Shown here: positions 1-64,000 of the stretch, piece after piece
How the letters are laid out: each line of letters begins with the position of its first letter
Position numbering within the stretch: position 1 is the stretch's first letter
Origin: Allokutzneria sp. A3M-2-11 16
Lineage (GTDB): Bacteria > Actinomycetota > Actinomycetes > Mycobacteriales > Pseudonocardiaceae
Direction of reading: 5' to 3'
DNA length: 64,000 nt
Assembly (NCBI RefSeq): GCF_024213555.1
Contig: NZ_JANAVO010000001.1
Location: 1,426,001 to 1,490,000 of the forward strand
Translations under genes and position numbers: made by a program
The notes under the pieces: generated by a model
Seen by the model: only the letters and a program-made list of their open reading frames with translations
Told to the model about the DNA's origin: nothing
The model's database searches: none

Positions 1-964
1 TCCCGTAGCCCTGGCGGATCGTGCAGCCCAGCCGCGCCTTGACCGCGGCGGCCAGCTCCTCGTCCAGCGGCGCGGCCCCGGAGAAGAGCACCTTCATCGG
101 CGACAGGTCGTAGGAGTCGACGATCGGGTGCTTGGCCAGCGCCACCGCGACGGGCGGGGCGATGTAGACCCGGTCGGTGCGGTGCTCGGCGATCACCCGG
201 AGGAACTCGGGCAGGTCGAACTTCGGCATGGTCACCACGGTCGCGCCGACGTGCAGCGCGGCGTTCATGGTCACCTGCATGCCGTAGATGTGGAAGAACG
301 GCAGCACCGCGAGGATCCGGGTGTCCGCGCCGACCTCGATCAGCTCGACGATCTGGACGATGTTCGCCACCAGGTTGCGGTGCGTGAGCATCACGCCCTT
401 GGCTCGCCCGGTCGTGCCGGAGGAGTACGGCAGCACCGCCAGGTCGGTCGCCGGGTCGATCACCACATCGGGCGGCGCGGCGTCCTCGGCCAGCAGGTCG
501 GCCAGGCCCGCGTGCCCCGGGGCCCCGTCCAGCACGATGATCTCCGAGATCCGCACGCCCTCGGCCTTCACCGCGGCCTCGGCGCGGTCGAGGAACGCGG
601 AGATGGTGATCAGCACGGTCGCCCCGGAGTCGCGCAGCTGCGACGCGAGCTCGTCGGCGGTGTAGAGCGAGTTGACCGTCGTCGCGACGGCGCCCGCGCG
701 CAGCACGCCGTGGAAGGCGACGGCGTAGAAAGGCGTGTTGGGGCTGAAGATGCCGACCACGTCGCCCTTGTTGACGCCCCGCGCGGCGAGCGCTCCGGCG
801 ACCTTGCCGACCATCGCGGCCAGCTCGCCGTAGCTCAGCGAGCGGCCGGAGGAGCCGTCCACGAGCGCCGGGTGGTCCGCGCGTCCGGAGAGGTCGCCGA
901 ACAGCAGCTCCGGAAGCCCCACGTCGGGGATCTCAACATCGGGGAACGGGCTCCGAAAGATCAT
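1..964 (-). CDS. AMP-binding acyl-CoA ligase (4-coumarate/long-chain type), partial
   Basis: Adenylate-forming enzyme that activates a carboxylic acid with ATP and loads it on CoA; the exact acid cannot be told. The 321 visible codons start MIFRSPFPDVEIPDVGLPEL. They include the AMP-binding P-loop YSSGTTGRAKGVMLTHRN near residue 180, followed by the family's LPFFHIYGM segment and FSGAAPLDEEL. The gene runs off the left edge, so the C-terminal lid domain and catalytic lysine are not seen. The ATG at 964 is preceded by a GGAGGG ribosome site. The 4-coumarate-CoA ligase branch is the best match; a fatty-acid ligase is the alternative. Confidence 0.93.
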   Translation of the reverse strand, partial: MIFRSPFPDVEIPDVGLPELLFGDLSGRADHPALVDGSSGRSLSYGELAAMVGKVAGALAARGVNKGDVVGIFSPNTPFYAVAFHGVLRAGAVATTVNSLYTADELASQLRDSGATVLITISAFLDRAEAAVKAEGVRISEIIVLDGAPGHAGLADLLAEDAAPPDVVIDPATDLAVLPYSSGTTGRAKGVMLTHRNLVANIVQIVELIEVGADTRILAVLPFFHIYGMQVTMNAALHVGATVVTMPKFDLPEFLRVIAEHRTDRVYIAPPVAVALAKHPIVDSYDLSPMKVLFSGAAPLDEELAAAVKARLGCTIRQGYG

Positions 965-1340
965 GAACGTCCCTCCGTCGGGTGGTTGCCCAGGTGGCGG
1001 CGCCCCATCGTGACCGGCTTCACAAGCCAGGGTCAAGGCATCCGCCACCTGCAGGAACCCGATATCTATCCGTTACTTCGCACGCCTAACTACACTCGAA
1101 TGGAGTAACGGAGCAGGGTTGTGATCGCCCGGTCGCGTCTGCCAAGTTGGCACCACCTCGCCGGTCGGCTCCCACGCATTCCCCGATCCGGTGAGGGTCG
1201 CGCGGTTCGCATCCCCCGTCGAACCGCGGCCCGCCCGGAACACCGCCCAGGTGCCCCCCACCTGCGCGTCCGGCCGGGGACACGCGTGGAGCGGTTCGAG
1301 CTCGCGACTCCCCCTCTCTCCCGAACCGCTCCACCGTCCC
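965..1340. other. intergenic region with a 9-bp inverted repeat
   Basis: No gene is seen here. It carries a perfect inverted repeat, TCCGTTACT at 1069-1077 and AGTAACGGA at 1104-1112, separated by 26 nt, upstream of the acyl-CoA ligase. A dyad of this size before a ligase gene is a plausible TetR-type operator, but no cognate regulator is visible in the window. The rest, about 1125-1340, is GC-rich with nothing recognisable. Confidence 0.5.
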
Positions 1341-2282
1341 CTACTCCTCGGCGGCGACGGGCCCTCCCGGAACCGCGGCGGGCTTCCTGCGCCGCAGCCA
1401 GATCACCAGCGCCAGCACCGGGATCGCCAGCAGAACGGCGAACGGCAGCACCGCGCCGATCCCGGTCAGCAGCGCGGAACCGAAGGCCAGCAAGGCATTC
1501 CAGCCACTTGCCAGTCCGGAAAGGAATCCGGAGTCGGCCTTGGGCGGCGGGGCACCGGTCCTGGTCACGGCCAGCGTCACCGTGGACATCGCGACCTGGT
1601 TGGACATCGACTCCAGTCGCTTCTGCAGCGATTCGAGCTCGGCCTGCCTGCGGGTCAGCTCGCCCTCGACCTGGACGACCTCACCGACGGTGTTGGCCCG
1701 CTCCAGCAACGCGCGCACCCGCTCCACGCTGGCCTTCTGCGAGGCGATGCGGCTCTGCGTGTCCACGAGCTGGTCGGTGACGTCGGTGGAGCGCACGTCC
1801 CGGACGGTCACCTCGCCCAGCTTGGCCAGCTCCTCCAGCACCGGGTCGAGCTTGTCCGAGGGCACGCGGAGGGTGAGCGTCGCGCGGCTCTCCCTGGTCT
1901 CCTCGGCGCCCGCGAACCCGCCCGCCCTGGTGGCGGCGTCCTTGCCGCGACCGACCGCCTCGGCGACGTCGGCCGCCTTCAGCTCCAGGCGCGCGGTGCG
2001 GATCAGTTGGCGCTGCGGGGAAATCGAGTTCGGCGCGACCGGCTCGGGCTTCTGGTCCGGCGGGATCGGCGCGTTGGGCGCGATGCCCGCCGACTCGCCC
2101 GCACCGCGCTTGCCGGGGGTGCCACCGCCGCTGTTGTCGGCCGGAGCGGGCGCCGACAGGTCGTACTCGCTCTGCGGGGTTCCGGAAGTCCTTGCGCCGG
2201 AACCGCATCCGGCCAGTAAGCCCAGCACGAGCACGGCACCGAGCGCGGGGCCGAGACGTCGAGTCACGTTGGTTGACGGCAT
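1341..2282 (-). CDS. DUF4349 lipoprotein
   Basis: Predicted membrane-anchored lipoprotein of 313 aa. A signal sequence ends in the lipobox LLAGC with the lipidated Cys at about residue 26. It is followed by a Gly/Pro/Ala-rich linker and a DUF4349 domain from about residue 75 (LIRTARLELKAADV) to 230, whose end is heptad-like coiled coil (ELTRRQAELESLQKRLESM). A C-terminal transmembrane helix near residues 255-290 ends in RRRKPAA, so the protein has membrane attachment at both ends. The function of DUF4349 is unknown. The start is the ATG at 2282, which gives a normal positively charged signal N-region. It is probably transcribed alone. Confidence 0.85.
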   Translation of the reverse strand: MPSTNVTRRLGPALGAVLVLGLLAGCGSGARTSGTPQSEYDLSAPAPADNSGGGTPGKRGAGESAGIAPNAPIPPDQKPEPVAPNSISPQRQLIRTARLELKAADVAEAVGRGKDAATRAGGFAGAEETRESRATLTLRVPSDKLDPVLEELAKLGEVTVRDVRSTDVTDQLVDTQSRIASQKASVERVRALLERANTVGEVVQVEGELTRRQAELESLQKRLESMSNQVAMSTVTLAVTRTGAPPPKADSGFLSGLASGWNALLAFGSALLTGIGAVLPFAVLLAIPVLALVIWLRRRKPAAVPGGPVAAEE

Positions 2283-2365
2283 GCCCCGAAGACGGAAGGC
2301 GCCCTCCGCCGCGTTCGTCCGTCCGGGTCACGATTAGGACTCGGCGTCGCGAGGTTCGGCGGTGA

Positions 2366-2854
2366 CTACTGCTCGGCGTCGCCCACCAGGTGTTTGAAGG
2401 ACTTCAGGTTGGCGAGGGACTCGCCGCGGGAGACCCGCCAGTCCCACTCCCGCCGGATCGCGTCGGCGAACCCGATCTCCAGCAGGCTGTTGAAGTCGCC
2501 GTCGGCCGCTTCGAGCACCTGACCGAGCAGCCGGTCCAGCTCCTCGGTGGTCACCGCGTGCAGGCCGATCCGGCCGACGAGGTAGATGTCCCCCTCGGCG
2601 TCCAGGGTGTAGTGCACGCCGTAGAGCTTCGCGTTGCGGCGCAACAGGAAGCGGTAGACGTCCTCGTGCTTGCTGTCGGGCTGGCGGCAGACGAACGCCT
2701 CGATCAGCAGCGCCTCCCTGCCGATGATGAGCCAGCAGTTGGTCTGCAGCTTCTTGGTCCCGGGCAGGGTGACGAAGTACTTGCCCGTTTCCTTGCTCTG
2801 CCAAGCGAGTTCGCGTTCGTCCAAAGTGGACTCGATCAGCTCGTGCACGAGCAC
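2366..2854 (-). CDS. YbjN-domain protein
   Basis: A 162-aa protein of the YbjN family, a fold shared with type III secretion chaperones; the role in actinobacteria is unproven. Recognisable stretches are [20 protein letters not shown] and [20 protein letters not shown]. The chosen GTG start at 2854 sits 6 nt after a strong GGAGGT ribosome site. It overlaps the last 19 nt of mshA, so the two are translationally coupled. The same gene follows mshA in mycobacteria (Rv0487), which supports both the start and the assignment. Confidence 0.88.
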
Positions 2855-4083
2855 GCCCCCACCTCCGTTCGCGCGGCGTCGGCGTAGGCGGCCAACAACC
2901 CCTCCGTAGTGCGTTCCCAGGAGAAGCGTGCCGCATGCCGCACCGCCGCGGCGGACATCGACGCGCGCCGCACCGGATCGAGCGCGATCCCGGCGAGGGC
3001 GTCCGCCCAGCGCTCGGTGCGGTGGTCGGGCAGGAGCACGCCGGAGACGCCGTCCGCAACGGCGACGGGCAACCCGCCGACGGAGGTCGCCGCGACCGGG
3101 GTGCCGCACGCCTGTGCCTCCAGGGCGACGAGCCCGAAGGACTCGCTGTGGCTGGGCACCGCGACCACGTCAGCGGCCCGGTAGACCTGGGCGAGCGCGC
3201 CGCCGGAGCGCGGCGGCAGGAACCAGACCACGTCGGCGATGCCCAGCTCGACGGCGAGCCGCTGCAACAACTCCGGCTGGTCGAGCCCGGTGCCGGACGG
3301 CCCACCGACCACGAGCGTCACGATGCGTTCACGCAGGGACGGCGTGCGGGCCAACAGCTCAGCGGTAGCGCGCAGCAGCACGTCCGGCGCCTTCAGCGGC
3401 TGGATGCGGCCGACGAACGCCGGCACGACCGCGTCGGCGGGCAGGCCCAGTTCGGCACGGGCGGCGGCACGATCTCCGGGCGTGAAGCAGTCGAGGTCCA
3501 CCCCGGGCGGGATCGTCAGGACCTGCTCGGCGCGGGCTCGGTACAGGCCGCGCAGCTCCGCCGCCTCGATCTCGGTGTTGACCACGAGGCGGTCCGCCGC
3601 CGCGGCCAGCTGCTCCTCGCCGAGCACGCGCGCCAGGGGCTCGGGACGCTCTCCGGCGGCGAGCGCGGCGTTCTTGACCTTGGCCAGCGTGTGCGCGGTG
3701 TGCACGAGCGGCGCCCGCCACGCGCGCTTCGCCTGGATACCGGCCTGTCCGGCCAGCCAGTAGTGCGAGTGCACCGCGTCGAAGCCGCCCTGACCCGTCG
3801 CGACGACCCCGGAGGCGAACTCGGCGATGCGCGTCGGCAGGTCGTTCTTGTCCAGCTCCGGCGGCCCGGCGGGGACGTGCCGCACGGTCACCCCGGGCAC
3901 CATCTCCACGGCGGGCGGGAGGCCGGGGGCGTTGGCCCTGGTGAACACCTCGACCTCGACCCCGTTGGCGGCGAAGCGCCTGCTGGTCTGCGCGACGTAG
4001 ACGTTCATCCCGCCCGCGTCGCCGGTGCCCGGCTGCTCCAGGGGCGAGGTGTGCATGGCCAGGACGGCGATCCGCTTGATCAC
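2836..4083 (-). CDS. mshA: D-inositol-3-phosphate glycosyltransferase MshA
   Basis: First committed enzyme of mycothiol synthesis: it transfers GlcNAc from UDP-GlcNAc to 1L-myo-inositol 1-phosphate in the cytoplasm. The 415-aa GT4 protein opens with [20 protein letters not shown], has the MNVYVAQ segment, the acceptor-domain signature [14 protein letters not shown], and the C-terminal donor-domain motif [20 protein letters not shown] that carries the conserved Glu residues. The GTG start at 4083 gives the usual family N-terminus and follows an AGGGGGAGG ribosome site. It overlaps the upstream hydrolase stop by 4 nt. Mycothiol production fits the two isomerase-type paralogues near 10-11.5 kb. 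Confidence 0.96.
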
Positions 4084-4943
4084 GCTGCCTCCCCCTGGCA
4101 GCGCTCGACGAACTCGGCCAACTCGGTGGTGAAGCGCTCGGCGTGCTCCACGAACGGCAGGTGACCGCACTCCGGGTACCAGCTGGTCGCCGCGCCCGGG
4201 ATGAGATCGGCGGCGTAGCGGCCCGCGGCGGGGTCGACGATCCGGTCGTCGAGGCCGTGGACCACGAGCGCGGGCACGGTGAGCCCGGCCAGCACGTCGG
4301 CGTTGCCGATGTCCCGGCGGAACAGCCCGAGCCGGACGGCTGGCGGCGTGCTCAGCGCGGTTCCGAGCGCGAGCTGCGCGAACTCACCGGGCAGCGGCTG
4401 CGCGCTAGTGCCCTCGATGAACCCCTGCAACGCGGGCACCGCCACAGCGGGATCGTCGGACAGAGCCGCGGGCAACGCGGCGCGCATCGCGACGCCGGTG
4501 CGTCCGCCCTCACGACCGCGGCCGAGCTCGGTGATAGCGCCGACGAGCGCGATGCCCGACACCGCGTCCGAACCGTGTTCACGCAGGTAGTCGGCGATCA
4601 CCAGGCCGCCATAGGACCAGCCGACGAGCACCGCGGGCCGCCCCGCGTGCGCGAGCAGCGCCGCGACGTCACCCGCCCAGTTCTCGACCTGGTCGTACCC
4701 CTCGGCAGGCGCCGACGATCTGCCGTGTCCGCGCAGGTCAGCGGCGATGAGGCGGAACTCCGAGGTCAGTCGCTCATCGGTGAGCTGGGCGGCCCAGCAG
4801 CGCGCCGACTGCGCCCAGCCGTGCAGCAGGATCACCGGAGGAGCGTCCGGCGGTCCGGCCTCCGTCACGGCCAGCCTGGTCCCGCCGGCACCGCTCAGCT
4901 CCGAGAGTCGCACGAGTCCAGTGAACCCGGAGAGCCCCCGCAC
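4080..4943 (-). CDS. alpha/beta hydrolase
   Basis: An alpha/beta-hydrolase of up to 287 aa with the oxyanion motif [11 protein letters not shown], the nucleophile elbow GWSYGG, the acid loop [11 protein letters not shown] and the catalytic His in [10 protein letters not shown]. The fold and triad are clear but the substrate is not. Its stop overlaps the mshA start (GTGA), so it is cotranscribed with mshA and YbjN. The GTG at 4943 is used here; a GTG at 4913 is an alternative because neither has an obvious ribosome site. Confidence 0.88.
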
Positions 4944-4985
4944 CCGCGAGGGCCCGTTCCCGATCTCACATCAGCCCAGGGCCGT

Positions 4986-6170
4986 TCAGCGCAGAGCGGA
5001 CTTGGACTGCCACTGGTTCCAGGTGAGCTGCCAGTCGTAGACGTCGTACTGCGGGGCGATCGTGCTCTTGGAGCCGGTGACCTCGACCGGGTCGCCGACC
5101 AGCGCGCTGTCGAAGAACCGCTTCGCGTCCGCTTCCAGGAGGTTCGCGCAGCCGTGCGAGGTGTTGGCCCTGCCGATGTTGCCCGCGTTGTCGTTGTTCT
5201 CGTGGATGAACTCGCCGTGGTTGGAGATCCGGACGGCCCACTTCTTCATCACGTTGGTGTAGCCGTACTTGGGGTTGTCCATCTTCTCGACGGGGTTCTT
5301 CTGCATCACGATGTAGGTGCCGTTGGGCGTGTTCAGGTTCGGGTCGGCGTCCTTGCCGTAGCTGGCCGGGTAGGTGGCGACGGTCTGCCCGTCCCGCTGC
5401 ACGACGAGCTTGTGCGAGGGCGTGTACGCCTTCACGATCTGCGCCCGGCCGATGCTGAACTGCGTGCTCACGTCGACGCGGCCGTAGTTGCCGTCGCCGT
5501 AGGGCACCGCGTAGAGGTTCGCCTTCACCTTGATCTTGGTGTTGGCGGGCCAGTACTTCTCCGGGCGGTAGTGCACCTCGCGGTCGTTGAGCCAGGCCCA
5601 CACGCCCTCGACCTTCGGCGTGGTCTCCACGGTCAGCGCCTTCTCCGCGGCGGCCTTGTCCTTGATCTTCGCGTCGAACTCGACCTTGATCGGCATGGCG
5701 ATGCCGACGACCGCGTTGTCGGTGGGGTTCACCGTGGCCCGGATGAGCTTGCCCGGCTTGAGGGTGCTGAAGCCGCCCTTGACCTCCACCGGCTTGTTGT
5801 CCGTTCCGGTGGCCTTGCCGGTCCAGGTGTAGCTCTTCTCGAAGGCCAGCTTCTCGGTGCTGGTCCAGCTCAGCCGGTCCGGCGACAGCTCGCCCTTGAC
5901 CGCCTTGCCCTCGGCGTTGGCCAGGTTCACCTCGGTCAGCGTGCCCTGGGCGACGGTGACCTTGACCGGGGCGGCCGGGCTGATGTCCTTGGCGCCGTCG
6001 ACGGGGTCCGTCGCCACCTTGGCGACCGGGGGCGCCTCCGGCGCGGGGGTGCCGTCGCCGCTGCACGCGACCAGCGAGAGAACTGCGGCGAGCGCGATGC
6101 CCGTCAATCCGACAACGCCCCGAGTCCCTCGTCTGACCACGTCCATCGACCTCCGCCTACCCATGGGCAC
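4986..6170 (-). CDS. L,D-transpeptidase lipoprotein (Ig-like domains plus YkuD)
   Basis: Cell-wall enzyme forming 3-3 peptide cross-links. The 394-aa form has a signal peptide ending in lipobox LVAC and two Ig-like domains (one contains VEGVWAWLNDREVHYRPEKY). The C-terminal YkuD domain has HGEFIHENND and the catalytic SHGCANL, with Cys near residue 341. It corresponds to mycobacterial LprQ/LdtMt-type proteins and sits near murB and mshA as LprQ does in M. tuberculosis. Start choice is open. GTG at 6170 has a GGAGGG 9 nt upstream; ATGs at 6164 and 6146 are also possible, and a GGAGG lies just before the latter. A 12-bp palindrome GCACGATCGTGC (6167-6178) spans the first start. Confidence 0.93.
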   Translation of the reverse strand: MPMGRRRSMDVVRRGTRGVVGLTGIALAAVLSLVACSGDGTPAPEAPPVAKVATDPVDGAKDISPAAPVKVTVAQGTLTEVNLANAEGKAVKGELSPDRLSWTSTEKLAFEKSYTWTGKATGTDNKPVEVKGGFSTLKPGKLIRATVNPTDNAVVGIAMPIKVEFDAKIKDKAAAEKALTVETTPKVEGVWAWLNDREVHYRPEKYWPANTKIKVKANLYAVPYGDGNYGRVDVSTQFSIGRAQIVKAYTPSHKLVVQRDGQTVATYPASYGKDADPNLNTPNGTYIVMQKNPVEKMDNPKYGYTNVMKKWAVRISNHGEFIHENNDNAGNIGRANTSHGCANLLEADAKRFFDSALVGDPVEVTGSKSTIAPQYDVYDWQLTWNQWQSKSALR

Positions 6171-6261
6171 GATCGTGCACCCTCCAGAGGACGTTCGACG
6201 AGAAGCCGAGGGTGCGCCAGGCGGGTGTGACGGTCGTCACTACAGCTGGCTCAAGATCGCC

Positions 6262-7263
6262 TCAACCGGTGCAAACGTCGACCACCAGCTCGGCGAGCAC
6301 GGGTTCGATGGGATTGGCGTAGCCGACCGTGCCGCCCTGGTTGCCCGCGAAGTAGAGGCCGACGACGCGGCCGGACTGGTCGACGACGGCGGCCCCGGAG
6401 TCGCCCCGGTCGCCGAAGCGCCCCGCGGCCACCTCGATCCGCACCTGGTCGCGCATCCGCCGCACCCCGAGGCCCGTGCCGTAGTCGAGCTGCACCGTGG
6501 CGTCCACCGACATCACGACGCCCGCGGTGAGCCCGGTGCTGCGCCCGCGCTTGCGGACCGGCGCGCCGATGCGGGCCGCGGCGTGCCCGGTGACCGCCCC
6601 GATGCCGACGATCCCCGGCTCGGTGGGCCGCCCAGGCCGGAACCTGATCAGCGCACCGTCCACTTTGGACGAAAGAGCGCCGCGGGCGAGGCTGCCGCAG
6701 ACGTCGTCCGGGCACCGCCCACCGTCCACTCTGGACGGATGGGTGAACTCGTCGCCGATGGCCCAGCCGTCGTCGACGCAGGCGACGTGGAAACTGGTCA
6801 GCCCCAGCACTTCCCCGGCGCCGAGGCGGTCGGTGACCAGCACGCCGAGCGTGCCGACCGTGACGTACTCGCCGTACTCCGGCGCCTGCGGCGGGCCGAG
6901 CCGGATCGGGCGGCACGGGCCGATGCCGATCCCCCCGAGCAGCGTGGAGTATGCCTCCGGCGGCGGTTCCGGCGCGGAGTCCGCGCGCATCAGAGCCGTG
7001 TGCACCAGCACGTCGTCGCGCACCACGTCCACCGGTACGCCGCCGACCTCGCGCGGCAAGAGTTGCCACGCTGGCAACTGATCGGCGGGACGCTTGTCCA
7101 GTACGGAAACGGAGATCGCCAACCGCCCGGTCGGCAGGCCCGCGACGCGCTGCTCGGCGATGTCCACACCGACGACCCCTGGCAGATCGAGGAAAGCGTC
7201 CTCGACCCGCCGTTTCACCGGTCGGATCTCGTGCCTGTGCAAGGCCCGGGTGTCGCCCGCCAT
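6262..7263 (-). CDS. trypsin-like serine protease-fold protein
   Basis: A 333-aa protein with a degenerate chymotrypsin fold: TSFHVAC carries the likely catalytic His, DGALIRF the Asp, and GDSGAAVVDQSGRVVGL the Ser. The C-terminus GYANPIEPVLAEL is typical of this group. No signal peptide is seen, so it is probably cytoplasmic, and the substrate is unknown. The ATG at 7263 follows GAGGAGGG; upstream in-frame codons encode an unlikely Cys-rich extension. The first 60 residues (HEIRPVKRRVEDAFLDLPGV) look like a small separate domain. Confidence 0.78.
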   Translation of the reverse strand: MAGDTRALHRHEIRPVKRRVEDAFLDLPGVVGVDIAEQRVAGLPTGRLAISVSVLDKRPADQLPAWQLLPREVGGVPVDVVRDDVLVHTALMRADSAPEPPPEAYSTLLGGIGIGPCRPIRLGPPQAPEYGEYVTVGTLGVLVTDRLGAGEVLGLTSFHVACVDDGWAIGDEFTHPSRVDGGRCPDDVCGSLARGALSSKVDGALIRFRPGRPTEPGIVGIGAVTGHAAARIGAPVRKRGRSTGLTAGVVMSVDATVQLDYGTGLGVRRMRDQVRIEVAAGRFGDRGDSGAAVVDQSGRVVGLYFAGNQGGTVGYANPIEPVLAELVVDVCTG

Positions 7264-7393
7264 GATGCCCTCCTCGTCAGAGCTGGCATCCGCACATCCC
7301 ATGAAACACGCGCAGTAAGACAATCGTCACACGACGTCACCCGAACGGCCCTCGCTCGCGTAGGCGTTTGCCATAGGCGCAAAGATCAACGGG

Positions 7394-8464
7394 CTAGAGC
7401 GCGCAACCGACCAGGACCGGCTCGGGGTGCAGCCGAACGCCGAACGCCTCGGCCACGCCGTCCCGCACCTCGGCGGCCAGCGCGAGCAGGTCCTCGGTGC
7501 GCGCCGAACCGCGGTTGGTGAGCGCGAGGGTGTGCTTGGTGGACAAGGAGACCCGGCCGTCCCTGGCGCTGTGCCCCTTGCGGAACCCGGCGCGTTCGAT
7601 CAGCCACGCGGCGGAGAGCTTCACGTGCCCCTCGGTCGCCGGGTAGCTCGGCATCGCGACGTCCGCGCCGACCCGCTCCAGCACCGCGGGCAGCTCGTCC
7701 TCGGCGATGATCGGGTTGGTGAAGAACGAGCCCGCGCTCCACGTGTCGTTGTCCACCGGGTCGAGCACCATTCCCTTGCCGCGCCGCAGTTCCAGCACAA
7801 CCTTGCGCACATCGCGGACCGGGGCGCGGTCACCGGCCTCGACGCCGAGGGTGCGGGCCAGCTCGGCGTAGGCGATCGGCGCGGACCTCCCGCCGTCGGT
7901 CAGCGCGAACCGCGCCCGCAGCACGACGGCGTTGTCCTTGCCCTTGAGCACACTGGTCCGGTAGGCCAGCCCCAGCTCGGCTGCGGGCACCATGCGCACC
8001 TGGCCGCTCTCCCGGTCCAGCAGGTCCACCGAGACCAGCACGTCGGTGATCTCCACGCCGTACGCGCCGACGTTCTGCACCGGGGTGGCGCCGACCAGGC
8101 CGGGGATGCCGGACAGGCACTCCAGGCCGCCGAGGTCGTTGGCCACGGTGTGCGCGACCACCTCGTCCCAGTCCTCACCCGCCTCCACGGTCAGCTGCAC
8201 GCGGCCGTCGCTGAGCCGGTCGATGCGCCTGCCGGAGGTGCCGATGCGGACCACGGTGCCGTCGAAGCCGGAGTCGGCGATCACCAGGTTCGAGCCGCCC
8301 CCGAGCACCAGCAGCGGCTCCCGCGCGGCGTCGGCGGCGCGGACGACCTCGACCAGCTCGGCGGCGGTGGTGGCGTTGACGAACCGGGCCGCGGGCCCAC
8401 CCAGGCGCAGCGTCGTGTGAGCGGCGAGCGCGACGGGTTCGGTGGCGGACGGCGGTGTGGTCAC
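7394..8464 (-). CDS. murB: UDP-N-acetylmuramate dehydrogenase MurB
   Basis: FAD enzyme that reduces UDP-GlcNAc-enolpyruvate to UDP-MurNAc in peptidoglycan precursor synthesis. The 356-aa protein shows the N-terminal TTLRLGGPA, the FAD-binding LVLGGGSNLVIAD, GLECLSGIPGLVGATPVQNVG, the active-site Ser in AGSFFTNPI, and the C-terminal glutamate in LHPEPVLVG. The GTG start at 8464 lies 8 nt after a TACCGT -10 box on the minus strand, implying a leaderless message. It is divergent from DUF2505 as, from memory, in mycobacteria. Confidence 0.97.
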   Translation of the reverse strand: MTTPPSATEPVALAAHTTLRLGGPAARFVNATTAAELVEVVRAADAAREPLLVLGGGSNLVIADSGFDGTVVRIGTSGRRIDRLSDGRVQLTVEAGEDWDEVVAHTVANDLGGLECLSGIPGLVGATPVQNVGAYGVEITDVLVSVDLLDRESGQVRMVPAAELGLAYRTSVLKGKDNAVVLRARFALTDGGRSAPIAYAELARTLGVEAGDRAPVRDVRKVVLELRRGKGMVLDPVDNDTWSAGSFFTNPIIAEDELPAVLERVGADVAMPSYPATEGHVKLSAAWLIERAGFRKGHSARDGRVSLSTKHTLALTNRGSARTEDLLALAAEVRDGVAEAFGVRLHPEPVLVGCAL

Positions 8465-8472
8465 GACCGCCA

Positions 8473-8482
8473 ACGGTAGCCT
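8473..8482. promoter_or_regulatory. overlapping divergent -10 boxes of murB and DUF2505
   Basis: Only 26 bp separate the two start codons. A minus-strand TACCGT occupies 8473-8478 and a plus-strand TAGCCT occupies 8477-8482. Each ends 8 nt before its GTG start. Both messages would be leaderless and the two promoters share bases, so the genes should compete for RNA polymerase. Confidence 0.6.
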
Positions 8483-8490
8483 GACGCGCC

Positions 8491-8991
8491 GTGGCCACCA
8501 GCACCGAGACCTCACACGAGTTCCCGTTCCCGGCGCCCGCGCTGCTCGCGGCGCTGACCGACGCCGACTACCTGCGCGCGCGGCTCGCCGCGGTCGGCGG
8601 CGCCAAGGCGGAACTCCTCTCGCACGAGAGCACCGACGGCGAGAGCAAGGCAGTGCTCAAGCAGGGCGTTCCCGCCGACAAGCTGCCGTCCTTCGTCCGC
8701 TCGCTGATCAACGGCGACCTGGTGATCGAGCGCACCGAGCGCTGGCGCGCCGCCGGTGAGGGCGCGGTCGGCACCGTCGTGGCCTCGGTGCCCGGTGCCC
8801 CCGCCTCGATCAACTGCTCACTCCAGCTGCGGCCGAACGGCGCGGGTACCGAGCTGCTCAGCGCGCTTGAAGTGCGGGTGTCGCTGCCCTTCGTCGGCGG
8901 CAAGGTGGAGAAGGCGATCGTGGAGCAGATCGGCAAGCTGCTCGACGCGGAGAACACCTTCACGTTGAAGTGGCTGCGCGAGCAGCGGTGA
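8491..8991 (+). CDS. DUF2505 family protein
   Basis: A 166-aa protein of the DUF2505 family, an SRPBCC-like fold probably able to bind a hydrophobic ligand; no activity is known. It begins ATSTETSHEFPFPAPALLAA and ends with LPFVGGKVEKAIVEQIGKLL, matching the family along its full length. The GTG at 8491 has no ribosome site but a TAGCCT -10 box 8 nt upstream. It is translationally coupled (GTGA) to the next methyltransferase. Confidence 0.85.
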   Translation: MATSTETSHEFPFPAPALLAALTDADYLRARLAAVGGAKAELLSHESTDGESKAVLKQGVPADKLPSFVRSLINGDLVIERTERWRAAGEGAVGTVVASVPGAPASINCSLQLRPNGAGTELLSALEVRVSLPFVGGKVEKAIVEQIGKLLDAENTFTLKWLREQR

Positions 8992-9815
8992 ACCAAGCCC
9001 GCCGCAAGCCCCGGTTCGCGGCAGGACGGGCCCGTGCGCTCGGCCTGCCGACCCGGGGCACCACCAACCCCAACCGGCTGCGCCGGGTCGATCGCTGGAT
9101 GGCGTCGAACCCGCAGGTCGGCGAGGTGCTGCGGGGAGCGGCGGACCCCTTGGTGATCGACCTAGGCTACGGCTCGTCGCCGATCACCACGGTGGAGATG
9201 GCGCAGCGCCTCCGCGTGCTCCGCCCCGACCTGCGCGTGCTCGGCCTGGAGATCGACGCGGAGCGCGTCGCCGCGGGCGCGGCCGTCGCCGATCCGCCGC
9301 TGCTGGACTTCCGCCGGGGCGGCTTCGAGCTGGCCGGGCGGCGTCCCGTCCTGGTGCGCGCGTTCAACGTGCTGCGCCAGTACAGCGAGCCCGACGCGGA
9401 GCAGGCGTGGCAGACGATGCTCTCCGGCCTGGCCCCCGGTGGGTTGCTGGTCGAGGGCACCTGCGACGAGATCGGCAGGCGGTGCTGCTGGGTCACGCTG
9501 GACGCCTCCGGCCCGCTGACGATGACCTTCGCCTGCAAGCCCGCCGACGTCGAGGCTCCGTCTGAGCTGGCCGAGCGGCTGCCGAAATCGCTGATCCACC
9601 GCAACGTCCCCGGCGAGCGCGTGCACGAGCTGCTGTCCGATCTGGACGCCTGCTGGGCGACCGCCGCACCGTTCGTCCCGTTCGGTCCGCGCGCCCGTTG
9701 GGCCGAGGCCGTGCGCCTGTTCGCCGAACGCGGTTGGCCCGTGCGCGACCACCACCGCCGCTGGCGCCTCGGTGAGGTCACCGTCGCCTGGTCCGCCGTC
9801 TCCCCCACCCTCTAG
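8988..9815 (+). CDS. class I SAM-dependent methyltransferase
   Basis: A 275-aa methyltransferase-fold protein. The SAM-binding motif I is seen as LVIDLGYGSSPITTVEM and the acidic strand as VLGLEIDAERV. A later FNVLRQYSEPDAEQAW stretch lies in the motif IV region. It has a basic N-terminus (NQARRKPRFAAGRARA). The substrate is unknown. The GTG start at 8988 overlaps the DUF2505 stop by 4 nt. This DUF2505-methyltransferase pair resembles mycobacterial Rv0481c/Rv0480c-side genes only in part, so I do not transfer a name. Confidence 0.82.
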   Translation: MNQARRKPRFAAGRARALGLPTRGTTNPNRLRRVDRWMASNPQVGEVLRGAADPLVIDLGYGSSPITTVEMAQRLRVLRPDLRVLGLEIDAERVAAGAAVADPPLLDFRRGGFELAGRRPVLVRAFNVLRQYSEPDAEQAWQTMLSGLAPGGLLVEGTCDEIGRRCCWVTLDASGPLTMTFACKPADVEAPSELAERLPKSLIHRNVPGERVHELLSDLDACWATAAPFVPFGPRARWAEAVRLFAERGWPVRDHHRRWRLGEVTVAWSAVSPTL

Positions 9816-9866
9816 CCCCACCCCCTCACTCCTCACCCCCCTCAACCTCCGCCGGGGTCGCCAAAT

Positions 9867-9929
9867 CCCGTTTCGTACTCATAGCCGCGTATGGGAGCGC
9901 TCTTTTTCCCGCTATGAGTACGAAACGGG
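9867..9929. repeat. perfect 19-bp inverted repeat with 25-nt loop
   Basis: CCCGTTTCGTACTCATAGC at 9867-9885 is exactly mirrored by the complementary arm at 9911-9929. It lies between two plus-strand genes, downstream of the methyltransferase. It could be a terminator, but there is no T-run after the stem. The lower GC of the arms and the exact symmetry set it apart from ordinary GC-rich hairpins. No second copy was seen in the window. Confidence 0.8.
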
Positions 9930-10036
9930 GTAGGGGGGCACTGCGAAGGTGAGGTTGTGCGTTTCAGAGTGGCGCGAAGTCGAGGTGGAGGCCAGCCCGG
10001 AGGTGGGTGTGGGTGGAATCTGTGTCACAACGCTTC

Positions 10037-10042
10037 TAGGGT
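10037..10042 (+). promoter_or_regulatory. -10 box of the first isomerase paralogue
   Basis: TAGGGT at 10037-10042 ends 7 nt before the ATG at 10050, so the message is probably leaderless. The same TAGGGT-CGA-N4-start arrangement occurs before the PP2C-like gene (31998-32003). Confidence 0.55.
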
Positions 10043-10049
10043 CGAGGGC

Positions 10050-10775
10050 ATGGAGCACGCCGAGTTCGTGAAGCACGTACGGGATCAGGTCGCTGCGATG
10101 CGGGAAGCCGCTGTGGCCGCGGGGCCGGACGCGAAGGTGCCGTCCTGCCCGGGCTGGACCGTCTTCGACCTGGTGCGCCACATCGCGAACGTGCACTCGC
10201 GGACTGCTGAAGTCCTTGTCGCACAAGACATCACGATGCGGCCGGAGTTCCCGCACGCACCAAAGCAGTGGGACGACTTGCTGGAGTGGTGGGACAAGAG
10301 GGTCGCCACACTGGTGGACCGCTTCGTCGAACTCGACCAGGACAAGCCGACCTGGATGTTCACCGCGGCGCCGGGGAGCGTGCGGGTGTGGGCGCGGCGG
10401 CAGGCACACGAGACCGCGATCCACCGCATCGACGCGGAGCTGGCGCAGGGTGTCGAGTCCCGGCTGATCTTCGATCCGCAGTTCGCCGCGGACGGCATCG
10501 ACGAGCGGCTGACCGTGCTGCCGTTGGGCGACTTCAGCGAGGTGACCGCGGAAGGCACGATCCTCTTCCACGCCGCCGACGCCGGCCGCGCGTGGACGAT
10601 GACGCTGCGCCCGGGGCAGACGCCCGAAGTGACCCCGGCGCTGGACGCGGCGATCCACACCGACGCCGTGGTCGCGGGGACGGCGGACGCGGTCTACCGA
10701 GCCGTCTGGAACCGCCCGAGCACCGCTGTGATCACCGGTGCGCACGAGCTGGTCGAGGCGCTCCCCTGTCCGTGA
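10050..10775 (+). CDS. maleylpyruvate isomerase-type, mycothiol-dependent DinB-fold protein (TIGR03083), copy 1
   Basis: A 241-aa protein of the TIGR03083 group: an N-terminal four-helix DinB-like bundle with PSCPGWTVFDLVRHIANVHS and QAHETAIHRIDAEL, whose His residues form the usual metal site, followed by an MDMPI C-terminal domain. Family members use mycothiol as cofactor or substrate; the actual reaction is unknown. The ATG at 10050 is 7 nt after a -10 box. The next gene is a close paralogue in tandem. Confidence 0.85.
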   Translation: MEHAEFVKHVRDQVAAMREAAVAAGPDAKVPSCPGWTVFDLVRHIANVHSRTAEVLVAQDITMRPEFPHAPKQWDDLLEWWDKRVATLVDRFVELDQDKPTWMFTAAPGSVRVWARRQAHETAIHRIDAELAQGVESRLIFDPQFAADGIDERLTVLPLGDFSEVTAEGTILFHAADAGRAWTMTLRPGQTPEVTPALDAAIHTDAVVAGTADAVYRAVWNRPSTAVITGAHELVEALPCP

Positions 10776-10795
10776 AACCCGCATAGTGTGGCGGC

Positions 10796-11515
10796 ATGGA
10801 TCACGCGGGCCTCGTCGACCAGATCACCGAACACTCCGCCGCACTCCTCGACGCGGCCGTACAAGCCGGACCGGGCGCCGCGGTGCCGACGTGTCCAGAG
10901 TGGACAGTCGCTGACCTGGTCGCCCACGTGGCCAGGGCGCACGCCTGGGTCAGCGCGATCGTCGAGACCGGGAGCCAGGCGGAGTTCCCCGAGGTGCCGA
11001 CCGAGTGGCAGCCGCTGCTGGACCACTCGCGGGAGCGGACGGCCCTGCTCGCCCAGCGCCTGCGCGAGGCGGGACCGGACGCGCCGACCTGGACGTTCCT
11101 GCCGGATCTCCCGCAACAGGCGCACTTCTGGAGCCGCCGCATGGCGCACGACACCGCCATCCACCGCCTGGACGCGGAGCTGGCGCGGGGCGTCGAGTCC
11201 CGGCTGATCTTCGACCCGCGGTTCGCGGCCGACGGCATCGACGAGGCGCTCGGCTGGACACCGCTGGTGGCGCTGAGGAACACCGAGGCGTCCGGCAGCA
11301 TCCTGTTCCACGCCGCCGACGCGGGCCGGGCCTGGACGCTCGTGCTGCGCGCGGGCAAACCGGTCGAGGTGTTGCCGTTGCAGGACTCGGCGATCGACGC
11401 GGACGCGACCATGGCGGGCACGGCGGACGCGATCTACCGGGCGATCTGGAACCGGCCCAGCACGGCGATCCGGACCGGGGACCAGTCGCTGTTCGCCGCG
11501 CTCCCCGCGGTCTGA
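10796..11515 (+). CDS. maleylpyruvate isomerase-type, mycothiol-dependent DinB-fold protein (TIGR03083), copy 2
   Basis: A 239-aa paralogue of the preceding gene. It has the same motifs: PTCPEWTVADLVAHVARAHA, MAHDTAIHRLDAELARGVES, then RLIFDP-FAADGIDE and ILFHAADAGRAWT, nearly identical in both copies. Only 20 bp separate the two, yet a TAGTGT -10 box at 10784-10789 ends 6 nt before its ATG, so it probably also has its own leaderless transcript. A recent tandem duplication is the simplest origin. The substrate is unknown. Confidence 0.85.
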   Translation: MDHAGLVDQITEHSAALLDAAVQAGPGAAVPTCPEWTVADLVAHVARAHAWVSAIVETGSQAEFPEVPTEWQPLLDHSRERTALLAQRLREAGPDAPTWTFLPDLPQQAHFWSRRMAHDTAIHRLDAELARGVESRLIFDPRFAADGIDEALGWTPLVALRNTEASGSILFHAADAGRAWTLVLRAGKPVEVLPLQDSAIDADATMAGTADAIYRAIWNRPSTAIRTGDQSLFAALPAV

Positions 11516-11563
11516 ACGGCCTGTGCGTCGCTCGATCGTGACGGCCTGACAGACTGACCAGCC

Positions 11564-12448
11564 ATGTCCAGCCCTGAACGCCGCTACGTCATCACCCTCG
11601 GCTGTCCCGACCGCACCGGGATCGTCGCCAAGATCTCGACGTTCCTCGCGGAGTTCGGCGGCTGGATCGTGGAGGCGGCCTACCACACCGACCGCGACAC
11701 CAACTGGTTCTTCACCCGCCAGGAGGTCCGCGCCGACTCGCTGCCCTTCGACCTCGCCGAGCTGCGCACGCGGTTCGCCAGGATCGCGGCGGAGCTGGGC
11801 AGCCGGACCGACTGGCGGGTCAGCGACACCGGGGTGCCGCGGCGGGTGGTGCTCCTGGTCTCCAAGGCCGGGCACTGCCTGTACGACCTGCTCGGCCGGG
11901 TCGCCTCCGGGGAGCTGGACGTGGACGTGCGCGCGGTGATCGGCAACCACGCGGACCTGGCCGGGATCACCAGGGCGCACGGCATCCCGTTCCACCACAT
12001 ACCCTTCCCCGGTCCCGGCGAGGACCGCGACGGCAAGGACGCCGCGTTCAACCAGATCCGCCAGATCGTGGACTCGCATCACCCGGACGCGGTGGTGCTG
12101 GCCCGGTTCATGCAGGTCCTGCCGCCGGAGCTGTGCGCGGCGTGGGCGGGCAAGGCGCTCAACATCCACCACAGCTTCCTGCCGTCGTTCATCGGCGCCC
12201 GGCCGTATCACCAGGCCTATGCCCGAGGCGTGAAGCTCGTCGGCGCGACCTGCCACTACGTCACCGCCGAACTGGACGCGGGGCCGATCATCGAGCAGGA
12301 CATCGTCCGGGTCGACCACACCGACAGCAGCGCGGACATGATCCGCAAGGGCCGCGACATCGAGAAGGTCGTGCTCGCGCGCGGCCTCCGCTGGCACGTG
12401 GAGGACCGCGTCCTGGTCCACGGCAACCGCACCGTCGTCTTCCACTAG
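11564..12448 (+). CDS. purU: formyltetrahydrofolate deformylase PurU
   Basis: Hydrolyses 10-formyl-THF to THF and formate, balancing one-carbon pools for purine synthesis. The 294-aa protein has an N-terminal ACT domain (YVITLGCPDRTGIVAKIS) and a formyltransferase-type domain with ALNIHHSFLPSFIGARPYHQ, followed by GATCHYVTAELDAGPIIEQD, which carries the conserved His and Asp. The length is normal for the family. No operon partner is seen, and the nested inverted repeat lies just downstream. Confidence 0.96.
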   Translation: MSSPERRYVITLGCPDRTGIVAKISTFLAEFGGWIVEAAYHTDRDTNWFFTRQEVRADSLPFDLAELRTRFARIAAELGSRTDWRVSDTGVPRRVVLLVSKAGHCLYDLLGRVASGELDVDVRAVIGNHADLAGITRAHGIPFHHIPFPGPGEDRDGKDAAFNQIRQIVDSHHPDAVVLARFMQVLPPELCAAWAGKALNIHHSFLPSFIGARPYHQAYARGVKLVGATCHYVTAELDAGPIIEQDIVRVDHTDSSADMIRKGRDIEKVVLARGLRWHVEDRVLVHGNRTVVFH

Positions 12449-12492
12449 AAGCCCCCACCTGGAGCCTGCCCCCAGCGGTCCTCCCAGCCGTA

Positions 12493-12619
12493 GTTCCACA
12501 GTCTTCAAGTCCTACAAACCCCACCCCCAGCGGTCTTTAACCGCCCCCAACCTCCCGAGGGTTGGGTGCGGTTAAAGACCTCCGGGACGGGGGTGCGGTG
12601 TACTTGAAGACTGCGGAAC
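12493..12619. repeat. nested inverted repeat, family member A
   Basis: Three nested complementary arms between two convergent genes. Outer GTTCCACAGTCTTCAAGT (12493-12510) pairs with 12602-12619 with one mismatch. Middle GGTCTTTAACCGC (12532-12544) pairs exactly with 12568-12580. Inner CCCAACC (12546-12552) pairs with 12560-12566. Related elements occur at 24295-24551 and 57938-57990, sharing ACTTGAAGAC and the AAACCGCCCCCAACC type core. It may also serve as a bidirectional terminator. Confidence 0.8.
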
Positions 12620-12622
12620 CGG

Positions 12623-13195
12623 CTAGAGCTTGGTGAAGGCGAGCAAGGGGAAGACGGGCTCGTACTCCTGGCCGTGGCCGACGAAGGAGCCCTCGCCGCA
12701 CACCGCGAGGCCGTACCGCGCGCCAAGAGCCTGCACGCGGGCACGCTCGTCACGCGCTCCGGGCATGGCGGGATTCCCTTCTGCCAAGCGGTGTGCGGCG
12801 CGTTTGTCCACAGTGCACACAAACACTCCGCCGGGCCGGAGCACGCGGGCGACCTCGCGCACCACGGCCTCCGAGTCGGGCATCAGGTGCAGCAGCCAAA
12901 TCGCCGTCACGGCGGCAACACTGCCCGATCTGGCGGGCAGGCGGCGCGCATCGGCCTGGGCCACGCGCCCCGGCAACCGCCGCACCGCATTGCCCAGCAT
13001 CGCAATAGAGAGATCAACACCAACCACTGGGCGATCCACCGCCGCCGCCACGATTCCCGTGCCCACAGCGACATCGAGCACCGGACCGGGCGGCAGCAGT
13101 CGTTCGATCGCGGCAGCCGCGGCACGGGCGCGCGGCTCGCCGCCGCGGGTCGAGTCGTAGCGCGCGGCCTCGACCTCGTAGTCCGGCATGGTCAC
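12623..13195 (-). CDS. class I SAM-dependent methyltransferase
   Basis: A 190-aa methyltransferase of the UbiE/Methyltransf_11 type with motif I VLDVAVGTGIVAAAV, motif II VVGVDLS, and the post-motif segment VREVARVLRPGGVFVCTVD. The substrate is unknown. The GTG at 13195 overlaps the YbaK stop (GTGA); an ATG two codons later is an alternative. It is the last gene of a tightly overlapping minus operon (15334 down to 12623). Confidence 0.85.
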   Translation of the reverse strand: MTMPDYEVEAARYDSTRGGEPRARAAAAAIERLLPPGPVLDVAVGTGIVAAAVDRPVVGVDLSIAMLGNAVRRLPGRVAQADARRLPARSGSVAAVTAIWLLHLMPDSEAVVREVARVLRPGGVFVCTVDKRAAHRLAEGNPAMPGARDERARVQALGARYGLAVCGEGSFVGHGQEYEPVFPLLAFTKL

Positions 13196-13740
13196 CGGCC
13201 GAGCCCCTCGACGACCTCAGCGGCGGTCAACCGCGCCAGGACATCGCCCGGGACCAGCAGCTTGCTGGAGCGCACACCGCTGCCGATCACCAGCTCCGGC
13301 GCCGCGGCGACGGCGGAGTCCAGCAGGATCGGCCAGCCCTCCGGCAGACCGAGCGGAGTGATCCCGCCGTAGGCCATGCCGGTCAGCCTGACCGCTTCGT
13401 CCATGGGCGCGAAAGACGCCTTGCGGGCCTCCAACCGCTTGCGCGCCAAGCCGTTCACGTCAGCGCGGGTGGTCGCCAGCACCAGACACGCCGCGAAGCG
13501 CACCGTGTCGCCGCGCTTGCCGCTGATCACCACGCAGTTCGCCGAAGCCTCCAGCGGTGAGCCGTACTTCGCGCAGAACGCCGCCGTGTCAGCCAGTTCC
13601 GGGTCGATCTCGGCGACCCCGACGCGGTCGCGGTCGGCGTCGGACAGCGCGCTGAGGGCCTTCGCGACCGGCTCGGCGAGCAGTTCCGGGTGCTCGGCGG
13701 CGGGCAGAACGGTGAGCGATCCGGCGATGTTCCAGGTCAT
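13192..13740 (-). CDS. YbaK/ProX-type aminoacyl-tRNA deacylase family protein
   Basis: A 182-aa YbaK-domain protein, a fold that hydrolyses mischarged tRNA such as Cys-tRNA(Pro) or Ala-tRNA(Pro). The family Lys lies in CVVISGKRGDTVRFAACLVL, and LTGMAYGGITPLGLPEGWP is the conserved GG-ITP loop. Which tRNA it edits cannot be told. Its ATG overlaps the PfpI stop by 4 nt and its stop overlaps the methyltransferase start. Confidence 0.88.
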   Translation of the reverse strand: MTWNIAGSLTVLPAAEHPELLAEPVAKALSALSDADRDRVGVAEIDPELADTAAFCAKYGSPLEASANCVVISGKRGDTVRFAACLVLATTRADVNGLARKRLEARKASFAPMDEAVRLTGMAYGGITPLGLPEGWPILLDSAVAAAPELVIGSGVRSSKLLVPGDVLARLTAAEVVEGLGR

Positions 13741-14291
13741 GCGCCCAGGCTAAACACCTTCAGGATGGCGGCGTTGAACGCGTCCAGGTCCTTGGGCGTA
13801 CGGCTGGTGATCAGGTCCCAACCGTCGCCCGGGCACACGAAGACCTCCTCGTCCGTCCAGTGCGCGCCCGCGTTGCGGATGTCCGTCGCCAGGCTCGGGT
13901 ACGAGGTCAACGTCTTGCCCCGCACCACGTCCGCCTCGACCAGCAGCCACGGCGCGTGGCAGATCGCCGCGATCGGCTTGCCCGCGGCGGCGAACTCCTT
14001 CACGAAGCGCACGGCGTGCGGGTTCGTCCGGAGCTTGTCGGCGTTCGCCACACCACCGGGCAGCACGAGCCCCGCGTAGTCGGCGGGTGCGGCGTCCTCG
14101 ATCGCGATGTCGACGGGGAACGAGTCGGCGGGGTCCAGGTGGTTGAAGCCGCGCACCGTGCCCAGCTGCGGGCCGAGCAGTCGCGGTTCGGCGGGAGCGT
14201 CGAGCACGGCCTGCCACGGCGAGGTGAGCTCGATCTGCTCGATGCCCTCGTCGGCCACCATGAACGCGATTCTCTTCAGGTATTCGGCCAT
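13737..14291 (-). CDS. DJ-1/PfpI family protein
   Basis: A 184-aa PfpI/YhbO-like protein. The nucleophile Cys sits in the elbow AAICHAPWLLVEADV and is followed by the RGKTLTSYPSLATDIRNAGA segment of the family. An acidic residue early in the chain (MVADEGIEQIELT) fits the Glu that activates the Cys. Proposed roles are glyoxalase/deglycase or stress hydrolase activity. It lies 9 nt after the hydrolase gene in the same operon. Confidence 0.9.
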   Translation of the reverse strand: MAEYLKRIAFMVADEGIEQIELTSPWQAVLDAPAEPRLLGPQLGTVRGFNHLDPADSFPVDIAIEDAAPADYAGLVLPGGVANADKLRTNPHAVRFVKEFAAAGKPIAAICHAPWLLVEADVVRGKTLTSYPSLATDIRNAGAHWTDEEVFVCPGDGWDLITSRTPKDLDAFNAAILKVFSLGA

Positions 14292-14300
14292 GAACTACGG

Positions 14301-15044
14301 CTACCCACGGGACGGCCGGGCAAGCCACTCCGTCAGCAGCTCCCGCACCCGCGGCCGGTGGGTGAGCAGTGGCGCGCGCGTCGGCAGCACTTCGAGCCGC
14401 CCGTGCGGAAACGCCGCTGCCACGGCCTCGGCGACCTCCTGCGGGTGCTGGTCGTCGCCAGTCGCCGCGATCACGAGCACGTCCGCATGCACGCCCGCCA
14501 CCTGCGCGGGATCGCTCAGCGGAGCCTGGCCGGGCAGAGCGGCGAGCGCGTCGCCGAGCCGCATCAGCGCGCTGACCCTGGTCTCCACGTAGTACCCCGG
14601 CGCGATGCCGTCCGGAAGCTGCTCCAGCATGAGTTCGCGCATCTCCGCCCGGTCGCCACGGGCCACGGCGGCGGACATGCGGAGCAACGGGAGGTTCGGG
14701 TCTCCACGCGACTCGGTCAGCGTGGCGGGGAGCAGCAGTGCGAGCCGCTCGAAACGCTCCGGCTTGCGGGCGACGAGGTTGATCAACGCAGCCGCGCCGA
14801 CCGAGGTGCCGATCGCGGCCGTGGCACCGACCTCGTCGGCGACCGACGCGACGTCGTCAGCGACTCGGTCGTAGCACCAGTAGCCGGGCGGGGCATCGGC
14901 CGCGTCTCCGTGACCGGGCAGGGTCAGCACAACGCGAGTGCCCGGCAGCCCAGAGGCGGGCAGCCTCGCTTCGCCGGGCGTCGTTCCCAGACCGGGAACC
15001 ACGACGGTGACCGGGTCACCGGAGCCGTGGGCGTGCCAGGTCAC
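14301..15044 (-). CDS. alpha/beta hydrolase
   Basis: A 247-aa alpha/beta hydrolase with VVVPGLGTTPGEARL, LPGHGDAAD, and the nucleophile region AIGTSVGAAALINLVA. The usual G-x-S-x-G elbow is GTSVG. The acid/His region is VIAATGDDQHPQEVAE with a late THRP. The substrate is unknown. The start is the GTG at 15044, which overlaps the DUF2516 stop (GTGA); reading further upstream would only give DUF2516 antiframe sequence. Confidence 0.84.
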   Translation of the reverse strand: MTWHAHGSGDPVTVVVPGLGTTPGEARLPASGLPGTRVVLTLPGHGDAADAPPGYWCYDRVADDVASVADEVGATAAIGTSVGAAALINLVARKPERFERLALLLPATLTESRGDPNLPLLRMSAAVARGDRAEMRELMLEQLPDGIAPGYYVETRVSALMRLGDALAALPGQAPLSDPAQVAGVHADVLVIAATGDDQHPQEVAEAVAAAFPHGRLEVLPTRAPLLTHRPRVRELLTEWLARPSRG

Positions 15045-15334
15045 CAACGCGGGCCGCGCTGGACCTCGACCAGCCGGGGGCGCACGTCGACGATGTAGAC
15101 CAGCACGGCGACCAGGCCGGCCATCCAGAAGAAGGTTCCCGGCCCGCCGAACTGGAACAGGATCAGCGCCGCGGTGGAACCGCCGGAGATGCCCAGCCAC
15201 GCGGGCTTGGTCAGCTTGTCCGCGACGGTGAAGGCATCGGCACGCTGCATCAGGGCGTGGCCGAACGCGTACACGCCGAACGGGATCGCCGCCCAGTAGA
15301 TGAGAAGCAGGATGACTGCGTCTGGCCTGAACAC
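15041..15334 (-). CDS. DUF2516 small membrane protein
   Basis: A 97-aa integral membrane protein with about three hydrophobic segments: ILLLIYWAAIPFGVYAFGHA, WLGISGGSTAALILFQ and FFWMAGLVAVLVYIVDVRPR. It fits the DUF2516 family, found after hbhA in mycobacteria (Rv0476). The function is unknown. The GTG at 15334 is preceded, 6 nt upstream, by a TACGCT -10 box, so the operon from here to 12623 has its own leaderless promoter after the hbhA terminator. Confidence 0.85.
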   Translation of the reverse strand: MFRPDAVILLLIYWAAIPFGVYAFGHALMQRADAFTVADKLTKPAWLGISGGSTAALILFQFGGPGTFFWMAGLVAVLVYIVDVRPRLVEVQRGPRW

Positions 15335-15378
15335 AACTCCAGCGTACGGGCTGCCCCGGCGATCCGGGATGCCGTGCA

Positions 15379-15417
15379 TCAGGGCCCCTGATCCACGGGA
15401 GTGATCAGGGGCCCTGA
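15379..15417 (-). terminator. hbhA terminator hairpin
   Basis: TCAGGGCCCCTGATC (15379-15393) and its exact complement (15403-15417) form a 15-bp stem with a 9-nt loop, 17 nt after the hbhA stop. It separates hbhA from the DUF2516 operon promoter. Confidence 0.75.
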
Positions 15418-15434
15418 CGGGGATTCGCTGGAGG

Positions 15435-16112
15435 TCAGTTCTTGGTGGTCTTCTTCGCGGCGGCGGGCTTGGCCGCGCTGGGCTTGGCGGCCTCGGTGCG
15501 GTTGGCGGCCTTGCGGGCGGTGCTGCGGGTGGTCGCGGCGGCCTCGGCACCGGCGTCGATCACGGCCTCGGCCACGTCCTCGGCGGCCCGCTCGGTCGCC
15601 TGCGCGGCCTTCTCGCCCGCGGAGCGGGTGCGGCGGGTGACCTTGCCGAGCACGTCGTCGGCCAGCTCGCGGACGTCGGTGACGACCTCCTCGACGCGGC
15701 CCTGTGCGACCTTGGTGCCCTCCTCGACCTGCGACAGCGCCTTCTGCAGCTGCGGGGTGTTGCGCAGGGTCTCCAGCGCCTCCTCGCCGCGCTCGGCGAG
15801 GTAGCCGTAGAGCTGCAGCGCGGCCTGGGTGTAGGCGTCGACGAGCTTGCGCAGCTCGGCGGGCTCCAGCTTGGAGCGCAGGCCGGTCAGGTCCTTGGGC
15901 AGGTCGTCCGCGGCGGTCTTGGCGGCCTCGGCACCGTCCTTGGCGGCCTCGCGGGCCTTGCCGAGCGCGTCGACGACGGCCTTCGCGGCCAGGTCACCGG
16001 CGCCGAGGGCGGCCAGCAGCGGGGTGCGGGCCTGCTCCAGCACGGTGGTGACGACGGCACCCGCCTGCTCGCGGGCGTTGCGGACATCCTGGGCGGTCGG
16101 CAGCGTAGCCAT
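15435..16112 (-). CDS. hbhA: heparin-binding hemagglutinin-like protein (HbhA)
   Basis: A 225-aa surface-associated protein. The N-terminal half is helical coiled coil (LVDAYTQAALQLYGYLAERG is the conserved core near residues 90-110). The C-terminal tail from about residue 195 is Lys/Ala/Pro-rich (AAKPSAAKPAAAKKTTKN), as in mycobacterial HbhA, where it binds sulfated sugars and is methylated. The tail here is shorter and less Lys-rich than I recall for mycobacteria. It lies 14 nt after the HTH regulator gene, the same order as Rv0474-Rv0475. In a non-pathogen it may act in aggregation or lipid-body handling. Confidence 0.85.
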   Translation of the reverse strand: MATLPTAQDVRNAREQAGAVVTTVLEQARTPLLAALGAGDLAAKAVVDALGKAREAAKDGAEAAKTAADDLPKDLTGLRSKLEPAELRKLVDAYTQAALQLYGYLAERGEEALETLRNTPQLQKALSQVEEGTKVAQGRVEEVVTDVRELADDVLGKVTRRTRSAGEKAAQATERAAEDVAEAVIDAGAEAAATTRSTARKAANRTEAAKPSAAKPAAAKKTTKN

Positions 16113-16126
16113 GGTTGTTCTCTCCT

Positions 16127-16567
16127 CTAGTTCTGGCGAGTGTCGGTCGACGGGGACGCTTCGCCTTCTTCGTCCACAGTGGACAGTTCGGCGCGGTTCT
16201 CCCGCCGGAAGGATTGGTAGACGTCGAGCAGCACCTGCTTCTGCCGCTCGGTGAGTTCGGTGTCGGCGAGCACGGCGTCGACGACGACACCGCTTTCCCG
16301 CTCCTCGAGGATTCCGGCCTGCACGTAGAGCGCCTCGGCCGAGATCCGCAGCCCCTTGGCGATCTGCTGCAGGATCTCCGCGCTCGGCTTGCGCAGTCCC
16401 CGCTCGATCTGGCTCAGGTAGGGGTTGGACACCCCGGCCTGCTTGGCCAGCTGCCGCAGGGAGATCTGCGCGCTGGAGCGCTGCGTCCGGATGTACTCAC
16501 CGATGTCGCGGACCGTGCCGACAACGGCTTCGTTGACGTCGCTGACGGCTTTTTCGACCCGGCCCAT
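16127..16567 (-). CDS. XRE-family HTH regulator upstream of hbhA
   Basis: A 146-aa regulator with one XRE helix-turn-helix, ISLRQLAKQAGVSNPYLSQI then RGLRKPSAEILQQIAKGL, and a C-terminal tail (ELTERQKQVLLDVYQSFRRE). It matches mycobacterial Rv0474 in place and type. The ATG at 16567 follows GAGGAGG. The promoter contains three TGCNNGCA palindromes over the -35 box, so autoregulation together with hbhA is likely. Confidence 0.9.
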   Translation of the reverse strand: MGRVEKAVSDVNEAVVGTVRDIGEYIRTQRSSAQISLRQLAKQAGVSNPYLSQIERGLRKPSAEILQQIAKGLRISAEALYVQAGILEERESGVVVDAVLADTELTERQKQVLLDVYQSFRRENRAELSTVDEEGEASPSTDTRQN

Positions 16568-16593
16568 CCGGCCACCTCCTCTCGCTGTTACCC

Positions 16594-16637
16594 GACAGTA
16601 CGCACGGGTGCTAGCAGTTGCAAGCAGGGTGCTTGCA
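16594..16637 (-). promoter_or_regulatory. HTH-hbhA promoter with triple TGCNNGCA operator
   Basis: A minus-strand -10 box TACTGT (16594-16599) and -35 box TTGCAA (16618-16623) are 18 bp apart. Three palindromic sites, TGCTAGCA (16609-16616), TGCAAGCA (16619-16626) and TGCTTGCA (16630-16637), lie 10-11 bp apart, one helical turn each. They overlap the spacer and -35 box. They are the likely binding sites of the adjacent HTH regulator. Confidence 0.65.
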
Positions 16638-16670
16638 GAAGGGAGGTGGCCTTGCCCACATCGGCCCGTA

Positions 16671-16676
16671 TACCGT
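16671..16676 (+). promoter_or_regulatory. -10 box of the crcB pair
   Basis: TACCGT at 16671-16676 ends 6 nt before the GTG at 16683, consistent with a leaderless crcB transcript divergent from the HTH gene. Confidence 0.5.
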
Positions 16677-16682
16677 CTTGAC

Positions 16683-17045
16683 GTGCGAGAACAGGTTCCG
16701 GCACTGCTAGCGGTCGCGGCGGGCGGCATCATCGGCGCCCTCGCCAGGCACGGCATCGCGGTCACCGCGGGTGCCGCTCAGGACGGGTTTCCCTGGGCCA
16801 CCTTCGGCATAAACGTGCTCGGCTGCCTGCTCATCGGCGCGCTGATGGCCCTGCCCGAGAAGGGCCTGCGCAGACCCTTCCTCGGCACCGGCGTGCTCGG
16901 CGGCTTCACCACGTTCTCCGGCTACGCCGTCGAGACGGAGCGCTTGCTGACGAGCGGACACCTGCTGACCGCCGGGCTCTACGTCTTCGGCACGCTGCTC
17001 GCCGCGCTGGCCGCGGTGGCCCTGGGAGCGAGGCTCGCCAGGTGA
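16683..17045 (+). CDS. crcB: fluoride channel subunit CrcB/Fluc, copy 1
   Basis: A 120-aa four-helix membrane protein that exports fluoride as a dual-topology dimer. Family marks are GGIIGALARH, WATFGINVLGCLLIGAL (with the pore Asn) and GTGVLGGFTTFSGYAVE (TTFS is the Na+ and Phe-box region). The GTG start at 16683 gives VREQVPALLAVAAGGIIGA. Its last bases overlap the second copy (GTGA). Two adjacent crcB genes usually form a heterodimer of opposite topologies. Confidence 0.93.
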   Translation: MREQVPALLAVAAGGIIGALARHGIAVTAGAAQDGFPWATFGINVLGCLLIGALMALPEKGLRRPFLGTGVLGGFTTFSGYAVETERLLTSGHLLTAGLYVFGTLLAALAAVALGARLAR

Positions 17046-17383
17046 ACGCCCTCCTCGTCGCGCTCGGCGCCGGAATCGGTGCGCCACTGCGGTATCTGGC
17101 CGCCCAACGGCTCGGCGCCCGGGGCATCTTCGCCGTCAACGTGATCGGCTCGTTCGTGCTCGGGGTGCTCACCGGAGCGGCGGTGGCGAGCCCCGGCATG
17201 GCCCTGCTCGGCACCGGCCTCTGCGGCGCGCTGACCACCTACTCCACCTTCGGCTACGAGACCGTCGAGCTGCTCCGGCGCGGCGCGGGCCGGGCGGCGC
17301 TGCTGAACGTCTTCGGCAGCATCGTGCTCGGCGTGCTCGCCGCGGCGGGCGGAGTGGCGGCCGGAGCTGCCCTGTTCGGCTGA
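17042..17383 (+). CDS. crcB: fluoride channel subunit CrcB/Fluc, copy 2
   Basis: A 113-aa partner of the preceding protein, with GAPLRYLAAQR, IFAVNVIGSFVLGVLTGA and GLCGALTTYSTFGYETVELL, so the Asn and TTYSTF motifs are kept. It overlaps copy 1 by 4 nt. No fluoride riboswitch was recognised upstream. Confidence 0.93.
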   Translation: MNALLVALGAGIGAPLRYLAAQRLGARGIFAVNVIGSFVLGVLTGAAVASPGMALLGTGLCGALTTYSTFGYETVELLRRGAGRAALLNVFGSIVLGVLAAAGGVAAGAALFG

Positions 17384-17429
17384 AGGCGCCGCGGGCCACG
17401 GCGCGTTACCGTGAATGCCGAGGTGCGCC

Positions 17430-18614
17430 ATGGGCGAGTTGAGCAAGCGCAAGGCACAACGGCTGCGCAACCGGATGGCCGCGACGCTGGCCGGCCAGGG
17501 CGCATTGGCCGATCCGCACTGGCGCGCGGCCTTCGAACAGGTGCCGAGGCACATGTTCCTGCCCCGGTTCTTCCGCCCGCACCCGGACGGCGGCTGGACC
17601 GCGATCGCCGACTCCGACCACGAATGGCTGGAGCTGGTCTACTCGGACTGGGTGTGGGTGACCCAGCTCGACTGCGACGACCGCAGGTGGGCGCTGGCCA
17701 GGGGGCAGGGCCGCACGCCGGGCACCGCGACCTCCTCCTCCAGCATGCCGACGATCATGGCGATCATGTTGGAGGCGCTGGAGATCCGCGGCGGGGAGAA
17801 GGTGCTGGAGGTCGGCACCGGCACCGGCTACAACGCGGCCCTGCTGTGCCACCGGCTCGGCCAGCGCAATGTGTCCACAGTGGACGTCGACCCGCTGGTG
17901 CTGCGCCGGGCCGCGGCCAACCTGGAACGCGCGGGTTACCGGCCGACCCTGGCCACCGCGGACGGCGCGTCCGGCTATCCCCCGACCGCGCCGTACGACC
18001 GGGTGCTCGCCACCTGCTCGGTGTCCCGAATCCCGTTGCCCTGGCTGGCCCAGACCGTGGTCGGCGGCCTGATCGTCACCACCCTGCACCGGCCGCTCGG
18101 GGCGGGACTCGTGCGCATCACGGCGGGCCGCAACAGCACCGGCGAGGGCACGGTGCTGCCCGCGGACGGCCGGTTCATGCCGCTGCGCGCCCACCGCGGG
18201 CCCGACATCTCCGAGCTGCTGCGCGCTGTCGGCGACTGCTCCGGTCCCAGGTCCTCGACCGAGCTCGGGATGAACGTGGTGACCAGCCCGAGCAGCGCGT
18301 TCGAGTTCTTCGCGGGCCTGGTGCTGCCGGGCGTGCGGCCCGCCACCGGGATGACCGTTGGCGACCTGCGGCAGAACTGGCTGGTGCACCCGGACGGTTC
18401 GTGGGTCCGGCACACCACCGAGCGCGGGCGGCACCACGTCGAGCAGGGCGGCCCGCGACGGCTGTGGGACGAGACCGAGAGCGCCTACGAGCGCTGGCGC
18501 GAGCTCGGCGAGCCACGGCGCGAACAATTCCGACTCACCATCGATCCGGGCGGCCAATGGATCTGGCTCGACGAGCCTTCTGGAGGACACCACTGGCAAC
18601 TCGAATCCGCGTAA
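17430..18614 (+). CDS. PCMT-like protein methyltransferase
   Basis: A 394-aa protein with an N-terminal basic helix, FEQVPRHMFLPRFF and a SAM-binding VLEVGTGTGYNAALLCHRLG motif, as in protein-L-isoaspartate O-methyltransferase. It is about twice the length of a plain PCMT: a C-terminal half (MTVGDLRQNWLVHPDGSWVR, then GGQWIWLDEPSGGHHW) is added. Similar long enzymes accompany graspetide or FxLD peptide maturation, but no precursor peptide or ATP-grasp gene is next to it. The ATG at 17430 has a short leader after the TACCGT at 17407-17412; an ATG at 17415 is possible. Confidence 0.8.
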   Translation: MGELSKRKAQRLRNRMAATLAGQGALADPHWRAAFEQVPRHMFLPRFFRPHPDGGWTAIADSDHEWLELVYSDWVWVTQLDCDDRRWALARGQGRTPGTATSSSSMPTIMAIMLEALEIRGGEKVLEVGTGTGYNAALLCHRLGQRNVSTVDVDPLVLRRAAANLERAGYRPTLATADGASGYPPTAPYDRVLATCSVSRIPLPWLAQTVVGGLIVTTLHRPLGAGLVRITAGRNSTGEGTVLPADGRFMPLRAHRGPDISELLRAVGDCSGPRSSTELGMNVVTSPSSAFEFFAGLVLPGVRPATGMTVGDLRQNWLVHPDGSWVRHTTERGRHHVEQGGPRRLWDETESAYERWRELGEPRREQFRLTIDPGGQWIWLDEPSGGHHWQLESA

Positions 18615-18623
18615 TCTGAAGCC

Positions 18624-18863
18624 ATGATCTGCCCGAAATGCAATGACTCGATGGTGACCTACGAGCGCAACGGCGTGCACGTCGACCAGTGCCGGGGCTG
18701 CCAGGGCCTGTACCTCGACCCGGGCGAGCTGGAACAGCTGGTCAGGGCGTCGAGCAAGTACTACCGGCACAAGCGGAAAGGCACGGAGGAGCACGACGAC
18801 AAGAAGCGGAAGCGCGACAAGGACGACGGTTTCTTCGAGGACATCCTCGACTTCATCATCTAA
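18624..18863 (+). CDS. small TFIIB-type zinc-ribbon protein
   Basis: A 79-aa protein with two CxxC knuckles, CPKC (Cys3, Cys6) and CRGC (Cys23, Cys26), and LYLDPGELEQLV, typical of the zf-TFIIB small-protein family. A very charged Lys/Asp/Glu tail (KKRKRDKDD) follows. It starts 9 nt after the methyltransferase stop and is probably in the same transcript. The role is unknown; a nucleic-acid or protein adaptor is possible. Confidence 0.85.
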   Translation: MICPKCNDSMVTYERNGVHVDQCRGCQGLYLDPGELEQLVRASSKYYRHKRKGTEEHDDKKRKRDKDDGFFEDILDFII

Positions 18864-18924
18864 GCCGACGACAAAGTCTAGTCTTTTTATCAGAATGCGC
18901 CGGGGGTATGTGCATGGAAATGCA

Positions 18925-21222
18925 TCATTCAGTGCGCAGGCCCTCCGAGCGCATCGCCCGCCGTAGCTGCGGCAGCGTCATCACCGTCGCCAGCAGCACG
19001 GCGAGCACGGCCGCCGCCCCCGTCAGGCCGATGGCCTCCCAGTCGTAGCGCTGCGGCGTCGGCGTGGTGTTCAGCACCAGCGTCGCCAGGCCCAGCCCGC
19101 ACGCCAGCGCGGCCCCCGTCCCGAGCACGACCGGCACGGCGTTCTGCCACAGCACCGACCACGCCAGGGTCGAGTACGGCACCCCGGTCGCCGACAGCAC
19201 CGCGAACTGCCGCCTGCGGTGCCTGACGTGCTCGAAGGCGACCACCAGCAGCCCTCCCGCGGCCACCGCGAGCGCCGCCACCGAACCCACCGTGACCAGC
19301 CTGCGGATCGCCGTGTACGTCCGCTCCGAATCGCTGACCGGCGTGGCCCGCGCGGAGAAGCTGAGCGGCCTGGTCAGCCCGATCTCGTTGCGGATCGCTT
19401 CCAGGGCGAGCGGATCGTCCTCGCCGAGCCGGACGGCGACGAGGTGCTGCAACTGCGGAACCCCTTGCCCGACCGCCGCCGGGGTGATCAGCAGTCCCGC
19501 CCCGCTCCACGGCGCGTGGAAGGCGGGCCGGGCGATCGGGCGCACCCGCTCCGGCTGCCGCCAGGACAACCTCCCCTCCGGAGCTGTGCTCAGCACGAAC
19601 TCCGTTCCGGGCGGCAGGTCCGCGATCTCACCGTTGGGCTCGGGGAAGGAGAAGACGTCGCCCTCCGCGCAGTTCTGGATCGGCGTCAGCTCGCGCAGGG
19701 CGGGGCACGGCGCGACGATCAGCTCGACGGGGCCGTTGAGGTGCGGCGGCTGCTGCGCGTGCACAACGTCGTAGGAGACGGCGCGCCGCACCCCCGGCAT
19801 GGTCCGCAACCGCTCGGCCAGCCGCCGCGCCGACTCCGAGTCCGCGGTGGTGGTCCACGCCAGGTCGCGGTCGGCGGTCGGCGTCCACGACTCGTCCCGG
19901 TGGATCGAATCGCTGGTCAGCAGCAGCGCCTGGACCGCGATCCCGCCCGCCAGCAGCGCGGCGAACCCGCCGACGATCCGCCACGAGGCACCGCCGTGCG
20001 CCCCCATCCGCCGCATCGCCAGCTGCCAGGACAACGGTCCGCCGCGCGACCGCCGGACGCAGCGTTCGAGCAGCCACGGCAGCACCATCGGCAGTCCCAC
20101 CAGGACCAGCACGACCCCGATGACGACGAGTGCGGTCTGGGGCTGCGATGCCATCCCCCGGTGCTGACCGGCCAGCAGCGCGACCCCGGCCAGGATCGGC
20201 AGCAGCCGCCACCAGAGCCTGCGCGGTGCCCGGCGGGCGCCCCGGCTCACGCCGAGCGGCTCGATCAGCGTGCGGCGCAGCGCGACGAGAGCCGTCCCGA
20301 CCGCGATCACCGGCACCACAAGGAAAACCAGCAACGCCAGCGCTGGCGAGGGGCGGATGTCCTTGCCGTAGATGCTCATCCCGAACAGCGAGACCGAGTC
20401 CACGAGGTCACGCCCGACCACGAAGAACACGACACCGGCGACGAGTCCGACCAGTGCTCCGGCCAGGGACTCGCCCGCCACGATACGCCTGACCTGCCCG
20501 GCGTCCGCGCCGATCAGCCGCAGCGCGGCGAGCCTGCGGTCGCGCGCGGACGCGGACAGCCGGGCGGTGCCCGCGACGAACACCACCACCGGGATGAGCA
20601 GCACCACCGACGCGATGACCACCAGCGACGAGAGCAACGGGTCGAAGTACAGCCGCTCCGGGGGAACGCCGACGCTGTAGGCCGGGGAGGTGCCGGGCAG
20701 CTCGGCCCGCTCGACGCCGACGTAGAAGTGCAGCTCCCACGGCCCGCTCAGGCCCTCATCACCGAGGATTCCGGTGACGCGCTGGGGAAACCTCGGGAGC
20801 AGCAGCGTTCCCTCCGGGCTCGCCAGGAGATCGCGCAGCGCGGGCGAGAGCACGATCTCGCCCGGCTTCGGCAGCACCTCCACCCCGGGGACCTTCGGCG
20901 GAGTCGCTCCGTCGGCGAAGAGCATCTCCCCGCCGAAGCGCCGCCCGGCGAACTCGGTGAAGACGGCGGAGCTGTACAGGGGGCTGACGCCGGGCACCGG
21001 CCGGTCCGCGTCCGGAGCGGCGCCGATGATGCGGGCACGCGTGCGCTGCTCGTGGGAGTCCAGGACGCTCCCCGCGGAAGCGGCGGTGAGCAGCGCCGCG
21101 ACGCCCAGCCCGATGCCGATCGTGATCCAGGCCAGGCGCACCGCCGAGCCCCGGCCTCCCGCCGCCGCGAGGCGCACCCCGAGGGAAAGGTCCCCGAACC
21201 AGCGTCGGAGGGCGTCTGTCAC
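18925..21222 (-). CDS. FtsX-type ABC transporter permease
   Basis: A 765-aa permease of the MacB/FtsX group: an N-terminal helix (AWITIGIGLGVAALLTAASA), an extracellular domain, then two FtsX core units of several helices each. The loop LSASARDRRLAALRLIGADA is typical of FtsX permeases, and LLWQN-type helices close the C-terminus. The GTG at 21222 is 16 nt after the ATPase stop and has no strong ribosome site. It works with the ATPase at 21239, probably exporting a lipid, peptide or antibiotic. Confidence 0.9.
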   Translation of the reverse strand: MTDALRRWFGDLSLGVRLAAAGGRGSAVRLAWITIGIGLGVAALLTAASAGSVLDSHEQRTRARIIGAAPDADRPVPGVSPLYSSAVFTEFAGRRFGGEMLFADGATPPKVPGVEVLPKPGEIVLSPALRDLLASPEGTLLLPRFPQRVTGILGDEGLSGPWELHFYVGVERAELPGTSPAYSVGVPPERLYFDPLLSSLVVIASVVLLIPVVVFVAGTARLSASARDRRLAALRLIGADAGQVRRIVAGESLAGALVGLVAGVVFFVVGRDLVDSVSLFGMSIYGKDIRPSPALALLVFLVVPVIAVGTALVALRRTLIEPLGVSRGARRAPRRLWWRLLPILAGVALLAGQHRGMASQPQTALVVIGVVLVLVGLPMVLPWLLERCVRRSRGGPLSWQLAMRRMGAHGGASWRIVGGFAALLAGGIAVQALLLTSDSIHRDESWTPTADRDLAWTTTADSESARRLAERLRTMPGVRRAVSYDVVHAQQPPHLNGPVELIVAPCPALRELTPIQNCAEGDVFSFPEPNGEIADLPPGTEFVLSTAPEGRLSWRQPERVRPIARPAFHAPWSGAGLLITPAAVGQGVPQLQHLVAVRLGEDDPLALEAIRNEIGLTRPLSFSARATPVSDSERTYTAIRRLVTVGSVAALAVAAGGLLVVAFEHVRHRRRQFAVLSATGVPYSTLAWSVLWQNAVPVVLGTGAALACGLGLATLVLNTTPTPQRYDWEAIGLTGAAAVLAVLLATVMTLPQLRRAMRSEGLRTE

Positions 21223-21238
21223 CGGCCGGGCCGTCCGG

Positions 21239-21916
21239 TCACGCGACCAGCTCCACGTCCTGCGTGCGCCCGTCCCGCACGACGACCTCGCGGTCGGCGT
21301 ACGCGGCAACCCGGGGCTCGTGCGTGACGAGGACGACCGCGGCGCCGGTCTGCCGGGCCGCGTCGAAGAGCAGGCGGAGCACGCGCTCGCCGTTCAGCGA
21401 GTCCAGCGCCCCGGTGGGCTCGTCGGCGAAGAGCACCTTCGGCTCGGTGGCCAGCGCCCGCGCGACCGCGACCCGCTGCCCCTGACCGCCCGAGGCCTCG
21501 CCCGGCCGCTTCGAGGCGATGTCGCCGACCTCCAGCAGGTCCATCCACACCTTGGCGGAGCGCTCCGCCTCGGCCCGCCGCATCCCGCCGAGGCGCAACG
21601 GCAACGCGACGTTCTCCAGGAAGGTCAGCTCGGGAACGAGTTGCCCGAATTGAAAGACAAAGCCGAAGTCGTTGCGGCGCAACGCACTCCGCTCGCTGTC
21701 CGGCATCGCCGACAGCTCGGCGTCCCGGTACGTCACCGAGCCCGCGTCGGGTTTGAGGATGCCCGCGAGGCAGTGCAGCAACGTGGACTTCCCGGAACCC
21801 GACGGCCCCATCACCGCGACGAGTTCCCCGGCCCGCACCGACATGCTCGCGTCGACCAGCGCGTTCGTCGGCCCGAAAGCCTTCGCGAGGCCCTTCGCCA
21901 CCAGCAGTTCCGTCAT
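21239..21916 (-). CDS. ABC transporter ATP-binding protein (LolD/MacB type)
   Basis: A 225-aa ATPase with Walker A GPSGSGKST, Q-loop FVFQFGQLVPELTF, signature ASGGQGQRVAVARAL, and Walker B VLFADEPTGALDS, all intact. It powers the FtsX permease downstream. Its ATG overlaps the PadR stop by 4 nt, so regulator, ATPase and permease form one operon. Confidence 0.95.
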   Translation of the reverse strand: MTELLVAKGLAKAFGPTNALVDASMSVRAGELVAVMGPSGSGKSTLLHCLAGILKPDAGSVTYRDAELSAMPDSERSALRRNDFGFVFQFGQLVPELTFLENVALPLRLGGMRRAEAERSAKVWMDLLEVGDIASKRPGEASGGQGQRVAVARALATEPKVLFADEPTGALDSLNGERVLRLLFDAARQTGAAVVLVTHEPRVAAYADREVVVRDGRTQDVELVA

Positions 21917-22434
21917 GTGCTCACCACCCGCAGCTCGTCGAGGCGCGCCGCGGTCAGCTCAAGCCAGCGCAGGTCGGCTTCGAGGTGGAACAGCGCGTGG
22001 TCGCACACCAGCTGGTCGGTCAGGTCGCCATCGGCCTTGCGGCGGGTCAGCGCGCGCATCATCCGCAGGTGCTCCGCCCGCTGCGAGTCCAGGACGCCCT
22101 GGGCGCTGCGGCCGGACATCAGCGCGAGCACCACCTTGGCGTACAGGGTGTTCTGCAGGTAGGGCTCGGGCTTCTCCGGCGTGCCGAGCCACCCGTCGAT
22201 GTCGGTGACCCCCGCCTCGGTGATCGCGTAGCGCTTGCGCTCCGGTCCACCGCCCGCCTCGGTGCCGTCGACCTGCACGAGCCCGTTGCGCAGCAGGCGG
22301 GACAGCGTCGAGTAGACCTGGCCGTAGTGCAGCGGCCGGTCGTGCCCGAACCGTTCGTCGTAGGCACGCTTGAGGTCGTAGCCGTGCCGTGGACCATTCT
22401 CCAACAAGCCCAGCAGTGCGTGTCCTATTGACAT
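21913..22434 (-). CDS. PadR family transcriptional regulator
   Basis: A 173-aa PadR repressor: winged-helix N-terminus IGHALLGLLENGPRHGYDLK and YGQVYSTLSRLLRNGLVQ, then a C-terminal helical dimerisation part (DHALFHLEADLRWLELTAAR). It leads an ABC-exporter operon, the usual setting for PadR regulators that sense the exported drug. The ATG at 22434 lies 7 nt after a TACAGT -10 box (22442-22447), so it is probably leaderless. Confidence 0.92.
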   Translation of the reverse strand: MSIGHALLGLLENGPRHGYDLKRAYDERFGHDRPLHYGQVYSTLSRLLRNGLVQVDGTEAGGGPERKRYAITEAGVTDIDGWLGTPEKPEPYLQNTLYAKVVLALMSGRSAQGVLDSQRAEHLRMMRALTRRKADGDLTDQLVCDHALFHLEADLRWLELTAARLDELRVVST

Positions 22435-22441
22435 GAGGCGG

Positions 22442-22460
22442 ACTGTACACGGGGTGTATA
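22442..22460 (-). promoter_or_regulatory. PadR operator dyad over the -10 box
   Basis: TGTACAC (22444-22450), 3 bp, GTGTATA (22454-22460) is a 7-bp dyad with one mismatch. It overlaps the minus-strand -10 box TACAGT. The position fits autorepression by the PadR protein. Confidence 0.6.
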
Positions 22461-22565
22461 GATCCGGATATCGATTTCCTGATGTGTCCCTCGCGCCCCC
22501 GTGCAACGCGCCCGCGCCCTCGGCCGTATCCGATCGAGGAAGCAGTCGAACCCTGGGAGCGCGAA

Positions 22566-23213
22566 GTGCACAAGACCGTCGGACTGGTCGCCGCGGGCGC
22601 CCTCGTCGGCGTGATGATCAGCGCGCTCGGAACGATGTCCATCGGAGCGGGATCGACCCCGGGACCAGAGCGAACGCGCACCGAGGTGGACAGCAGGGCC
22701 GCTCGCGCGATGCCGCCGGACCCCCCGCCCGCGATGACCTACGTCCCGCCGGGGGACAACGGGAACGGCCCCAAGGGCGAGAACGAGGGCAAGACGGCCA
22801 ACGGCACCTGCTCGGTCGATCCGAGCTACCACGACAAGGACACGACAGGGATGAACTCCGCGGCGGCCCAGGCGTGGACCAAGGCAAAGGAAGAGGCCGG
22901 TTCCAGGGGCGTGACCCTGTGCGCGCACGAGGCGAAACGCACTGCGGCGCAGCAGAAGGCGGAGTTCGACGAGGCCCTGGAGCGCTACAACGGCGACCGG
23001 AGACTGGCTGAGCAGTACGTGTTACCGCCCGCTAAATCTTTGCATGTGAGCGGGCTCGCAGTGGACGTGCAACCCCGCGCGTCGGCAGCATGGTTGGAGC
23101 GCACCGCCGGAGCACTAGGCTGGTGTCGCCGTTATGCCAACGAACCGTGGCATTTCGAGTACAACAGGGACTACGCCGACTCGGGTTGTCCGGCCCTGAA
23201 GCCGCATCCGTGA
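22566..23213 (+). CDS. VanY-type D-alanyl-D-alanine carboxypeptidase, membrane-anchored
   Basis: A 215-aa protein with an N-terminal membrane anchor or signal (KTVGLVAAGALVGVMISALG), a Pro/Gly/Asn-rich linker, and an M15 peptidase domain. The zinc ligands are in SLHVSGLAVDV (His, Asp) and EPWHFEY (His), with the acid Glu just before. It would trim the terminal D-Ala of peptidoglycan stems. The upstream Arg motif is atypical (AHEAKRTAAQQ). The GTG at 22566 follows GGGAG and places the anchor directly at the N-terminus; an ATG at 22482 would add an unlikely Arg/Pro stretch. Confidence 0.82.
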   Translation: MHKTVGLVAAGALVGVMISALGTMSIGAGSTPGPERTRTEVDSRAARAMPPDPPPAMTYVPPGDNGNGPKGENEGKTANGTCSVDPSYHDKDTTGMNSAAAQAWTKAKEEAGSRGVTLCAHEAKRTAAQQKAEFDEALERYNGDRRLAEQYVLPPAKSLHVSGLAVDVQPRASAAWLERTAGALGWCRRYANEPWHFEYNRDYADSGCPALKPHP

Positions 23214-23319
23214 GTCGCTGGGGCATACCGTCCGCACTGAAATCAGTGCCCCCCGACGTGTGGACGGTGTGACTGGGTCGCCCGGGTCAGCGCATGCCGG
23301 GCGGCCCAGTGCACCAGCC

Positions 23320-23694
23320 TCATGCCACCAGGCAGAACGGGTGCCCCGCCGGATCGGCGTAGACCCGGAAGCCGTCAGTAGGCGATCCCTGCACCTCACC
23401 CAGCGGCTTCGCGCCCACCGCCAGCACCCGCTCGTGCTCCGCGTCGATGTCCTCGACCCGGATGTCCAGGTGCAGCATCTGCGGCCGCTCCCCCTCCGGC
23501 CAGGTCGGCGCGCGGAACCCCGGATCGCGCTGGAACGACACCGTGGCACCGTCCGGCCCGGTCACCGAAGCCCACTTGTCGTCGCCGCTGACCCCGCCCC
23601 ACCCCAGCAGGTCGTTGTAGAACTCCGCGAGCGCCAACGGCTCCGGACAGTCGAGCACGACGGTCTCCAGCTGCAGGCCGCGCTTCTCGGCCAT
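23320..23694 (-). CDS. VOC (glyoxalase/bleomycin resistance) superfamily protein
   Basis: A 124-aa VOC-fold protein with two beta-alpha-beta modules: LETVVLDCPEPLALAEFYND and MLHLDIRVEDIDAEHERVLA, ending DPAGHPFCLVA. The shape is that of the small single-chain actinobacterial VOC proteins of unknown substrate. The ATG at 23694 lies 7 nt after GGAGGGG. It is transcribed alone, away from the CGNR gene. Confidence 0.85.
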   Translation of the reverse strand: MAEKRGLQLETVVLDCPEPLALAEFYNDLLGWGGVSGDDKWASVTGPDGATVSFQRDPGFRAPTWPEGERPQMLHLDIRVEDIDAEHERVLAVGAKPLGEVQGSPTDGFRVYADPAGHPFCLVA

Positions 23695-23797
23695 GGTCAA
23701 CCCCTCCAACACATAACCACTGTGAACTAGACGACGGTTACTAACCAGTGTCCGAAGTATGGTGGTCAGCCGCGCGGGTCGCAACCGTTCCCGGTCG

Positions 23798-23803
23798 TAG
23801 AGT
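23798..23803 (+). promoter_or_regulatory. -10 box of the CGNR gene
   Basis: TAGAGT at 23798-23803 ends 7 nt before the GTG at 23811. It supports that start and a leaderless message. Confidence 0.5.
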
Positions 23804-23810
23804 GGGTTGC

Positions 23811-24284
23811 GTGACCGCCTGGGACACCGACCACGACGTGGACCTCCTACTCGCGTTCCTGAATACCCGCGACGAGGAGAAGCACACAGACGTCCTCGAC
23901 GACGTCGACGAGTGGCAGCTCTGGGCGAGAACCAACGGCGTCCAGCCCCCCGGCGCCCCCGCCGACGTCCGCCCGCTCCGCGACGCCCTCCGGCACGCGG
24001 TCGCCGGCCGGAAGCACGCCCCGGAGATCGCGGTCGACCTGCACACCGAGCTACGCGCAGGCATCCCCGTCCTGACGCCCACCACCGCCGCCGGTGCCTT
24101 CATGGCCGCGGCACTGCGGCTGACCATCGTCGGCGACTGGGACCGCTTCAAGATCTGCCCGGCGCACACCTGCCAGTGGGCCTTCTACGACCGCTCCCGC
24201 AACCGCTCGCGCTCGTGGTGCTCCATGCAGGTCTGCGGCAACCGCGAAAAGGCCCGAACCTTCCGCGAACGCACCAAAACCTGA
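23811..24284 (+). CDS. CGNR zinc-finger (ABATE domain) regulator
   Basis: A 157-aa protein. The N-terminal ABATE/DUF1470 domain (DVDLLLAFLNTRDEEKHTDV) is thought to bind a small ligand. The C-terminal zinc finger has CPAHTCQWAFYDRSRNRSR, then WCSMQVCGNREK with the name-giving CGNR. Such proteins are probable stress-type transcription factors. It ends just before a large inverted-repeat composite. Confidence 0.9.
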   Translation: MTAWDTDHDVDLLLAFLNTRDEEKHTDVLDDVDEWQLWARTNGVQPPGAPADVRPLRDALRHAVAGRKHAPEIAVDLHTELRAGIPVLTPTTAAGAFMAAALRLTIVGDWDRFKICPAHTCQWAFYDRSRNRSRSWCSMQVCGNREKARTFRERTKT

Positions 24285-24912
24285 CCCCCACCAACGTCTT
24301 CAAGACCCCCCAACCCCCGCCCTGAACGTCTTCAATCGCACCAAACCCAGCGTGAGTTGCCGTGTCTTCAAGTCCCTCAAACCCCCCACTCAGCAGTCAC
24401 AAACCGCCCCCAACCCAGCGTGGGTTGAGGCGTCTTCAAGTCCTACGAACCCCACCCCCAGCGACCGCAAACCGCCCCCAACCCCTGGGACTGACCGGGG
24501 TAGGGGGCGGTTTGCGGTGATCGCAGGCGGGGTTCGTAGGACTTGAAGACGTCCCAACCTTGGCTGGGACGGGGGCGCGGGCAGTAAGAAGCCCCGACGT
24601 CGCGGGGGCAACGCGACGCCGGGGCTGTAAACCCGACCCGGCCGGGCGCGGTCGGTCGGTATCGGGTGGTCCTGGGAAAACGGGGGTGTCCGCACACGAG
24701 GCGGAGGGCCGGGGCCGGGCGGGCGCCCACGGGCTCATCGGCGGGGGAACCGACTTCCGGCATGGCTTTGGACAAGAAGCTTCCGGAGCGAACCCGCGGG
24801 CGCCGCGCCGGTCGGGAAGGGCGTCACGACCGTTGCACAGACGGTCGGCGCCGAAGCATGAGCAAGATCAACTAGAACTGCGCACACCCCAACCGCGCCA
24901 GCGGTCGCGGGG
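24285..24912. repeat. intergenic composite of nested inverted repeats, family member B
   Basis: No convincing gene. The main element has CGTCTTCAAGTCCTACGAAC at the start of a 23-bp arm (24431-24453) paired exactly with 24529-24551. An inner 16-bp arm ACCGCAAACCGCCCCC (24464-24479) is paired exactly with 24503-24518. Degenerate left-arm fragments with GTCTTCAA recur at 24295, 24327 and 24364, and a small hairpin CAACCC-agcgt-GGGTTG lies at 24411-24427. A separate terminator-like hairpin, AGCCCCGACGTCGCG (24590-24604) with 24612-24626 (one mismatch), follows. Beyond 24630 nothing recognisable is seen except a doubtful 37-codon frame. Confidence 0.8.
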
Positions 24913-25845
24913 TCAGTCCGGAGAAGTCGCCGGACGGCTCAGGAAACCGGCGACCGGCACAACGCCGTCGCCGTAGACGACACCGGTCACCGACAGCACC
25001 GGCGGCGGGGGGAGCAGCGCGGGCAGGCCCGCGGCGGTCCGGTGCGGGCCGCCCTCGGCGAGGCCGTTGCCCGCGGGCGAGGTCCCGGTCTGCACCGGGC
25101 TCTTCTTGGAGTCCTCGTGCGGCAGCGTGGGAACGCCGTCCTTCTTGGCGTCACCGGTCCCGCCGAGCGAGAGGCTGGAGCGGCCGGGCGCCTGGCGGAC
25201 GCTCGCGTGGTGGCCGTGCCGGGCGTTCGCCTCGTCGGCGGGAGCCTGCGCGGGCGGCGTGTCCGGAGCGGGCAGCGTCACGGGATCGGGTTCGGGCCAG
25301 GGCAGCGGTTTGGGCCGCTCGGCCGAGACCTCACCGGAGGAGTGGTCACCGAGCGGCGGGCGCTCCGGCCCGGCCGGGAGCAGGTTGGGCGCGCCGGGAT
25401 CGGGCTCCGGCAGCGGCCGGGTCAGCCCCGCGTCGGGGTCCTCGCCGGGCGCCGGGCCGGACGGCGTGAGCCGGATCCGCAGCAGGTCCCTGATCAGGTC
25501 GCGCAGGTCCGCGTGGTCGGCACCGGCGGTGGTCCGCACGGCCGCCGGCGCCGGGCGCTCGGCGAGCTTCGCGGCGCGCAGGCGGGCGGCGTTGGAGACG
25601 GCCGCCTGGTCGACGAGGGCACCGGCCGGCGTCGCGGCATCCGCCGGTCGCTGGCCCTGCTCCAAGACGACCGACGGGCTCAGAACGACGACGCGGGCCG
25701 GCGCCTCGTCGGCGCTGGCGGCGGTGGCCACGGCCAGCCAGGCGGTCGCAGTCAGACCACCGGTAACGGCCAGCCGTACGGCAACAGCGCGCAGCCTCTC
25801 TCCCCAGCTGCGCACCGTTCCGGTGCTGGACACCGTCACCACCAC
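24913..25845 (-). CDS. secreted Pro-rich protein of unknown function
   Basis: About 310 aa. A signal peptide (RLAVTGGLTATAWLAVATAA, cleavage near ASADEAPA) is followed by a low-complexity Pro/Ala/Gly/Asp-rich body and short hydrophobic segments near the C-terminus (GLPALLPPPPVLSVTGVVYG). No known domain was recognised. Four GTG codons occur at 25833-25845, all giving the same signal peptide; the first is used. Codon bias is normal, so it is real but fast-evolving, perhaps a wall- or surface-associated protein. Confidence 0.65.
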   Translation of the reverse strand: MVVTVSSTGTVRSWGERLRAVAVRLAVTGGLTATAWLAVATAASADEAPARVVVLSPSVVLEQGQRPADAATPAGALVDQAAVSNAARLRAAKLAERPAPAAVRTTAGADHADLRDLIRDLLRIRLTPSGPAPGEDPDAGLTRPLPEPDPGAPNLLPAGPERPPLGDHSSGEVSAERPKPLPWPEPDPVTLPAPDTPPAQAPADEANARHGHHASVRQAPGRSSLSLGGTGDAKKDGVPTLPHEDSKKSPVQTGTSPAGNGLAEGGPHRTAAGLPALLPPPPVLSVTGVVYGDGVVPVAGFLSRPATSPD

Positions 25846-26377
25846 CCGCCGATCACCAAAGACGTAACACGCTCGGGAACCGCTGCGATTGACATGTTTA
25901 TTCCACCCGGCGCCGTTGGCGAGCGTACCCGCAATTAACCACCCGGAAAGGCTGCTCGGTGCTCCACTCGGGGGTGGGCCGCTGGCCTGCGATGACGGTG
26001 CGTGGCGCCACCCGGTCGAGTGAGCCGCGACCGCACGCGTGACCAAGCCCCGCCACCTGGCGTTCCGCTCCGCGCCGCACCGCGCCCGCCGCCCCGCCTC
26101 ATACGCAGAGTGACGATCGTCGATCTTTCGGGCTGCGCCGGATGACCTGGCTTTTCCCGGCCGATGTAGGCACTGGCCGGACTCCGGGGGGTCGCCCGGC
26201 AGCCCGTTTTGCCCGATCGAGCCGTGATCATCCGTCCGCGCTTGGGCCGTTGGGTGCGCGGCGCGCACGTCCGGCCCTGTCGCACCCCCACCCGATCCGG
26301 CGAGCGATGGATCCACCGGAGGTTACTGGCGAGTCACATAGCTCGGCACCACCGGCAACCACGCGAAGGGGAACGTT
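25846..26377. other. 532-bp divergent intergenic region
   Basis: It separates the secreted Pro-rich protein (minus) from the sigma factor (plus). The part nearest the minus gene is unusually AT-rich (TTGACATGTTTATTCC at 25889-25904, AATTAACC at 25932-25939). The sigma-proximal end holds GGTTACTGGCGAGTCACATAGC before the gene. No ORF with normal codon bias was found. Its length leaves room for a riboswitch or long leader on either strand, but I could not assign one. Confidence 0.4.
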
Positions 26378-26941
26378 GTGGACGGAGAAGGGGAGACAGT
26401 CGAGACGACGCGGGAGCTGCTCGCGGGGGCGAAGGCGGGGGACGAGCCCGCGTGGCGCGCCCTGATCGCCCGCTACCAGCGCCTGGTCTGGTCGACCGCG
26501 CGGTCGCATCGGCTGAGCAGGTCGGATGCCGCGGACGTCGCCCAGCTGACCTGGCTGCGGCTCGCGGAGCGGCTGGACACGCTGCGCGATCCCGAGCGGT
26601 TGCCCGGCTGGCTGGTGACCACCGCTCGCCGCGAGTCGATCCGGGTCCTGGCCGATCGCCACCGCGAGACGCCGTTGGCTCCGCCCCTGCTGGACCGCGC
26701 CCAGCCGGGCGCGGGGCCGGAAGGGGAGTTGATCAACACGGCCGCTCGCAGGGAGCTGTGGCGGGCGTTCGCGGACCTGCCGGAGCGGTGTCAGCGCGTG
26801 CTGTGGGTGCTGGCGTTCCGCCCCGAGGTCAGCTATGCGCAGCTGGCCCGGGAGCTGGGGATCGCGGAGAGCAGCGTCGGCCCGGTGCGCTTGCGGTGCT
26901 TGCACACGTTGCGCCGCAAGCTGGCGAGGACGCGGCGATGA
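26378..26941 (+). CDS. ECF-type RNA polymerase sigma factor
   Basis: A 187-aa sigma-70-family factor with region 2 (EPAWRALIARYQRLVWSTAR, then DAADVAQLTWLRLAERLDTL) and region 4 (LPERCQRVLWVLAF, followed by VSYAQLARELGIAESSVGPV). The GTG at 26378 follows AAGGGGA. It overlaps the next gene by 4 nt (ATGA). No classical anti-sigma membrane protein is next to it, so the coupled 133-aa protein may take that part. Confidence 0.93.
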   Translation: MDGEGETVETTRELLAGAKAGDEPAWRALIARYQRLVWSTARSHRLSRSDAADVAQLTWLRLAERLDTLRDPERLPGWLVTTARRESIRVLADRHRETPLAPPLLDRAQPGAGPEGELINTAARRELWRAFADLPERCQRVLWVLAFRPEVSYAQLARELGIAESSVGPVRLRCLHTLRRKLARTRR

Positions 26942-27339
26942 GCCTGCTGGCCGACCTGGCTTCGCTCCTCCTGGAACTCGACCCCGCGCCGGAGCTCGCC
27001 TGCACCCTGGCCGTGGCCCGGCGACGCCTGGATGCCGACCGGTTGCCGCAGGTCGCGGACTCCGCCTGGCCCGGTGCGCGGCGGCGGGGACCGCGCTGGC
27101 TGGTCTTCGCCGCTCCCGGCACCAGGCTGGACGTCGAACTGGGCGGGGCCGGTGGGCGGAGGTGGCTGCGGGGCCTGCTCGCCTCCGACTTCCCGAGCGT
27201 CGCCGTCTGGCATCCGGAGGGCATCGAGGCCGGACCGGGCGGGTGGTTCGCGGTGCGCGACCTGCCCGCCGGGCCGGTCTCCTTCGTGCTCAACGGTTCC
27301 GACCGCCGACCGCTGGCGACCGACTGGCTGTGCTGCTGA
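26938..27339 (+). CDS. sigma-factor-coupled protein of unknown function
   Basis: A 133-aa protein translationally coupled to the sigma factor. It has an N-terminal helical part (LLADLASLLLELDPAPELA), then a beta-rich half: GPRWLVFAAPGTRLDVELGG, SVAVWHPEGIEAGPGGWFAV, and an ending that resembles carboxypeptidase-regulatory-like domains (DLPAGPVSFVLN, then RPLATDWLCC). From memory, proteins of this shape accompany ECF sigma genes and often CHAT-domain genes in actinobacteria. No membrane segment is seen. An anti-sigma or sensor role is an inference from coupling only. Confidence 0.7.
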   Translation: MSLLADLASLLLELDPAPELACTLAVARRRLDADRLPQVADSAWPGARRRGPRWLVFAAPGTRLDVELGGAGGRRWLRGLLASDFPSVAVWHPEGIEAGPGGWFAVRDLPAGPVSFVLNGSDRRPLATDWLCC

Positions 27340-28506
27340 TCAGGACGCGAGCTTGTGCAGGCGGCGCACGGCCTCGTCCAGCACCTCGTCGCGCTTGCAG
27401 AACGCGAAGCGCACGAGGTGCCGCCAGTTCTCCTGGTTGTCGGTGAAGACCTGGACCGGCACCGCGGCGACGCCGATGCGCTCCGGAAGGGCGCGGCACA
27501 GGTCGTAGCCGTCCTCGAAGCCGAGCGGGCGCACGTCGGCGCACACGAAGTACGTGCCTTCGCTGGCGTGCACGCCGAATCCCGCCTCCGCGAGCCCCGC
27601 GGAGAGCCGGTTCCGCTTGTCCTGCAAGGCGAGGCGCTGCTCTTCGACCCAGTCGAGCTGCGTGCGCAGCGCGTGCGCGACCGCGGGCTGGAACGGGCCG
27701 CTGCCGACGAAGGTGAGGAACTGCTTGGCCGCCCGCGCCGCCGCGACCAGCTCGGCGGGACCGCAGATCCAGCCGACCTTCCAGCCGGTGGCGCTGAACG
27801 TCTTGCCGGAGCTGGAGATCGTCAGCGTGCGCTCGGCCATGCCCGGCAGCGACGCGAGCGGGGTGTGCGGCCTGCCGTCGAAGAGCAGGTGCTCGTAGAC
27901 CTCGTCGGTGATCGCGATGACGTCGTGCTCCTGGCACAGGCGGGCGATCTCGGCCAGTTCCCCGGCGGTGTAGACGGTTCCGGTCGGGTTGTGCGGGGTG
28001 TTGACCAGGATCGCCTTGGTGCGCGGACCCATCGCCGCCCGGAGCCCGTCCAGGTCCAGCGCGAACCGGTCGCCGTCCGGCACCAGGGAGACCACCTTGC
28101 GCTCCGCGCCCGCCAGCGCGACGGACGCGGCGTAGGAGTCGTAGTACGGCTCGACCAGCACGACCTCGTCCCCCGGCTCGACGAGGCCCAGCAGCGCGGA
28201 GGCGATTGCCTCGGTCGCGCCGACGGTGACCAGGACCTCGGTGTCGGGGTCGTAGGCGGTGCCATAGCGGGTGCGGTGCTCGGCGACGGCCGTGCGCAGC
28301 TCGGGGATGCCCGGACCGGGCGGGTACTGGTTGACCCCGTTCGCGATGGCGGTCCTGGCCGCTTCGAGCATTGCCGCCGGACCGTCGGTGTCCGGGAAGC
28401 CCTGGCCCAGGTTGACCGCGCCGGTGCGCTGGGCGAGTCCGGTCATCTCGGCGAAGATCGTCGAGGTGAACGGCTGGAGCCGGGAGACGAGAGCACGATT
28501 AGCCAC
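27340..28506 (-). CDS. PLP-dependent class I/II aminotransferase (DapC/kynurenine-type)
   Basis: A 388-aa fold-type I aminotransferase: VNLGQGFPDTDGP, YPPGPGIPELRTAVAEH, NTPHNPTGTVYTAGELAEIA, ITDEVYEHLLFDG, PLP lysine in ISSSGKTFSATGWKVGW, and late Arg in HLVRFAFCKRD. It is closest to actinobacterial N-succinyldiaminopimelate or methionine/kynurenine aminotransferases; the exact substrate is open. The GTG at 28506 lies 8 nt after AGGA; GTG 28512 is possible. It is divergent from the DUF445 gene. Confidence 0.9.
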   Translation of the reverse strand: MANRALVSRLQPFTSTIFAEMTGLAQRTGAVNLGQGFPDTDGPAAMLEAARTAIANGVNQYPPGPGIPELRTAVAEHRTRYGTAYDPDTEVLVTVGATEAIASALLGLVEPGDEVVLVEPYYDSYAASVALAGAERKVVSLVPDGDRFALDLDGLRAAMGPRTKAILVNTPHNPTGTVYTAGELAEIARLCQEHDVIAITDEVYEHLLFDGRPHTPLASLPGMAERTLTISSSGKTFSATGWKVGWICGPAELVAAARAAKQFLTFVGSGPFQPAVAHALRTQLDWVEEQRLALQDKRNRLSAGLAEAGFGVHASEGTYFVCADVRPLGFEDGYDLCRALPERIGVAAVPVQVFTDNQENWRHLVRFAFCKRDEVLDEAVRRLHKLAS

Positions 28507-28563
28507 GGCCACGATCCTGCTGCCTCGGCCCCCCGGCGGCCAAACACCGGTAACAATCGAGGG

Positions 28564-29823
28564 GTGGCCGCCTTGACTCCCCGAGAGCACGAGAAGCTTC
28601 GCGACCTCCGCCGGATGAAGGTGGTGGCGCTGTGCTTCCTGCTCGGCGCCACGCTGATCTTCGCGGTGGCGCGCTGGCAGGAGGCGCTGGGCGCACCGGG
28701 CTGGGTCGGCTACGTCCGCGCCGCGGCCGAGGCGGGCATGGTGGGCGCGCTGGCCGACTGGTTCGCGGTGACCGCGCTGTTCCGGCGTCCGCTGGGGCTG
28801 CCGATCCCGCACACCGCGATCATCCCGACCCGCAAGGACGACCTGGGCCGCAACCTCGGCAACTTCGTCGAGTCGAACTTCCTGTCCGAGGACGTGGTGC
28901 GGGACAAGCTGCGGCGGGTCGGTTTCTCCGCCCGGCTCGGCGAGTGGCTGGCCCAGCCGGAGCACGCCGACCGCGTGACCGCGGAGGCCTCGACCATCGT
29001 GCGCGGCGCGGTCGCGGTGCTGCGCGACGAGGACGTGCAGGCGGTGCTGGAGCAGGCAGTGGTGCGCAAGCTGACCGACCGCGAGTGGGGGCCGCCGCTG
29101 GGCAGGCTGCTCGGCCAGCTGTTCGCCGACGGCACCCACCACCGGCTGGTCGACCTGCTCTGCGACCGCGCGCACGAGTGGGTCCGCGACCACCCCGACG
29201 CGGTGTCGAAGCTGGTCAGCGACCGCGCGCCGAGCTGGTCCCCGAAGTTCATGGACAGCATGCTCGCGGAGCGGGTGAACAAGGAGCTGCTGAAGTTCAC
29301 CGCGAAGGTGCAGTCCGACCCCGAACACCCGATGCGCCAGGCGATCGACCGCTTCCTCACCGAGTTCGCCGACGACCTGCGCAACGACCCGGCGACGATG
29401 GCCCGCGCCGAGCAGGTCAAGCAGCAGGTGCTCGCGCACCCGGACGCGCAGCGGCTGACCGGTTCCGCTTGGGGCGCCGCGAAGAAGATGCTCCTGGCGG
29501 CGGCCGAAGACCCGTCGAGCGAGCTGCGGCAGCGGATGCGCGACGGGTTGCTCAAGCTCGGCGACCGGCTGGTGTCCGATCCGGCGCTGCGCGCCAAGGC
29601 CGAAGGCTGGCTGGAGGGCGCGGCGATGTACGTGGTCATCAACTACCGCAACGAGATCGGCGGCCTGATCACCGAGACCGTGCAGCGCTGGGATGCGGAG
29701 GAGGCCTCTCGCAAGATCGAGTTGCAGGTCGGCCGCGACCTCCAGTTCATCCGCATCAACGGAACGGTCGTCGGCGCGCTGGCCGGGCTGCTGATCCACA
29801 CGGTGAGCCAGATCCTGTTGTAG
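28564..29823 (+). CDS. DUF445 membrane protein
   Basis: A 419-aa DUF445 family protein. It has an N-terminal membrane helix (VVALCFLLGATLIFAVARW), the conserved AAAEAGMVGALADWFAVTAL, then FRRPLGLPIPHTAIIPTRKD, a long amphipathic helical middle, and a C-terminal helix (INGTVVGALAGLLIHTVSQI). The function is unknown; envelope association is likely. The GTG at 28564 lies 7 nt after TAACAA (28551-28556), a probable -10 box. Confidence 0.92.
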   Translation: MAALTPREHEKLRDLRRMKVVALCFLLGATLIFAVARWQEALGAPGWVGYVRAAAEAGMVGALADWFAVTALFRRPLGLPIPHTAIIPTRKDDLGRNLGNFVESNFLSEDVVRDKLRRVGFSARLGEWLAQPEHADRVTAEASTIVRGAVAVLRDEDVQAVLEQAVVRKLTDREWGPPLGRLLGQLFADGTHHRLVDLLCDRAHEWVRDHPDAVSKLVSDRAPSWSPKFMDSMLAERVNKELLKFTAKVQSDPEHPMRQAIDRFLTEFADDLRNDPATMARAEQVKQQVLAHPDAQRLTGSAWGAAKKMLLAAAEDPSSELRQRMRDGLLKLGDRLVSDPALRAKAEGWLEGAAMYVVINYRNEIGGLITETVQRWDAEEASRKIELQVGRDLQFIRINGTVVGALAGLLIHTVSQILL

Positions 29824-29824
29824 C

Positions 29825-31270
29825 TCAAGCGATTCCGTGCCCCGGGGGCGCCGGGTCGGCGAGCCCGTGCCAGGCGCTGCCGATGCGCCGGACGGCCTCG
29901 CCGAGCTGGTCGTCCGGCAGCGTGTACGGCAGGCGCATCCACCGCTCAAGTCCGCCGTGCGCGGCGAACCGGGAGCCGGGCGCGACCTGCACACCGCGCC
30001 TTCCAACGGCCATCGCGAGCTGCGTGCTCAACGGCTTTCCCAAGTCGCACCACAGGTTCAGCCCACCCGATGGCCGCCGGACTGTCCACTCTGGACAGAT
30101 CTCGGCGAGCAGGTCGATCAGCATGTCCCTGCGGCGGGCGAACTCGCGGCGGCGCGGCGCCAGAATGTCGTCGCCCTCAGCCAGGAGCGCGGCCAGCACC
30201 AGCTGTTCGAACACCGGCGAGCCCAGGTCCATCGACGCCCGCGCCTCGCCGAGGCGGTGCACCAGCTCGGTGGGCGCGCGCAGCCACCCCATCCGCAGCC
30301 CGCCCCAGTACGCCTTGCTCGCCGATCCGGTCGCGATCACCCAGTCCTCGGCGAAGGCGGACAGCGGCGGCGGCCCGTCCAGCGGATCGCCTTCCAGGTC
30401 CAGTTCGACCAGGGTCTCGTCCACCAGCGTCAGGGTCCTGGCACGGCGCAGCGCGTGCGCGAGCCGCTCGCGGTCCGGCGCTGACATCCGCAGCCCGGTG
30501 GGGTTCTGGAAGTCCACCACGAAGTAGGCCAGCCGGGGTGCTGCCTGGCGCAGCGTCGCCTCCACGCTGTCCAGGTCCCAGCCGTCCGGGTCCAGCGGCA
30601 CCGCGACGGGCAGCGCGTGGGCGGCCCGGATGCCGTCGACGGCGGTCGGATAGGTCGGGTTGTCCACCAGCACCCGCTGCCCCGGCCCGACGTGCAGCCG
30701 CAGCGCCAGCGTCAGCGCGTGCTGCGAGCCGTTGGTGATCATGACCTGGTCCGGCGTGGTCGGCAGCCCGCGCTCGGTGTAGCGGCGCGCGATCAGCTCG
30801 CGCGGCTCAGGCAGGCCGAAGGACTGGTAGCCGTGGCTGTTCAGCAGCTCCGGCAGGCGCAGCCGCGCCCGGTCGACCGCGGCGGCCAGTTCCGGCGGCG
30901 CGAACGGCGAGGCGTGCGCCATGTCGACGATCTCCGATGGCGGGTGCAGCGACCAGCCGGTCCGGTCCGGTTCCTTGCCCGGGACCGAGATCCACGACCC
31001 GGCACCACGCCTGCTTGCCACCATTCCGGCTTCGCGCAGCCCGTCCATCGCCGCCGTGACCATGGTGCGGCTGACGCCCAGCGCCTCGGCGAGCTCGCGT
31101 TCGGCGGGCAACCGGGTCCCCACCGGCAACCGCCCGTCCAGGAACAGCACCCGCAGCGCGGCCGCGAGGTCCACCGCGGCACCGCGGCCGTCCGGACGCC
31201 GCCAGGAGCCGAGGAACGCGGCCAGGCGCGGGCCGGAGATCCGGTTGCCCGCCGGCAGAGTGGAGGTCAT
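29825..31270 (-). CDS. MocR/PdxR-type GntR regulator with aminotransferase domain
   Basis: A 481-aa protein with a GntR winged helix (LPAERELAEALGVSRTMVTA, about residues 55-90) fused to a fold-type I aminotransferase-like domain with PLP lysine in ATGSASKAYWGGLRMGW and the VDFQNPTGLRMS segment. MocR proteins sense PLP or amino acids and regulate the divergent neighbour, here a YczE-type membrane protein, a known pairing. The ATG at 31270 excludes a run-in through the operator. Confidence 0.95.
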   Translation of the reverse strand: MTSTLPAGNRISGPRLAAFLGSWRRPDGRGAAVDLAAALRVLFLDGRLPVGTRLPAERELAEALGVSRTMVTAAMDGLREAGMVASRRGAGSWISVPGKEPDRTGWSLHPPSEIVDMAHASPFAPPELAAAVDRARLRLPELLNSHGYQSFGLPEPRELIARRYTERGLPTTPDQVMITNGSQHALTLALRLHVGPGQRVLVDNPTYPTAVDGIRAAHALPVAVPLDPDGWDLDSVEATLRQAAPRLAYFVVDFQNPTGLRMSAPDRERLAHALRRARTLTLVDETLVELDLEGDPLDGPPPLSAFAEDWVIATGSASKAYWGGLRMGWLRAPTELVHRLGEARASMDLGSPVFEQLVLAALLAEGDDILAPRRREFARRRDMLIDLLAEICPEWTVRRPSGGLNLWCDLGKPLSTQLAMAVGRRGVQVAPGSRFAAHGGLERWMRLPYTLPDDQLGEAVRRIGSAWHGLADPAPPGHGIA

Positions 31271-31272
31271 GC

Positions 31273-31312
31273 GGCCAATTGTTGCGAATTGGCTCTCGAA
31301 GTAAAGGCCAAT
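31273..31312. promoter_or_regulatory. MocR operator in the divergent region
   Basis: An inverted pair GCCAATT (31274-31280) and AATTGGC (31287-31293), plus a third direct copy GCCAAT (31307-31312). The two direct copies are 33 bp apart, three helical turns. This direct-plus-inverted layout is typical of MocR binding sites and sits between the regulator and its YczE target. Confidence 0.7.
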
Positions 31313-31331
31313 CAATCCACAGGATGGTCCC

Positions 31332-31973
31332 ATGGCCTCCGTGAACCTCAGTCAGCTCCCGCTCTCCGACCGACCGCTCCGCCGCTTCGCCCAGCTCTTC
31401 GTCGGCCTCGCCCTGTACGGCGCGAGCATGGGCCTGATGGTGCGCGCGGGCATGGGCCTGGACCCGTGGGACGTGCTGCACGAGGGCCTGACCGACCGGA
31501 TCGGCCTGAGCTTCGGCACCATCACCGCGATCACCGGCGCGGTCGTGCTGCTGGCCTGGTTACCCCTCCGGCAGATGCCAGGCATCGGCACCGTCGCCAA
31601 TGTGGTGGTGATCGCACTCTCGGTGGACGCGACCCTGGCCGTCCTGCCGGATCTGCACGGGCTGCTGCCCCAGTTCGTCGCGATGCTCGCCAGCGTGGTG
31701 CTCAACGGATTCGCCTGCGCGGTCTACATCGGCGCCCGCCTCGGCCCCGGCCCGCGCGACGGCTTGATGACCGGCCTCTCCGCGCGAACCGGCTGGTCGA
31801 TCCGGCTGGTGCGGACCGGGATCGAGATCACCGTGCTGGCGCTCGGCTGGCTGCTCGGCGGCACCGTCGGCATCGGCACCGTGGTCTACGCGCTGGCGAT
31901 GGGACCCATCGTGCAGGCCTTTCTGCCATCCGTGGCATTGCGTGCGCCCACCCGGGTGCAAACGCCGTCGTAG
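31332..31973 (+). CDS. YczE/YitT-type integral membrane protein
   Basis: A 213-aa protein with about five membrane segments. It opens RRFAQLFVGLALYGASMGLM, has VRAGMGLDPWDVLHEGL and the repeated IGARLGPGPRDGLMTGLS, the GLGPWDV/LGPGPRDG signature of the YczE family. Members are often divergent from MocR regulators and suspected transporters of an amino acid or vitamin. The ATG at 31332 lies just beyond the operator. Confidence 0.92.
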   Translation: MASVNLSQLPLSDRPLRRFAQLFVGLALYGASMGLMVRAGMGLDPWDVLHEGLTDRIGLSFGTITAITGAVVLLAWLPLRQMPGIGTVANVVVIALSVDATLAVLPDLHGLLPQFVAMLASVVLNGFACAVYIGARLGPGPRDGLMTGLSARTGWSIRLVRTGIEITVLALGWLLGGTVGIGTVVYALAMGPIVQAFLPSVALRAPTRVQTPS

Positions 31974-31997
31974 ATCTTCTTTGTCGGCGCGGACCTC

Positions 31998-32003
31998 TAG
32001 GGT
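31998..32003 (+). promoter_or_regulatory. -10 box of the PP2C-like gene
   Basis: TAGGGT at 31998-32003 ends 7 nt before the GTG at 32011; probable leaderless message. Confidence 0.5.
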
Positions 32004-32010
32004 CGAACGC

Positions 32011-32862
32011 GTGCCGCTGATCGACATGGCTGAACGCGCGGGCGTCCGCATCGACGGTGGCGTGCGCGCGAACGAGGACCAGATCGTCGTTCTCCCCCAC
32101 GCCGTCGTCCTGCTCGACGGTGCCACCACCCTGCAGCCCCGGGCCCGCTCCGGCGGCTGGTACGCCGAGTGCCTCGGCGACTACCTGCGGCGCGGGCTGA
32201 ACAAGGACCCCGAGGCCGACCTCGCCGAGGTGCTGGAGACGGCGATCGGCACGATGGCCGAGGACTACGAGCTCAAGCCGGGCAGCTCCCCGTCGAGCAC
32301 CGTGGCGATGGTGCGCTGGACCGACGACCACGTGGACGCCCTGGTCCTCGCCGACAGCCCCGTGGTCGCGTTCACCATCGGCGACGTGCACGTGGTCAAC
32401 GACACCCGGCTGGCCAACCTGCCCCGGCCGAGCAGCAGCCACCGCGAGCACCTGCGCGAGGGCGGCGGCTACGGGGAGGAACACCTGGAACTGCTGCGCT
32501 CGGCGGCGGCCGAGGTCGGCGCGTGGCGCAACCGCGACGGCGGCTTCTGGGTCGCCGAGGCCGACCCCGCCGCCGCACGCCAGGCCGTCCGGGCCGTCTG
32601 GCCGCGCGACCAGGTGCAGAGCGTCGTCATGGCCAGCGACGGCGTTTCCTGCGGAGTGGACGACTACGGCCTGTTCGCCGACTGGACCGCCCTGCTCGAC
32701 CAGGCATCCGACGAGGGCCTGCACGCGGTGCTCGACGCCGTCCGCAAGGCGGAGGCGTCCGACCCCGACGGCAAGCGCTGGCCCCGCCCGAAGCTGCACG
32801 ACGACCAGGCCCTGGTCCTGATCCACTTCGACGACGACTGGCTCCCCGACTTCCTCCGCTGA
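32011..32862 (+). CDS. PP2C-fold protein, possible phosphatase
   Basis: A 283-aa protein that resembles a PP2C serine/threonine phosphatase: GGVRANEDQIVVLPHAVVLL ends at the DGAT metal loop, SVVMASDGVSCGVDDYGLF gives another metal Asp, and HDDQALVLI the last. Core metal ligands are thus present, though the family's RxxxE start is not clear. The chain between is Trp/Asp-rich (GAWRNRDGGFWVAEAD). No kinase gene is adjacent. The GTG at 32011 is set by the -10 box. Confidence 0.75.
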   Translation: MPLIDMAERAGVRIDGGVRANEDQIVVLPHAVVLLDGATTLQPRARSGGWYAECLGDYLRRGLNKDPEADLAEVLETAIGTMAEDYELKPGSSPSSTVAMVRWTDDHVDALVLADSPVVAFTIGDVHVVNDTRLANLPRPSSSHREHLREGGGYGEEHLELLRSAAAEVGAWRNRDGGFWVAEADPAAARQAVRAVWPRDQVQSVVMASDGVSCGVDDYGLFADWTALLDQASDEGLHAVLDAVRKAEASDPDGKRWPRPKLHDDQALVLIHFDDDWLPDFLR

Positions 32863-32869
32863 CCCCGGC

Positions 32870-34321
32870 TCAGGCGCGCGGTTCCCAAGCGCCGAGCAGG
32901 TCGGCCGCGGTCAGCACGAGGTCCACTTCGACTCCCGGCTTCGCTCCGGCAGGGCACACCGCCACCAGAGCGGCGGTCTCGGCCCCGGGGATCGCCGCTC
33001 GGTTCTCACGGAGAACAGCCGCGTCCGATCTAGTGAACGGCGCCCGCTCGCGCCACTTCACCGAACCGATCGCGGCGATGTCGCGCCCGTCAGCGTCCCT
33101 CGCGGCGACGATGTCGATCTCCGGGTTGTTGACCCGATTCCACCAGGAGCCGACCCGCACGGCATCGCCCAGCACCGGAAAGTCGGGCGCAAGCCGGAAA
33201 AGTGCCTCGTGCACAACAGGTTCGACCGCCTTGCCACGCCACGCGGACCAGTCACGACGAAGAATGGTCCTGGCGATGTCGGGGCGCCCGCGGGCGAGGT
33301 TGGCCAGCTGCGTCTCCACGAACCGGAACCAGAACCGCAGGTACGGGTCGTTGATCCGGTACCGGCGGAGCTTCGTCGACGGCTTCGTCCCGACCGGGTG
33401 TTCCAGACTGACCACCCGCTTCGCCTCGACCAGGATCTTCAACGAGCGGCTCGCCGCCGTCTCCGCAGCGCCTCCCTCGTCTCCGAGCCCGCCGACGACC
33501 TGGCTGAACGCCGCGACCCCGACCTCGACACCCCCGATGGCCGAGAGGACCCGTCGAGGCTGGGCTTCCGGCGGGAACTCCGCGTCCAGGGACAGCTGAG
33601 CCATCACCACCAGCTCAGACGCCTCGTCTTCCAGTTGCTCCTCGGCGAACCTCAGAGCGTCGGTGGCCTGCCCCGCCCGAGCGACCAGTCGCGGATAACC
33701 GCCAGTGATCAGGTAGTTGTCAAAGACATCGAGCGCATTCCGATCTTCCCCCAGTGCCTCCGCGCACTCCGCGGGATCGAACGGGTTCACGATCATGGTT
33801 CTCGTGCGGCCGAACAGCGGACGGTCGTGTTCGGTCATCCGCTCCATCATCGCCACGTCCGAGCCGACCAGCACGAACAGCACCGGGACCGACTCCAGCT
33901 GACGGTCCCACGCGTTCTGCAGCGTTCCTTCGAGAGTGGCGTCCGCCTCCACAGCCCACGGAAACTCGTCGAGCACCACAACGCTCGGCCGCGACCTGCA
34001 GGCCAACGCAATGCGGGACAGCGCCTCTGTCCAGCTCCGCGCGGGTTCGGCGAGCAGTGCTTCCGCATCGTCCAACGGACTCGTCGCGGTCCTGGAGTCA
34101 GCGGCGAGCGCTTCGAGCTGCTGACCCGTCGCGGCATTCTTGACGGCGGTGAAGTACAGGTACGGCAACCCGGACTTCTCCACGAAGTGCGTCAGCAGCC
34201 GGGACTTGCCGACTTGACGACGACCACGGACGGCCAGCAGCTGACCCCGGCCGCTCCGCTCGACCTCTGCCGCGGCCTTGTGCAAGGACGCGAGGTCCTG
34301 CGCCCGCCCATAGAAGCTCAC
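32870..34321 (-). CDS. AAA ATPase with DUF234 nuclease-like C-terminus
   Basis: A 483-aa protein of the archaeal-type ATPase/DUF234 group. It starts SFYGRAQDLASLHKA and has Walker A RGRRQVGKSRLL and Walker B SVVVLDEFPWAVEAD. A winged-helix middle (PSTKLRRYRINDPYLRFWFR) follows, then a PD-(D/E)xK-like tail, NNPEIDIVAARD and IAAIGSVKW. These genes are widespread, mobile and functionally obscure. The GTG at 34321 lies 6 nt after a TACGAT -10 box with TTGTAA -35. Confidence 0.9.
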   Translation of the reverse strand: MSFYGRAQDLASLHKAAAEVERSGRGQLLAVRGRRQVGKSRLLTHFVEKSGLPYLYFTAVKNAATGQQLEALAADSRTATSPLDDAEALLAEPARSWTEALSRIALACRSRPSVVVLDEFPWAVEADATLEGTLQNAWDRQLESVPVLFVLVGSDVAMMERMTEHDRPLFGRTRTMIVNPFDPAECAEALGEDRNALDVFDNYLITGGYPRLVARAGQATDALRFAEEQLEDEASELVVMAQLSLDAEFPPEAQPRRVLSAIGGVEVGVAAFSQVVGGLGDEGGAAETAASRSLKILVEAKRVVSLEHPVGTKPSTKLRRYRINDPYLRFWFRFVETQLANLARGRPDIARTILRRDWSAWRGKAVEPVVHEALFRLAPDFPVLGDAVRVGSWWNRVNNPEIDIVAARDADGRDIAAIGSVKWRERAPFTRSDAAVLRENRAAIPGAETAALVAVCPAGAKPGVEVDLVLTAADLLGAWEPRA

Positions 34322-34327
34322 TCAGCC

Positions 34328-34370
34328 ATCGTAAACGTACATCGATGTAAGTTACAACGATGTACGTTTA
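34328..34370 (-). promoter_or_regulatory. promoter and 13-bp inverted repeat before the AAA ATPase gene
   Basis: TAAACGTACATCG (34332-34344) is exactly mirrored at 34358-34370, and the 13-nt loop holds a smaller TGTAA-g-TTACA dyad. A minus-strand promoter, TTGTAA (34352-34357) and TACGAT (34328-34333), 18 bp apart, lies within it. The right arm also encodes the end of the HNH protein. It could be an operator or a site left by insertion. Confidence 0.65.
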
Positions 34371-35374
34371 TGGCCCGCTGGCGTCGCTCGCCGGCGGGTG
34401 AGTACAAGCTCTCGCAGCTCTGCCGGGGTCAGCCAGCGACTCCCGCGGTGGATCATCCGATGACAGTTCGAGCAGAGGACAACGAGGTCGCCCACCTTGC
34501 TCCGCACTTCTCCCGAAACGTGCAGCGGAACGGCGTGGTGGCATTCCGCGAACCTGGCCCCCCGCTCGCCGTAGACCTTCTCGAAGTCGAAGCCACAGAC
34601 CTCGCACTCCAAGCAGTTCTTCTCCTGCAGCACCAAGTTGATCTTCTTGTTCCGCAACGGCCGGTTGCGTTCACGCCTGAGGTGGCGCCGCAACAGCAAC
34701 CGTCCCTCAGCGACGCCATCGCCGTCTTCGTCATCGGGGAGATCGGGAAGTCCTTCGAACTCCCCGTTCTCCACACCGCGGACGATGCCGCGGGCGATCT
34801 CTTCCATCTCCCCAGGGCGCTCGAGGAAGTCCTGGAGCACCTCCCTGTCCAGCCTGTTGCCGTTGGTCGTTTTCCCTGGATAACCGGGGAGGCGGGTCTC
34901 AAGGTCAGCCGTCTTGCGCTTGACCCCATTGAGATTGCGGTACTTCGGCCCCCGCACCTCCGGCGGGTGCGCACCGAGGTTCTGCAGAGTCCGCGACAGC
35001 TCGGCCACACGGTCGTCGTTGGTACTCAGCGCTTTCCAGCCGTTCTCCTTCAGCAGGGCGCAGGCCAAGATGATCTCTTCGCGAGTCCAGGCGGGGCCTC
35101 GAACCTCCCGAACCGAGAACCCGAGATGCTCCAAGATCTGTGCTGCCAGCTCGTCGGAAACCGGCTCGGTGGCCTGAACTGGCGAACCTCCGGGCACGTG
35201 ACCGTAAGCAGCGCCCACGATGGTTGCCGCGTCGTATTCCTGGCCACCGCGCTTCAGCAGATACCAAAGGTTCTCGTGGTAGCCGTACCGCGCCAGGAAC
35301 GCCTCCTTGCCGAGGCGGTCGAACTCGTGGACTGCGGCAATGACGGCCTCAGCGGTGAGGTCAGGGGAGCCCAT
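34352..35374 (-). CDS. HNH endonuclease, restriction-like
   Basis: A 340-aa protein with an N-terminal helical part (EAVIAAVHEFDRLGKEAFLA) and a middle domain of restriction type (EEIILACALLKENGWKALST, then HPPEVRGPKYRNLNGVKRKT). The C-terminal HNH nuclease shows CEVCGFDFEKVYG, AECHHAVPL and LCSNCHRMIHRG, with four Cys for structural zinc. It resembles McrA-type modification-dependent nucleases. It lies directly downstream of the tRNA operon and upstream of the AAA ATPase, forming a small accessory island. Confidence 0.85.
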   Translation of the reverse strand: MGSPDLTAEAVIAAVHEFDRLGKEAFLARYGYHENLWYLLKRGGQEYDAATIVGAAYGHVPGGSPVQATEPVSDELAAQILEHLGFSVREVRGPAWTREEIILACALLKENGWKALSTNDDRVAELSRTLQNLGAHPPEVRGPKYRNLNGVKRKTADLETRLPGYPGKTTNGNRLDREVLQDFLERPGEMEEIARGIVRGVENGEFEGLPDLPDDEDGDGVAEGRLLLRRHLRRERNRPLRNKKINLVLQEKNCLECEVCGFDFEKVYGERGARFAECHHAVPLHVSGEVRSKVGDLVVLCSNCHRMIHRGSRWLTPAELRELVLTRRRATPAGHKRTSL

Positions 35375-35439
35375 AGCGAACAGACTATTTGCTTGAGCAA
35401 CGCCGAAGAAGCCCGGCAGTCTGAGCTTCGCGCAGAACG

Positions 35440-35475
35440 AGAGAAGCCCCAGCCGGTGTGGGCTGGGGCTTCTCT
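35440..35475 (-). terminator. terminator of the tRNA operon
   Basis: AGAGAAGCCCCAGCC (35440-35454) and its exact complement (35461-35475) form a 15-bp stem with 6-nt loop, 14 nt beyond tRNA-Phe. Confidence 0.8.
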
Positions 35476-35489
35476 TAGCTCGTGTGTTG

Positions 35490-35563
35490 TGGCCAGGGGC
35501 GGGGTCGAACCGCCGACCTACCGCTTTTCAGGCGGTCGCTCGTACCAACTGAGCTACCTGGCC
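35490..35563 (-). tRNA. tRNA-Phe (GAA)
   Basis: A 74-nt cloverleaf on the minus strand: acceptor GGCCAGG/CCTGGCC with A73, anticodon stem ACCGC/GCGGT with loop CTGAAAA (anticodon GAA), T arm GGCGG-TTCGACC-CCGCC. No CCA is encoded. Last gene of the Glu-Asp-Phe operon. Confidence 0.97.
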
Positions 35564-35589
35564 TTGCTCCCAGCGAACTGGGAGCTTGG

Positions 35590-35663
35590 CGACCCCGACG
35601 GGACTCGAACCCGCGACCTTCGCCGTGACAGGGCGACGCGCTAACCAACTGCGCCACGGGGCC
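35590..35663 (-). tRNA. tRNA-Asp (GTC)
   Basis: 74 nt: acceptor GGCCCCG/CGGGGTC with G73 and CCA encoded next (35587-35589), anticodon stem TCGCC/GGCGA with loop CTGTCAC (anticodon GTC). D loop AGTTGGTTA and T loop TTCGAGT are standard. Confidence 0.97.
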
Positions 35664-35692
35664 TCGTGGCATTTCTTACTACTGTAGTGCAG

Positions 35693-35765
35693 TGCCCCCA
35701 ACGGGATTCGAACCCGCGCTGCCGCCTTGAAAGGGCGGAGTCCTAGGCCGCTAGACGATGGGGAC
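35693..35765 (-). tRNA. tRNA-Glu (TTC)
   Basis: 73 nt: acceptor GTCCCCA/TGGGGGC (one G-T) with A73, anticodon loop CTTTCAA in stem CCGCC/GGCGG (anticodon TTC), T loop TTCGAAT. First gene of the tRNA operon. Confidence 0.97.
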
Positions 35766-35824
35766 CAGGCCGGTTCGGTGACCAACCCGACCTTGCCTCC
35801 CTGTTGTCCGTTGGGAGTACCGAA

Positions 35825-35854
35825 AGCATAGGGCAGAGCGTCCAGCAAATACAA
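35825..35854 (-). promoter_or_regulatory. tRNA operon promoter
   Basis: TTGTAT (35849-35854) and TATGCT (35825-35830) on the minus strand are 18 bp apart, about 60 nt upstream of tRNA-Glu. The AT-rich start region fits a strong housekeeping promoter. Confidence 0.6.
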
Positions 35855-35917
35855 AACGGGGGTCCTCAAACGGCCTGACCTGCGAAAACTGCTTGCCGGA
35901 GGCGGGAGACTGGGGGC

Positions 35918-36718
35918 ATGCGGGAGTTCCCTCTGCGCGGCAGGGCCGCGTTGGTGACCGGGGTCAGCAGGCGGGCCGGGATCGCGTTTGCCGTGGCAGA
36001 GCGACTGGCGGGATTGGGGGCGGACGTGCTCGCCCAGTCGTGGGAACCGCACGACGCCGAGCAGCCGTGGGGCGCTGATCCGCTTGGTGTGATCTACGTC
36101 ATCGAGGAACTGCGGCGGCGGCTGCCCGGGGGAGCGGGGCGGATCGAGCACGTGGCGGCGGACTTCGCGGAGCCGGAAGCGCCCGCGGCGGTGGTGGACG
36201 CGACGGTGGCGGCCTTCGGCGCGATCGACGTCGTGGTGGCGGCGCACGCGCGCAGCAGCGGGCAGGGCCTGGCGGAGCTGACGGCGGCGGAGCTGGACCT
36301 GACCTACGCGGTGAACGTGCGCGGGTCGATGTTGCTCGCGCAGCGCTTCGACGCGGTGCGCGACCACTCCAGGCCGGGTGGGCGGATCGTGCTGTTCACC
36401 TCGGGCCAGCACTACGGCGCGATGCCCGGCGAGCTGCCGTACGTGGCCTCGAAGGGGGCGTTGCAGCAGGTGACCGCGAGCCTGGCCGGATCGCTCGCCG
36501 CGAAAGGGGTGACGGTGAACTGCGTGAACCCGGGGCCGGTGGACACGGGGTACGCCGACGAGGAACTACGGGAGCACGTGGTCAGGCGAATGCCAATGGG
36601 ACGGTGGGGGCGGCCCGAGGACACCGCGGACCTCATCGGCTGGCTGGTGTCGGACGGCGGCGCGTGGATCACCGGGCAGACCCTCGTCAGTGACGGCGGC
36701 TGGGGTCTCCGGATCTGA
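35918..36718 (+). CDS. SDR family oxidoreductase
   Basis: A 266-aa short-chain dehydrogenase with a variant nucleotide motif TGVSRRAGIAFAVAERLAG, the NAG-equivalent VVAAHARSS, active-site Ser in FTSGQHYG, Tyr/Lys in YVASKGALQQ, and VNCVNPGPVDTGY. It is close to FabG-like reductases; the substrate is unknown. The Arg pair after the motif suggests NADP(H). It is transcribed divergently from the tRNA operon. Confidence 0.9.
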   Translation: MREFPLRGRAALVTGVSRRAGIAFAVAERLAGLGADVLAQSWEPHDAEQPWGADPLGVIYVIEELRRRLPGGAGRIEHVAADFAEPEAPAAVVDATVAAFGAIDVVVAAHARSSGQGLAELTAAELDLTYAVNVRGSMLLAQRFDAVRDHSRPGGRIVLFTSGQHYGAMPGELPYVASKGALQQVTASLAGSLAAKGVTVNCVNPGPVDTGYADEELREHVVRRMPMGRWGRPEDTADLIGWLVSDGGAWITGQTLVSDGGWGLRI

Positions 36719-36739
36719 CGGGTGAACGGCGAACACGGG

Positions 36740-37035
36740 AAGTAATGTCGCCGATGCGCTCGGCAGGCAATCGCTACCGATTTGGCCTATTGCGGTCACG
36801 AATTGCAACCGAGCGATGACAATTGCCTGCGATTGCCGCGAAACCTGCACACCGGTATCTTTTGGGAAAAGCCCCGAAAGACGCAAACGATCAACCGGGT
36901 CTATGGGTGGAGCAGATGCGCCCGGGGGGTGCGCGTCTCGGGGGAGCCGCACCATGCGGGACGAGTGACACGGGAGCGTCCCGCGAAGAAGGAGTGAGGT
37001 GGGGCGCGCAGGCCCAAGCCGCCGCCCCACCTCAC
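36740..37035. ncRNA. candidate structured RNA in an intergenic region
   Basis: The 353-bp gap 36719-37071 has no ORF with normal codon bias and is locally AT-richer. It holds a chain of stems: CCGGG...CCCGG (about 36895-36933), GGTGCG/CGCACC (36936-36961), GCGGGACG/CGTCCCGC (36957-36984 region), and a final 13-bp hairpin GTGAGGTGGGGCG (36994-37006) with its complement (37023-37035). Upstream, GAAAGACGCAAACGATC and ACCGGGTCTA recall parts of the c-di-GMP-I riboswitch core, but the match is incomplete. The last hairpin could instead terminate the minus-strand gene at 37072. Strand is uncertain; plus is favoured. Confidence 0.4.
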
Positions 37036-37071
37036 TTCCTCACAGGTCATCCGGATCGTCCCTAGCCCAGG

Positions 37072-37311
37072 TCAGCGCTGAACCGGCGGCACACCATCCT
37101 CTCCGGGCACCAGCCCGAGCATGTCCAGCAGGGTCCGGCAGTCCTCCGCTCCTAAAGCGCCGCGGGCGACCGCGAGGCTGGCCCTGTGCACCTGCTCGTC
37201 CGAGATCCGTGAGGGGTCGCCATTGCGCGGCATGGGCACTCCGCCCGCCTGCCTGCCGACCGACTCACCCTGTTCCCACAAGAACTTTTTGACTTCGAGT
37301 GACCCGTACAT
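37072..37311 (-). CDS. small conserved actinobacterial protein of unknown function
   Basis: A 79-aa hydrophilic protein, MYGSLEVKKFLWEQGESVG then a helical C-terminal part (SDEQVHRASLAVARGALGAE, DCRTLLDMLGL). No domain was recognised. The ATG at 37311 is preceded by GGAGG, 4 nt upstream. The normal codon bias and clear ribosome site make it a real gene. Confidence 0.65.
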   Translation of the reverse strand: MYGSLEVKKFLWEQGESVGRQAGGVPMPRNGDPSRISDEQVHRASLAVARGALGAEDCRTLLDMLGLVPGEDGVPPVQR

Positions 37312-37447
37312 CGCGCCTCCCCGACTTGGGCTTCCGGCGCAGGTTATCTACCGCTAGAACCGACCGCAGCCCCCCGCAGAGTGATTCAGTCAAAACCCTG
37401 GGTAACCATACGATCGTCGCGCGGTTTCGATTCAGTGACCGCGCCCC

Positions 37448-37461
37448 GGACTAGGGAGTCC
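37448..37461. promoter_or_regulatory. possible copper-responsive operator
   Basis: GGACT-AGGG-AGTCC is a 5-bp dyad about 55 nt before the copper chaperone start, containing a TAGGGA that could be its -10 box. A role for a CsoR or CopY-like repressor is inferred from position only. Confidence 0.35.
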
Positions 37462-37515
37462 ACGCGGGCCGCGCGAGACTGGGAAGCCAGGTCGAGCACA
37501 CCCCAGGAGTGAGCC

Positions 37516-37746
37516 GTGAGCGTGAGCACCACCACCACGACCCAGCAGTACGTGGTCACCGGCATGACGTGCGGACACTGCGTCGCCTCGGTCACCGAGG
37601 AGCTGTCCGAGGTCCCCGGCGTGACCGCCGTCGAGGTCGAGCTGAGCTCCGGCACGGTCACCGTGACCAGCACCCGTCCGGTGGACGCCGACGAGGTCGC
37701 GGCCGCGGTCACCGAGGCCGGATACGCGGTCGCGAGCGGTTCGTGA
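37516..37746 (+). CDS. HMA-domain copper chaperone, CopZ-like
   Basis: A 76-aa heavy-metal-associated domain: YVVTGMTCGHCVASVTEELS, metal-binding Cys19 and Cys22, then VEVELSSGTVTVTSTRPVDA. It carries Cu(I) in the cytoplasm, normally to a copper ATPase, but no copA or csoR is in the window. The GTG at 37516 follows AGGAG. It overlaps the next small gene (GTGA). Confidence 0.92.
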   Translation: MSVSTTTTTQQYVVTGMTCGHCVASVTEELSEVPGVTAVEVELSSGTVTVTSTRPVDADEVAAAVTEAGYAVASGS

Positions 37747-37889
37747 CGAACCGGGCGAATCCGGCGCTGGTGTTCGCCGCGCTCGCGGTGGCGCTGCTGG
37801 CCGTCGTGGGCGCGGGACTGGCGCTGGGGACCGTCGACACCCAGCCCTCGAAGGCCGAGACGCATGCGGGCCAGCCCGACCGGAAGTGA
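37743..37889 (+). CDS. 48-aa single-span membrane peptide coupled to CopZ
   Basis: VTNRANPALVFAALAVALLA continues into a membrane helix ending near VGAGLALGTVD, then a short polar tail with HAGQPDRK. The GTG start overlaps the copZ stop by 4 nt, so coupling is near certain if it is translated. The function is unknown; a CopZ-docking or metal-handling role is a guess from context. Confidence 0.6.
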   Translation: MTNRANPALVFAALAVALLAVVGAGLALGTVDTQPSKAETHAGQPDRK

Positions 37890-37998
37890 TCTTGATTGGT
37901 TGATAAGCGCCGCTCAGCGGGGGTGATTCGAAAGAATTTGGCCAAAAAAGTTGAATTCTTCCCCTGTTGAGCGAAGCGTGCGCGTGCAACAATCGGCA

Positions 37999-38080
37999 GT
38001 GCTGACACCCCCCGGTCAGCGCCTGTGGAGATCCCCTCCGGCCCCCGCGTTCCTCCCCCTGGCGCGGGGGCCTCTCCACG
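37999..38080 (+). ncRNA. 6C RNA
   Basis: Two hairpins with C-rich loops, the mark of the actinobacterial 6C RNA. GCTGAC-ACCCCCCG-GTCAGC has six Cs in its loop. The second is a GGCCCCCGCG/CGCGGGGGCC stem (38040-38049 with 38063-38072) with loop TTCCTCCCCCTGG. It is flanked by an outer helix GTGGAGA (38025-38031) and TCTCCAC (38073-38079). A promoter-like TTGAGC (37967) and AACAAT (37988) precede it. In mycobacteria 6C acts in trans on G-rich mRNAs and affects growth. Confidence 0.75.
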
Positions 38081-38153
38081 GGTAGGGCAGGATGCCGTGC
38101 AGCGTCTGCCCGTGACACACGTCACGGACTACTCCGGCGCGCTATCCAACCGT

Positions 38154-38159
38154 TACCCT
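38154..38159 (+). promoter_or_regulatory. -10 box of the 101-aa gene, with upstream dyad
   Basis: TACCCT (38154-38159) ends 7 nt before the GTG at 38167. A dyad CGTGAC-acac-GTCACG (38111-38126) lies about 30 bp upstream and could be an operator. Confidence 0.45.
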
Positions 38160-38166
38160 CTCCGGC

Positions 38167-38472
38167 GTGCTTGGACGACTGAAATCATCGACTGGACGCC
38201 ATCGCCCGCCAGCGCGGCAGCAGGACGAGCTCGCTCCCGACAAGGAGATGGACTCCTACCTCGCCGCTCTGGCCCCTGAATCAGATGTCGAGACCACCGC
38301 CTCCGGGCGCCGCTTCGGCAACGCCCAGGTCCTCCAGCTGCGGTTGCAGCTGATGGCCAACGAGCAGCTCCGCGAACTCGCCGAGATGCGGCAGACCTCG
38401 CCGACCGCGCTGGCCCAGGAGTGGGTCATGCAGCGCCTCGAGTGGGAAGCCCGCCAGAACAACCTGGTGTGA
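38167..38472 (+). CDS. conserved hypothetical protein, possible ribbon-helix-helix type
   Basis: A 101-aa protein with a polar N-terminus and a helical C-terminal half: FGNAQVLQLRLQLMANEQLR, ELAEMRQTSPTALAQEWVMQ, RLEWEARQNN. The strand-helix-helix pattern recalls small DNA-binding antitoxin folds, but this is not certain. It follows the 6C RNA and has its own -10 box. No partner toxin is adjacent. Confidence 0.6.
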   Translation: MLGRLKSSTGRHRPPARQQDELAPDKEMDSYLAALAPESDVETTASGRRFGNAQVLQLRLQLMANEQLRELAEMRQTSPTALAQEWVMQRLEWEARQNNLV

Positions 38473-38505
38473 GCCGCACTCCCCACGCTCCTCCCGTGCA
38501 CGGAC

Positions 38506-39339
38506 TCAGATCGCGATCCGCGTGACGAAGTCGTCGAGCAGGCGCAGGCTCTCCTCGCGCCGGGTGTCGGGCAGGCTGAGCAGCAGCCGGTCCACCCCCG
38601 CCTCGGCGAAACCGTCGATGACCCGCTGATCGGGTCCGTGCACGTAGGCCGTGACGTGCGGCCTCGGTTTCCCCGCCGCTGCCGCGGCGCGGCGCAGCTC
38701 CGCCACCCGCCCGGCCACCTTGTCGGGACCGAAGGGCGACGGGGCGATCCAGCCTTCCGCGTGGTCGACGATCCGCTCGACCAGCGTCGGCCCCCAGCCA
38801 CCGAGCAGCACCGGTGGGTGCGGTGCGCGCACCGGCTTGGGCCAGGAGTACATCGGGCCGAAGTCCACGTGCTCGCCGTGGAACTCGGCGCGCTCCGCGG
38901 TCCAGATCTCCTTCATCGCGAGCACGCGCTCGCGCAGCACCCGCAGCCGCCTGTGCGGGTCGACGCCGTGGTTGGCGACCTCCGGGCGGTTCCAGCCCGC
39001 GCCGACCCCCAGCTCCACCCGGCCGCCGGAGAGGTGGTCCAGGCTGGCCACCTCCTTGGCCAGGATGATCGGGTCGCGCTGGACGAGCAGCGCGATCGCC
39101 GTGCCGAGCACCAGGCGCTCGGTCACCGCGGCGGCCGTTGAGAGGACCACCAGCGGGTCGAGTGAGCGGCAGTAGCGGCGCGGCACCGGACCCCCGCCGG
39201 GGTACGGCGAGTGGTCGAGGGGCATGTGGGTGTGCTCCGGCACGAAGAACGCGGAGAAGCCCCGCTCCTCCAGCGCCTTGGCCAGCTCGGCCGGGTGGAT
39301 GCCCTCATCGGTGATGAACGTGTAGGCGCCGAACTGCAC
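38506..39339 (-). CDS. LLM-class F420-dependent oxidoreductase
   Basis: A 277-aa luciferase-like monooxygenase fold of the TIGR03619-type: GFSAFFVPEHTHMPL, AAAVTERLVLGTAIALLVQR, LAKEVASLDHLSGGRVELGV then GAGWNRPEVANHGVDP. These signatures point to F420 rather than FMN. The substrate is unknown. The GTG at 39339 follows GGGAG. It lies just downstream of the LuxR regulator and may share its transcript. Confidence 0.9.
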   Translation of the reverse strand: MQFGAYTFITDEGIHPAELAKALEERGFSAFFVPEHTHMPLDHSPYPGGGPVPRRYCRSLDPLVVLSTAAAVTERLVLGTAIALLVQRDPIILAKEVASLDHLSGGRVELGVGAGWNRPEVANHGVDPHRRLRVLRERVLAMKEIWTAERAEFHGEHVDFGPMYSWPKPVRAPHPPVLLGGWGPTLVERIVDHAEGWIAPSPFGPDKVAGRVAELRRAAAAAGKPRPHVTAYVHGPDQRVIDGFAEAGVDRLLLSLPDTRREESLRLLDDFVTRIAI

Positions 39340-39358
39340 TGCGTGGTCTCCCCTGCGG

Positions 39359-40045
39359 TCAGCGGGGTGGGAGCACCCCGGCTTGGAAGGCTCGGGCCAC
39401 CGCGTGGGCGCGGTCCCTGGCCTCCAGTTTGCGCAGTATCCGGCGGATGTGGGTCTTCACGGTCTCCTCGGAGACGCCGAGCCGGTTGCCGATCCGCTTG
39501 GCGGTCATGCCCTCGGCGATCAGGCCGAGCACCTCCTGCTCGCGGCGCGAGAGCAGCGTGCCCGTGCGCTTGGCGTGACCGCTGTGCTTCAGCAGCGGGC
39601 TGATGCCGGGGTCGATGTAGAAGCCGTTCTCCAGCGCGGCGCTCAGCGCGCTCGGCAGGCGGCTCGGGGCGATCTCGCGGGGCAGGAACCCGCGTGCGCC
39701 CGCCTGCCGCGCCCGCTCGACCTCGCCGCCGCTGCGCGCGCTCTGCCGGAACAGCGTCACCACGACCAGCTCCGGGTGCAGCCCGCTGAGCAGGCGGCAC
39801 AGGTGCGCGCCAGGATCGGCGTCAGCGTCGACCAGCAGCACGTTGGGCTTGGCGGACTTGCAGAGGTTCACCGCGGCGGCGGCCGAGCTCGCGGCGCCGA
39901 CCCACTCGGTGCGCGGGTCCCGGCGCAGCACCGCGGCGACGCCCTGCTGGTAGAGCGGGACGGAGTCCACGTGCGCCACGCGCGCGAGCTGCACCGGGGT
40001 CGCCCTGGCGGCGGGCACCTTGGCCCTGAGCGTCACCTGTTCCAC
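39359..40045 (-). CDS. LuxR-family response-regulator-like protein
   Basis: A 228-aa protein with a receiver-like N-terminus whose phospho-acceptor segment is PNVLLVDADADPG (Asp present, but the acidic pocket HVDSVPL is weak), and a C-terminal LuxR HTH (LLSRREQEVLGLIAEGMTAK, then ETVKTHIRRILRKL). No histidine kinase is adjacent, so it may be an orphan or phosphorylation-independent regulator. The GTG at 40045 follows AGGGG. Confidence 0.85.
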   Translation of the reverse strand: MEQVTLRAKVPAARATPVQLARVAHVDSVPLYQQGVAAVLRRDPRTEWVGAASSAAAAVNLCKSAKPNVLLVDADADPGAHLCRLLSGLHPELVVVTLFRQSARSGGEVERARQAGARGFLPREIAPSRLPSALSAALENGFYIDPGISPLLKHSGHAKRTGTLLSRREQEVLGLIAEGMTAKRIGNRLGVSEETVKTHIRRILRKLEARDRAHAVARAFQAGVLPPR

Positions 40046-40166
40046 TGCGTTCCCCTCTCGCCGCCCGGACCTCTCAGGAGGTAAGAGCGCGCTGACGGGG
40101 ACTCATCACGCGAAAACGGGGCAGTTCTTGGGTGAGCTATCGCCCGAAAGGGGTGAGGGCGGTGGC

Positions 40167-40655
40167 TCAGTGCTCGGGTCGGTCGGTCGAACGCGGGCCG
40201 CGCGGGGCCAGGTTGCCGACCTCCAGCCGGGACTTGGCCGCGACGACCTGGGCCGCGAAGCAGACCCGGTAGACCAGCAGGTGGCCGGGATGCGTGGCGT
40301 GGTCGTCGCGGGAGAGGTAGTGCCTGCAGGCGGCGCGGTCCTGCTTGACCGTCAGGCCGGCCTTGCGGGCGAGCTTCGCGGCGATCTTGGACTGGCCGTA
40401 GGGCAGCAGCTTCTTGGCCGCGGGTTCCGGCTGGCCGACCACGACGGCCTCGTAGGTGGCCTTGGTGATCGCCATGTTCTCCGACTCGCGGAACAGCCAG
40501 CAGCCGCCGATCACCACCGCGACCACGACCAGCAGGACCGCGCCGGCAACGATGTTGAGCACCGTCTTGGTGCGCCTGCTCATCCGCTTGCGGCCACCGG
40601 CCGCGGGGAGGTCCACGTCGGATAACGACGGTAAGTGGTCTTCGGTCGAGGCCAT
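40167..40655 (-). CDS. single-span membrane protein of unknown function
   Basis: A 162-aa protein: an acidic N-terminus, a basic stop (GGRKRMSRRTK), one membrane helix (IVAGAVLLVVVAVVIGGCWL) and an extracellular domain of about 100 residues with two Cys (DRAACRHYL and VYRVCFAAQ) that could pair. No known family was recognised. It is transcribed alone. Confidence 0.65.
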   Translation of the reverse strand: MASTEDHLPSLSDVDLPAAGGRKRMSRRTKTVLNIVAGAVLLVVVAVVIGGCWLFRESENMAITKATYEAVVVGQPEPAAKKLLPYGQSKIAAKLARKAGLTVKQDRAACRHYLSRDDHATHPGHLLVYRVCFAAQVVAAKSRLEVGNLAPRGPRSTDRPEH

Positions 40656-40759
40656 CCGTGAGTCCCGCTTCGTTGGGCCTGGAGCGGGGACCGCGCCAGG
40701 AGGTTCGAAGGATATTCAGGCGCGGCACCGCTTGGACAGCGATTGGCGATGTTCGGTGC

Positions 40760-40954
40760 TCAGGCCGCGGTGGGCAGGTGCGTCGCGCGGGCGTGCGCGA
40801 CCGGGGTGGCGGGGAGGTCGGTCACGCGCCGGGGCAGCTCGGTCGCGGGGGCGGGCTCCGCGGGCTGGGCGTGGTCGTTGAGCTGGTCCGACACCGCCAT
40901 CAGTACGAGAACGACCAGGCCCGCTGCGATTCCGATCCAGATCACGGTGACCAT
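40760..40954 (-). CDS. small single-span membrane protein
   Basis: 64 aa: a membrane helix at the very N-terminus (VIWIGIAAGLVVLVLMAVSD) and a Pro/Ala-rich cytoplasmic or extracellular tail. The ATG at 40954 follows GAGGAG at 6 nt; a GTG at 40945 is also possible. The function is unknown. Confidence 0.55.
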   Translation of the reverse strand: MVTVIWIGIAAGLVVLVLMAVSDQLNDHAQPAEPAPATELPRRVTDLPATPVAHARATHLPTAA

Positions 40955-41145
40955 CTCCTGCTCCTCGGCTCTCTTGTCCCCTCTGCGTCTGACACCACAA
41001 GAGTCGCCGGTCGGCAGGGGTCAGCGGATCGGCTGTGCGGCCAGTTGGCGCTCGCCATCCGGCCGAGGGGGAAAAACCCTGACGAGGGGCTCGGGCCGAC
41101 CCCCGATGTCGGCCCGAACCCCCCGTCAGGGAGACGCACGCCGGG

Positions 41146-43404
41146 CTACTCCTCGGCGTACGCGCGGGCGGTCACCTTGCGCAGGACCGGCCCGCAGGCG
41201 GCCGCGGCGAGCAGGGCCACGACCAGGCCCAGCACCGCCGGGGTCACCAGCCACGGACTCAGGATCAGGTCTCCCTTGGCCAGCGTCAGCAGCCCGGCGC
41301 CGATGAAGGCACCAGCCACGCTCGCACCGACCGTCGCCACCAGCGCGGGCAGCATCGCCTCCCGGCGCAGGGCCTTGACCAGCACGTTCGTCGGCGTTCC
41401 TGCGGCGATCAACGCACCGAACGTGCGCCTTCGGTCCACCACCGAGCCTGCCGCGGCCACCCCGGCGCTCACGCCGCCGAGGATGGTGGCGATCGCCAGC
41501 CCGATCACGGTCACCCGGCGCAGGTCGCCGAGCAGGGTGTCGCCGTGCGCGTCGTAGGCGCCGTTGCTGTAGATGGACGCGCCGACCACGTTCCGCAGGA
41601 TCGCGGTGCGCGCGATCGCCTCGTTCTGCGGTGTGGTGACCACCGCGACCGAGTTGACCGCCAGCTTGGTCGCCGGGACGAGCGCGGGGTCGACGAAGAT
41701 CGTGGAAGAGCCTCGGCCGTTCGGCTGGTACTCGCGGATCGGCACCTGAGCGGGCAGCGAGACGTCGGTGGCGTCGCCGTTCCCGAAGCCGTAGCTGCGG
41801 AGGACGATCTCGCCCGCGTCGAACCGGGTCCCGGTGGGCACGTAGATCGCCGGGCCCTGCTGGCACGCGGAGATGTCGATCGGGCGGACCTTGACGGCGT
41901 CGGTGCAGCTGAGCACCATCGCCGACCGGGACTGGCCGGAGCCGTCGCCCTTGCCGCCGATGCTGCCCTCACTGATCGCCAGCACCGGCGCGGTGATCCC
42001 GTTCTTCGCCATGTCGGTGCGCACTGAGGCGACCTGCTTGGCGGGCGCGCCGTAGGTCTGGGCGATGATCACGCCGTCCTTCCAGGTCCCGTCGTTGAAA
42101 CCGATCCGGCTCTCCAGCCCGGGGAACATGGTCAGCGCGAGGGAACCCGCGAACACCGCGACCACCACGCCGGAGGACGCGCGGAAGGCGGCCTTCGGAT
42201 CGTCGCGCAGCCTGCGCCCGGCCAGCAGGGTGGCCGGGGTGCGCCAGATCGCGGTGAAGAGCTTGCCGACCCACGAGGTCACCAGCGGACCGACCAGCAC
42301 CAGGGCGATCGCCACCGCGGCGAGCCCGACCAGCACGAACGCCGTGGTGCCGCCCTTGTCCTGAGCGATGCCGAGTCCGACGAAGAAGACCGCGCCCGCC
42401 CCGAAGATCAGCAGCAGCCGGGCGACGCTGGGCTGCCGCTTCGTGTGCTGGTTGGCCGCGCCGAGCGGCTGGTTGAGCACCCGGCGCAGGCCGAACACCG
42501 AGGCGAGGCAGACCAGCAGCGGAGCGAGGACCAGCACCGCGACCACGAGCAGCGCGCTCGGCGTGAAGTCGGCGGGGAACCAGGTGCCGCCGTCCCACGG
42601 GATCTGCGCGGTGAGCGAGCGGAGCGGGATGCCGACGACCAGGCCGAGCACCGTTCCGGCGACCGAGGCGACCGCGGTCTCGGCGACGGTCATCCAGACG
42701 ACCTGCTGGGGTGTCGCCCCGGCCAGCCGGAGCGCGGCCAGCCTGCGTTCGCGGCGCGCCGCGGTGAGCCGGGCCGCCGAGGCGACCAGCACCAGGCACG
42801 GCACCACCAGGATGACCAGCCCCACCTGGGAGAGCAGCAGCAGGAGCTCGTTCGGGTCGCCGCCACGAGCGGGGCGGGCGAGGTCCGCGCGGGACTGCGC
42901 GCCGGAGGGCATGGCGTCGGGGGCGTGACCGACGATCGCGACGAGCTCGTCCGGGAAGCTCAGTGCCTCGTCGCCGATCGAGCCGACGACCTTGCCGGGG
43001 AACCGGTCGGCGAGCTGGGCGGCGGGTTTTCCCGCAGCCAGCTCGGCGAGTGCCGGGGAGAGGAAGACCTCGCCAGGACCCGGGACCCGGGGGATGCCGG
43101 GCGCCACGGCGATGCCGGGCTTGAGCGCGGCGACGTCGAAGCGGTGGACGCGCTGCCCGGCGACGTCGTCGTAGTTCGTGACGACCAGCAGCGGCCGGTC
43201 GGCCGGGTTCTCCTGCGAGGAGCCGCTGCTGTACTGGGAGCGCCAGCTCTCGCGGTCGGCGCGGTTCTGGATCGCGCCCGGCGTGGCGGCCAGCCACACC
43301 ACGAGCGCGACTCCGACGGCGACACCGAGCATGGTGAACAAGGCGGACGCGCGGCTGCGGGAATCGGCCCGCAGCACGCGAACGGCCAGTTGCAGTGGGT
43401 TCAC
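41146..43404 (-). CDS. FtsX-type ABC transporter permease
   Basis: A 752-aa MacB/FtsX permease: N-terminal helix (ALFTMLGVAVGVALVVWLAA), a large extracellular domain, FtsX core with ARLTAARRERRLAALRLAGA, and several C-terminal helices. It is a paralogue of the 18925 permease in layout. The GTG at 43404 overlaps the ATPase stop by 4 nt. Together they form an exporter divergent from a two-component system, the classic arrangement for cell-wall stress or antimicrobial peptide response. Confidence 0.9.
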   Translation of the reverse strand: MNPLQLAVRVLRADSRSRASALFTMLGVAVGVALVVWLAATPGAIQNRADRESWRSQYSSGSSQENPADRPLLVVTNYDDVAGQRVHRFDVAALKPGIAVAPGIPRVPGPGEVFLSPALAELAAGKPAAQLADRFPGKVVGSIGDEALSFPDELVAIVGHAPDAMPSGAQSRADLARPARGGDPNELLLLLSQVGLVILVVPCLVLVASAARLTAARRERRLAALRLAGATPQQVVWMTVAETAVASVAGTVLGLVVGIPLRSLTAQIPWDGGTWFPADFTPSALLVVAVLVLAPLLVCLASVFGLRRVLNQPLGAANQHTKRQPSVARLLLIFGAGAVFFVGLGIAQDKGGTTAFVLVGLAAVAIALVLVGPLVTSWVGKLFTAIWRTPATLLAGRRLRDDPKAAFRASSGVVVAVFAGSLALTMFPGLESRIGFNDGTWKDGVIIAQTYGAPAKQVASVRTDMAKNGITAPVLAISEGSIGGKGDGSGQSRSAMVLSCTDAVKVRPIDISACQQGPAIYVPTGTRFDAGEIVLRSYGFGNGDATDVSLPAQVPIREYQPNGRGSSTIFVDPALVPATKLAVNSVAVVTTPQNEAIARTAILRNVVGASIYSNGAYDAHGDTLLGDLRRVTVIGLAIATILGGVSAGVAAAGSVVDRRRTFGALIAAGTPTNVLVKALRREAMLPALVATVGASVAGAFIGAGLLTLAKGDLILSPWLVTPAVLGLVVALLAAAACGPVLRKVTARAYAEE

Positions 43405-44096
43405 GCGGCGGCTCGCAGGGCGATCCGGCCGTCGGTGATCTCGACGATGCGCTGGGCGCGGGAGGCCACGTTCGGGTCGTGGGTGACGATGACGACCGCG
43501 GCGCCGGTGGCCCGCGCGGCCTGGAGCAGCGCGGTGATCGTCTCCTCGCCGGTGCGCGTGTCCAACGCGCCGGTCGGCTCGTCGGCGAAGATCACCCGAG
43601 GCCGGTGGGCCAGCGCCCTGGCGATCGCGACCCGCTGGGCCTGACCGCCGGAGAGCTCACCGGGACGGCGGTGCTCCATCCCGCCGAGGCCCAGCTTGAT
43701 CAGCCAGTCCTGGGCGGTGCCGATCGCCTGCTTCTTGGAGCCGCCCGCGAGCAGCAGCGGCAGGGCGACGTTCTCCTCGGCGGTCAGCTCGGCGACGAGC
43801 ATGCCGGTCTGGAAGACGAAGCCGAACGCGCTGCGGCGGAGCTTGCTGCGTTCGCCCTCGCCGAGCCGGGTGATGGGGCGGCCCGCGACGAGGACGTCCC
43901 CGCCGTCCGCGGGCAGGATTCCGGCCAGCACGTGCAGCAGCGTGGACTTGCCGGAGCCGGACGGGCCGACGATGGCGACGACCTCACCGACGTTCACGGC
44001 GATGTCCACCCCGGCCAGCGCGTGGGTCTGCCCGTAGCGCTTGACCAGGCCCTGCCCGACGAGAATGGGCTGGCGATCGGCAAGGTGGTTTGTCAC
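43401..44096 (-). CDS. ABC transporter ATP-binding protein
   Basis: A 231-aa ATPase with Walker A GPSGSGKSTLLHVLAG, signature LSGGQAQRVAIARAL, Walker B VIFADEPTGALDTR and switch His in IVTHDPNV. The GTG at 44096 has GGAGG 5 nt upstream. Partner of the downstream permease. Confidence 0.95.
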   Translation of the reverse strand: MTNHLADRQPILVGQGLVKRYGQTHALAGVDIAVNVGEVVAIVGPSGSGKSTLLHVLAGILPADGGDVLVAGRPITRLGEGERSKLRRSAFGFVFQTGMLVAELTAEENVALPLLLAGGSKKQAIGTAQDWLIKLGLGGMEHRRPGELSGGQAQRVAIARALAHRPRVIFADEPTGALDTRTGEETITALLQAARATGAAVVIVTHDPNVASRAQRIVEITDGRIALRAAA

Positions 44097-44189
44097 CGTC
44101 TCCTCCAAGATGTGAACGACTGGCGACAACACTGCGGGTCGGGGCGGCCCCGCCACTTCGGCCAGCGGGCCGGGCCATCACCCGATCGG

Positions 44190-44258
44190 TCGGCCGAATG
44201 GCCGAGGCCGGTCTTGGCCGCGTGGCCGACCCGCGGAGCGCGGCGGTGGTCGTAGCCT
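44190..44258 (+). promoter_or_regulatory. promoter region of the two-component system
   Basis: A dyad TCGGCC-gaat-GGCCGA (44190-44205) lies about 45 bp before TAGCCT (44253-44258), the -10 box, which ends 8 nt before the GTG of the kinase. The dyad is a candidate site for the LuxR-type response regulator and could serve the divergent ABC genes too. Confidence 0.45.
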
Positions 44259-44266
44259 GCTCTCTC

Positions 44267-45463
44267 GTGGACAACTCCCTTGCGAGCTGGCAGGCGCTCA
44301 TGCGCAGGCAGTGGCCCGTCGCGGTCGCGCTCGGCGTGCTCCTGTTCGCGGAGCTGATCTCCACCGGGCCCACCCGGAATCTGATCGCGCTCCCGCCGGC
44401 GATGCTGCTGGCCGCGATCGCCGTGATCTCACCGCGCAGGCCGGTCGACGCCGCGTTCATCGGCGCGGCCATGATCGTCGGGACGTCCCTGGGCTACCAC
44501 CTCCTCGGCACCGACACCTACTCCGTGTTCAGCCCGGTCTCCCCGTCGGAGACCGCGTCGCTGATGGTGCTGATCGCGATGGTGATCCGCTTCGCGCCGG
44601 CTCGCTGGTCCACGTCGGCCGTGATGGCGATCTGGCTGTCCGGGCTCGTCGCCAGCCTCACCAGACCCCGCAACGTCATGGGGGACTGGCGGCTCGCGAA
44701 CTTCGACGAGGCCTTCCCCACCTTCATGCTCTTCGCGCTCGCCGTGGGCACGGGGCTGTACTTCCGCGCCAGGGACAGGGATCGGCAGCGCACGGTCACC
44801 CACCAGGTGACCTCGGCGCAGCAGCAGGAGCGCATCGCGCTGGCCCGCGAACTGCACGACGTGGTCGCCCACCACGTCACCGGGATCGTCGTGCAGGCGC
44901 AGGCCGCGATGATCGTCGCGGACAAGGACCCCCAAGCGGCGCAACGGATTCTGCCCAGCATCGCGCGCAGCGGCAGCGATGCGCTCACCGCGATGCGGCG
45001 GCTGGTCGGCACGCTGCGCGACTCCGACGCCCGGATCGGCGTGGACGCGGCGGAGTCGGCGACCGCGGACCTCGCCGCCGACGTGCGCAAGGTGGTCGAG
45101 GACGCCCGGGAGATCGGCCCGCCCATCGAGCTGCGCATCGACCTGCGCGCGGAGGTGCCCGCCGAGGTGGCGCGCTCCGTGCTGCGGCTGGTGCAGGAAG
45201 CCCTGACCAACGCGCACAAGCACGCGCTGAACGCCACGGTGATCAAGATCGATGTGACCAGTGAGCCGGGCCGGACCCGGGTGGTCGTCGCCGACGACGG
45301 GCAGGGCTCGGCCCACGACCCGATCGGCGGCTCCGGCGGCTACGGTCTGGTCGGAATGCGGGAACGCGTCGAGCTGCTCGGCGGCCGCTTCTCGGCCGGC
45401 CGGGGTTGGAAGGGCGGTTGGGAGGTCTTCGCCGAGCTGCCCGTTGGGGAGGCCAAGCAATGA
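44267..45463 (+). CDS. sensor histidine kinase (NarX/LiaS-type, HisKA_3)
   Basis: A 398-aa kinase with an N-terminal domain of about five membrane helices (PVAVALGVLLFAELIS to FPTFMLFALAVGTGLYFRAR), then HisKA_3 with phospho-accepting His197 in ARELHDVVAHHVTGIVVQAQ, and an HATPase_c domain (LRLVQEALTNAHKHA, VVADDGQGSA, GYGLVGMRERVELLGG). It has no extracellular sensor, so membrane stress or the ABC exporter may be the input. It overlaps the regulator by 4 nt. Confidence 0.93.
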   Translation: MDNSLASWQALMRRQWPVAVALGVLLFAELISTGPTRNLIALPPAMLLAAIAVISPRRPVDAAFIGAAMIVGTSLGYHLLGTDTYSVFSPVSPSETASLMVLIAMVIRFAPARWSTSAVMAIWLSGLVASLTRPRNVMGDWRLANFDEAFPTFMLFALAVGTGLYFRARDRDRQRTVTHQVTSAQQQERIALARELHDVVAHHVTGIVVQAQAAMIVADKDPQAAQRILPSIARSGSDALTAMRRLVGTLRDSDARIGVDAAESATADLAADVRKVVEDAREIGPPIELRIDLRAEVPAEVARSVLRLVQEALTNAHKHALNATVIKIDVTSEPGRTRVVVADDGQGSAHDPIGGSGGYGLVGMRERVELLGGRFSAGRGWKGGWEVFAELPVGEAKQ

Positions 45464-46110
45464 CGATCCGGGTGCTCATCGCCGACGACCAGGACATGGT
45501 GCGGATCGGCTTCCGGATGATCCTGGAGAACGAGGACGACATGGAGGTCGTCGCCGACGTCCGGGACGGCATCTCCGCGGTGAGCAGGGCTCGCGAGTTG
45601 CGGCCGGACGTCTGTCTGATGGACATCCGCATGCCCGGCCTCGACGGCCTGGAAGTCACGCGGCAGCTGTGCGGCCCCGGTGTCGCCGACCCGATCAAGG
45701 TGGTCGTGGTGACCACGTTCGACCTGGACGAGTACGTGCACACCGCGCTGGCCAACGGCGCGAGCGGATTCCTGTTGAAGGACGCGGGGCCCGCGCTGCT
45801 CGTGGAGGCCGTCCGGGCGGCTGAGCGCGGGGATGCGTTGATCTCGCCGCAGATCACCGTGCGGATGCTGGAGCACTTCAACAAGCCTTCGGTGAGCGTG
45901 GCCGACAAGCCGCACGAGGCGTTGACGGAGCGCGAGCTGGACGTGGTGCGCGCGGTGGCGCGGGGGCTGACCAACACCGAGATCGGCGCGGAGCTGTTCC
46001 TGTCGTTGTCCACGGTGAAGACGCACCTGGCGTCTGTGCAGTCGAAGTTGGGTGCGCGCAACCGCGTGGAGATCGCGTCGTGGGCGTGGCGGTCCGGGCT
46101 GATGTCCTGA
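45460..46110 (+). CDS. LuxR/NarL-type response regulator
   Basis: A 216-aa regulator: receiver domain IRVLIADDQDMVRIGF with phospho-acceptor Asp55 in CLMDIRMPGLDG, Thr and Lys in VVVTTFD and FLLKDAG, and a LuxR HTH (LTERELDVVRAVARGLTNTE, then LSLSTVKTHLASVQSKLG). Partner of the kinase, ATGA overlap. Likely target: the divergent ABC exporter. Confidence 0.95.
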   Translation: MTIRVLIADDQDMVRIGFRMILENEDDMEVVADVRDGISAVSRARELRPDVCLMDIRMPGLDGLEVTRQLCGPGVADPIKVVVVTTFDLDEYVHTALANGASGFLLKDAGPALLVEAVRAAERGDALISPQITVRMLEHFNKPSVSVADKPHEALTERELDVVRAVARGLTNTEIGAELFLSLSTVKTHLASVQSKLGARNRVEIASWAWRSGLMS

Positions 46111-46446
46111 CGCCAATGTCGCGTTTGGGGCGTTGGATTCCCTGAACGAGTCGTTCGGGGCGTTGGGTTCCCTCAACGGGTCGTTCAGGGCGTTCGTGGC
46201 GCGCGCGGAGGCGGGGTCGGGGTGGCCGTGAATGTCGCGTTTGGTGCGTTGGGAGGCCCTGAATGAGTCATTGAGGGCGCTCAAGTACCTCAATGACTCA
46301 TTCAGGGCATACGTGGCGGTGGGGATGAGAGGAACTCCGCCCAGGCTGGGGTTTTTGGGGTCGTTGTGCGGCCGCACGTGGGAAAGTGGGTGTTTAGGGG
46401 GTCCCCGACTGGAGGGGGACCCTTGTTCGCGTGTGGAGGGATGGCG
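46111..46446. repeat. patch of palindromic CCCTGAAYGAGTC-type repeats
   Basis: Four palindromic units: CCCTGAACGAGTCGTTCGGG (from 46140), CCCTCAACGGGTCGTTCAGG (from 46170), CCCTGAATGAGTCATTGAGG (from 46258) and CCTCAATGACTCATTCAGGG (from 46288). AATGTCGCGTTTGG occurs twice, at 46115 and 46231, one before each pair, so the patch looks like a duplicated two-unit module. No ORF is seen; the region lies between the response regulator and the CHAT locus. Elements of this look are dispersed in Amycolatopsis-type genomes, from memory. Confidence 0.75.
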
Positions 46447-46848
46447 ATGGAACCGGCCACGACGATCCAGCTGCTCGGTGCCGGGGCGTTCGGGTTCCTC
46501 GTCGGATGGTTCGTCTACTACCTCAACCGGCACCGGTCCGCCGACGTGCGGTTCGCCGACCTGGTCAGCCTGATCGGCGCGATCGGCGGCGGGGCGGTGC
46601 TCGCCCTGTTCCCGGCGGGCACGGACCTGTTCGGCGCGTACGGGCTCGGGCTGTTCGCGGGGTTCTTCGGGTACCTGGTGGTGATCCTGCTGCTGGTGTG
46701 GCGCTCGGAGAACTTCACCATCGACTACCTCATCGACGGCAGGCGCCGCGACGTGGCGCCGGGCGAGCGGTTGCCGGACGGGCCGGACCGCGGGGCGATG
46801 GGCGAACCCGAGCGCGGTGACCCCGAGCGCGGAGGACCGCGCCGCTGA
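46447..46848 (+). CDS. three-helix membrane protein paired with CHAT protein
   Basis: A 133-aa membrane protein: TIQLLGAGAFGFLVGWFVYY, LVSLIGAIGGGAVLALFP and YGLGLFAGFFGYLVVILLLV helices, then FTIDYLIDGRRRDVAPGERL and a charged Glu/Arg tail. No known domain was recognised. The ATG at 46447 is 6 nt after GGAGGG. It ends 12 nt before the CHAT gene, so both are surely in one operon. It may anchor the CHAT protein at the membrane or be its effector or substrate. Confidence 0.75.
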   Translation: MEPATTIQLLGAGAFGFLVGWFVYYLNRHRSADVRFADLVSLIGAIGGGAVLALFPAGTDLFGAYGLGLFAGFFGYLVVILLLVWRSENFTIDYLIDGRRRDVAPGERLPDGPDRGAMGEPERGDPERGGPRR

Positions 46849-46860
46849 CGGAGGCGGATC

Positions 46861-49527
46861 ATGCTCGATCGGCTCAGCTTCGACATCGCCGTCCGCGGAC
46901 CGAAACCGCTCAAGGCGGCGGACCGCGAGGTCAACGCGATCCTGACGGTCTCGGCGCACCCGCTGCCGAGGACCGCGGAGGTGATCGTCTTCGATCGGTC
47001 GAACCGGGCCGAGTTCGGCGCGGTGAAGGCGCACGTGCTGAGCGCGATCGACGCGGTCGCGGACGGGTTGGAGTTCGCGGTGGTCGCGGGCTCCACGACG
47101 GAGCCGGACGGTGCGCGCCTCGTGGTGGCGGACCAGCGGACGCGGGCGGCGGCGAAGGCGGCGGTCGGCGAACTGGGACCGGAGGGCGACGCGGAGTTCG
47201 CGTCCTGGTTGGGGCGGGCCGCCGTGCTGTTGGCGGAGCACGAGGGGCCGCACCCGCGCGCGATGCTGATCACGGCGGGGACCAGGCAGGAGTTCGCCGC
47301 CGCGGCGGCACCGTACGTGGATCGCTTCGTGTGCAACTACGTCGGCCCCGACAGCGCCACCGAAGGCGTCGAGGACGGCATCCACCTGAACCTGTCACTG
47401 CCGCCGAACACGCGCTTGCGCTTCCTCCGGCAGATCTCCCCTCAGCAGGCCGATCTCGCCGACGATGCGGGCCCGCTCGGGTACAACACCGGCACGTGGG
47501 GCGCGGAGTCCCGCGAGTACCACCTGTGCGTCGAGGTCCCGCCGCCGATGGTGCGGGAGTTCCTGGCTGCGCGGGTGACGCTCGTGCGGCTGGGTGAGGG
47601 CGGGGAGCCGATCCAGCTCGCGCACGCCAATGTCTTGGCGCGGTTGGAGATTCCACTGCCGCCCCTCTTCGCGCCGCCTGCTCAGCAACAGCAGCCCCCG
47701 CCTAAGCACAAGGCTCCCGCCCGCCGGGTCGACGGCAGGGGCGGTGGAGCCACCGGCGGCTTCGCCCGGCCGAGGCCCCCGAACGTCGTGAACACCGGGT
47801 TCGCCGACGCGGCCGCTCCGCTGCTGCCGTTGCCGCAGAACTACGCGCTGCGGCCAGGCTGGGGTTACTGGTTCTGGCTCGATGTCGGGCCGCTGGTTGG
47901 AGCATCCATCGAGGCCGCGCCGATGTCGTTGCCGCAGTCGCTGCCCGCCGACGCGCAGTTGACCGTTGTGCTGTACGGGTTTCCCGGGGAGTTCGACCTC
48001 GATCCGCGGGCGGCCACGGGTGTGCTGCAGATGAACCGGGACGGCTCCCCACGCGTGCTGCGCCAACCGTCCATTGTGGAGCATACGTCTCGACTGTTCT
48101 TCCCCGTCCGCACTCCGCACGAGCAGACACCCCTTCGCCTGCGGTGCAACATCTACTGGCAGCAGGAGCTGATCCAGTCGCGGCTGATCACCGCGACGCC
48201 GGGAGAGCTTAAGTCCACTGTGGACTTCCGGATAGCCGACCCGCACGATGTGCTGCGGTGGCCGTCCCCGTACCAGTACAGCGCCAGCCTTCTGCTCAAC
48301 GACGACGGCAGGGGCACGCACGCGTTGCGCGTGCTCGCCAAGGAAGGCGCGGACGTGCTGCGCGCCGAGGCGTCCATCACCAGCCACCAGCTCACCAGCG
48401 CGATCAGGATGGCCAGGGGCGCGCTGAGCCGGGTCGCGTGGGGCAGCGAAGAGCCCTGGCGCGAGGAGTTCGACTACCGCTACGGTTCGTCGCCGACCGT
48501 CGAGCAGGTCACCAACGACCTGATCACGTTGGCGGTCAACGGTTATCGGCTCCACCACGTGTTGGTGCGGGCACTCGGCCGCTCGGTGAACGAGAGCGCG
48601 TACAGCATGGCCGACCGGGTCGGTGCCGCGCTCGGCGCACCGGGCTTCGTCCAGATCGCGTTGAAGGAAGGCGCTCAGCACGTCATCCCCGCCGCGATGG
48701 TCTACGATCTGCCACTGGACAGCAACGCGCCGGACCTGGTGCTGTGCCAGGACTTCCTGACCTGGGCGAGCCGGAACGAGATCCCGCTGAGCCCGTGCCT
48801 GCGGCGCCAGTGCGGGCAGGCGCTGAGCCCGAGCCCGACCGTCGTGTGCCCCGGCGGCTTCTGGGGATTCCGGCACGCGCTCGGGCTGCCCGTGTCCCTG
48901 GGGGCGGCGCCCGCGGTGCCCCCGTTGCTCCCCCACGACGGCGGTGTCCGGCTCGTCGGCGGGGTCTACCAGGACTTCGCTTCGACGGCCGCGCACCGCG
49001 ACGCACTGCGGAACCTGTTGCCGTGGAAGGACTACCGGCTCGGCGAGGATCGGGAAAGCACGCTCGCGGGGCTCCAGGGCGACCCGCAGATCGTCTACTT
49101 CTACTGCCACGGCGGCGTGAGCGGCGAAGTGCCGTTCCTCCAGGTGGGCAAGCGAGGCGGGCCCGCCATCACCCCGGACAACCTGCACGATCGGCGGGTC
49201 CGGTGGTCCTCGAGCCGACCACTGGTGGTCCTGAACGGTTGCCGGACAACGGATCTGGAGCCGGAACGGGCGATCGACTTCGTGAGCTTCTTCGTCGAGG
49301 AAGCCCTCGCGTGCGGGGTGATCGGCACCGAGGTCACGGTCTTCGAGCAGATGGCCCACCAGTTCGCCGAGGAGGTCCTGCGCGGCTTCCTGGTGCACGG
49401 CGAGCCGATCGGCGCAGCGGTGACGAGGGCTCGGGTGGCCCTGCTGGCGAACGGGAACCCGTTGGGGCTGGCCTACATCCCGTTCGTCTCACCGACGATC
49501 AGGATGGCGCCTCTGCCAGCGCCTTGA
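46861..49527 (+). CDS. large CHAT (caspase-like) protease with degenerate vWA-like N-terminus
   Basis: An 888-aa protein. Residues about 1-265 look like a vWA-type fold (VIVFDRSNRAEFGAVKAHVL with a poor metal site). A Pro/Gln-rich linker follows near 275-300, then a beta-rich middle (GYWFWLDVGPLVGAS to LVRALG). The C-terminal CHAT domain from about 690 has the catalytic His750 in YFYCHGG and Cys794 in LNGCRT, then RARVALLANGNPLGLAYIPF. Both catalytic residues are intact. CHAT proteases act in defence, cell death or signal-triggered cleavage. The partner is the membrane protein upstream. The gene end overlaps the opposing SRPBCC gene by 29 nt. Confidence 0.88.
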   Translation: MLDRLSFDIAVRGPKPLKAADREVNAILTVSAHPLPRTAEVIVFDRSNRAEFGAVKAHVLSAIDAVADGLEFAVVAGSTTEPDGARLVVADQRTRAAAKAAVGELGPEGDAEFASWLGRAAVLLAEHEGPHPRAMLITAGTRQEFAAAAAPYVDRFVCNYVGPDSATEGVEDGIHLNLSLPPNTRLRFLRQISPQQADLADDAGPLGYNTGTWGAESREYHLCVEVPPPMVREFLAARVTLVRLGEGGEPIQLAHANVLARLEIPLPPLFAPPAQQQQPPPKHKAPARRVDGRGGGATGGFARPRPPNVVNTGFADAAAPLLPLPQNYALRPGWGYWFWLDVGPLVGASIEAAPMSLPQSLPADAQLTVVLYGFPGEFDLDPRAATGVLQMNRDGSPRVLRQPSIVEHTSRLFFPVRTPHEQTPLRLRCNIYWQQELIQSRLITATPGELKSTVDFRIADPHDVLRWPSPYQYSASLLLNDDGRGTHALRVLAKEGADVLRAEASITSHQLTSAIRMARGALSRVAWGSEEPWREEFDYRYGSSPTVEQVTNDLITLAVNGYRLHHVLVRALGRSVNESAYSMADRVGAALGAPGFVQIALKEGAQHVIPAAMVYDLPLDSNAPDLVLCQDFLTWASRNEIPLSPCLRRQCGQALSPSPTVVCPGGFWGFRHALGLPVSLGAAPAVPPLLPHDGGVRLVGGVYQDFASTAAHRDALRNLLPWKDYRLGEDRESTLAGLQGDPQIVYFYCHGGVSGEVPFLQVGKRGGPAITPDNLHDRRVRWSSSRPLVVLNGCRTTDLEPERAIDFVSFFVEEALACGVIGTEVTVFEQMAHQFAEEVLRGFLVHGEPIGAAVTRARVALLANGNPLGLAYIPFVSPTIRMAPLPAP

Positions 49528-49948
49528 GCCGCGCCAGGGTCTTCTCGATGTTGACCTCGTTGCGGCTGTCCCGGTCCACGACACCGGTGCCGACCGGAGC
49601 GACGACCGTGCGGAAGAAGCGGTTCCGCAGGTCGCGGGTGCTCTCGGTGACGCGGCAGCCCAGGTCGCTGACTTCGATGTCATAGCGCCATTCCGCGACG
49701 GGCGCACCGAAACTCCGGACCCGGTAGGCGAAGCAGCGGCCCGGTTCGGCATGGGTGACCTCGGCGGTGGTCCACCATCGGAAGAGCCCGTTGCGGTTGC
49801 CCGCCCGGAACCGCGCGCCGACGCCGCGCGCCGTGGTCAGCCACCGCGCGTCCGTCGACTCCACCACGAAGCGGCTCTGTCGTGCCACGTCGCTGACCAG
49901 GGCATACACGACCTCGGGCAATGCGCCGATGTCAACGCTGCGTTCCAT
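49499..49948 (-). CDS. SRPBCC family protein
   Basis: A 149-aa START/SRPBCC-fold protein: MERSVDIGALPEVVYALVSD opening, then ARFRAGNRNGLFRWWTTAEV and the C-terminal helix NEVNIEKTLARLKALAEAPS. It probably binds a hydrophobic ligand; the function is unknown. It converges on and overlaps the CHAT gene. The ATG at 49948 is preceded by GGAG. Confidence 0.85.
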   Translation of the reverse strand: MERSVDIGALPEVVYALVSDVARQSRFVVESTDARWLTTARGVGARFRAGNRNGLFRWWTTAEVTHAEPGRCFAYRVRSFGAPVAEWRYDIEVSDLGCRVTESTRDLRNRFFRTVVAPVGTGVVDRDSRNEVNIEKTLARLKALAEAPS

Positions 49949-50023
49949 TCTCCGAACGATCCTCGCATTCCCCCGCGTTGTCGAGAAGCGTGCGCGGGGC
50001 GAACACCGGGTACCCCCGCGGGT

Positions 50024-50494
50024 ATGGCCAGTACACCGGCGGCGGACGTGCCGCACAGCTCGCGTTATCCATGGCCGCAGGTCACGGCGCTGGTCGTCGG
50101 TGCGGCGTTCTTCCTTGTCGGCCTCGTCGGGTTCACCGTGACCGGGTTCGGCAACTTCTTCCTGCACGACCACAACGTGCACCTGCTGGGCTTCAGCGTG
50201 AACCCGCTGCACAACCTCGTGCACTTCGTGATCGGCCTGGCGGGCATGGCCGCGTCGACCGGGCTGCGGGCCACGGCGGTGTTCGGCTGGGCGCTGGTGA
50301 TCGGCTACGGCGCGGTGTTCGTGTTCGGCCTGTTCGCGGCGTCCATCCCGGAGATCGACTTCATGAACATCAACTGGGCGGACAACGGGCTGCACCTGGT
50401 CAGCGCCGCGATCGGACTGCTGGTCGCGCTCGGCGCCGCCAAGATCGGTACCAGGGAGGGCTGGACCGATCCGCCCCGCCCCGGCACCCACTAG
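50024..50494 (+). CDS. DUF4383 membrane protein
   Basis: A 156-aa protein with four membrane helices: VTALVVGAAFFLVGLVGFTV, LHNLVHFVIGLAGMAASTGL, WALVIGYGAVFVFGLFAASI and LVSAAIGLLVALGAA. It has the family's NPLHNLVHFVIGLAG and NINWADNGLHL. The role is unknown. The last 4 nt overlap the end of the opposing GH31 gene. Confidence 0.9.
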   Translation: MASTPAADVPHSSRYPWPQVTALVVGAAFFLVGLVGFTVTGFGNFFLHDHNVHLLGFSVNPLHNLVHFVIGLAGMAASTGLRATAVFGWALVIGYGAVFVFGLFAASIPEIDFMNINWADNGLHLVSAAIGLLVALGAAKIGTREGWTDPPRPGTH

Positions 50495-53208
50495 CGCGGG
50501 GTTGTGATGAGGGTGGATGGGGTTCCGGCCGATGCTGTGAGTTTGACGGTGAGGGTTCGGGTGGTGGCGTCGTAGGTGAAGGGGGTGGAGGTACCTGCGA
50601 CGGAGACGGTTTGGGGAGGTGCCGCGACATTGCGGAAGTTCACGGTCCACGTCCGCTCGGGAACCGCGCCTGGGAATGTGCCTGCGCGGGGCATGATGGT
50701 GAGCGTTCCGGAGCCCGCGCGCTCGGTGTAGCGGATCTCGGTTCGGCCGAATTCCCCGTTGCGGTAGGCGTTTCCGTCTCCGGCGTCCTCGTAGAGCGAG
50801 AACGAGCCGACGCCGCCCGTCGCGACGTCGAGGGTCACCTGGTCCAACGGCCGCTGTCCTGAGTGGTCGACGTAGTCCGTTCGCGTGGGCAGGATTCCGC
50901 CGCCCCGCAGGAAAACCGGCATCGTGGACAGGTCGGTGGTGACCTCCTGCACGGAAGGACCGCTGTAGCGCTTGCCCGTGAAGTAGTCGGTCCAGGTGCC
51001 CGGCGGGAACCAGACCTTCGTCTTCACATCGGTCGTTCCGGGCGACGTCACCGGCGCGACCAGCACGTCGTCCCCGTAGAGGTACTGGCGGTCGAAGCGG
51101 TACGCGTCCTCGTGCTCCGGATAGTTGAGGTACATGCCCCGCGTCATCGGCAAACCGGTGTCATGAGCCTGGCGCGCGAGCGAATACGTATACGGGACAA
51201 GGGCTTCCCGGAGCTGGAGGAACTTCGTCGCGGAGGCGCGAGCCTGGTCGGCGTAGTCCCACGGGAGGCGCACGCCGTGGTTGGAATGCAGGCGCAGCAA
51301 CGGTTGGAAGGTGCCGAACTGCACCCACCTGGCGTACATGTCCTCCGGGAGCTTGTTGCCGTTCTCGAAGTAGTTGTGGGCGCCAATGTCGTGCGACTCG
51401 TACGGCATGCCGATGTTGCCGCGCCGGATCGTGTAGTAGGAGGCGAAGGACAGCAGCTCCCACGTGGACGTCGTGTCCATCGAAGTGTCCACCGTGTACC
51501 GATGCTCCGCCCAGGGGCCCGCCGGGAAGGCCGGGGTGAGCGCGTAGCCGCCGAAGCCGCTTCCGCTGCGGTTCCAAGAGAAGCCGCGTTTGCCCTGGCT
51601 GTCCGCGCGCATGGCGTACTGCGCGTTCAGCACGCTGTCCGGGGAAATGCCTTCGCCGCGCGCGAAACTGCCGTCGCAGCAGCTGTCCGGCCACCACACG
51701 TCGACGCCCTGCTCCTCGAACTTGCGGTGCAGGTTGAAGTACGCGGCGGACTCGGCGGGATTGCTGAGGTCGAAGACCCGGCACTCCTCCGGCAGGTTGC
51801 AGAGCCCGACGCGGAGGTCGCGGCCCAGCTCGGCGCGGACCTCGGCGTAGCGCGGATCGGCGGTCGCGATGCTCGGGTGGATGTTCAGCGACACCTTGAG
51901 GCCCTCGCGGTGCGCCCAGTCGAAGAAACCCTTGGGGTCCGGGAAGTACTTCGGGTCCCAGTCCCACCCGTTCCACTTGTTCGGCGCCTTGAAGTCGGTG
52001 TCGACCACGAGCGCGTCGAGCGGGACCTTGTTGGCGCGGAAGGCGGGCAGGATCTGATCGCGGTAGTCGGCGTCCGAGTGCGCGTAGTACCGCGAGTACC
52101 AGTTGCCGAAAGTCCAGCGGGGCAACAACATCGACGGCCCGGTGAGATCACGCAGATCGCGCAGGCCCTGCCGGTAGTCGTGGCCGTAGCCGAAGAAGTA
52201 GCCGTCCTGGTAGTCGGTGGTTCGCTTGGGGCGCGCGACAACCGAGCCGTTCGGCTGCATGATGCCGGTCTCGGTGTCGTTGAGCAGGTACCAGCCGTCG
52301 CGGCTGATCATGCCTTCGTAGAGCGCGCGGGGGCCGTCCGCCTCGTCGAGGCTGCGCCGCCAGCCGCCGAGGTTCGCGGCCGTGTGCGCGGGATCGGCGG
52401 GCACCGGGTAGTCGGCGTCCACCGGGGTCAGTGCGACGCTGTCGATGTCCACTCCGCAACGGCCGACTTCGGTGCACTTCACCGACATCACCGGTGCACC
52501 GGCGGGAAGGTCGACGGCGACTCGTGCGACCGCGCGCTTGTCCCAGCCGCCGGTGGGCGCGAGCACGATCGGGACGGTGACGTCGCCCGCTGTCACGGTC
52601 ATCGTCTGCGGCTCACCGCTCGGCACCGCGTTGGCGTAGCGGACCTGAACGGAATGCTTTCCAGCAGGGACTTTCTTCGCCGTCCAGCCGATGGTCGAGT
52701 TGCGCCGGGTCAGTCCAGCGACGTAGCCGCGGCCGGTGAAGCCGGGGTGCTCGTCGGCGATGATCGCGCCGTTGACGTTGCGCTGGGTCTCGGCCTCGCA
52801 GAGCTTGTTGTAGTCGCACGAGCCGACCAGCTCCCAGGCCGGACGCGCGGTCACCGCCATCGGCCCGGCCATCAGGTCCACACGCAGGTTGTCCTGGCTG
52901 AACGGACCGGAGTTGAGCCGGTACTGCAGCGTCAGCTTGCCGGTCTTAATGATGAGCAGGCCGTTTTCCGTGGTCTTGCTGAAGGACACGCGGGGCAGCT
53001 GCCGATTGACCGCGTTGAATGTGGGGCGCTCCTCGAAACGGCGGTCCCCCGCGTATTCCATCCGGATCAACGTCGGGGACAGCACCTCGAAGCGAGCCGA
53101 TCCGCTGACCACAGAGGAACCGCTGGACTGGGCCAGTACCGGGGCGGTCGAACCGATCAGGACCGCCGTCACCATCGCGAAGGCCAAAGGGGTTCTGCGC
53201 AACATCAT
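50491..53208 (-). CDS. secreted glycoside hydrolase family 31 enzyme
   Basis: A 905-aa secreted GH31 enzyme (alpha-glucosidase or alpha-xylosidase group). The signal peptide is MMLRRTPLAFAMVTAVLIGS ending near APVLAQ. An N-terminal beta domain precedes a CBM-like insert (PAGKHSVQVRYANAV). The GH31 barrel has DALVVDTDFKAPNKWNGWDW, the nucleophile region VDVWWPDSCCDG, ESHDIGAHNYFENG with the acid/base Asp, and VQFGTFQPLLRLHSNHG. C-terminal beta domains follow. The DSCCDG sequence differs from the commoner W-x-D-x-N-E, so the substrate may be unusual. The ATG at 53208 lies after GGGGAG. Confidence 0.9.
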   Translation of the reverse strand: MMLRRTPLAFAMVTAVLIGSTAPVLAQSSGSSVVSGSARFEVLSPTLIRMEYAGDRRFEERPTFNAVNRQLPRVSFSKTTENGLLIIKTGKLTLQYRLNSGPFSQDNLRVDLMAGPMAVTARPAWELVGSCDYNKLCEAETQRNVNGAIIADEHPGFTGRGYVAGLTRRNSTIGWTAKKVPAGKHSVQVRYANAVPSGEPQTMTVTAGDVTVPIVLAPTGGWDKRAVARVAVDLPAGAPVMSVKCTEVGRCGVDIDSVALTPVDADYPVPADPAHTAANLGGWRRSLDEADGPRALYEGMISRDGWYLLNDTETGIMQPNGSVVARPKRTTDYQDGYFFGYGHDYRQGLRDLRDLTGPSMLLPRWTFGNWYSRYYAHSDADYRDQILPAFRANKVPLDALVVDTDFKAPNKWNGWDWDPKYFPDPKGFFDWAHREGLKVSLNIHPSIATADPRYAEVRAELGRDLRVGLCNLPEECRVFDLSNPAESAAYFNLHRKFEEQGVDVWWPDSCCDGSFARGEGISPDSVLNAQYAMRADSQGKRGFSWNRSGSGFGGYALTPAFPAGPWAEHRYTVDTSMDTTSTWELLSFASYYTIRRGNIGMPYESHDIGAHNYFENGNKLPEDMYARWVQFGTFQPLLRLHSNHGVRLPWDYADQARASATKFLQLREALVPYTYSLARQAHDTGLPMTRGMYLNYPEHEDAYRFDRQYLYGDDVLVAPVTSPGTTDVKTKVWFPPGTWTDYFTGKRYSGPSVQEVTTDLSTMPVFLRGGGILPTRTDYVDHSGQRPLDQVTLDVATGGVGSFSLYEDAGDGNAYRNGEFGRTEIRYTERAGSGTLTIMPRAGTFPGAVPERTWTVNFRNVAAPPQTVSVAGTSTPFTYDATTRTLTVKLTASAGTPSTLITTPR

Positions 53209-53323
53209 CGCCGGCTCCCCACATATTCCGCTCGTGCGCCCCAGAGTAATCCTGATCACCACCGCACCGCTGTCCGCCGATGGGCTGTTAGCCGGGCGGG
53301 GCGGGCTGGGTACCCGGTCGGGC

Positions 53324-53920
53324 ATGAGAGTTCTCCCGCTGGGCATCGCCGTGGTCACCGCGGTCGGCGGTCTCGCGCTGACCGGAGCACCGAGTTGGCT
53401 GCTCGACCCCGACGACCGCGCCCTCGCCAAGATCCTGCTCGTCGCGGGCACCGTGCTGTTCCTCGTCGGCGGGGTCGCGCTGACCCGGTTGCTGGCCGCC
53501 GACATCGACCGCCGGTTCGACCAGCGGGGCATGCAGGTCGCCGGTTCCATCGTCAAGATCGCGGTGACGGTGGTCGGGTACGTGCTGGTCGCGCTGACCG
53601 CGTTGGGCCTGATGGCGGTGCCGGTGCAGCAGTTGCTGCTCGGCGGCGCGATCACCGGCGTGGTGGTGGGCATCGCCGCGCAGCAGACGCTCGCAAACGT
53701 TTTCGCCGGGCTGGTCGTGCTCTTCGTGCGGCCGTTCAAGGTCGGCGACACCATCGAGGTCCGCTCCGGCGCGCTGAACGGGCCGTTCACCGGGCGGGTC
53801 ATCGCGCTCGGGCTGACCTACGTCACGCTGTCCACCGAGGACGGCACGCTGCTGCTGCCGAACTCGGGCGTGCTGGCCTCCGGTCTGACGGTCAATCTTC
53901 CCTCCTCAGCGTCGGTGTGA
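53324..53920 (+). CDS. MscS-type mechanosensitive channel-like protein
   Basis: A 198-aa membrane protein: three helices, then the MscS core, LLLGGAITGVVVGIAAQQTL and ANVFAGLVVLFVRPFKVGDT, with the Gly/Ala-rich pore helix and beta domain (VITLSTEDGTLLLPNS-like end). It is shorter than E. coli MscS, ending soon after the beta domain with no vestibule, so it may be a minimal channel. The ATG at 53324 fits a short leader. Confidence 0.85.
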   Translation: MRVLPLGIAVVTAVGGLALTGAPSWLLDPDDRALAKILLVAGTVLFLVGGVALTRLLAADIDRRFDQRGMQVAGSIVKIAVTVVGYVLVALTALGLMAVPVQQLLLGGAITGVVVGIAAQQTLANVFAGLVVLFVRPFKVGDTIEVRSGALNGPFTGRVIALGLTYVTLSTEDGTLLLPNSGVLASGLTVNLPSSASV

Positions 53921-54005
53921 CTCCTGCATTCGCATGACGCCTCTGGCCAGCGGGCGGGGAAACCCGGAAAGTTAGTGGGAAAACCGGCATTCGGGGGCTG
54001 ATCAC

Positions 54006-56252
54006 ATGACCCGTTTCCACCGCCGCGGCTTCCTGCAGACCGCGCTGGCCGGAGCACTGGTAGCGGCCACACCCGGTTTGGCGTCAGCGGAATCCCCGCG
54101 TCCGCCACGCACATTCGACACGGCAGCGCTCAGAACGGCGATCACCCGTTTGCTGGGCGGAAATACCGGATGGGCGCAACAGTTCGACCTGCGACCCATG
54201 GAGCCGCCGAACGGGGCTCACGACGTATTCGACATCGCGGGCAGACGCGGCGCCATCGAGCTCAGCGCCAGCAGCCCGGTCGCCCTGATGTCGGGATTCC
54301 ACTGGTGGCTCAAGTACGTCGCGGGTGGACACCTGTCGACCAACGGCGACCGGCTCGACCTGCCACGACGGTTGCCCGCGCCGAGCAGGCCCATCACCAG
54401 GACGACCGCGCTGACCGACCGGTACGCCTACAACTTCACGGTGTTCGGTTACACCATGCCGTACTGGCACTGGGAGGACTGGGAACGCGAGCTCGACCTG
54501 CTCGCCGCGAGCGGTTACAACCGCGTCCTGACCATGGTCGGTCAGGAGATCATCTGGTACGAGCTGTTCCAGAACTTCGGGCTCACCGAGTACGAGGTGC
54601 GCCAGTGGATCGCCCAGCCCGCGCACCAGCCGTGGCAGTGGTACGGCGAGATCACCGGCTACGACGACGGCGACTCCGCGTACAGCGGCCCGGTCACCGT
54701 CGAGCTGATGCGCAAGCGCGCCGACCTCGGCAGGCGGATCAACGAGCGCATGTGGCAGCTCGGCATCACGCCGGTGCTGCCCGCGTTCATCGGCCACGTG
54801 CCGGACCGGGTTTTCGCGCAGCGCAACCCCTTCGCGAAGGTGATCCCGCAGGAGGACTACGGCGGGCACCCGCGGCCGTGGTGGCTCGCGGCGACGGACC
54901 CGCTCTGGCCGCAGCTCGCCGAGCAGTTCTACCGCTTGCAGGCCAAGCACTTCGGCACCTCCACGCACTACTCCAACGACCTCATGCACGAGGGTGGGGT
55001 GCTCGGCGACGTCAAGATCGGCGACGCCGGGCGCGCGGTGCAGGGCGCGCTCACCAAGGCCGTGCCGAACGCGACGTGGCTTTTGCAGGCGTGGCAAGGG
55101 AATCCGCGCAAGGAGCTGATCGAGTCGATCGACAAGAACCGGGTGATCGTGCTCGACCTGGACTCCGACGACGGTCCACTGTGGAACAAGACGAACGCTT
55201 TCTGGGGCGCGCCATGGGCTTGGGGCACGATCCAGAACTTCGGCGGCAGGCTCGGCATGTTCGGCAACCTCATCGAGCCCGGGCGCACCCTGCCCGCGGT
55301 GCGCAAGGCGCCGGACCGGGGACGGCTCACCGGCACCGCGATGGTGCTGGAGGGGACCTACCACAACCCCGTGGTCGGCGACCTGCTCGCGGAGATGACG
55401 TGGCGGGACGAGCCGGTCGAGCTGGACGGCTGGATCGCCGACTACGTGCGGCGCCGCTACGGGACCGCCGACCAGAACGCGCTGACGGCGTGGCGGGTGC
55501 TGCTGAACACGGCGTACTCGTACAAGTCGACCGGGCACAACAGCGGTGAGGGCCCGCACGAGACGCCCTTCGCCGCCGAGCCCGCCTTGACGGTGACGTC
55601 GGCGTCGTCCTTCGCACCCAAGACGTGGCGGTATCCGCCGGAGCAGTTCGAGCCCGCGCTCGCCGCGTTGCTGCGCGTGCACCCGATGCTGCGGCAGCTG
55701 AAGACCTACCGCTACGACCTGGTTGACGTCACCCGTCAAGTACTGGCCAACCGCGCGCGCCGCGTGCTCGACCGCGTCCGCACGGCCTACCAGGCGAAGA
55801 ACCGGCTCGAAGTGGAACGGCTGGGCGCGCGCTTCCTGCACTACGCCGACCTGACCGATCGGGTGCTCGGCACGCACGAGCAGTGGATGCTCGGGCCGTG
55901 GGAGCAGCGCGCGAAGTTGTGGGCCAGCACGCCGCTCGAAGAGGAGATCCTGGTGTGGAACGCCAGATCCATCCTCACGATCTGGACGATCAAGGGCTGC
56001 GGCGTGTTCCACGAGTACGCCAACCGCGACTGGCACGGCCTGGTGGGCCAGTACTACAAGGCGCGGTGGCAGCGGTGGTTCACGGAGCTGGCGAAGACGG
56101 TGGACCTCGGCGTCCCGCCGGTGTTCAACGACTGGTGCTCGCGCGCCGACAACTGGGCGAGGCGGGCGGAGGCGCACCCGACCAAGCCGCTCGGCGACAC
56201 CTACACGATCGCCGCCGGGATCGCGGCGGAGTTGGCGGGTGAAAAAGACTAA
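54006..56252 (+). CDS. secreted alpha-N-acetylglucosaminidase, GH89
   Basis: A 748-aa enzyme of the NAGLU family that releases terminal alpha-GlcNAc from glycans. A Tat-type signal (FHRRGFLQTALAGALVAATP) suggests export in folded form. The N-terminal domain is followed by the barrel: YNFTVFGYTMPYWHWEDWER, LLAASGYNRVLTMVGQE, HYSNDLMHEGG (candidate acid Glu) and GTAMVLEGTYHNPVVGDLL (candidate nucleophile Glu). The C-terminal helical domain is present. The length agrees with the family. GH31 and GH89 together suggest glycan scavenging. Confidence 0.94.
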   Translation: MTRFHRRGFLQTALAGALVAATPGLASAESPRPPRTFDTAALRTAITRLLGGNTGWAQQFDLRPMEPPNGAHDVFDIAGRRGAIELSASSPVALMSGFHWWLKYVAGGHLSTNGDRLDLPRRLPAPSRPITRTTALTDRYAYNFTVFGYTMPYWHWEDWERELDLLAASGYNRVLTMVGQEIIWYELFQNFGLTEYEVRQWIAQPAHQPWQWYGEITGYDDGDSAYSGPVTVELMRKRADLGRRINERMWQLGITPVLPAFIGHVPDRVFAQRNPFAKVIPQEDYGGHPRPWWLAATDPLWPQLAEQFYRLQAKHFGTSTHYSNDLMHEGGVLGDVKIGDAGRAVQGALTKAVPNATWLLQAWQGNPRKELIESIDKNRVIVLDLDSDDGPLWNKTNAFWGAPWAWGTIQNFGGRLGMFGNLIEPGRTLPAVRKAPDRGRLTGTAMVLEGTYHNPVVGDLLAEMTWRDEPVELDGWIADYVRRRYGTADQNALTAWRVLLNTAYSYKSTGHNSGEGPHETPFAAEPALTVTSASSFAPKTWRYPPEQFEPALAALLRVHPMLRQLKTYRYDLVDVTRQVLANRARRVLDRVRTAYQAKNRLEVERLGARFLHYADLTDRVLGTHEQWMLGPWEQRAKLWASTPLEEEILVWNARSILTIWTIKGCGVFHEYANRDWHGLVGQYYKARWQRWFTELAKTVDLGVPPVFNDWCSRADNWARRAEAHPTKPLGDTYTIAAGIAAELAGEKD

Positions 56253-56292
56253 CTTCCGACACACGCGTGTCCGGTTGTGACAGATTTGCCGG

Positions 56293-57045
56293 GTGCGCGA
56301 TTTCTTCAAGGGAATTCGGATGTTCGGTCAAGGACTGGGCATTCTTCTCGGCAAACCGAGGCTGCTGCTGATCGGCGCGCTGCCGGCGATCCTGACGATG
56401 GCGCTGCTGATCGGCGGCCTCGTCACGCTGTTCTACTCGCTGGACGAGCTGGCTCCGGTGGTCACGCCGTTCGCCGACACGTGGTCGGAGGGAGCGCGGA
56501 ACGTCCTGCGGATCGCGGCCTCCGTCGTGCTGTTCGCGACGGGCCTGATGATCGGCGTGTTCCTGTTCTCCGGGCTCACGCTGGCGATCGGCGGCCCGTT
56601 CTACGAGACCATCGCGGAGAAGGTCGAGGACGACCTAGGCGGTGTTCCCGACGCCGTCGACCTCGGCTTCTTCACGTTGCTGGGCATGGGGATCGCGGAC
56701 ACGTTCCGGCTGCTCCTGCGGTCGCTGCTGTTCACGATCCCGCTGTTCTTCGCCGGTTTCATCCCGGTGTTCGGGCAGTTCGTCGTCCCCGTGCTGCTGG
56801 CGTTGGTGGCGTCGTGGTTCCTGGCGCTCGAACTGATCGGCGTGCCGTTCTACCGGCGCGGCATGGGTTTGCAGGAGCGGCGGGGACTGATGCGCAAGCG
56901 CAGGATGCTGGCCTTCGGGCTCGGGCTGCCGACCACGCTGCTGTGCATGATCCCGTTGGCGGGCATCATCGTCATGCCCGTGGCGTTCGTCGGCGGGGTC
57001 CTCGTGGCCCGCGAGACCCTGGGCCTGCCCTCCAGCCCGCGCTAG
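56293..57045 (+). CDS. EI24/CysZ-like membrane protein
   Basis: A 250-aa EI24-domain protein with about five membrane helices: GALPAILTMALLIGGLVTLF, VVLFATGLMIGVFLFSGLTL, LLFTIPLFFAGFIPVFGQFV, PVLLALVASWFLALELIGVP and LAGIIVMPVAFVGGVLVARE. It starts VRDFFKGIRMFGQGLGILLG and has the family LIGVPFYRRGM. Bacterial CysZ members carry sulfate; the role here is unproven. The GTG start at 56293 follows a possible CAGATT -10 box. Confidence 0.9.
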   Translation: MRDFFKGIRMFGQGLGILLGKPRLLLIGALPAILTMALLIGGLVTLFYSLDELAPVVTPFADTWSEGARNVLRIAASVVLFATGLMIGVFLFSGLTLAIGGPFYETIAEKVEDDLGGVPDAVDLGFFTLLGMGIADTFRLLLRSLLFTIPLFFAGFIPVFGQFVVPVLLALVASWFLALELIGVPFYRRGMGLQERRGLMRKRRMLAFGLGLPTTLLCMIPLAGIIVMPVAFVGGVLVARETLGLPSSPR

Positions 57046-57051
57046 GCGCGG

Positions 57052-57406
57052 CTACTCGGTGGCTTTCGGGTGTTTGGTACTGGCGAACTCCACCCACACG
57101 GTTCGCCGATCCACGTCGACCAGGTACCAGATCCGTCCGCCTGCCGTGACCTCGATCTGCCAGCGGGCCAGGGGCCTCCCGTCGAAGGTCCCCTCAGCGA
57201 AATCCGGCCCGTAGTCGATGCTGCCTGGTGGTTTGCTGCTGTGGCGCGGGATTGGTGCTCATCTGCTCCCATGCCCAGCGCGTGTTGCCCGGCGCCTGCC
57301 GACACAGCTCTTCCCAGCCCTTGCCCGCATCATTGCTGCTGAAGCGCACGTCCCACTGATCCGCACCGGGTGGTGGTGCCACCCGGTGCCTGCGCTTTCC
57401 TGTCAT
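57052..57406 (-). pseudogene. frameshifted RelE/ParE-type toxin gene
   Basis: The N-terminal part (DQWDVRFSSNDAGKGWEELC to RQHRLRA) is in one frame. The C-terminal part (DFAEGTFDGRPLARWQIEV, then GRIWYLVDVDRRTVWVEFAS and HPKATE) is in another. Removing one G of the GG on the minus strand at 57204-57205 joins them exactly where the family continues. The first frame would stop after 70 aa. Either the toxin has been inactivated by a one-base insertion or this is a sequencing error. The ATG at 57406 overlaps the antitoxin stop by 4 nt. Confidence 0.8.
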
Positions 57407-57879
57407 GCCAGAGGTTCCGGGACGGGTCCGAAGTCGCGGCCTTCCTCACGGAGGCGCTGAGCCAGCTCGGGGTCAGCGTGGATCGCCGCGGTGTTCCGCC
57501 ACGCCGCGATGACCGTCGCGACCGGCTGAGGGTTGTCGAGTTCGGCCACCGCGTTCAGTGTCTCCACCAACTCCACGACGAACGCGCGGACGTGCTCGGC
57601 TTCGAGGAAGCGCACCCAGGGGAATGCCTCCGGGATGATCTCGGTGACCAGCGTGCACACGTCGCCGCGGCGCATGAGGGCCATGAACATCTTCGTCGTC
57701 GCCGAGACGACCTCGACCTCCTGCTCCGAGCGCGCGACCGTGGTCAGGACCACGTCCTCGTCATCCCTTCTGCGCAGTAACACCCGGTGCTGGGCCGAGT
57801 TCTTGAGCAGTTCGATCGTGGTCGCGGGCGCGCGCAACAGATCGGACCACGGGGCTTCGACTGCACGCTGCTCGGTCAT
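57403..57879 (-). CDS. Phd-type antitoxin
   Basis: A 158-aa antitoxin of the actinobacterial Phd-like family: WSDLLRAPATTIELLKNSAQ, VLLRRRDDEDVVLTTVARSE, EAFPWVRFLEAEHVRAFVVE, ending EEGRDFGPVPEPLA. It would bind the downstream RelE-type toxin and its own operator. A TAGTAT -10 box (57887-57892) lies 7 nt before the ATG. An ACTTC-a-GAAGT dyad (57892-57902) touches it. With the toxin broken, the antitoxin may be a relic or still act as a regulator. Confidence 0.85.
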   Translation of the reverse strand: MTEQRAVEAPWSDLLRAPATTIELLKNSAQHRVLLRRRDDEDVVLTTVARSEQEVEVVSATTKMFMALMRRGDVCTLVTEIIPEAFPWVRFLEAEHVRAFVVELVETLNAVAELDNPQPVATVIAAWRNTAAIHADPELAQRLREEGRDFGPVPEPLA

Positions 57880-57886
57880 GAGTTCA

Positions 57887-57902
57887 ATACTACTTCAGAA
57901 GT
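57887..57902 (-). promoter_or_regulatory. toxin-antitoxin promoter and operator
   Basis: A minus-strand -10 box TAGTAT (57887-57892) ends 7 nt before the antitoxin ATG. ACTTC-A-GAAGT (57892-57902) is an 11-bp dyad next to it and is the likely autorepression site. Confidence 0.55.
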
Positions 57903-57937
57903 TGCGCTGGTGCTATGTCGCTTGTGGAACGGGGGTT

Positions 57938-57990
57938 GGGGGCGGTTTGCGACGGTTTTGGTGGGGGTTGGGGGTACTTGAAGACGTCCC
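57938..57990. repeat. inverted-repeat family member C, right half only
   Basis: GGGGGCGGTTTGCG (57938-57951) and ACTTGAAGACGTCCC (57976-57990) match the right half of the element at 24503-24558 in the same order. The left half is missing, so this is a decayed or half-size copy. It lies between the antitoxin promoter and the GntR gene end. Confidence 0.65.
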
Positions 57991-58001
57991 TACCGCGGGG
58001 G

Positions 58002-58670
58002 TCAGGTGGCGGGGAGGGTTAGGTCATGGGTGAGGGCGGTCATTGCGCCCAGGACGTGTTCCTCCGCCACTCGGGCGAGGCGCTTTTCTGCTGTTCCGCG
58101 TAGCAGCTCGACCAGTTCGCGGTGCTCGTCGACGACCAGCCCGCGATAGCCCGCCCGGCCGAGGCGGATGCGGGTGAGCTGGCAGAGGCGGACCGAGGAG
58201 CGCAGCGCCAGCCACGCCTCGCGCAGTCTGCGGTGCCGGGCGGCGCGGTAGACGCGGTCGTGGAACTCGATGTCGAGTGCGAGCAGCTCGGCGGCGTCGG
58301 CGCCCGACTCCACTGCCAAAGCCATGCGGTCGACGACGCCGTCGAGCTCGGCCAGCTCCGAAGGGGTGGCCCGCTGCGCGGCCAGGGTGCTGGCCAGCCG
58401 TTCGATGGTGGCGCGCAGGGTGTAGACCTCCTCGGCCACCTCGGGTGTCACGTCGGTGACGCGCGTGCCGCGGTGCCACTCGCTCTGCACCAGGCCCTCG
58501 TGCTCCAGCTGCGCCAGCGCCTCGCGGACCGCGCCCCTGCTCACGCCGAGGGTTCCGGCCAGTTCGACCTCGCGCAACGCGGTCCCGGGCAGGAACGTGC
58601 CGTCGAGGATGGCGTCGCGGATGCGGTCCGCGGCCCCACCGGAGAGCCCCCGACGTTCAACCTTCTTCAT
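58002..58670 (-). CDS. GntR family regulator, FadR/FCD subgroup
   Basis: A 222-aa regulator: winged helix (GAADRIRDAILDGTFLPGTA, TLGVSRGAVREALAQLEHEG) and a helical FCD ligand domain with metal-type His/Asp (LALDIEFHDRVYRAARHRRL, VDEHRELVELL). FCD members sense small organic acids. It is divergent from VOC and SDR genes, its likely targets. The start is the ATG at 58670. Confidence 0.93.
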   Translation of the reverse strand: MKKVERRGLSGGAADRIRDAILDGTFLPGTALREVELAGTLGVSRGAVREALAQLEHEGLVQSEWHRGTRVTDVTPEVAEEVYTLRATIERLASTLAAQRATPSELAELDGVVDRMALAVESGADAAELLALDIEFHDRVYRAARHRRLREAWLALRSSVRLCQLTRIRLGRAGYRGLVVDEHRELVELLRGTAEKRLARVAEEHVLGAMTALTHDLTLPAT

Positions 58671-58694
58671 TTTTCCATCCTAGCGGTGTGAGCA

Positions 58695-58747
58695 ATATGC
58701 ATATAGCCTGCGGGAACACGTTCAGCTCTTGTCCGAATGTCGACATT
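58695..58747. promoter_or_regulatory. two palindromes in the GntR-VOC divergent region
   Basis: ATATGCATAT (58695-58704) is a perfect 10-bp palindrome, a good FadR-subgroup operator candidate about 25 bp before the GntR start. AATGTCGACATT (58736-58747) is a perfect 12-bp palindrome directly before the AGGAGGG ribosome site of the VOC gene. Confidence 0.6.
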
Positions 58748-58758
58748 AGGAGGGTGCG

Positions 58759-59181
58759 ATGAGCGCGCTGCCCCGGTTCCACCTGGCCGTTCCGGTCACC
58801 GACGTCGACGCGGCGCGCGCGTTCTACGGCGGGGTGCTCGGGCTGGCCGAGGGGCGGTCCGCCGAGCGCTGGATCGACTGGAACCTCTACGGCCACCAGT
58901 TCGTCACCCATCTGTCCGAGGTGGACGGTGGGGACTCGGCGAGCAACCCGGTGGACGGGCACCAGGTCCCGGTGCCGCACTTCGGGCTGCTGCTGACCGT
59001 CGAGGACTTCCACGTGCTGGCCGAGCGCATCCGGAAAGCGGGCGTCGAGTTCGTGATCGAGCCCTACCTGCGCTTCGCCGGGCAGCCCGGTGAGCAGTGG
59101 ACGATGTTCTTCCGCGATCCGGCCGGGAACGCCTTGGAGTTCAAGGCGTTCGCCGACGACTCGCAGGTCTTCGCGAAGTGA
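58759..59181 (+). CDS. VOC superfamily protein (glyoxalase/extradiol dioxygenase-like)
   Basis: A 140-aa VOC protein: FHLAVPVTDVDAARAFYGGV, with metal His, then the second module VPHFGLLLTVEDFHVLAERI and MFFRDPAGNALEFKAF, whose Glu is the last ligand. The His/His/Glu set suggests an active metal enzyme. It is in an operon with the SDR (stop and start share one base). The ATG at 58759 follows AGGAGGG. Confidence 0.88.
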   Translation: MSALPRFHLAVPVTDVDAARAFYGGVLGLAEGRSAERWIDWNLYGHQFVTHLSEVDGGDSASNPVDGHQVPVPHFGLLLTVEDFHVLAERIRKAGVEFVIEPYLRFAGQPGEQWTMFFRDPAGNALEFKAFADDSQVFAK

Positions 59182-59906
59182 TGCGGGTCCTCGTCACGGG
59201 CGCCTCCGGGGGCATCGGACGCGCCATCGCCAGGGCGTTCGCGGCCGACGGGGCCAAGGTCGCTGTGCACTACTCGACCCGTCGCGAAGAAGCACAAAAG
59301 ACCTTGGAAGACGGCGTGATCGTCTGCGGAGACATCGCCGATCCCGTGCAGGCCGAGCGAATTGTCGACGAAGCAGCCGCTGGACTCGGCGGACTGGACG
59401 TGCTGGTCAACAATGCAGCGGCCAACACCGCGCATCCGATCACCACTTCGTCCTATGAGGACTGGACGACGGCGTGGCGACGCGTGGTGGACGTGAACTT
59501 GTTGGGAGCAGCCAACCTCAGCTACTGCGCCGCGCAGATCATGATCGGCCAGAAGAGCGGGCGCATCATCAACGTGGGTTCGCGCGGGGCTTTTCGCGGT
59601 GAGCCGGACCATCCCGCGTACGGAGCGAGCAAGGCGGGGCTGCACGCGCTCGGCCAGTCGCTCGCGGTTGCCCTTGCGCCGCATGGGATCTCGGTGACCT
59701 CCGTGGCGCCGGGGTTCGTCGCGACCGACCGCGTCGCGGACCGGCTCGCCGGGGAGTCCGGCGAGCAGATCCGCGCTCAGAGCCCCTTCGGCCGCGTCGC
59801 CGAGCCGGAGGAGATCGCCGCGGCCGTGTTGTGGCTGGCCTCGCCGGAGGCGTTGTGGGCGTCCGGAACCGTCGTGGACCTCAACGGCGCTTCGCACCTG
59901 CGTTGA
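59181..59906 (+). CDS. SDR family oxidoreductase
   Basis: A 241-aa FabG-like dehydrogenase: VLVTGASGGIGRAIARAFAA, VLVNNAAANTAH, RIINVGSRGAFRGEPDHPAY with the catalytic Ser and Tyr-x-x-x-Lys (YGASK), then SVAPGFVATDRV. The Arg in YSTRREE suggests NADP(H). Operon partner of the VOC protein; both may convert a compound sensed by the GntR regulator. Its end overlaps the opposing LacI gene by 26 nt. Confidence 0.93.
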   Translation: MRVLVTGASGGIGRAIARAFAADGAKVAVHYSTRREEAQKTLEDGVIVCGDIADPVQAERIVDEAAAGLGGLDVLVNNAAANTAHPITTSSYEDWTTAWRRVVDVNLLGAANLSYCAAQIMIGQKSGRIINVGSRGAFRGEPDHPAYGASKAGLHALGQSLAVALAPHGISVTSVAPGFVATDRVADRLAGESGEQIRAQSPFGRVAEPEEIAAAVLWLASPEALWASGTVVDLNGASHLR

Positions 59907-60981
59907 CCGGAGCCGTCGAACTCCTGACCACGAGCTCGGTCGGGAGCTTCGTCGGTTTCGGCGCCTTGCGGCCGGAAAGCAGCCGCAGCGCCAACTCCCC
60001 CGCGATGCGCCCCTTGGCGAGCAGGTCCTGGCGAACCGTGGTGAGCGGCGGCTCCAACAGGCGGGCGGTCGGGGTGTCGTCGAAGCCGACCAGCGACAGG
60101 TCTTCCGGGATGCGCAGGCCGAGGTGCCGGGCCGCGGTCGTCGCCGCCGAGGCCAGCTCGTCGGACATGCACAGCAGCGCGGTCAGGCCGGGCTCCTCGG
60201 TCAGCGCGGTGTGCGCGCCCGCGACGGCCTTCTCCCGGTCCATGCCGGTGAACTCCCAGATCGGCACGGAGTCCACGTCGATCCCGGCCGCGGCGAGGAC
60301 GTCGAGGTAACCCGCGAGCCGCTCGCGGTTGATCCGGAACGGGCTGCCCTCGGCCTCGACGCGGCTCCGGCGACCGCCGGGGAAGCCGTACATGCAGTCC
60401 TGCGCGAGGACGCCGATCCGCCGGTGGCCCAGCTCGACGAGGTGCCGGGCGGCGGCCTCCGCACCGCCTCGGTCATCGATGCCGACGACCGCCGCTCCCG
60501 GCAGGTAGGGCTCGTCGATCACCACAAGCGGCAGACCGCGATCGCGCACGGCTTGCAGGCAAGAAGCCTTGTCGGACAAGGAGTACGAGACCATCAGGTC
60601 GGCCTGGGCGCGCATCACCTGCTCCACCTTCGGCCCGCCGTCCACGCCGCCGGGCAGCAGCACGAGCGCGTGCTCCCCCGGCGCGATGGCCGTGGCGAAG
60701 GCGTCCAGCGTGATCGACAGCGCCGGATCGGAGAACGCGATCGACAGGTTGGCGTCGAGCATGAACGCGATCGCCCCGGATTGGCTGCGGGCCAGGCTGC
60801 GGGCCACCGGGTTCGGTCCGGCGTAGCCGAGGCGCTTGGCGGCTTCGAGCACCCGCGCGCGCAGCTCCGCGGAGAGCTGGTCCGGCCGGTTGTACGCGTT
60901 GGAGACCGTGGCCCTGGAGACGCCGACCGCCGCGGCGACGTCGTCCAGCGTCGGGCGTCGGCGCCGTGTGACATTCACCAT
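59881..60981 (-). CDS. LacI family transcriptional regulator
   Basis: A 366-aa LacI repressor: HTH RPTLDDVAAAVGVSRATVSN, hinge region NPVARSLARSQ, and a periplasmic-binding-like ligand domain (VIDEPYLPGAAVVGIDDRGG, LSLVGFDDTPTARLLEPPLT, TVRQDLLAKGRIAGELAL). It is divergent from an MFS exporter. The ATG at 60981 lies 34 bp from the operator. The ligand is unknown. Confidence 0.94.
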   Translation of the reverse strand: MVNVTRRRRPTLDDVAAAVGVSRATVSNAYNRPDQLSAELRARVLEAAKRLGYAGPNPVARSLARSQSGAIAFMLDANLSIAFSDPALSITLDAFATAIAPGEHALVLLPGGVDGGPKVEQVMRAQADLMVSYSLSDKASCLQAVRDRGLPLVVIDEPYLPGAAVVGIDDRGGAEAAARHLVELGHRRIGVLAQDCMYGFPGGRRSRVEAEGSPFRINRERLAGYLDVLAAAGIDVDSVPIWEFTGMDREKAVAGAHTALTEEPGLTALLCMSDELASAATTAARHLGLRIPEDLSLVGFDDTPTARLLEPPLTTVRQDLLAKGRIAGELALRLLSGRKAPKPTKLPTELVVRSSTAPVNAGAKRR

Positions 60982-61014
60982 CGCAGTCTAGGGGGCGGTA
61001 ACGACTGGACTTAC

Positions 61015-61026
61015 TGAAGCGCTTAA
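61015..61026. promoter_or_regulatory. LacI-type operator
   Basis: TGAAGCGCTTAA is a near-perfect 12-bp palindrome with the central CG typical of LacI-family sites. It lies between the LacI gene and the MFS gene it probably controls. Confidence 0.7.
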
Positions 61027-61058
61027 GTCACTGTGGAGAAAGGGAAGGGAGGGGATAC

Positions 61059-62255
61059 GTGATCAACGACAGGATCGCCGTCTTCGTGGTGTTCGCGCTC
61101 AACGGGGCGGCCTTCGGATCATGGGCGCCGCGGATGCCCGCGCTGGCCGAGAGCCTGCGCGCGGAGCCGGGCACGCTCGGGCTCGCGCTGCTCGGGGCGA
61201 GCGTCGGCATGGTGCTCGCCGCCTCGTTCTGCGGTGGCGTGGTGGAGCGCTTCGGCGCGCGGGTCGGCATTGCCGGTCCACTGCTGGTCGGAGCCGCGGC
61301 GCTGCCGGTGATCGGCCTCGTCGGCTCGATCGCGGCGCTGGCCGTGGTGCTGCTGGTGCTCGGCGCGGCGGTCGGCGTCGTGGACGTGGCGATGAACGTG
61401 GCGGGCGTCGCGGTGGAACGCGCGGGCGGCAAGGCGATCATGCCGGTGCTGCACGCGGGGTTCAGCGTCGGCGCGATGCTCGGAGCGGGCGGCGCGGCGT
61501 TCGCGGCCAGGCAGGGCTGGTCGCTCGCGACGCACCTGAGCGTCGTCGCGGTGATCACCGTGCTCGTGCTCTTCGCCGTGATCAGGTCGGTGCCCGCGAC
61601 CGCGGCCACCACACCGGAAAAGCAGGCCGTGAACGGGAAAGTCGCCGGACGGCCGGTGCTGTGGCTGCTGGCCAGCATCGCGCTGTGCTCGGCGATCGCC
61701 GAAGGCGGCAGCGCGGACTGGTCGGCGCTGTTGCTGGTCACCGAGCACGGGATGAGCCAGGGTGCCGCAGCGCTCGGATACGCGGCCTTCTCGGCCGCCA
61801 TGGCGGTCACGCGGTTCGCCGGGGCGTGGACGCAGAACCGCTTCGGCGCGGCGAGGACCCTTGCGGGCGGGTCGGTTCTGGCCTCGGCCGGTCTGCTGCT
61901 GACGGCGTTGCTGCCGGGCGGCGGCTACCTGGGCCTCGTGCTCGCCGGAGCAGGTCTGGCGGCGGCGTTCCCGATCGCGCTCGGCCTGGCCGGGTCGGCG
62001 GGCAGGCGGCCGGACGGCAGCGGCGGGGAGCGCGAGATCGCGTTCGTCTCCGCATTGGCCTACAGCGGTTTCCTGTTCGGACCGCCGATGATCGGCGGGA
62101 TCGCGCAGCTGACCTCGCTGTCGATGTCCTTCGTCGCGGTCGGGCTGACCACCGCGCTGATCGCACCGGCCGCGGTGGCCGCGACCCGTTCCCTCGCCCG
62201 GGAACGAGCCGCGGCCGAGGAGGTCAGGCCCGCGGTTCCCAGCGGAACCACCTGA
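61059..62255 (+). CDS. MFS transporter
   Basis: A 398-aa major facilitator with about 12 helices. FVVFALNGAAFGSWAPRMPA at the start and the loop FGARVG (motif A-like) fit small-molecule exporters of the YbjJ type. The middle RSVPATAATTPEKQAVNGKV loop separates the halves, and the second half has EGGSADWSALLLVTEHGMSQ. The GTG at 61059 follows GGGAGG. Expression is probably under the divergent LacI repressor. The 3' end overlaps the ABC permease by 32 nt. Confidence 0.9.
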   Translation: MINDRIAVFVVFALNGAAFGSWAPRMPALAESLRAEPGTLGLALLGASVGMVLAASFCGGVVERFGARVGIAGPLLVGAAALPVIGLVGSIAALAVVLLVLGAAVGVVDVAMNVAGVAVERAGGKAIMPVLHAGFSVGAMLGAGGAAFAARQGWSLATHLSVVAVITVLVLFAVIRSVPATAATTPEKQAVNGKVAGRPVLWLLASIALCSAIAEGGSADWSALLLVTEHGMSQGAAALGYAAFSAAMAVTRFAGAWTQNRFGAARTLAGGSVLASAGLLLTALLPGGGYLGLVLAGAGLAAAFPIALGLAGSAGRRPDGSGGEREIAFVSALAYSGFLFGPPMIGGIAQLTSLSMSFVAVGLTTALIAPAAVAATRSLARERAAAEEVRPAVPSGTT

Positions 62256-62979
62256 GCGCGGCGTAGACCGCGACCGCCGCCCACACCGCCGAGGCCCCGA
62301 CCGCGGGCCCGGCGGCCACCAGCTGGTCGGCGAAGCCGACCGCCCTGCCGTCCCACGTGGTGCCGAGCCAGCCGGTGCGCAGCAGCTCCGCGATCCCGCC
62401 GCCGGGCAGGGCGACGGAGATCCAGTGCACCGTCTGGCTGTCCGCCAGGAACGAGCTGGCCGCCGCCCCCGCGGCGACCATGAAGATCGGCAGCGTGGTG
62501 ATCTGCGCGTTCTCCGGGGTCTTGGTGAACACGGTGGACGCCATGCCCGCCGCGGCGAACAGAGCCAGCCCCACGAGCACGCCCACGGCGAACAGCAGCG
62601 GGTTCTCCGGGATCGGCGCGCCCGCCGCCATCGCGATGACCGTGAGCACGAGCGACTGGGCGAAACCCAACGCCAGCACCGGTCCCACCGTGCCGGCCAG
62701 GATGCCGAGGTCGGTCAGCTCACCGCTGCGCAGGCGCTTGAGGAACAGGTCCTGCCTGCGCGCGGTGAGCGTGGTGGTGATGGTGATGTAGACGGTCATC
62801 AACAGCACCAACATGATCTGCAGCGTGACCACGACACCCCAGCCACCTCCGCCGAACGAGGTGCCCTGGTAGGCCATGTAACCGCCGAGCCCGAGCGGGA
62901 ACGCGATGGCCATGACCATGACCGACCTGTTGCGCCACAACAACTTCAGCTCGGTACTCCCGAGTGCGAGCACCCTCAT
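62224..62979 (-). CDS. ABC-2 type transporter permease
   Basis: A 251-aa permease of the ABC-2 type: LWRNRSVMVMAIAFPLGLGG, GVVVTLQIMLVLLMTVYITI, RRQDLFLKRLRSGELTDLGI, and further helices to VGASAVWAAVAVYAALRWF. Its ATG overlaps the ATPase stop by 4 nt. Drug or lipid export is the family role. Confidence 0.92.
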   Translation of the reverse strand: MRVLALGSTELKLLWRNRSVMVMAIAFPLGLGGYMAYQGTSFGGGGWGVVVTLQIMLVLLMTVYITITTTLTARRQDLFLKRLRSGELTDLGILAGTVGPVLALGFAQSLVLTVIAMAAGAPIPENPLLFAVGVLVGLALFAAAGMASTVFTKTPENAQITTLPIFMVAAGAAASSFLADSQTVHWISVALPGGGIAELLRTGWLGTTWDGRAVGFADQLVAAGPAVGASAVWAAVAVYAALRWFRWEPRA

Positions 62980-63893
62980 GCCACGGCTCCCATCCGCTCG
63001 GCGACCTGGTGGAAAACGTCTTCGAGCGAGGCGTGGTGCGCGCGCAGGCGCCCCAGGTCCACCCCGCGTTGCCCGGCCCAGCCGAGCAGCACGCTCAGGT
63101 CCTGTTGCAGGCTGGCGGAGTTCAGCTCGATCCGGCCCGCGCGGTTGACGAAGTTCGACATCCCGGGCAGCACCGGCAGTTCGGTCACGGAGACCCCGTG
63201 CGGCAGGTCGAAGGCGATCCGCGCCGGATGGCTCTCCAGCACCTCCGCCAGCGTCCCGTGCACGCTGATCCGCCCTTCGTCCATAATGGACAGACGAGTG
63301 GCCAGCGTCTCGGCCTCCTCGAGGTAGTGCGTGGTGAGCAGCACCGTGGTGCCCTCGACGAGCAGTCCGCGCACAACCTCCCACGTGCGCTTGCGCGACT
63401 CCGGGTCCAGGCCGGTGGTCGGCTCGTCCAGGAACAGCACCTCCGGCTTGTTGAGCACGGCCAGCGCCAGGTCGAGCCGCCTGCGCTCGCCACCGGAGAG
63501 CTGCTTCACCGCCACCTGGGCGCGGTGACCGAGGTCGAGCAGGTCGAGCACGTCCAGCCGCCCCCGGCGGGCAGTGGTGATCTTCCCCCACAGTTGGAGC
63601 GTCTCGGCAACGGCGAGGTCACCGGCGAAACCGCTCTCCTGCAACATGATCCCCGTGCGCGGGCGCAGTCGGGCGCGGTCGGCGACGGGGTCGAGGCCGA
63701 GCACCCGCACGCTGCCGCCGGACGCGCGCCGGTGCCCCTCAAGGGTTTCCACCGCCGTCGTCTTGCCTGCGCCGTTCGTGCCGAGCAGGGCGTACAGCTC
63801 GCCCGGACGGACTTGCAGGTCGATCCCCCGCACCGCCTCGAACGAGCCGTAGGCGCAGCGAAGCCCGACGGCGTCGATCGCGTATTCGTTCAC
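62976..63893 (-). CDS. ABC transporter ATP-binding protein (DrrA/CcmA-like)
   Basis: A 305-aa ATPase: Walker A LGTNGAGKTTAVETL, signature LSGGERRRLDLALAVLNKPE, Walker B VLFLDEPTTGLDPES, switch TTHYLEEAE. The extra C-terminal domain (VTELPVLPGMSNFVNRAGRI) is typical of daunorubicin-resistance type ATPases. The GTG at 63893 is used; upstream in-frame ATGs would read through the promoter. Confidence 0.94.
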   Translation of the reverse strand: MNEYAIDAVGLRCAYGSFEAVRGIDLQVRPGELYALLGTNGAGKTTAVETLEGHRRASGGSVRVLGLDPVADRARLRPRTGIMLQESGFAGDLAVAETLQLWGKITTARRGRLDVLDLLDLGHRAQVAVKQLSGGERRRLDLALAVLNKPEVLFLDEPTTGLDPESRKRTWEVVRGLLVEGTTVLLTTHYLEEAETLATRLSIMDEGRISVHGTLAEVLESHPARIAFDLPHGVSVTELPVLPGMSNFVNRAGRIELNSASLQQDLSVLLGWAGQRGVDLGRLRAHHASLEDVFHQVAERMGAVA

Positions 63894-64000
63894 GGGACAA
63901 AGCCTGACCGGTGGCGGCCTCGGCCAGTAGTGCGCGCGATCATCACTCCGGGCGGCGCCGTGCGTTGCGGCCGTACTGACATATGTCATCGGCAGTAGCG
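63894..64000. promoter_or_regulatory. upstream region of the ABC exporter with a 12-bp palindrome
   Basis: TGACATATGTCA (63977-63988) is a perfect palindrome about 85 bp before the ATPase start. It is probably an operator shared with a regulator gene beyond the right edge. Confidence 0.5.

Follow-up and report, generated by a model that had tools for sequence, protein, structure and literature searches.

The sequence GTCCA-NWN-TGGAC, a two-fold symmetric motif of 13 bp whose best form is GTCCACWGTGGAC, is abundant in the Pseudonocardiaceae only, within the samples searched. We propose that it is a selected two-fold protein-binding site of this family, most likely read by a homodimeric PadR protein whose gene is linked to prfB, and we give this reading a probability of about 0.6. 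The motif would be kept, mostly inside genes, by selection on the DNA sequence, and we infer from sequence that a homodimeric PadR winged-helix protein would bind sites of the GTCCACWGTGGAC type.

In the window, the whole 64-kb stretch of DNA from Allokutzneria (Pseudonocardiaceae) that was analysed, GTCCA-N3-TGGAC occurs nine times, at all the positions listed in a preliminary description of this DNA. That description had judged the count to be far above chance, and dinucleotide shuffles agree, with a mean of 0.08, a largest count of 1 and none of 100 shuffles reaching at least nine. Only spacer 3 is used; spacers of 0-2 and 4-15 between GTCCA and TGGAC gave no copies. Our own codon-based gene predictor placed all nine sites in coding sequence, as had been claimed. 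The further claim that they fall in different genes and frames holds in part: there are eight host genes rather than nine, because the sites at 6658 and 6724 sit in one gene, and two frames do occur, but seven of the nine sites share the codon frame G-TCC-ANN-NTG-GAC, those at 10893 and 30084 being in another. All nine carry A or T at the centre, a feature absent from the preliminary description, although this base is a wobble position in seven of them. The near copies reported at 12805, 48071 and 55170 are also present: each has one mismatch and begins no more than about 4 bases from the stated coordinate.

The sites, given here without strand, were compared with two relatives (G034 and G068). 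Three are identical in both: GTCCACAGTGGAC (17873..17885) in a gene of the PCMT methyltransferase family (17430-18614, +), GTCCACTCTGGAC (30084..30096) in a GntR/aminotransferase regulator gene (29828-31270, -) and GTCCACTGTGGAC (48213..48225) in a gene with a CHAT-domain match just below the cut-off (46861-49527, +). The gene at 6265-7302 (-), with a weak trypsin-like match below the cut-off, harbors both GTCCACTTTGGAC (6658..6670), which is intact in G034 and has intact arms and a central C in G068, and GTCCACTCTGGAC (6724..6736), which is identical in G068 and has intact arms and a central C in G034. The GTCCACAGTGGAC site of an HTH_3 regulator gene (16172..16184; gene 16130-16567, -) is identical in G034 and has a changed arm in G068. 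An MDMPI_N family gene (10796-11515, +) contains GTCCAGAGTGGAC (10893..10905), which shows one arm change in G034 and is unaligned in G068. In an ABC transporter ATPase gene (62979-63893, -), GTCCATAATGGAC (63279..63291) has intact arms in both relatives, but the centre is G (+ strand) in both. The site GTCCAAAGTGGAC (2819..2831) of a YbjN family gene (2369-2854, -) is intact in neither, its arms being changed in G034 and G068. A looser site, GTCCTATGAGGAC (59450..59462), follows the pattern GTCCW-NWN-WGGAC, where the tolerant position is the innermost arm base, and is a possible weak site.

The excess is genome-wide. The 8.81-Mb host genome has 743 copies of GTCCA-N3-TGGAC against 7 of the reversed control, and 699 W-centred copies against 1, so that the palindrome lies far above chance across the genome, as HIP1 does, and the earlier suggestion of a highly iterated palindrome is supported. 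Among all 5-mer interrupted palindromes with spacers of 0-12, GTCCA-N3-TGGAC ranks first in 460 kb from a sister species and second in 400 kb of the host genome, where TCCAC-N1-GTGGA, itself the same site, comes first. Codon usage was already considered insufficient in the preliminary description, and the codon-shuffle comparison proposed there leaves the motif standing: in an 864-kb sample of the host genome with 836 predicted genes, 72 copies were observed against means of 9.8 and 11.3 in codon-shuffled genes (maxima 17 and 16; 30 runs). For W-centred sites, 64 were observed against means of 0.5 and 1.1 (maxima 2 and 4).

The centre of the motif is mostly a wobble base, yet it is A or T although the genome is 70% GC. 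Single arm changes are rare, with the exception of the innermost arm base, and the profile of changes is protein-like and not RNA-stem-like, because G-U-compatible changes are rare too. Of 132 sampled W-sites, which are not all independent since they include orthologous sites common to the host genome and G034, 120 are inside predicted genes; there is also an intergenic excess, with 12 W-sites in about 224 kb outside genes. Position within genes is near uniform overall (KS 0.15), with no preference for gene starts, while the host genome alone gave KS 0.055 and fewer W-sites in the first quarter. The sites are many, spread over the sampled stretches and mostly outside promoters, as expected for a nucleoid-associated protein, and no clustering at origin or terminus was obvious in 41 host and 35 G034 sequences, a comparison of low power. 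In GuaA, a pair of sites is found at identical codons in three genera; this conservation arises partly by construction, because the loci were fetched by the pair pattern, and it is not used as proof.

Sites inside genes appear to be kept by selection on the DNA sequence. The wobble W at the centre was kept between species in 25 of 32 cases, against 44-50% of other A/T wobbles (14/17, control 0.495, and 11/15, control 0.439, in one-direction comparisons); the reverse-direction comparisons gave 15/15 and 10/10. Wobble positions with G or C in the arms changed in 0/72, 4/60, 2/76 and 1/48 cases, against 11-17% in controls. This conservation of silent positions, the excess and the candidate reader described below support the protein-binding site mentioned among the possibilities in the preliminary description.

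Genomes of the Pseudonocardiaceae (n=200) contain 0-934 copies each, and many have densities ranging from several to roughly 140 copies per Mb, while 295 other genomes of the phylum contain 0-5 each. Lone W-sites were found in four genomes (G127, G193, G200 and G247), where the surroundings gave no lead. In G340, two W-sites form a pair flanked by polysaccharide genes; the 3.8-kb contig piece on which they lie has no PadR gene.

The candidate reader is a PadR-family protein of 166 aa (C11:895874-896371, minus strand, in the host genome G000), encoded beside prfB-ftsE-ftsX-smpB. Its PadR winged helix was recognised by PF03551 (C11:896129-896341; 31.2 bits, cut-off 27). Of 120 family genomes, 115 encode a full-length match to the prfB-linked PadR, and the recognition helix hardly varies within the family. 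Just one of the 21 PadR loci in the host genome encodes this helix, SVTRSQVYREL, so an operator common to all PadR proteins was rejected. All ten genomes of genus g42, which carry 0-2 W-sites, are devoid of the prfB-linked PadR, a loss that counts as a single clade-level event; in one of them, prfB and ftsE are kept at the locus and padR is gone. All ten genomes of genus g5 keep PadR despite having 0-4 W-sites; of four g5 proteins aligned, three have the unchanged helix and one differs at the first helix residue. The eight strongest palindromes in 400 kb from a g5 genome include none of the GTCC type. In G323 (f3), a genome with 0 sites, prfB is accompanied by a 48% ortholog whose helix is SMTRSQVYREL. 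Site density correlated with PadR identity (Spearman 0.61) and more highly with genome size (0.69) in 45 genomes, one per genus, with phylogeny ignored, g42 excluded because it has no ortholog and PadR as the sole gene family compared.

In three lineages, padR genes that encode this recognition helix are preceded by consensus sites. G397, which belongs to another family, contains only two W-sites in 4 Mb. They lie 33 bp from each other and no more than about 65 bp upstream of a PadR gene whose helix is the SVTRSQVYREL of the host locus; this gene is not beside prfB and thus may be a paralog. In G515 (family f81), a consensus site is found 5-50 bp upstream of the padR ortholog (helix NVTRSQVYREL), the range being set by the start codon. 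In g16, a W-site is present 116 bp upstream in four of five padR loci. These four are the only ones with a strict upstream W-site among 64 padR loci for which 300 bp or more of upstream sequence was available, a set with a few genes counted twice, and the Allokutzneria loci in it have none. Autoregulation in Allokutzneria was rejected, since the 21 PadR loci of the host genome hold one strict site in all (L132, 1.7 kb from the PadR start).

The selected binding site may be real and its reader another protein, the link to PadR (one clade loss, few promoter sites) being coincidental. The g5 genomes, with PadR and almost no sites, and the lack of a strict site at any PadR gene of the host genome would agree with this. 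We nevertheless consider it unlikely, because the two consensus sites of G397 are at a PadR promoter with no other W-site in that genome, the helix of this PadR is common to one of the 21 host loci, two more lineages have sites upstream of padR, and g42 is without both gene and sites. Drift could also have spread the operator of an ordinary regulator, most intragenic copies being neutral, and the sites upstream of padR in some lineages would fit; however, neutral copies would decay, so the conservation of silent bases above controls makes this highly unlikely.

A DNA methyltransferase or repair bias that makes and keeps the palindrome, as proposed for cyanobacterial GCGATCGC, could act in place of a binding protein and would resemble our case outwardly, since it also yields a palindrome that is highly repeated and that lineages gain and lose. 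It seems quite improbable for a site of 13 bp in which the outer arm bases are fixed, the innermost one tolerates change and the centre is W, and we know of no methyltransferase target of such a form; a methylation reading is not needed by the data and is less supported than binding by PadR. It is scarcely credible that the repeats arise from codon usage, from peptide usage (S-T-V-D) or from an mRNA hairpin. While 102 of the 120 intragenic W-sites are in the S-x-V/L/M-D frame, the remaining two frames are also occupied, sites occur outside genes, the wobble position is A or T, the codon nulls are far below the observed counts, and G-U-compatible changes are not favoured at the outer four arm positions. 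A relation to DnaA boxes, raised in the preliminary description, found no support: DnaA was detected in 13 of 14 control genomes, whereas the motif is restricted to a single family in our samples and needs both arms at spacer 3. The DnaA box is a single 9-mer, TTGTCCACA, common to actinobacteria with DnaA, and would not require the fixed spacing of a two-fold palindrome. The relation was rejected, as no site concentration was obvious near dnaA (C11:1915625).

The enterobacterial MatP/matS system also has a 13-bp 5-N3-5 palindrome, with a dedicated chromosome-organising dimer. However, the roughly two dozen matS sites are found only at the terminus and MatP is a ribbon-helix-helix protein, while our motif occurs in hundreds of places, without obvious clusters in the sampled stretches, and has a PadR winged helix as its candidate reader. 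By sequence, the closest solved relative of the candidate is the 5x11 PadR (E 2.5e-9), presumably a promoter repressor with phenolic-acid function, which differs in the helix (SAKHSQIYPEL). NapM of mycobacteria is a PadR-family homodimer regarded as nucleoid-associated (PDB 8jxk; PMC13340245). In the available part of that paper, 573 ChIP-seq sites across one genome are cited for NapM, the authors express doubt that it should be classed as nucleoid-associated, and no 13-bp palindrome maintained inside genes is described. NapM resembles the candidate reader in its family and in its many sites across the genome, but is distant in sequence (phmmer E 0.19, candidate PadR against 8jxk). A chromosome-wide, NapM-like role as a nucleoid-associated binder, and not as a classical promoter regulator, may be suggested more weakly for our PadR than binding itself, because 120 of the 132 W-sites are in genes, with no gene-start preference. 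HIP1 (GCGATCGC) is likewise a highly repeated palindrome with abundance varying by lineage, some cyanobacterial genomes carrying alternates or nearly none, but it is 8 bp long, uninterrupted and methyltransferase-linked (PMC4390886). The motif described here has 13 bp and is interrupted by a 3-bp gap; its tolerance profile is protein-like, and its candidate reader is an HTH protein. The available text of Elhai 2015 (PMC4390886) describes alternate HIPs with matching methyltransferases, proposes methylation-dependent mismatch repair and does not contain actinobac, Streptomyces or GTCC. Among the matches listed in one open library, no title concerned our motif, and the exact motif strings appeared only in three papers on subjects that are unrelated by title.

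To our knowledge, highly repeated palindromes such as HIP1 have no agreed protein reader. Here a specific protein-site pair is named, g42, without the gene and without the sites, provides a natural experiment, and silent-site conservation indicates selection on sites inside genes. Tentatively, and at slightly less than even odds, the coding DNA of one family may be an array of hundreds of selected PadR anchoring sites, where an ancestral self-regulating repressor became a sequence-specific chromosome organiser and one genus lost gene and sites together. If true, this would represent a family-specific layer of actinomycete chromosome organisation, and codon choice would be constrained in hundreds of genes.

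The nine copies of GTCCA-N3-TGGAC that the preliminary description had reported inside genes of the window were confirmed at 2819, 6658, 6724, 10893, 16172, 17873, 30084, 48213 and 63279, against a shuffle expectation of 0.08. The genome-wide count that it proposed gave 743 copies in the host (8.81 Mb, 43 contigs) and 7 of the reversed pattern, used as a control. In host coordinates the window is G000:C11:1426001-1490000, and a protein encoded in it has a 96% match in Allokutzneria sp. NRRL B-24872, which places the host in Allokutzneria. The spacing is fixed: across an 864 kb sample of contig C11 that includes the window, GTCC-N5-GGAC occurs 205 times, while other spacers from 0 to 13 give 10-56. 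One 20 kb piece with very long genes (G000:C11:3300001-3320000) holds 16 GTCC-N5-GGAC, about three times the sample average. Among the 36 sites in the first 464 kb of this sample, about 92% have A or T at the centre, usually flanked by C and G, which gives GTCCACWGTGGAC as the ideal site. Sites with A or T at the centre (GTCCA-NWN-TGGAC) are called W-sites here. No obvious preference for origin or terminus was found in the sampled stretches.

Other repeats were observed in the window. GTACTTGAAGAC is present at 12600 and 57974 (+), with 54 copies in 1.03 Mb of the genome, 52 of them outside predicted genes, and occurs in 31 of the 50 host sequences scanned, the window counted; it sits between GGGGTT-like and AACCCC-like flanks, in the way of a hairpin loop. 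Two copies of a CCCGTTTCGTACTCATAGC-type repeat face each other at 9869 (+) and 9927 (-), and its core, CGTTTCGTACTC, was found 45 times in 1.03 Mb, 44 times outside predicted genes. AATGA(C/G)TCATT repeats lie at 46262 and 46292; their 68 strand matches in 1.03 Mb represent 34 places, both strands being counted, all outside predicted genes and in 11 of 50 sequences. An Rfam search of the window returned three tRNAs and nothing else.

The preliminary description had doubted that codon usage alone explains the motif, and the comparison with codon-shuffled genes that it suggested upholds this doubt. Two kinds of null, with 30 runs each, gave 9.8 and 11.3 sites against 72 observed in predicted genes of the 864 kb; for W-sites they gave 0.5 and 1.1, where 64 were observed. 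The frame G-TCC-ANN-NTG-GAC, which puts the centre at a wobble position, accounts for 61 of the 72 intragenic sites. In 54 of these 61 frame-2 sites the centre is A or T, despite the rarity of the threonine codons ACA (422) and ACT (389) relative to ACC (9257) and ACG (4373) in the sampled genes. The W-site excess also extends beyond predicted genes, with 12 in about 224 kb of the host and a second Allokutzneria genome, G034. Codon usage as the cause is contradicted by the nulls on this sample, the A/T wobble centres and the excess outside genes. Changes within the arms were also tallied over 1.73 Mb, both strands included, with 264 perfect W-sites as the baseline. Single changes number 53, 58 and 13 at the innermost arm base and 0-25 at the other positions, so the innermost base is the only arm position at which they are clearly tolerated, and this gradient resembles that of a dimeric protein site. 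Changes that G-U pairing would make acceptable in an RNA stem are not enriched in the same 1.73 Mb, except at the innermost base.

Selection on the sites was assessed by aligning regions that are homologous between the three Allokutzneria genomes. The region holds 26 host sites, of which 3 had no alignment in G034 and 7 had none in G068. The arms are intact at 18 of 23 sites in G034, against 49% of in-frame control windows (binomial p 0.004), and at 15 of 19 in G068, against 39% (binomial p 0.0005). Wobble A/T at the centre is retained in 14/17 and 11/15 cases, against 50% and 44% of other regional A/T wobbles, and in 15/15 and 10/10 cases in the reverse direction, which shares sites with the forward one and is not independent of it. 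In each of the four comparisons, arm G/C wobbles changed less than the controls did.

The motif is concentrated in the host's family, Pseudonocardiaceae. GTCCANWNTGGAC occurs 699 times in the host and 0-5 times per genome in the 295 other genomes of the phylum sample, all from outside the family. The 200 family genomes counted (46 genera) have 0-934 W-sites each, against 0-4 matches to the controls. Allokutzneria has 542-699 per genome (n=3), genus g17 443-759 (five genomes) and genus g9 934 (a single genome), whereas 10 of 10 genomes of genus g42 have 0-2. In the highest-count genome (934 W-sites), a pair of consensus sites lies outside predicted genes at 1501 and 1528 of the piece L152 (G008:C1:489411-489450).

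A candidate reader emerged from inspection of seven W-site places in non-family genomes. The 4 Mb of G397, from another family of the same order, contain just two W-sites; these are 33 bp apart and fall within the roughly 65 bp that precede a PadR gene (PF03551 and PF10400 domains). Its best full-length host counterpart among 21 PadR hits is a 166 aa protein (G000:C11:895874-896371, minus strand; 36% identity over 149 residues). Both carry the helix SVTRSQVYREL, and TRSQVY is absent from the other 20 host PadR loci. A different PadR-family gene lies in the window at 21916-22434 (-) (hit G000:C11:1448204-1448416), with a helix unlike the candidate's. Orthologs of the 166 aa protein were found in 115 of 120 family genomes (identity 59-100%), and the recognition helix is invariant in 32 aligned proteins, that of G397 included, save the first residue in two. 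The gene adjoins prfB, ftsE, ftsX and smpB in 14 of 14 family loci read, and padR and prfB are neighbours by coordinates in three other families (G323, G498 and G505). The five family genomes without an ortholog are the four g42 genomes of the sample and G081. The latter likewise lacks a prfB match at E 1e-90, in an assembly of 690 contigs that is 89% complete, so its padR probably falls in an assembly gap. In g42 the ortholog is absent from 10 of 10 genomes, the best hits being paralogs of 25-34% identity; prfB was found in 8 of 8 queried, and the one locus read (G042) has an unrelated gene, then prfB, then ftsE.

Some sites lie next to padR. GTCCACTGTGGAC is found upstream of the ortholog of G515 (family f81), whose helix is NVTRSQVYREL, at 5-50 bp because any of three in-frame GTG codons may be the start. 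In genus g16, whose five proteins all have SVTRSQVYREL, four of the five loci carry GTCCATTGTGGAC 116 bp upstream of padR, and the fifth has a one-base variant. The upstream test covered 64 loci with enough sequence, some of them one gene twice, and no strict W-site was found within 300 bp at the other loci, Allokutzneria included. In two other families, GTCCATTCTGGAC or its one-base variant GTCCGTTCTGGAC lies within the padR coding sequence at a similar gene position (243 of L248, 186 of L249).

Some observations argue against the PadR link. In genus g5 all 10 genomes retain the protein, yet they have 0-4 W-sites, and the eight strongest palindromes in 400 kb of its genome G050 include none of GTCC type. 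G323, from another family, has a syntenic ortholog of 48% identity and zero sites. The loss of padR in g42 is a single event. Across 45 genera, with one genome each and g42 omitted because it has no ortholog, site density correlates with PadR identity to the host (rho 0.61) and more strongly with genome size (rho 0.69), both statistics ignoring phylogeny.

On the sequence data, the best-supported reading is that the candidate PadR protein would bind, as a homodimer, several hundred palindromes, most of them within genes. The precedent is a mycobacterial PadR-family protein, NapM, which PMC13340245 describes as nucleoid-associated and for which 573 ChIP-seq sites are reported; its latest authors doubt that classification. 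The candidate is only remotely similar to NapM in sequence (E 0.19 to 8jxk); therefore the likeness claimed is one of kind of function, not of membership. Since promoter control alone fails to explain intragenic sites with conserved silent bases, the role of this protein may be nucleoid-associated.
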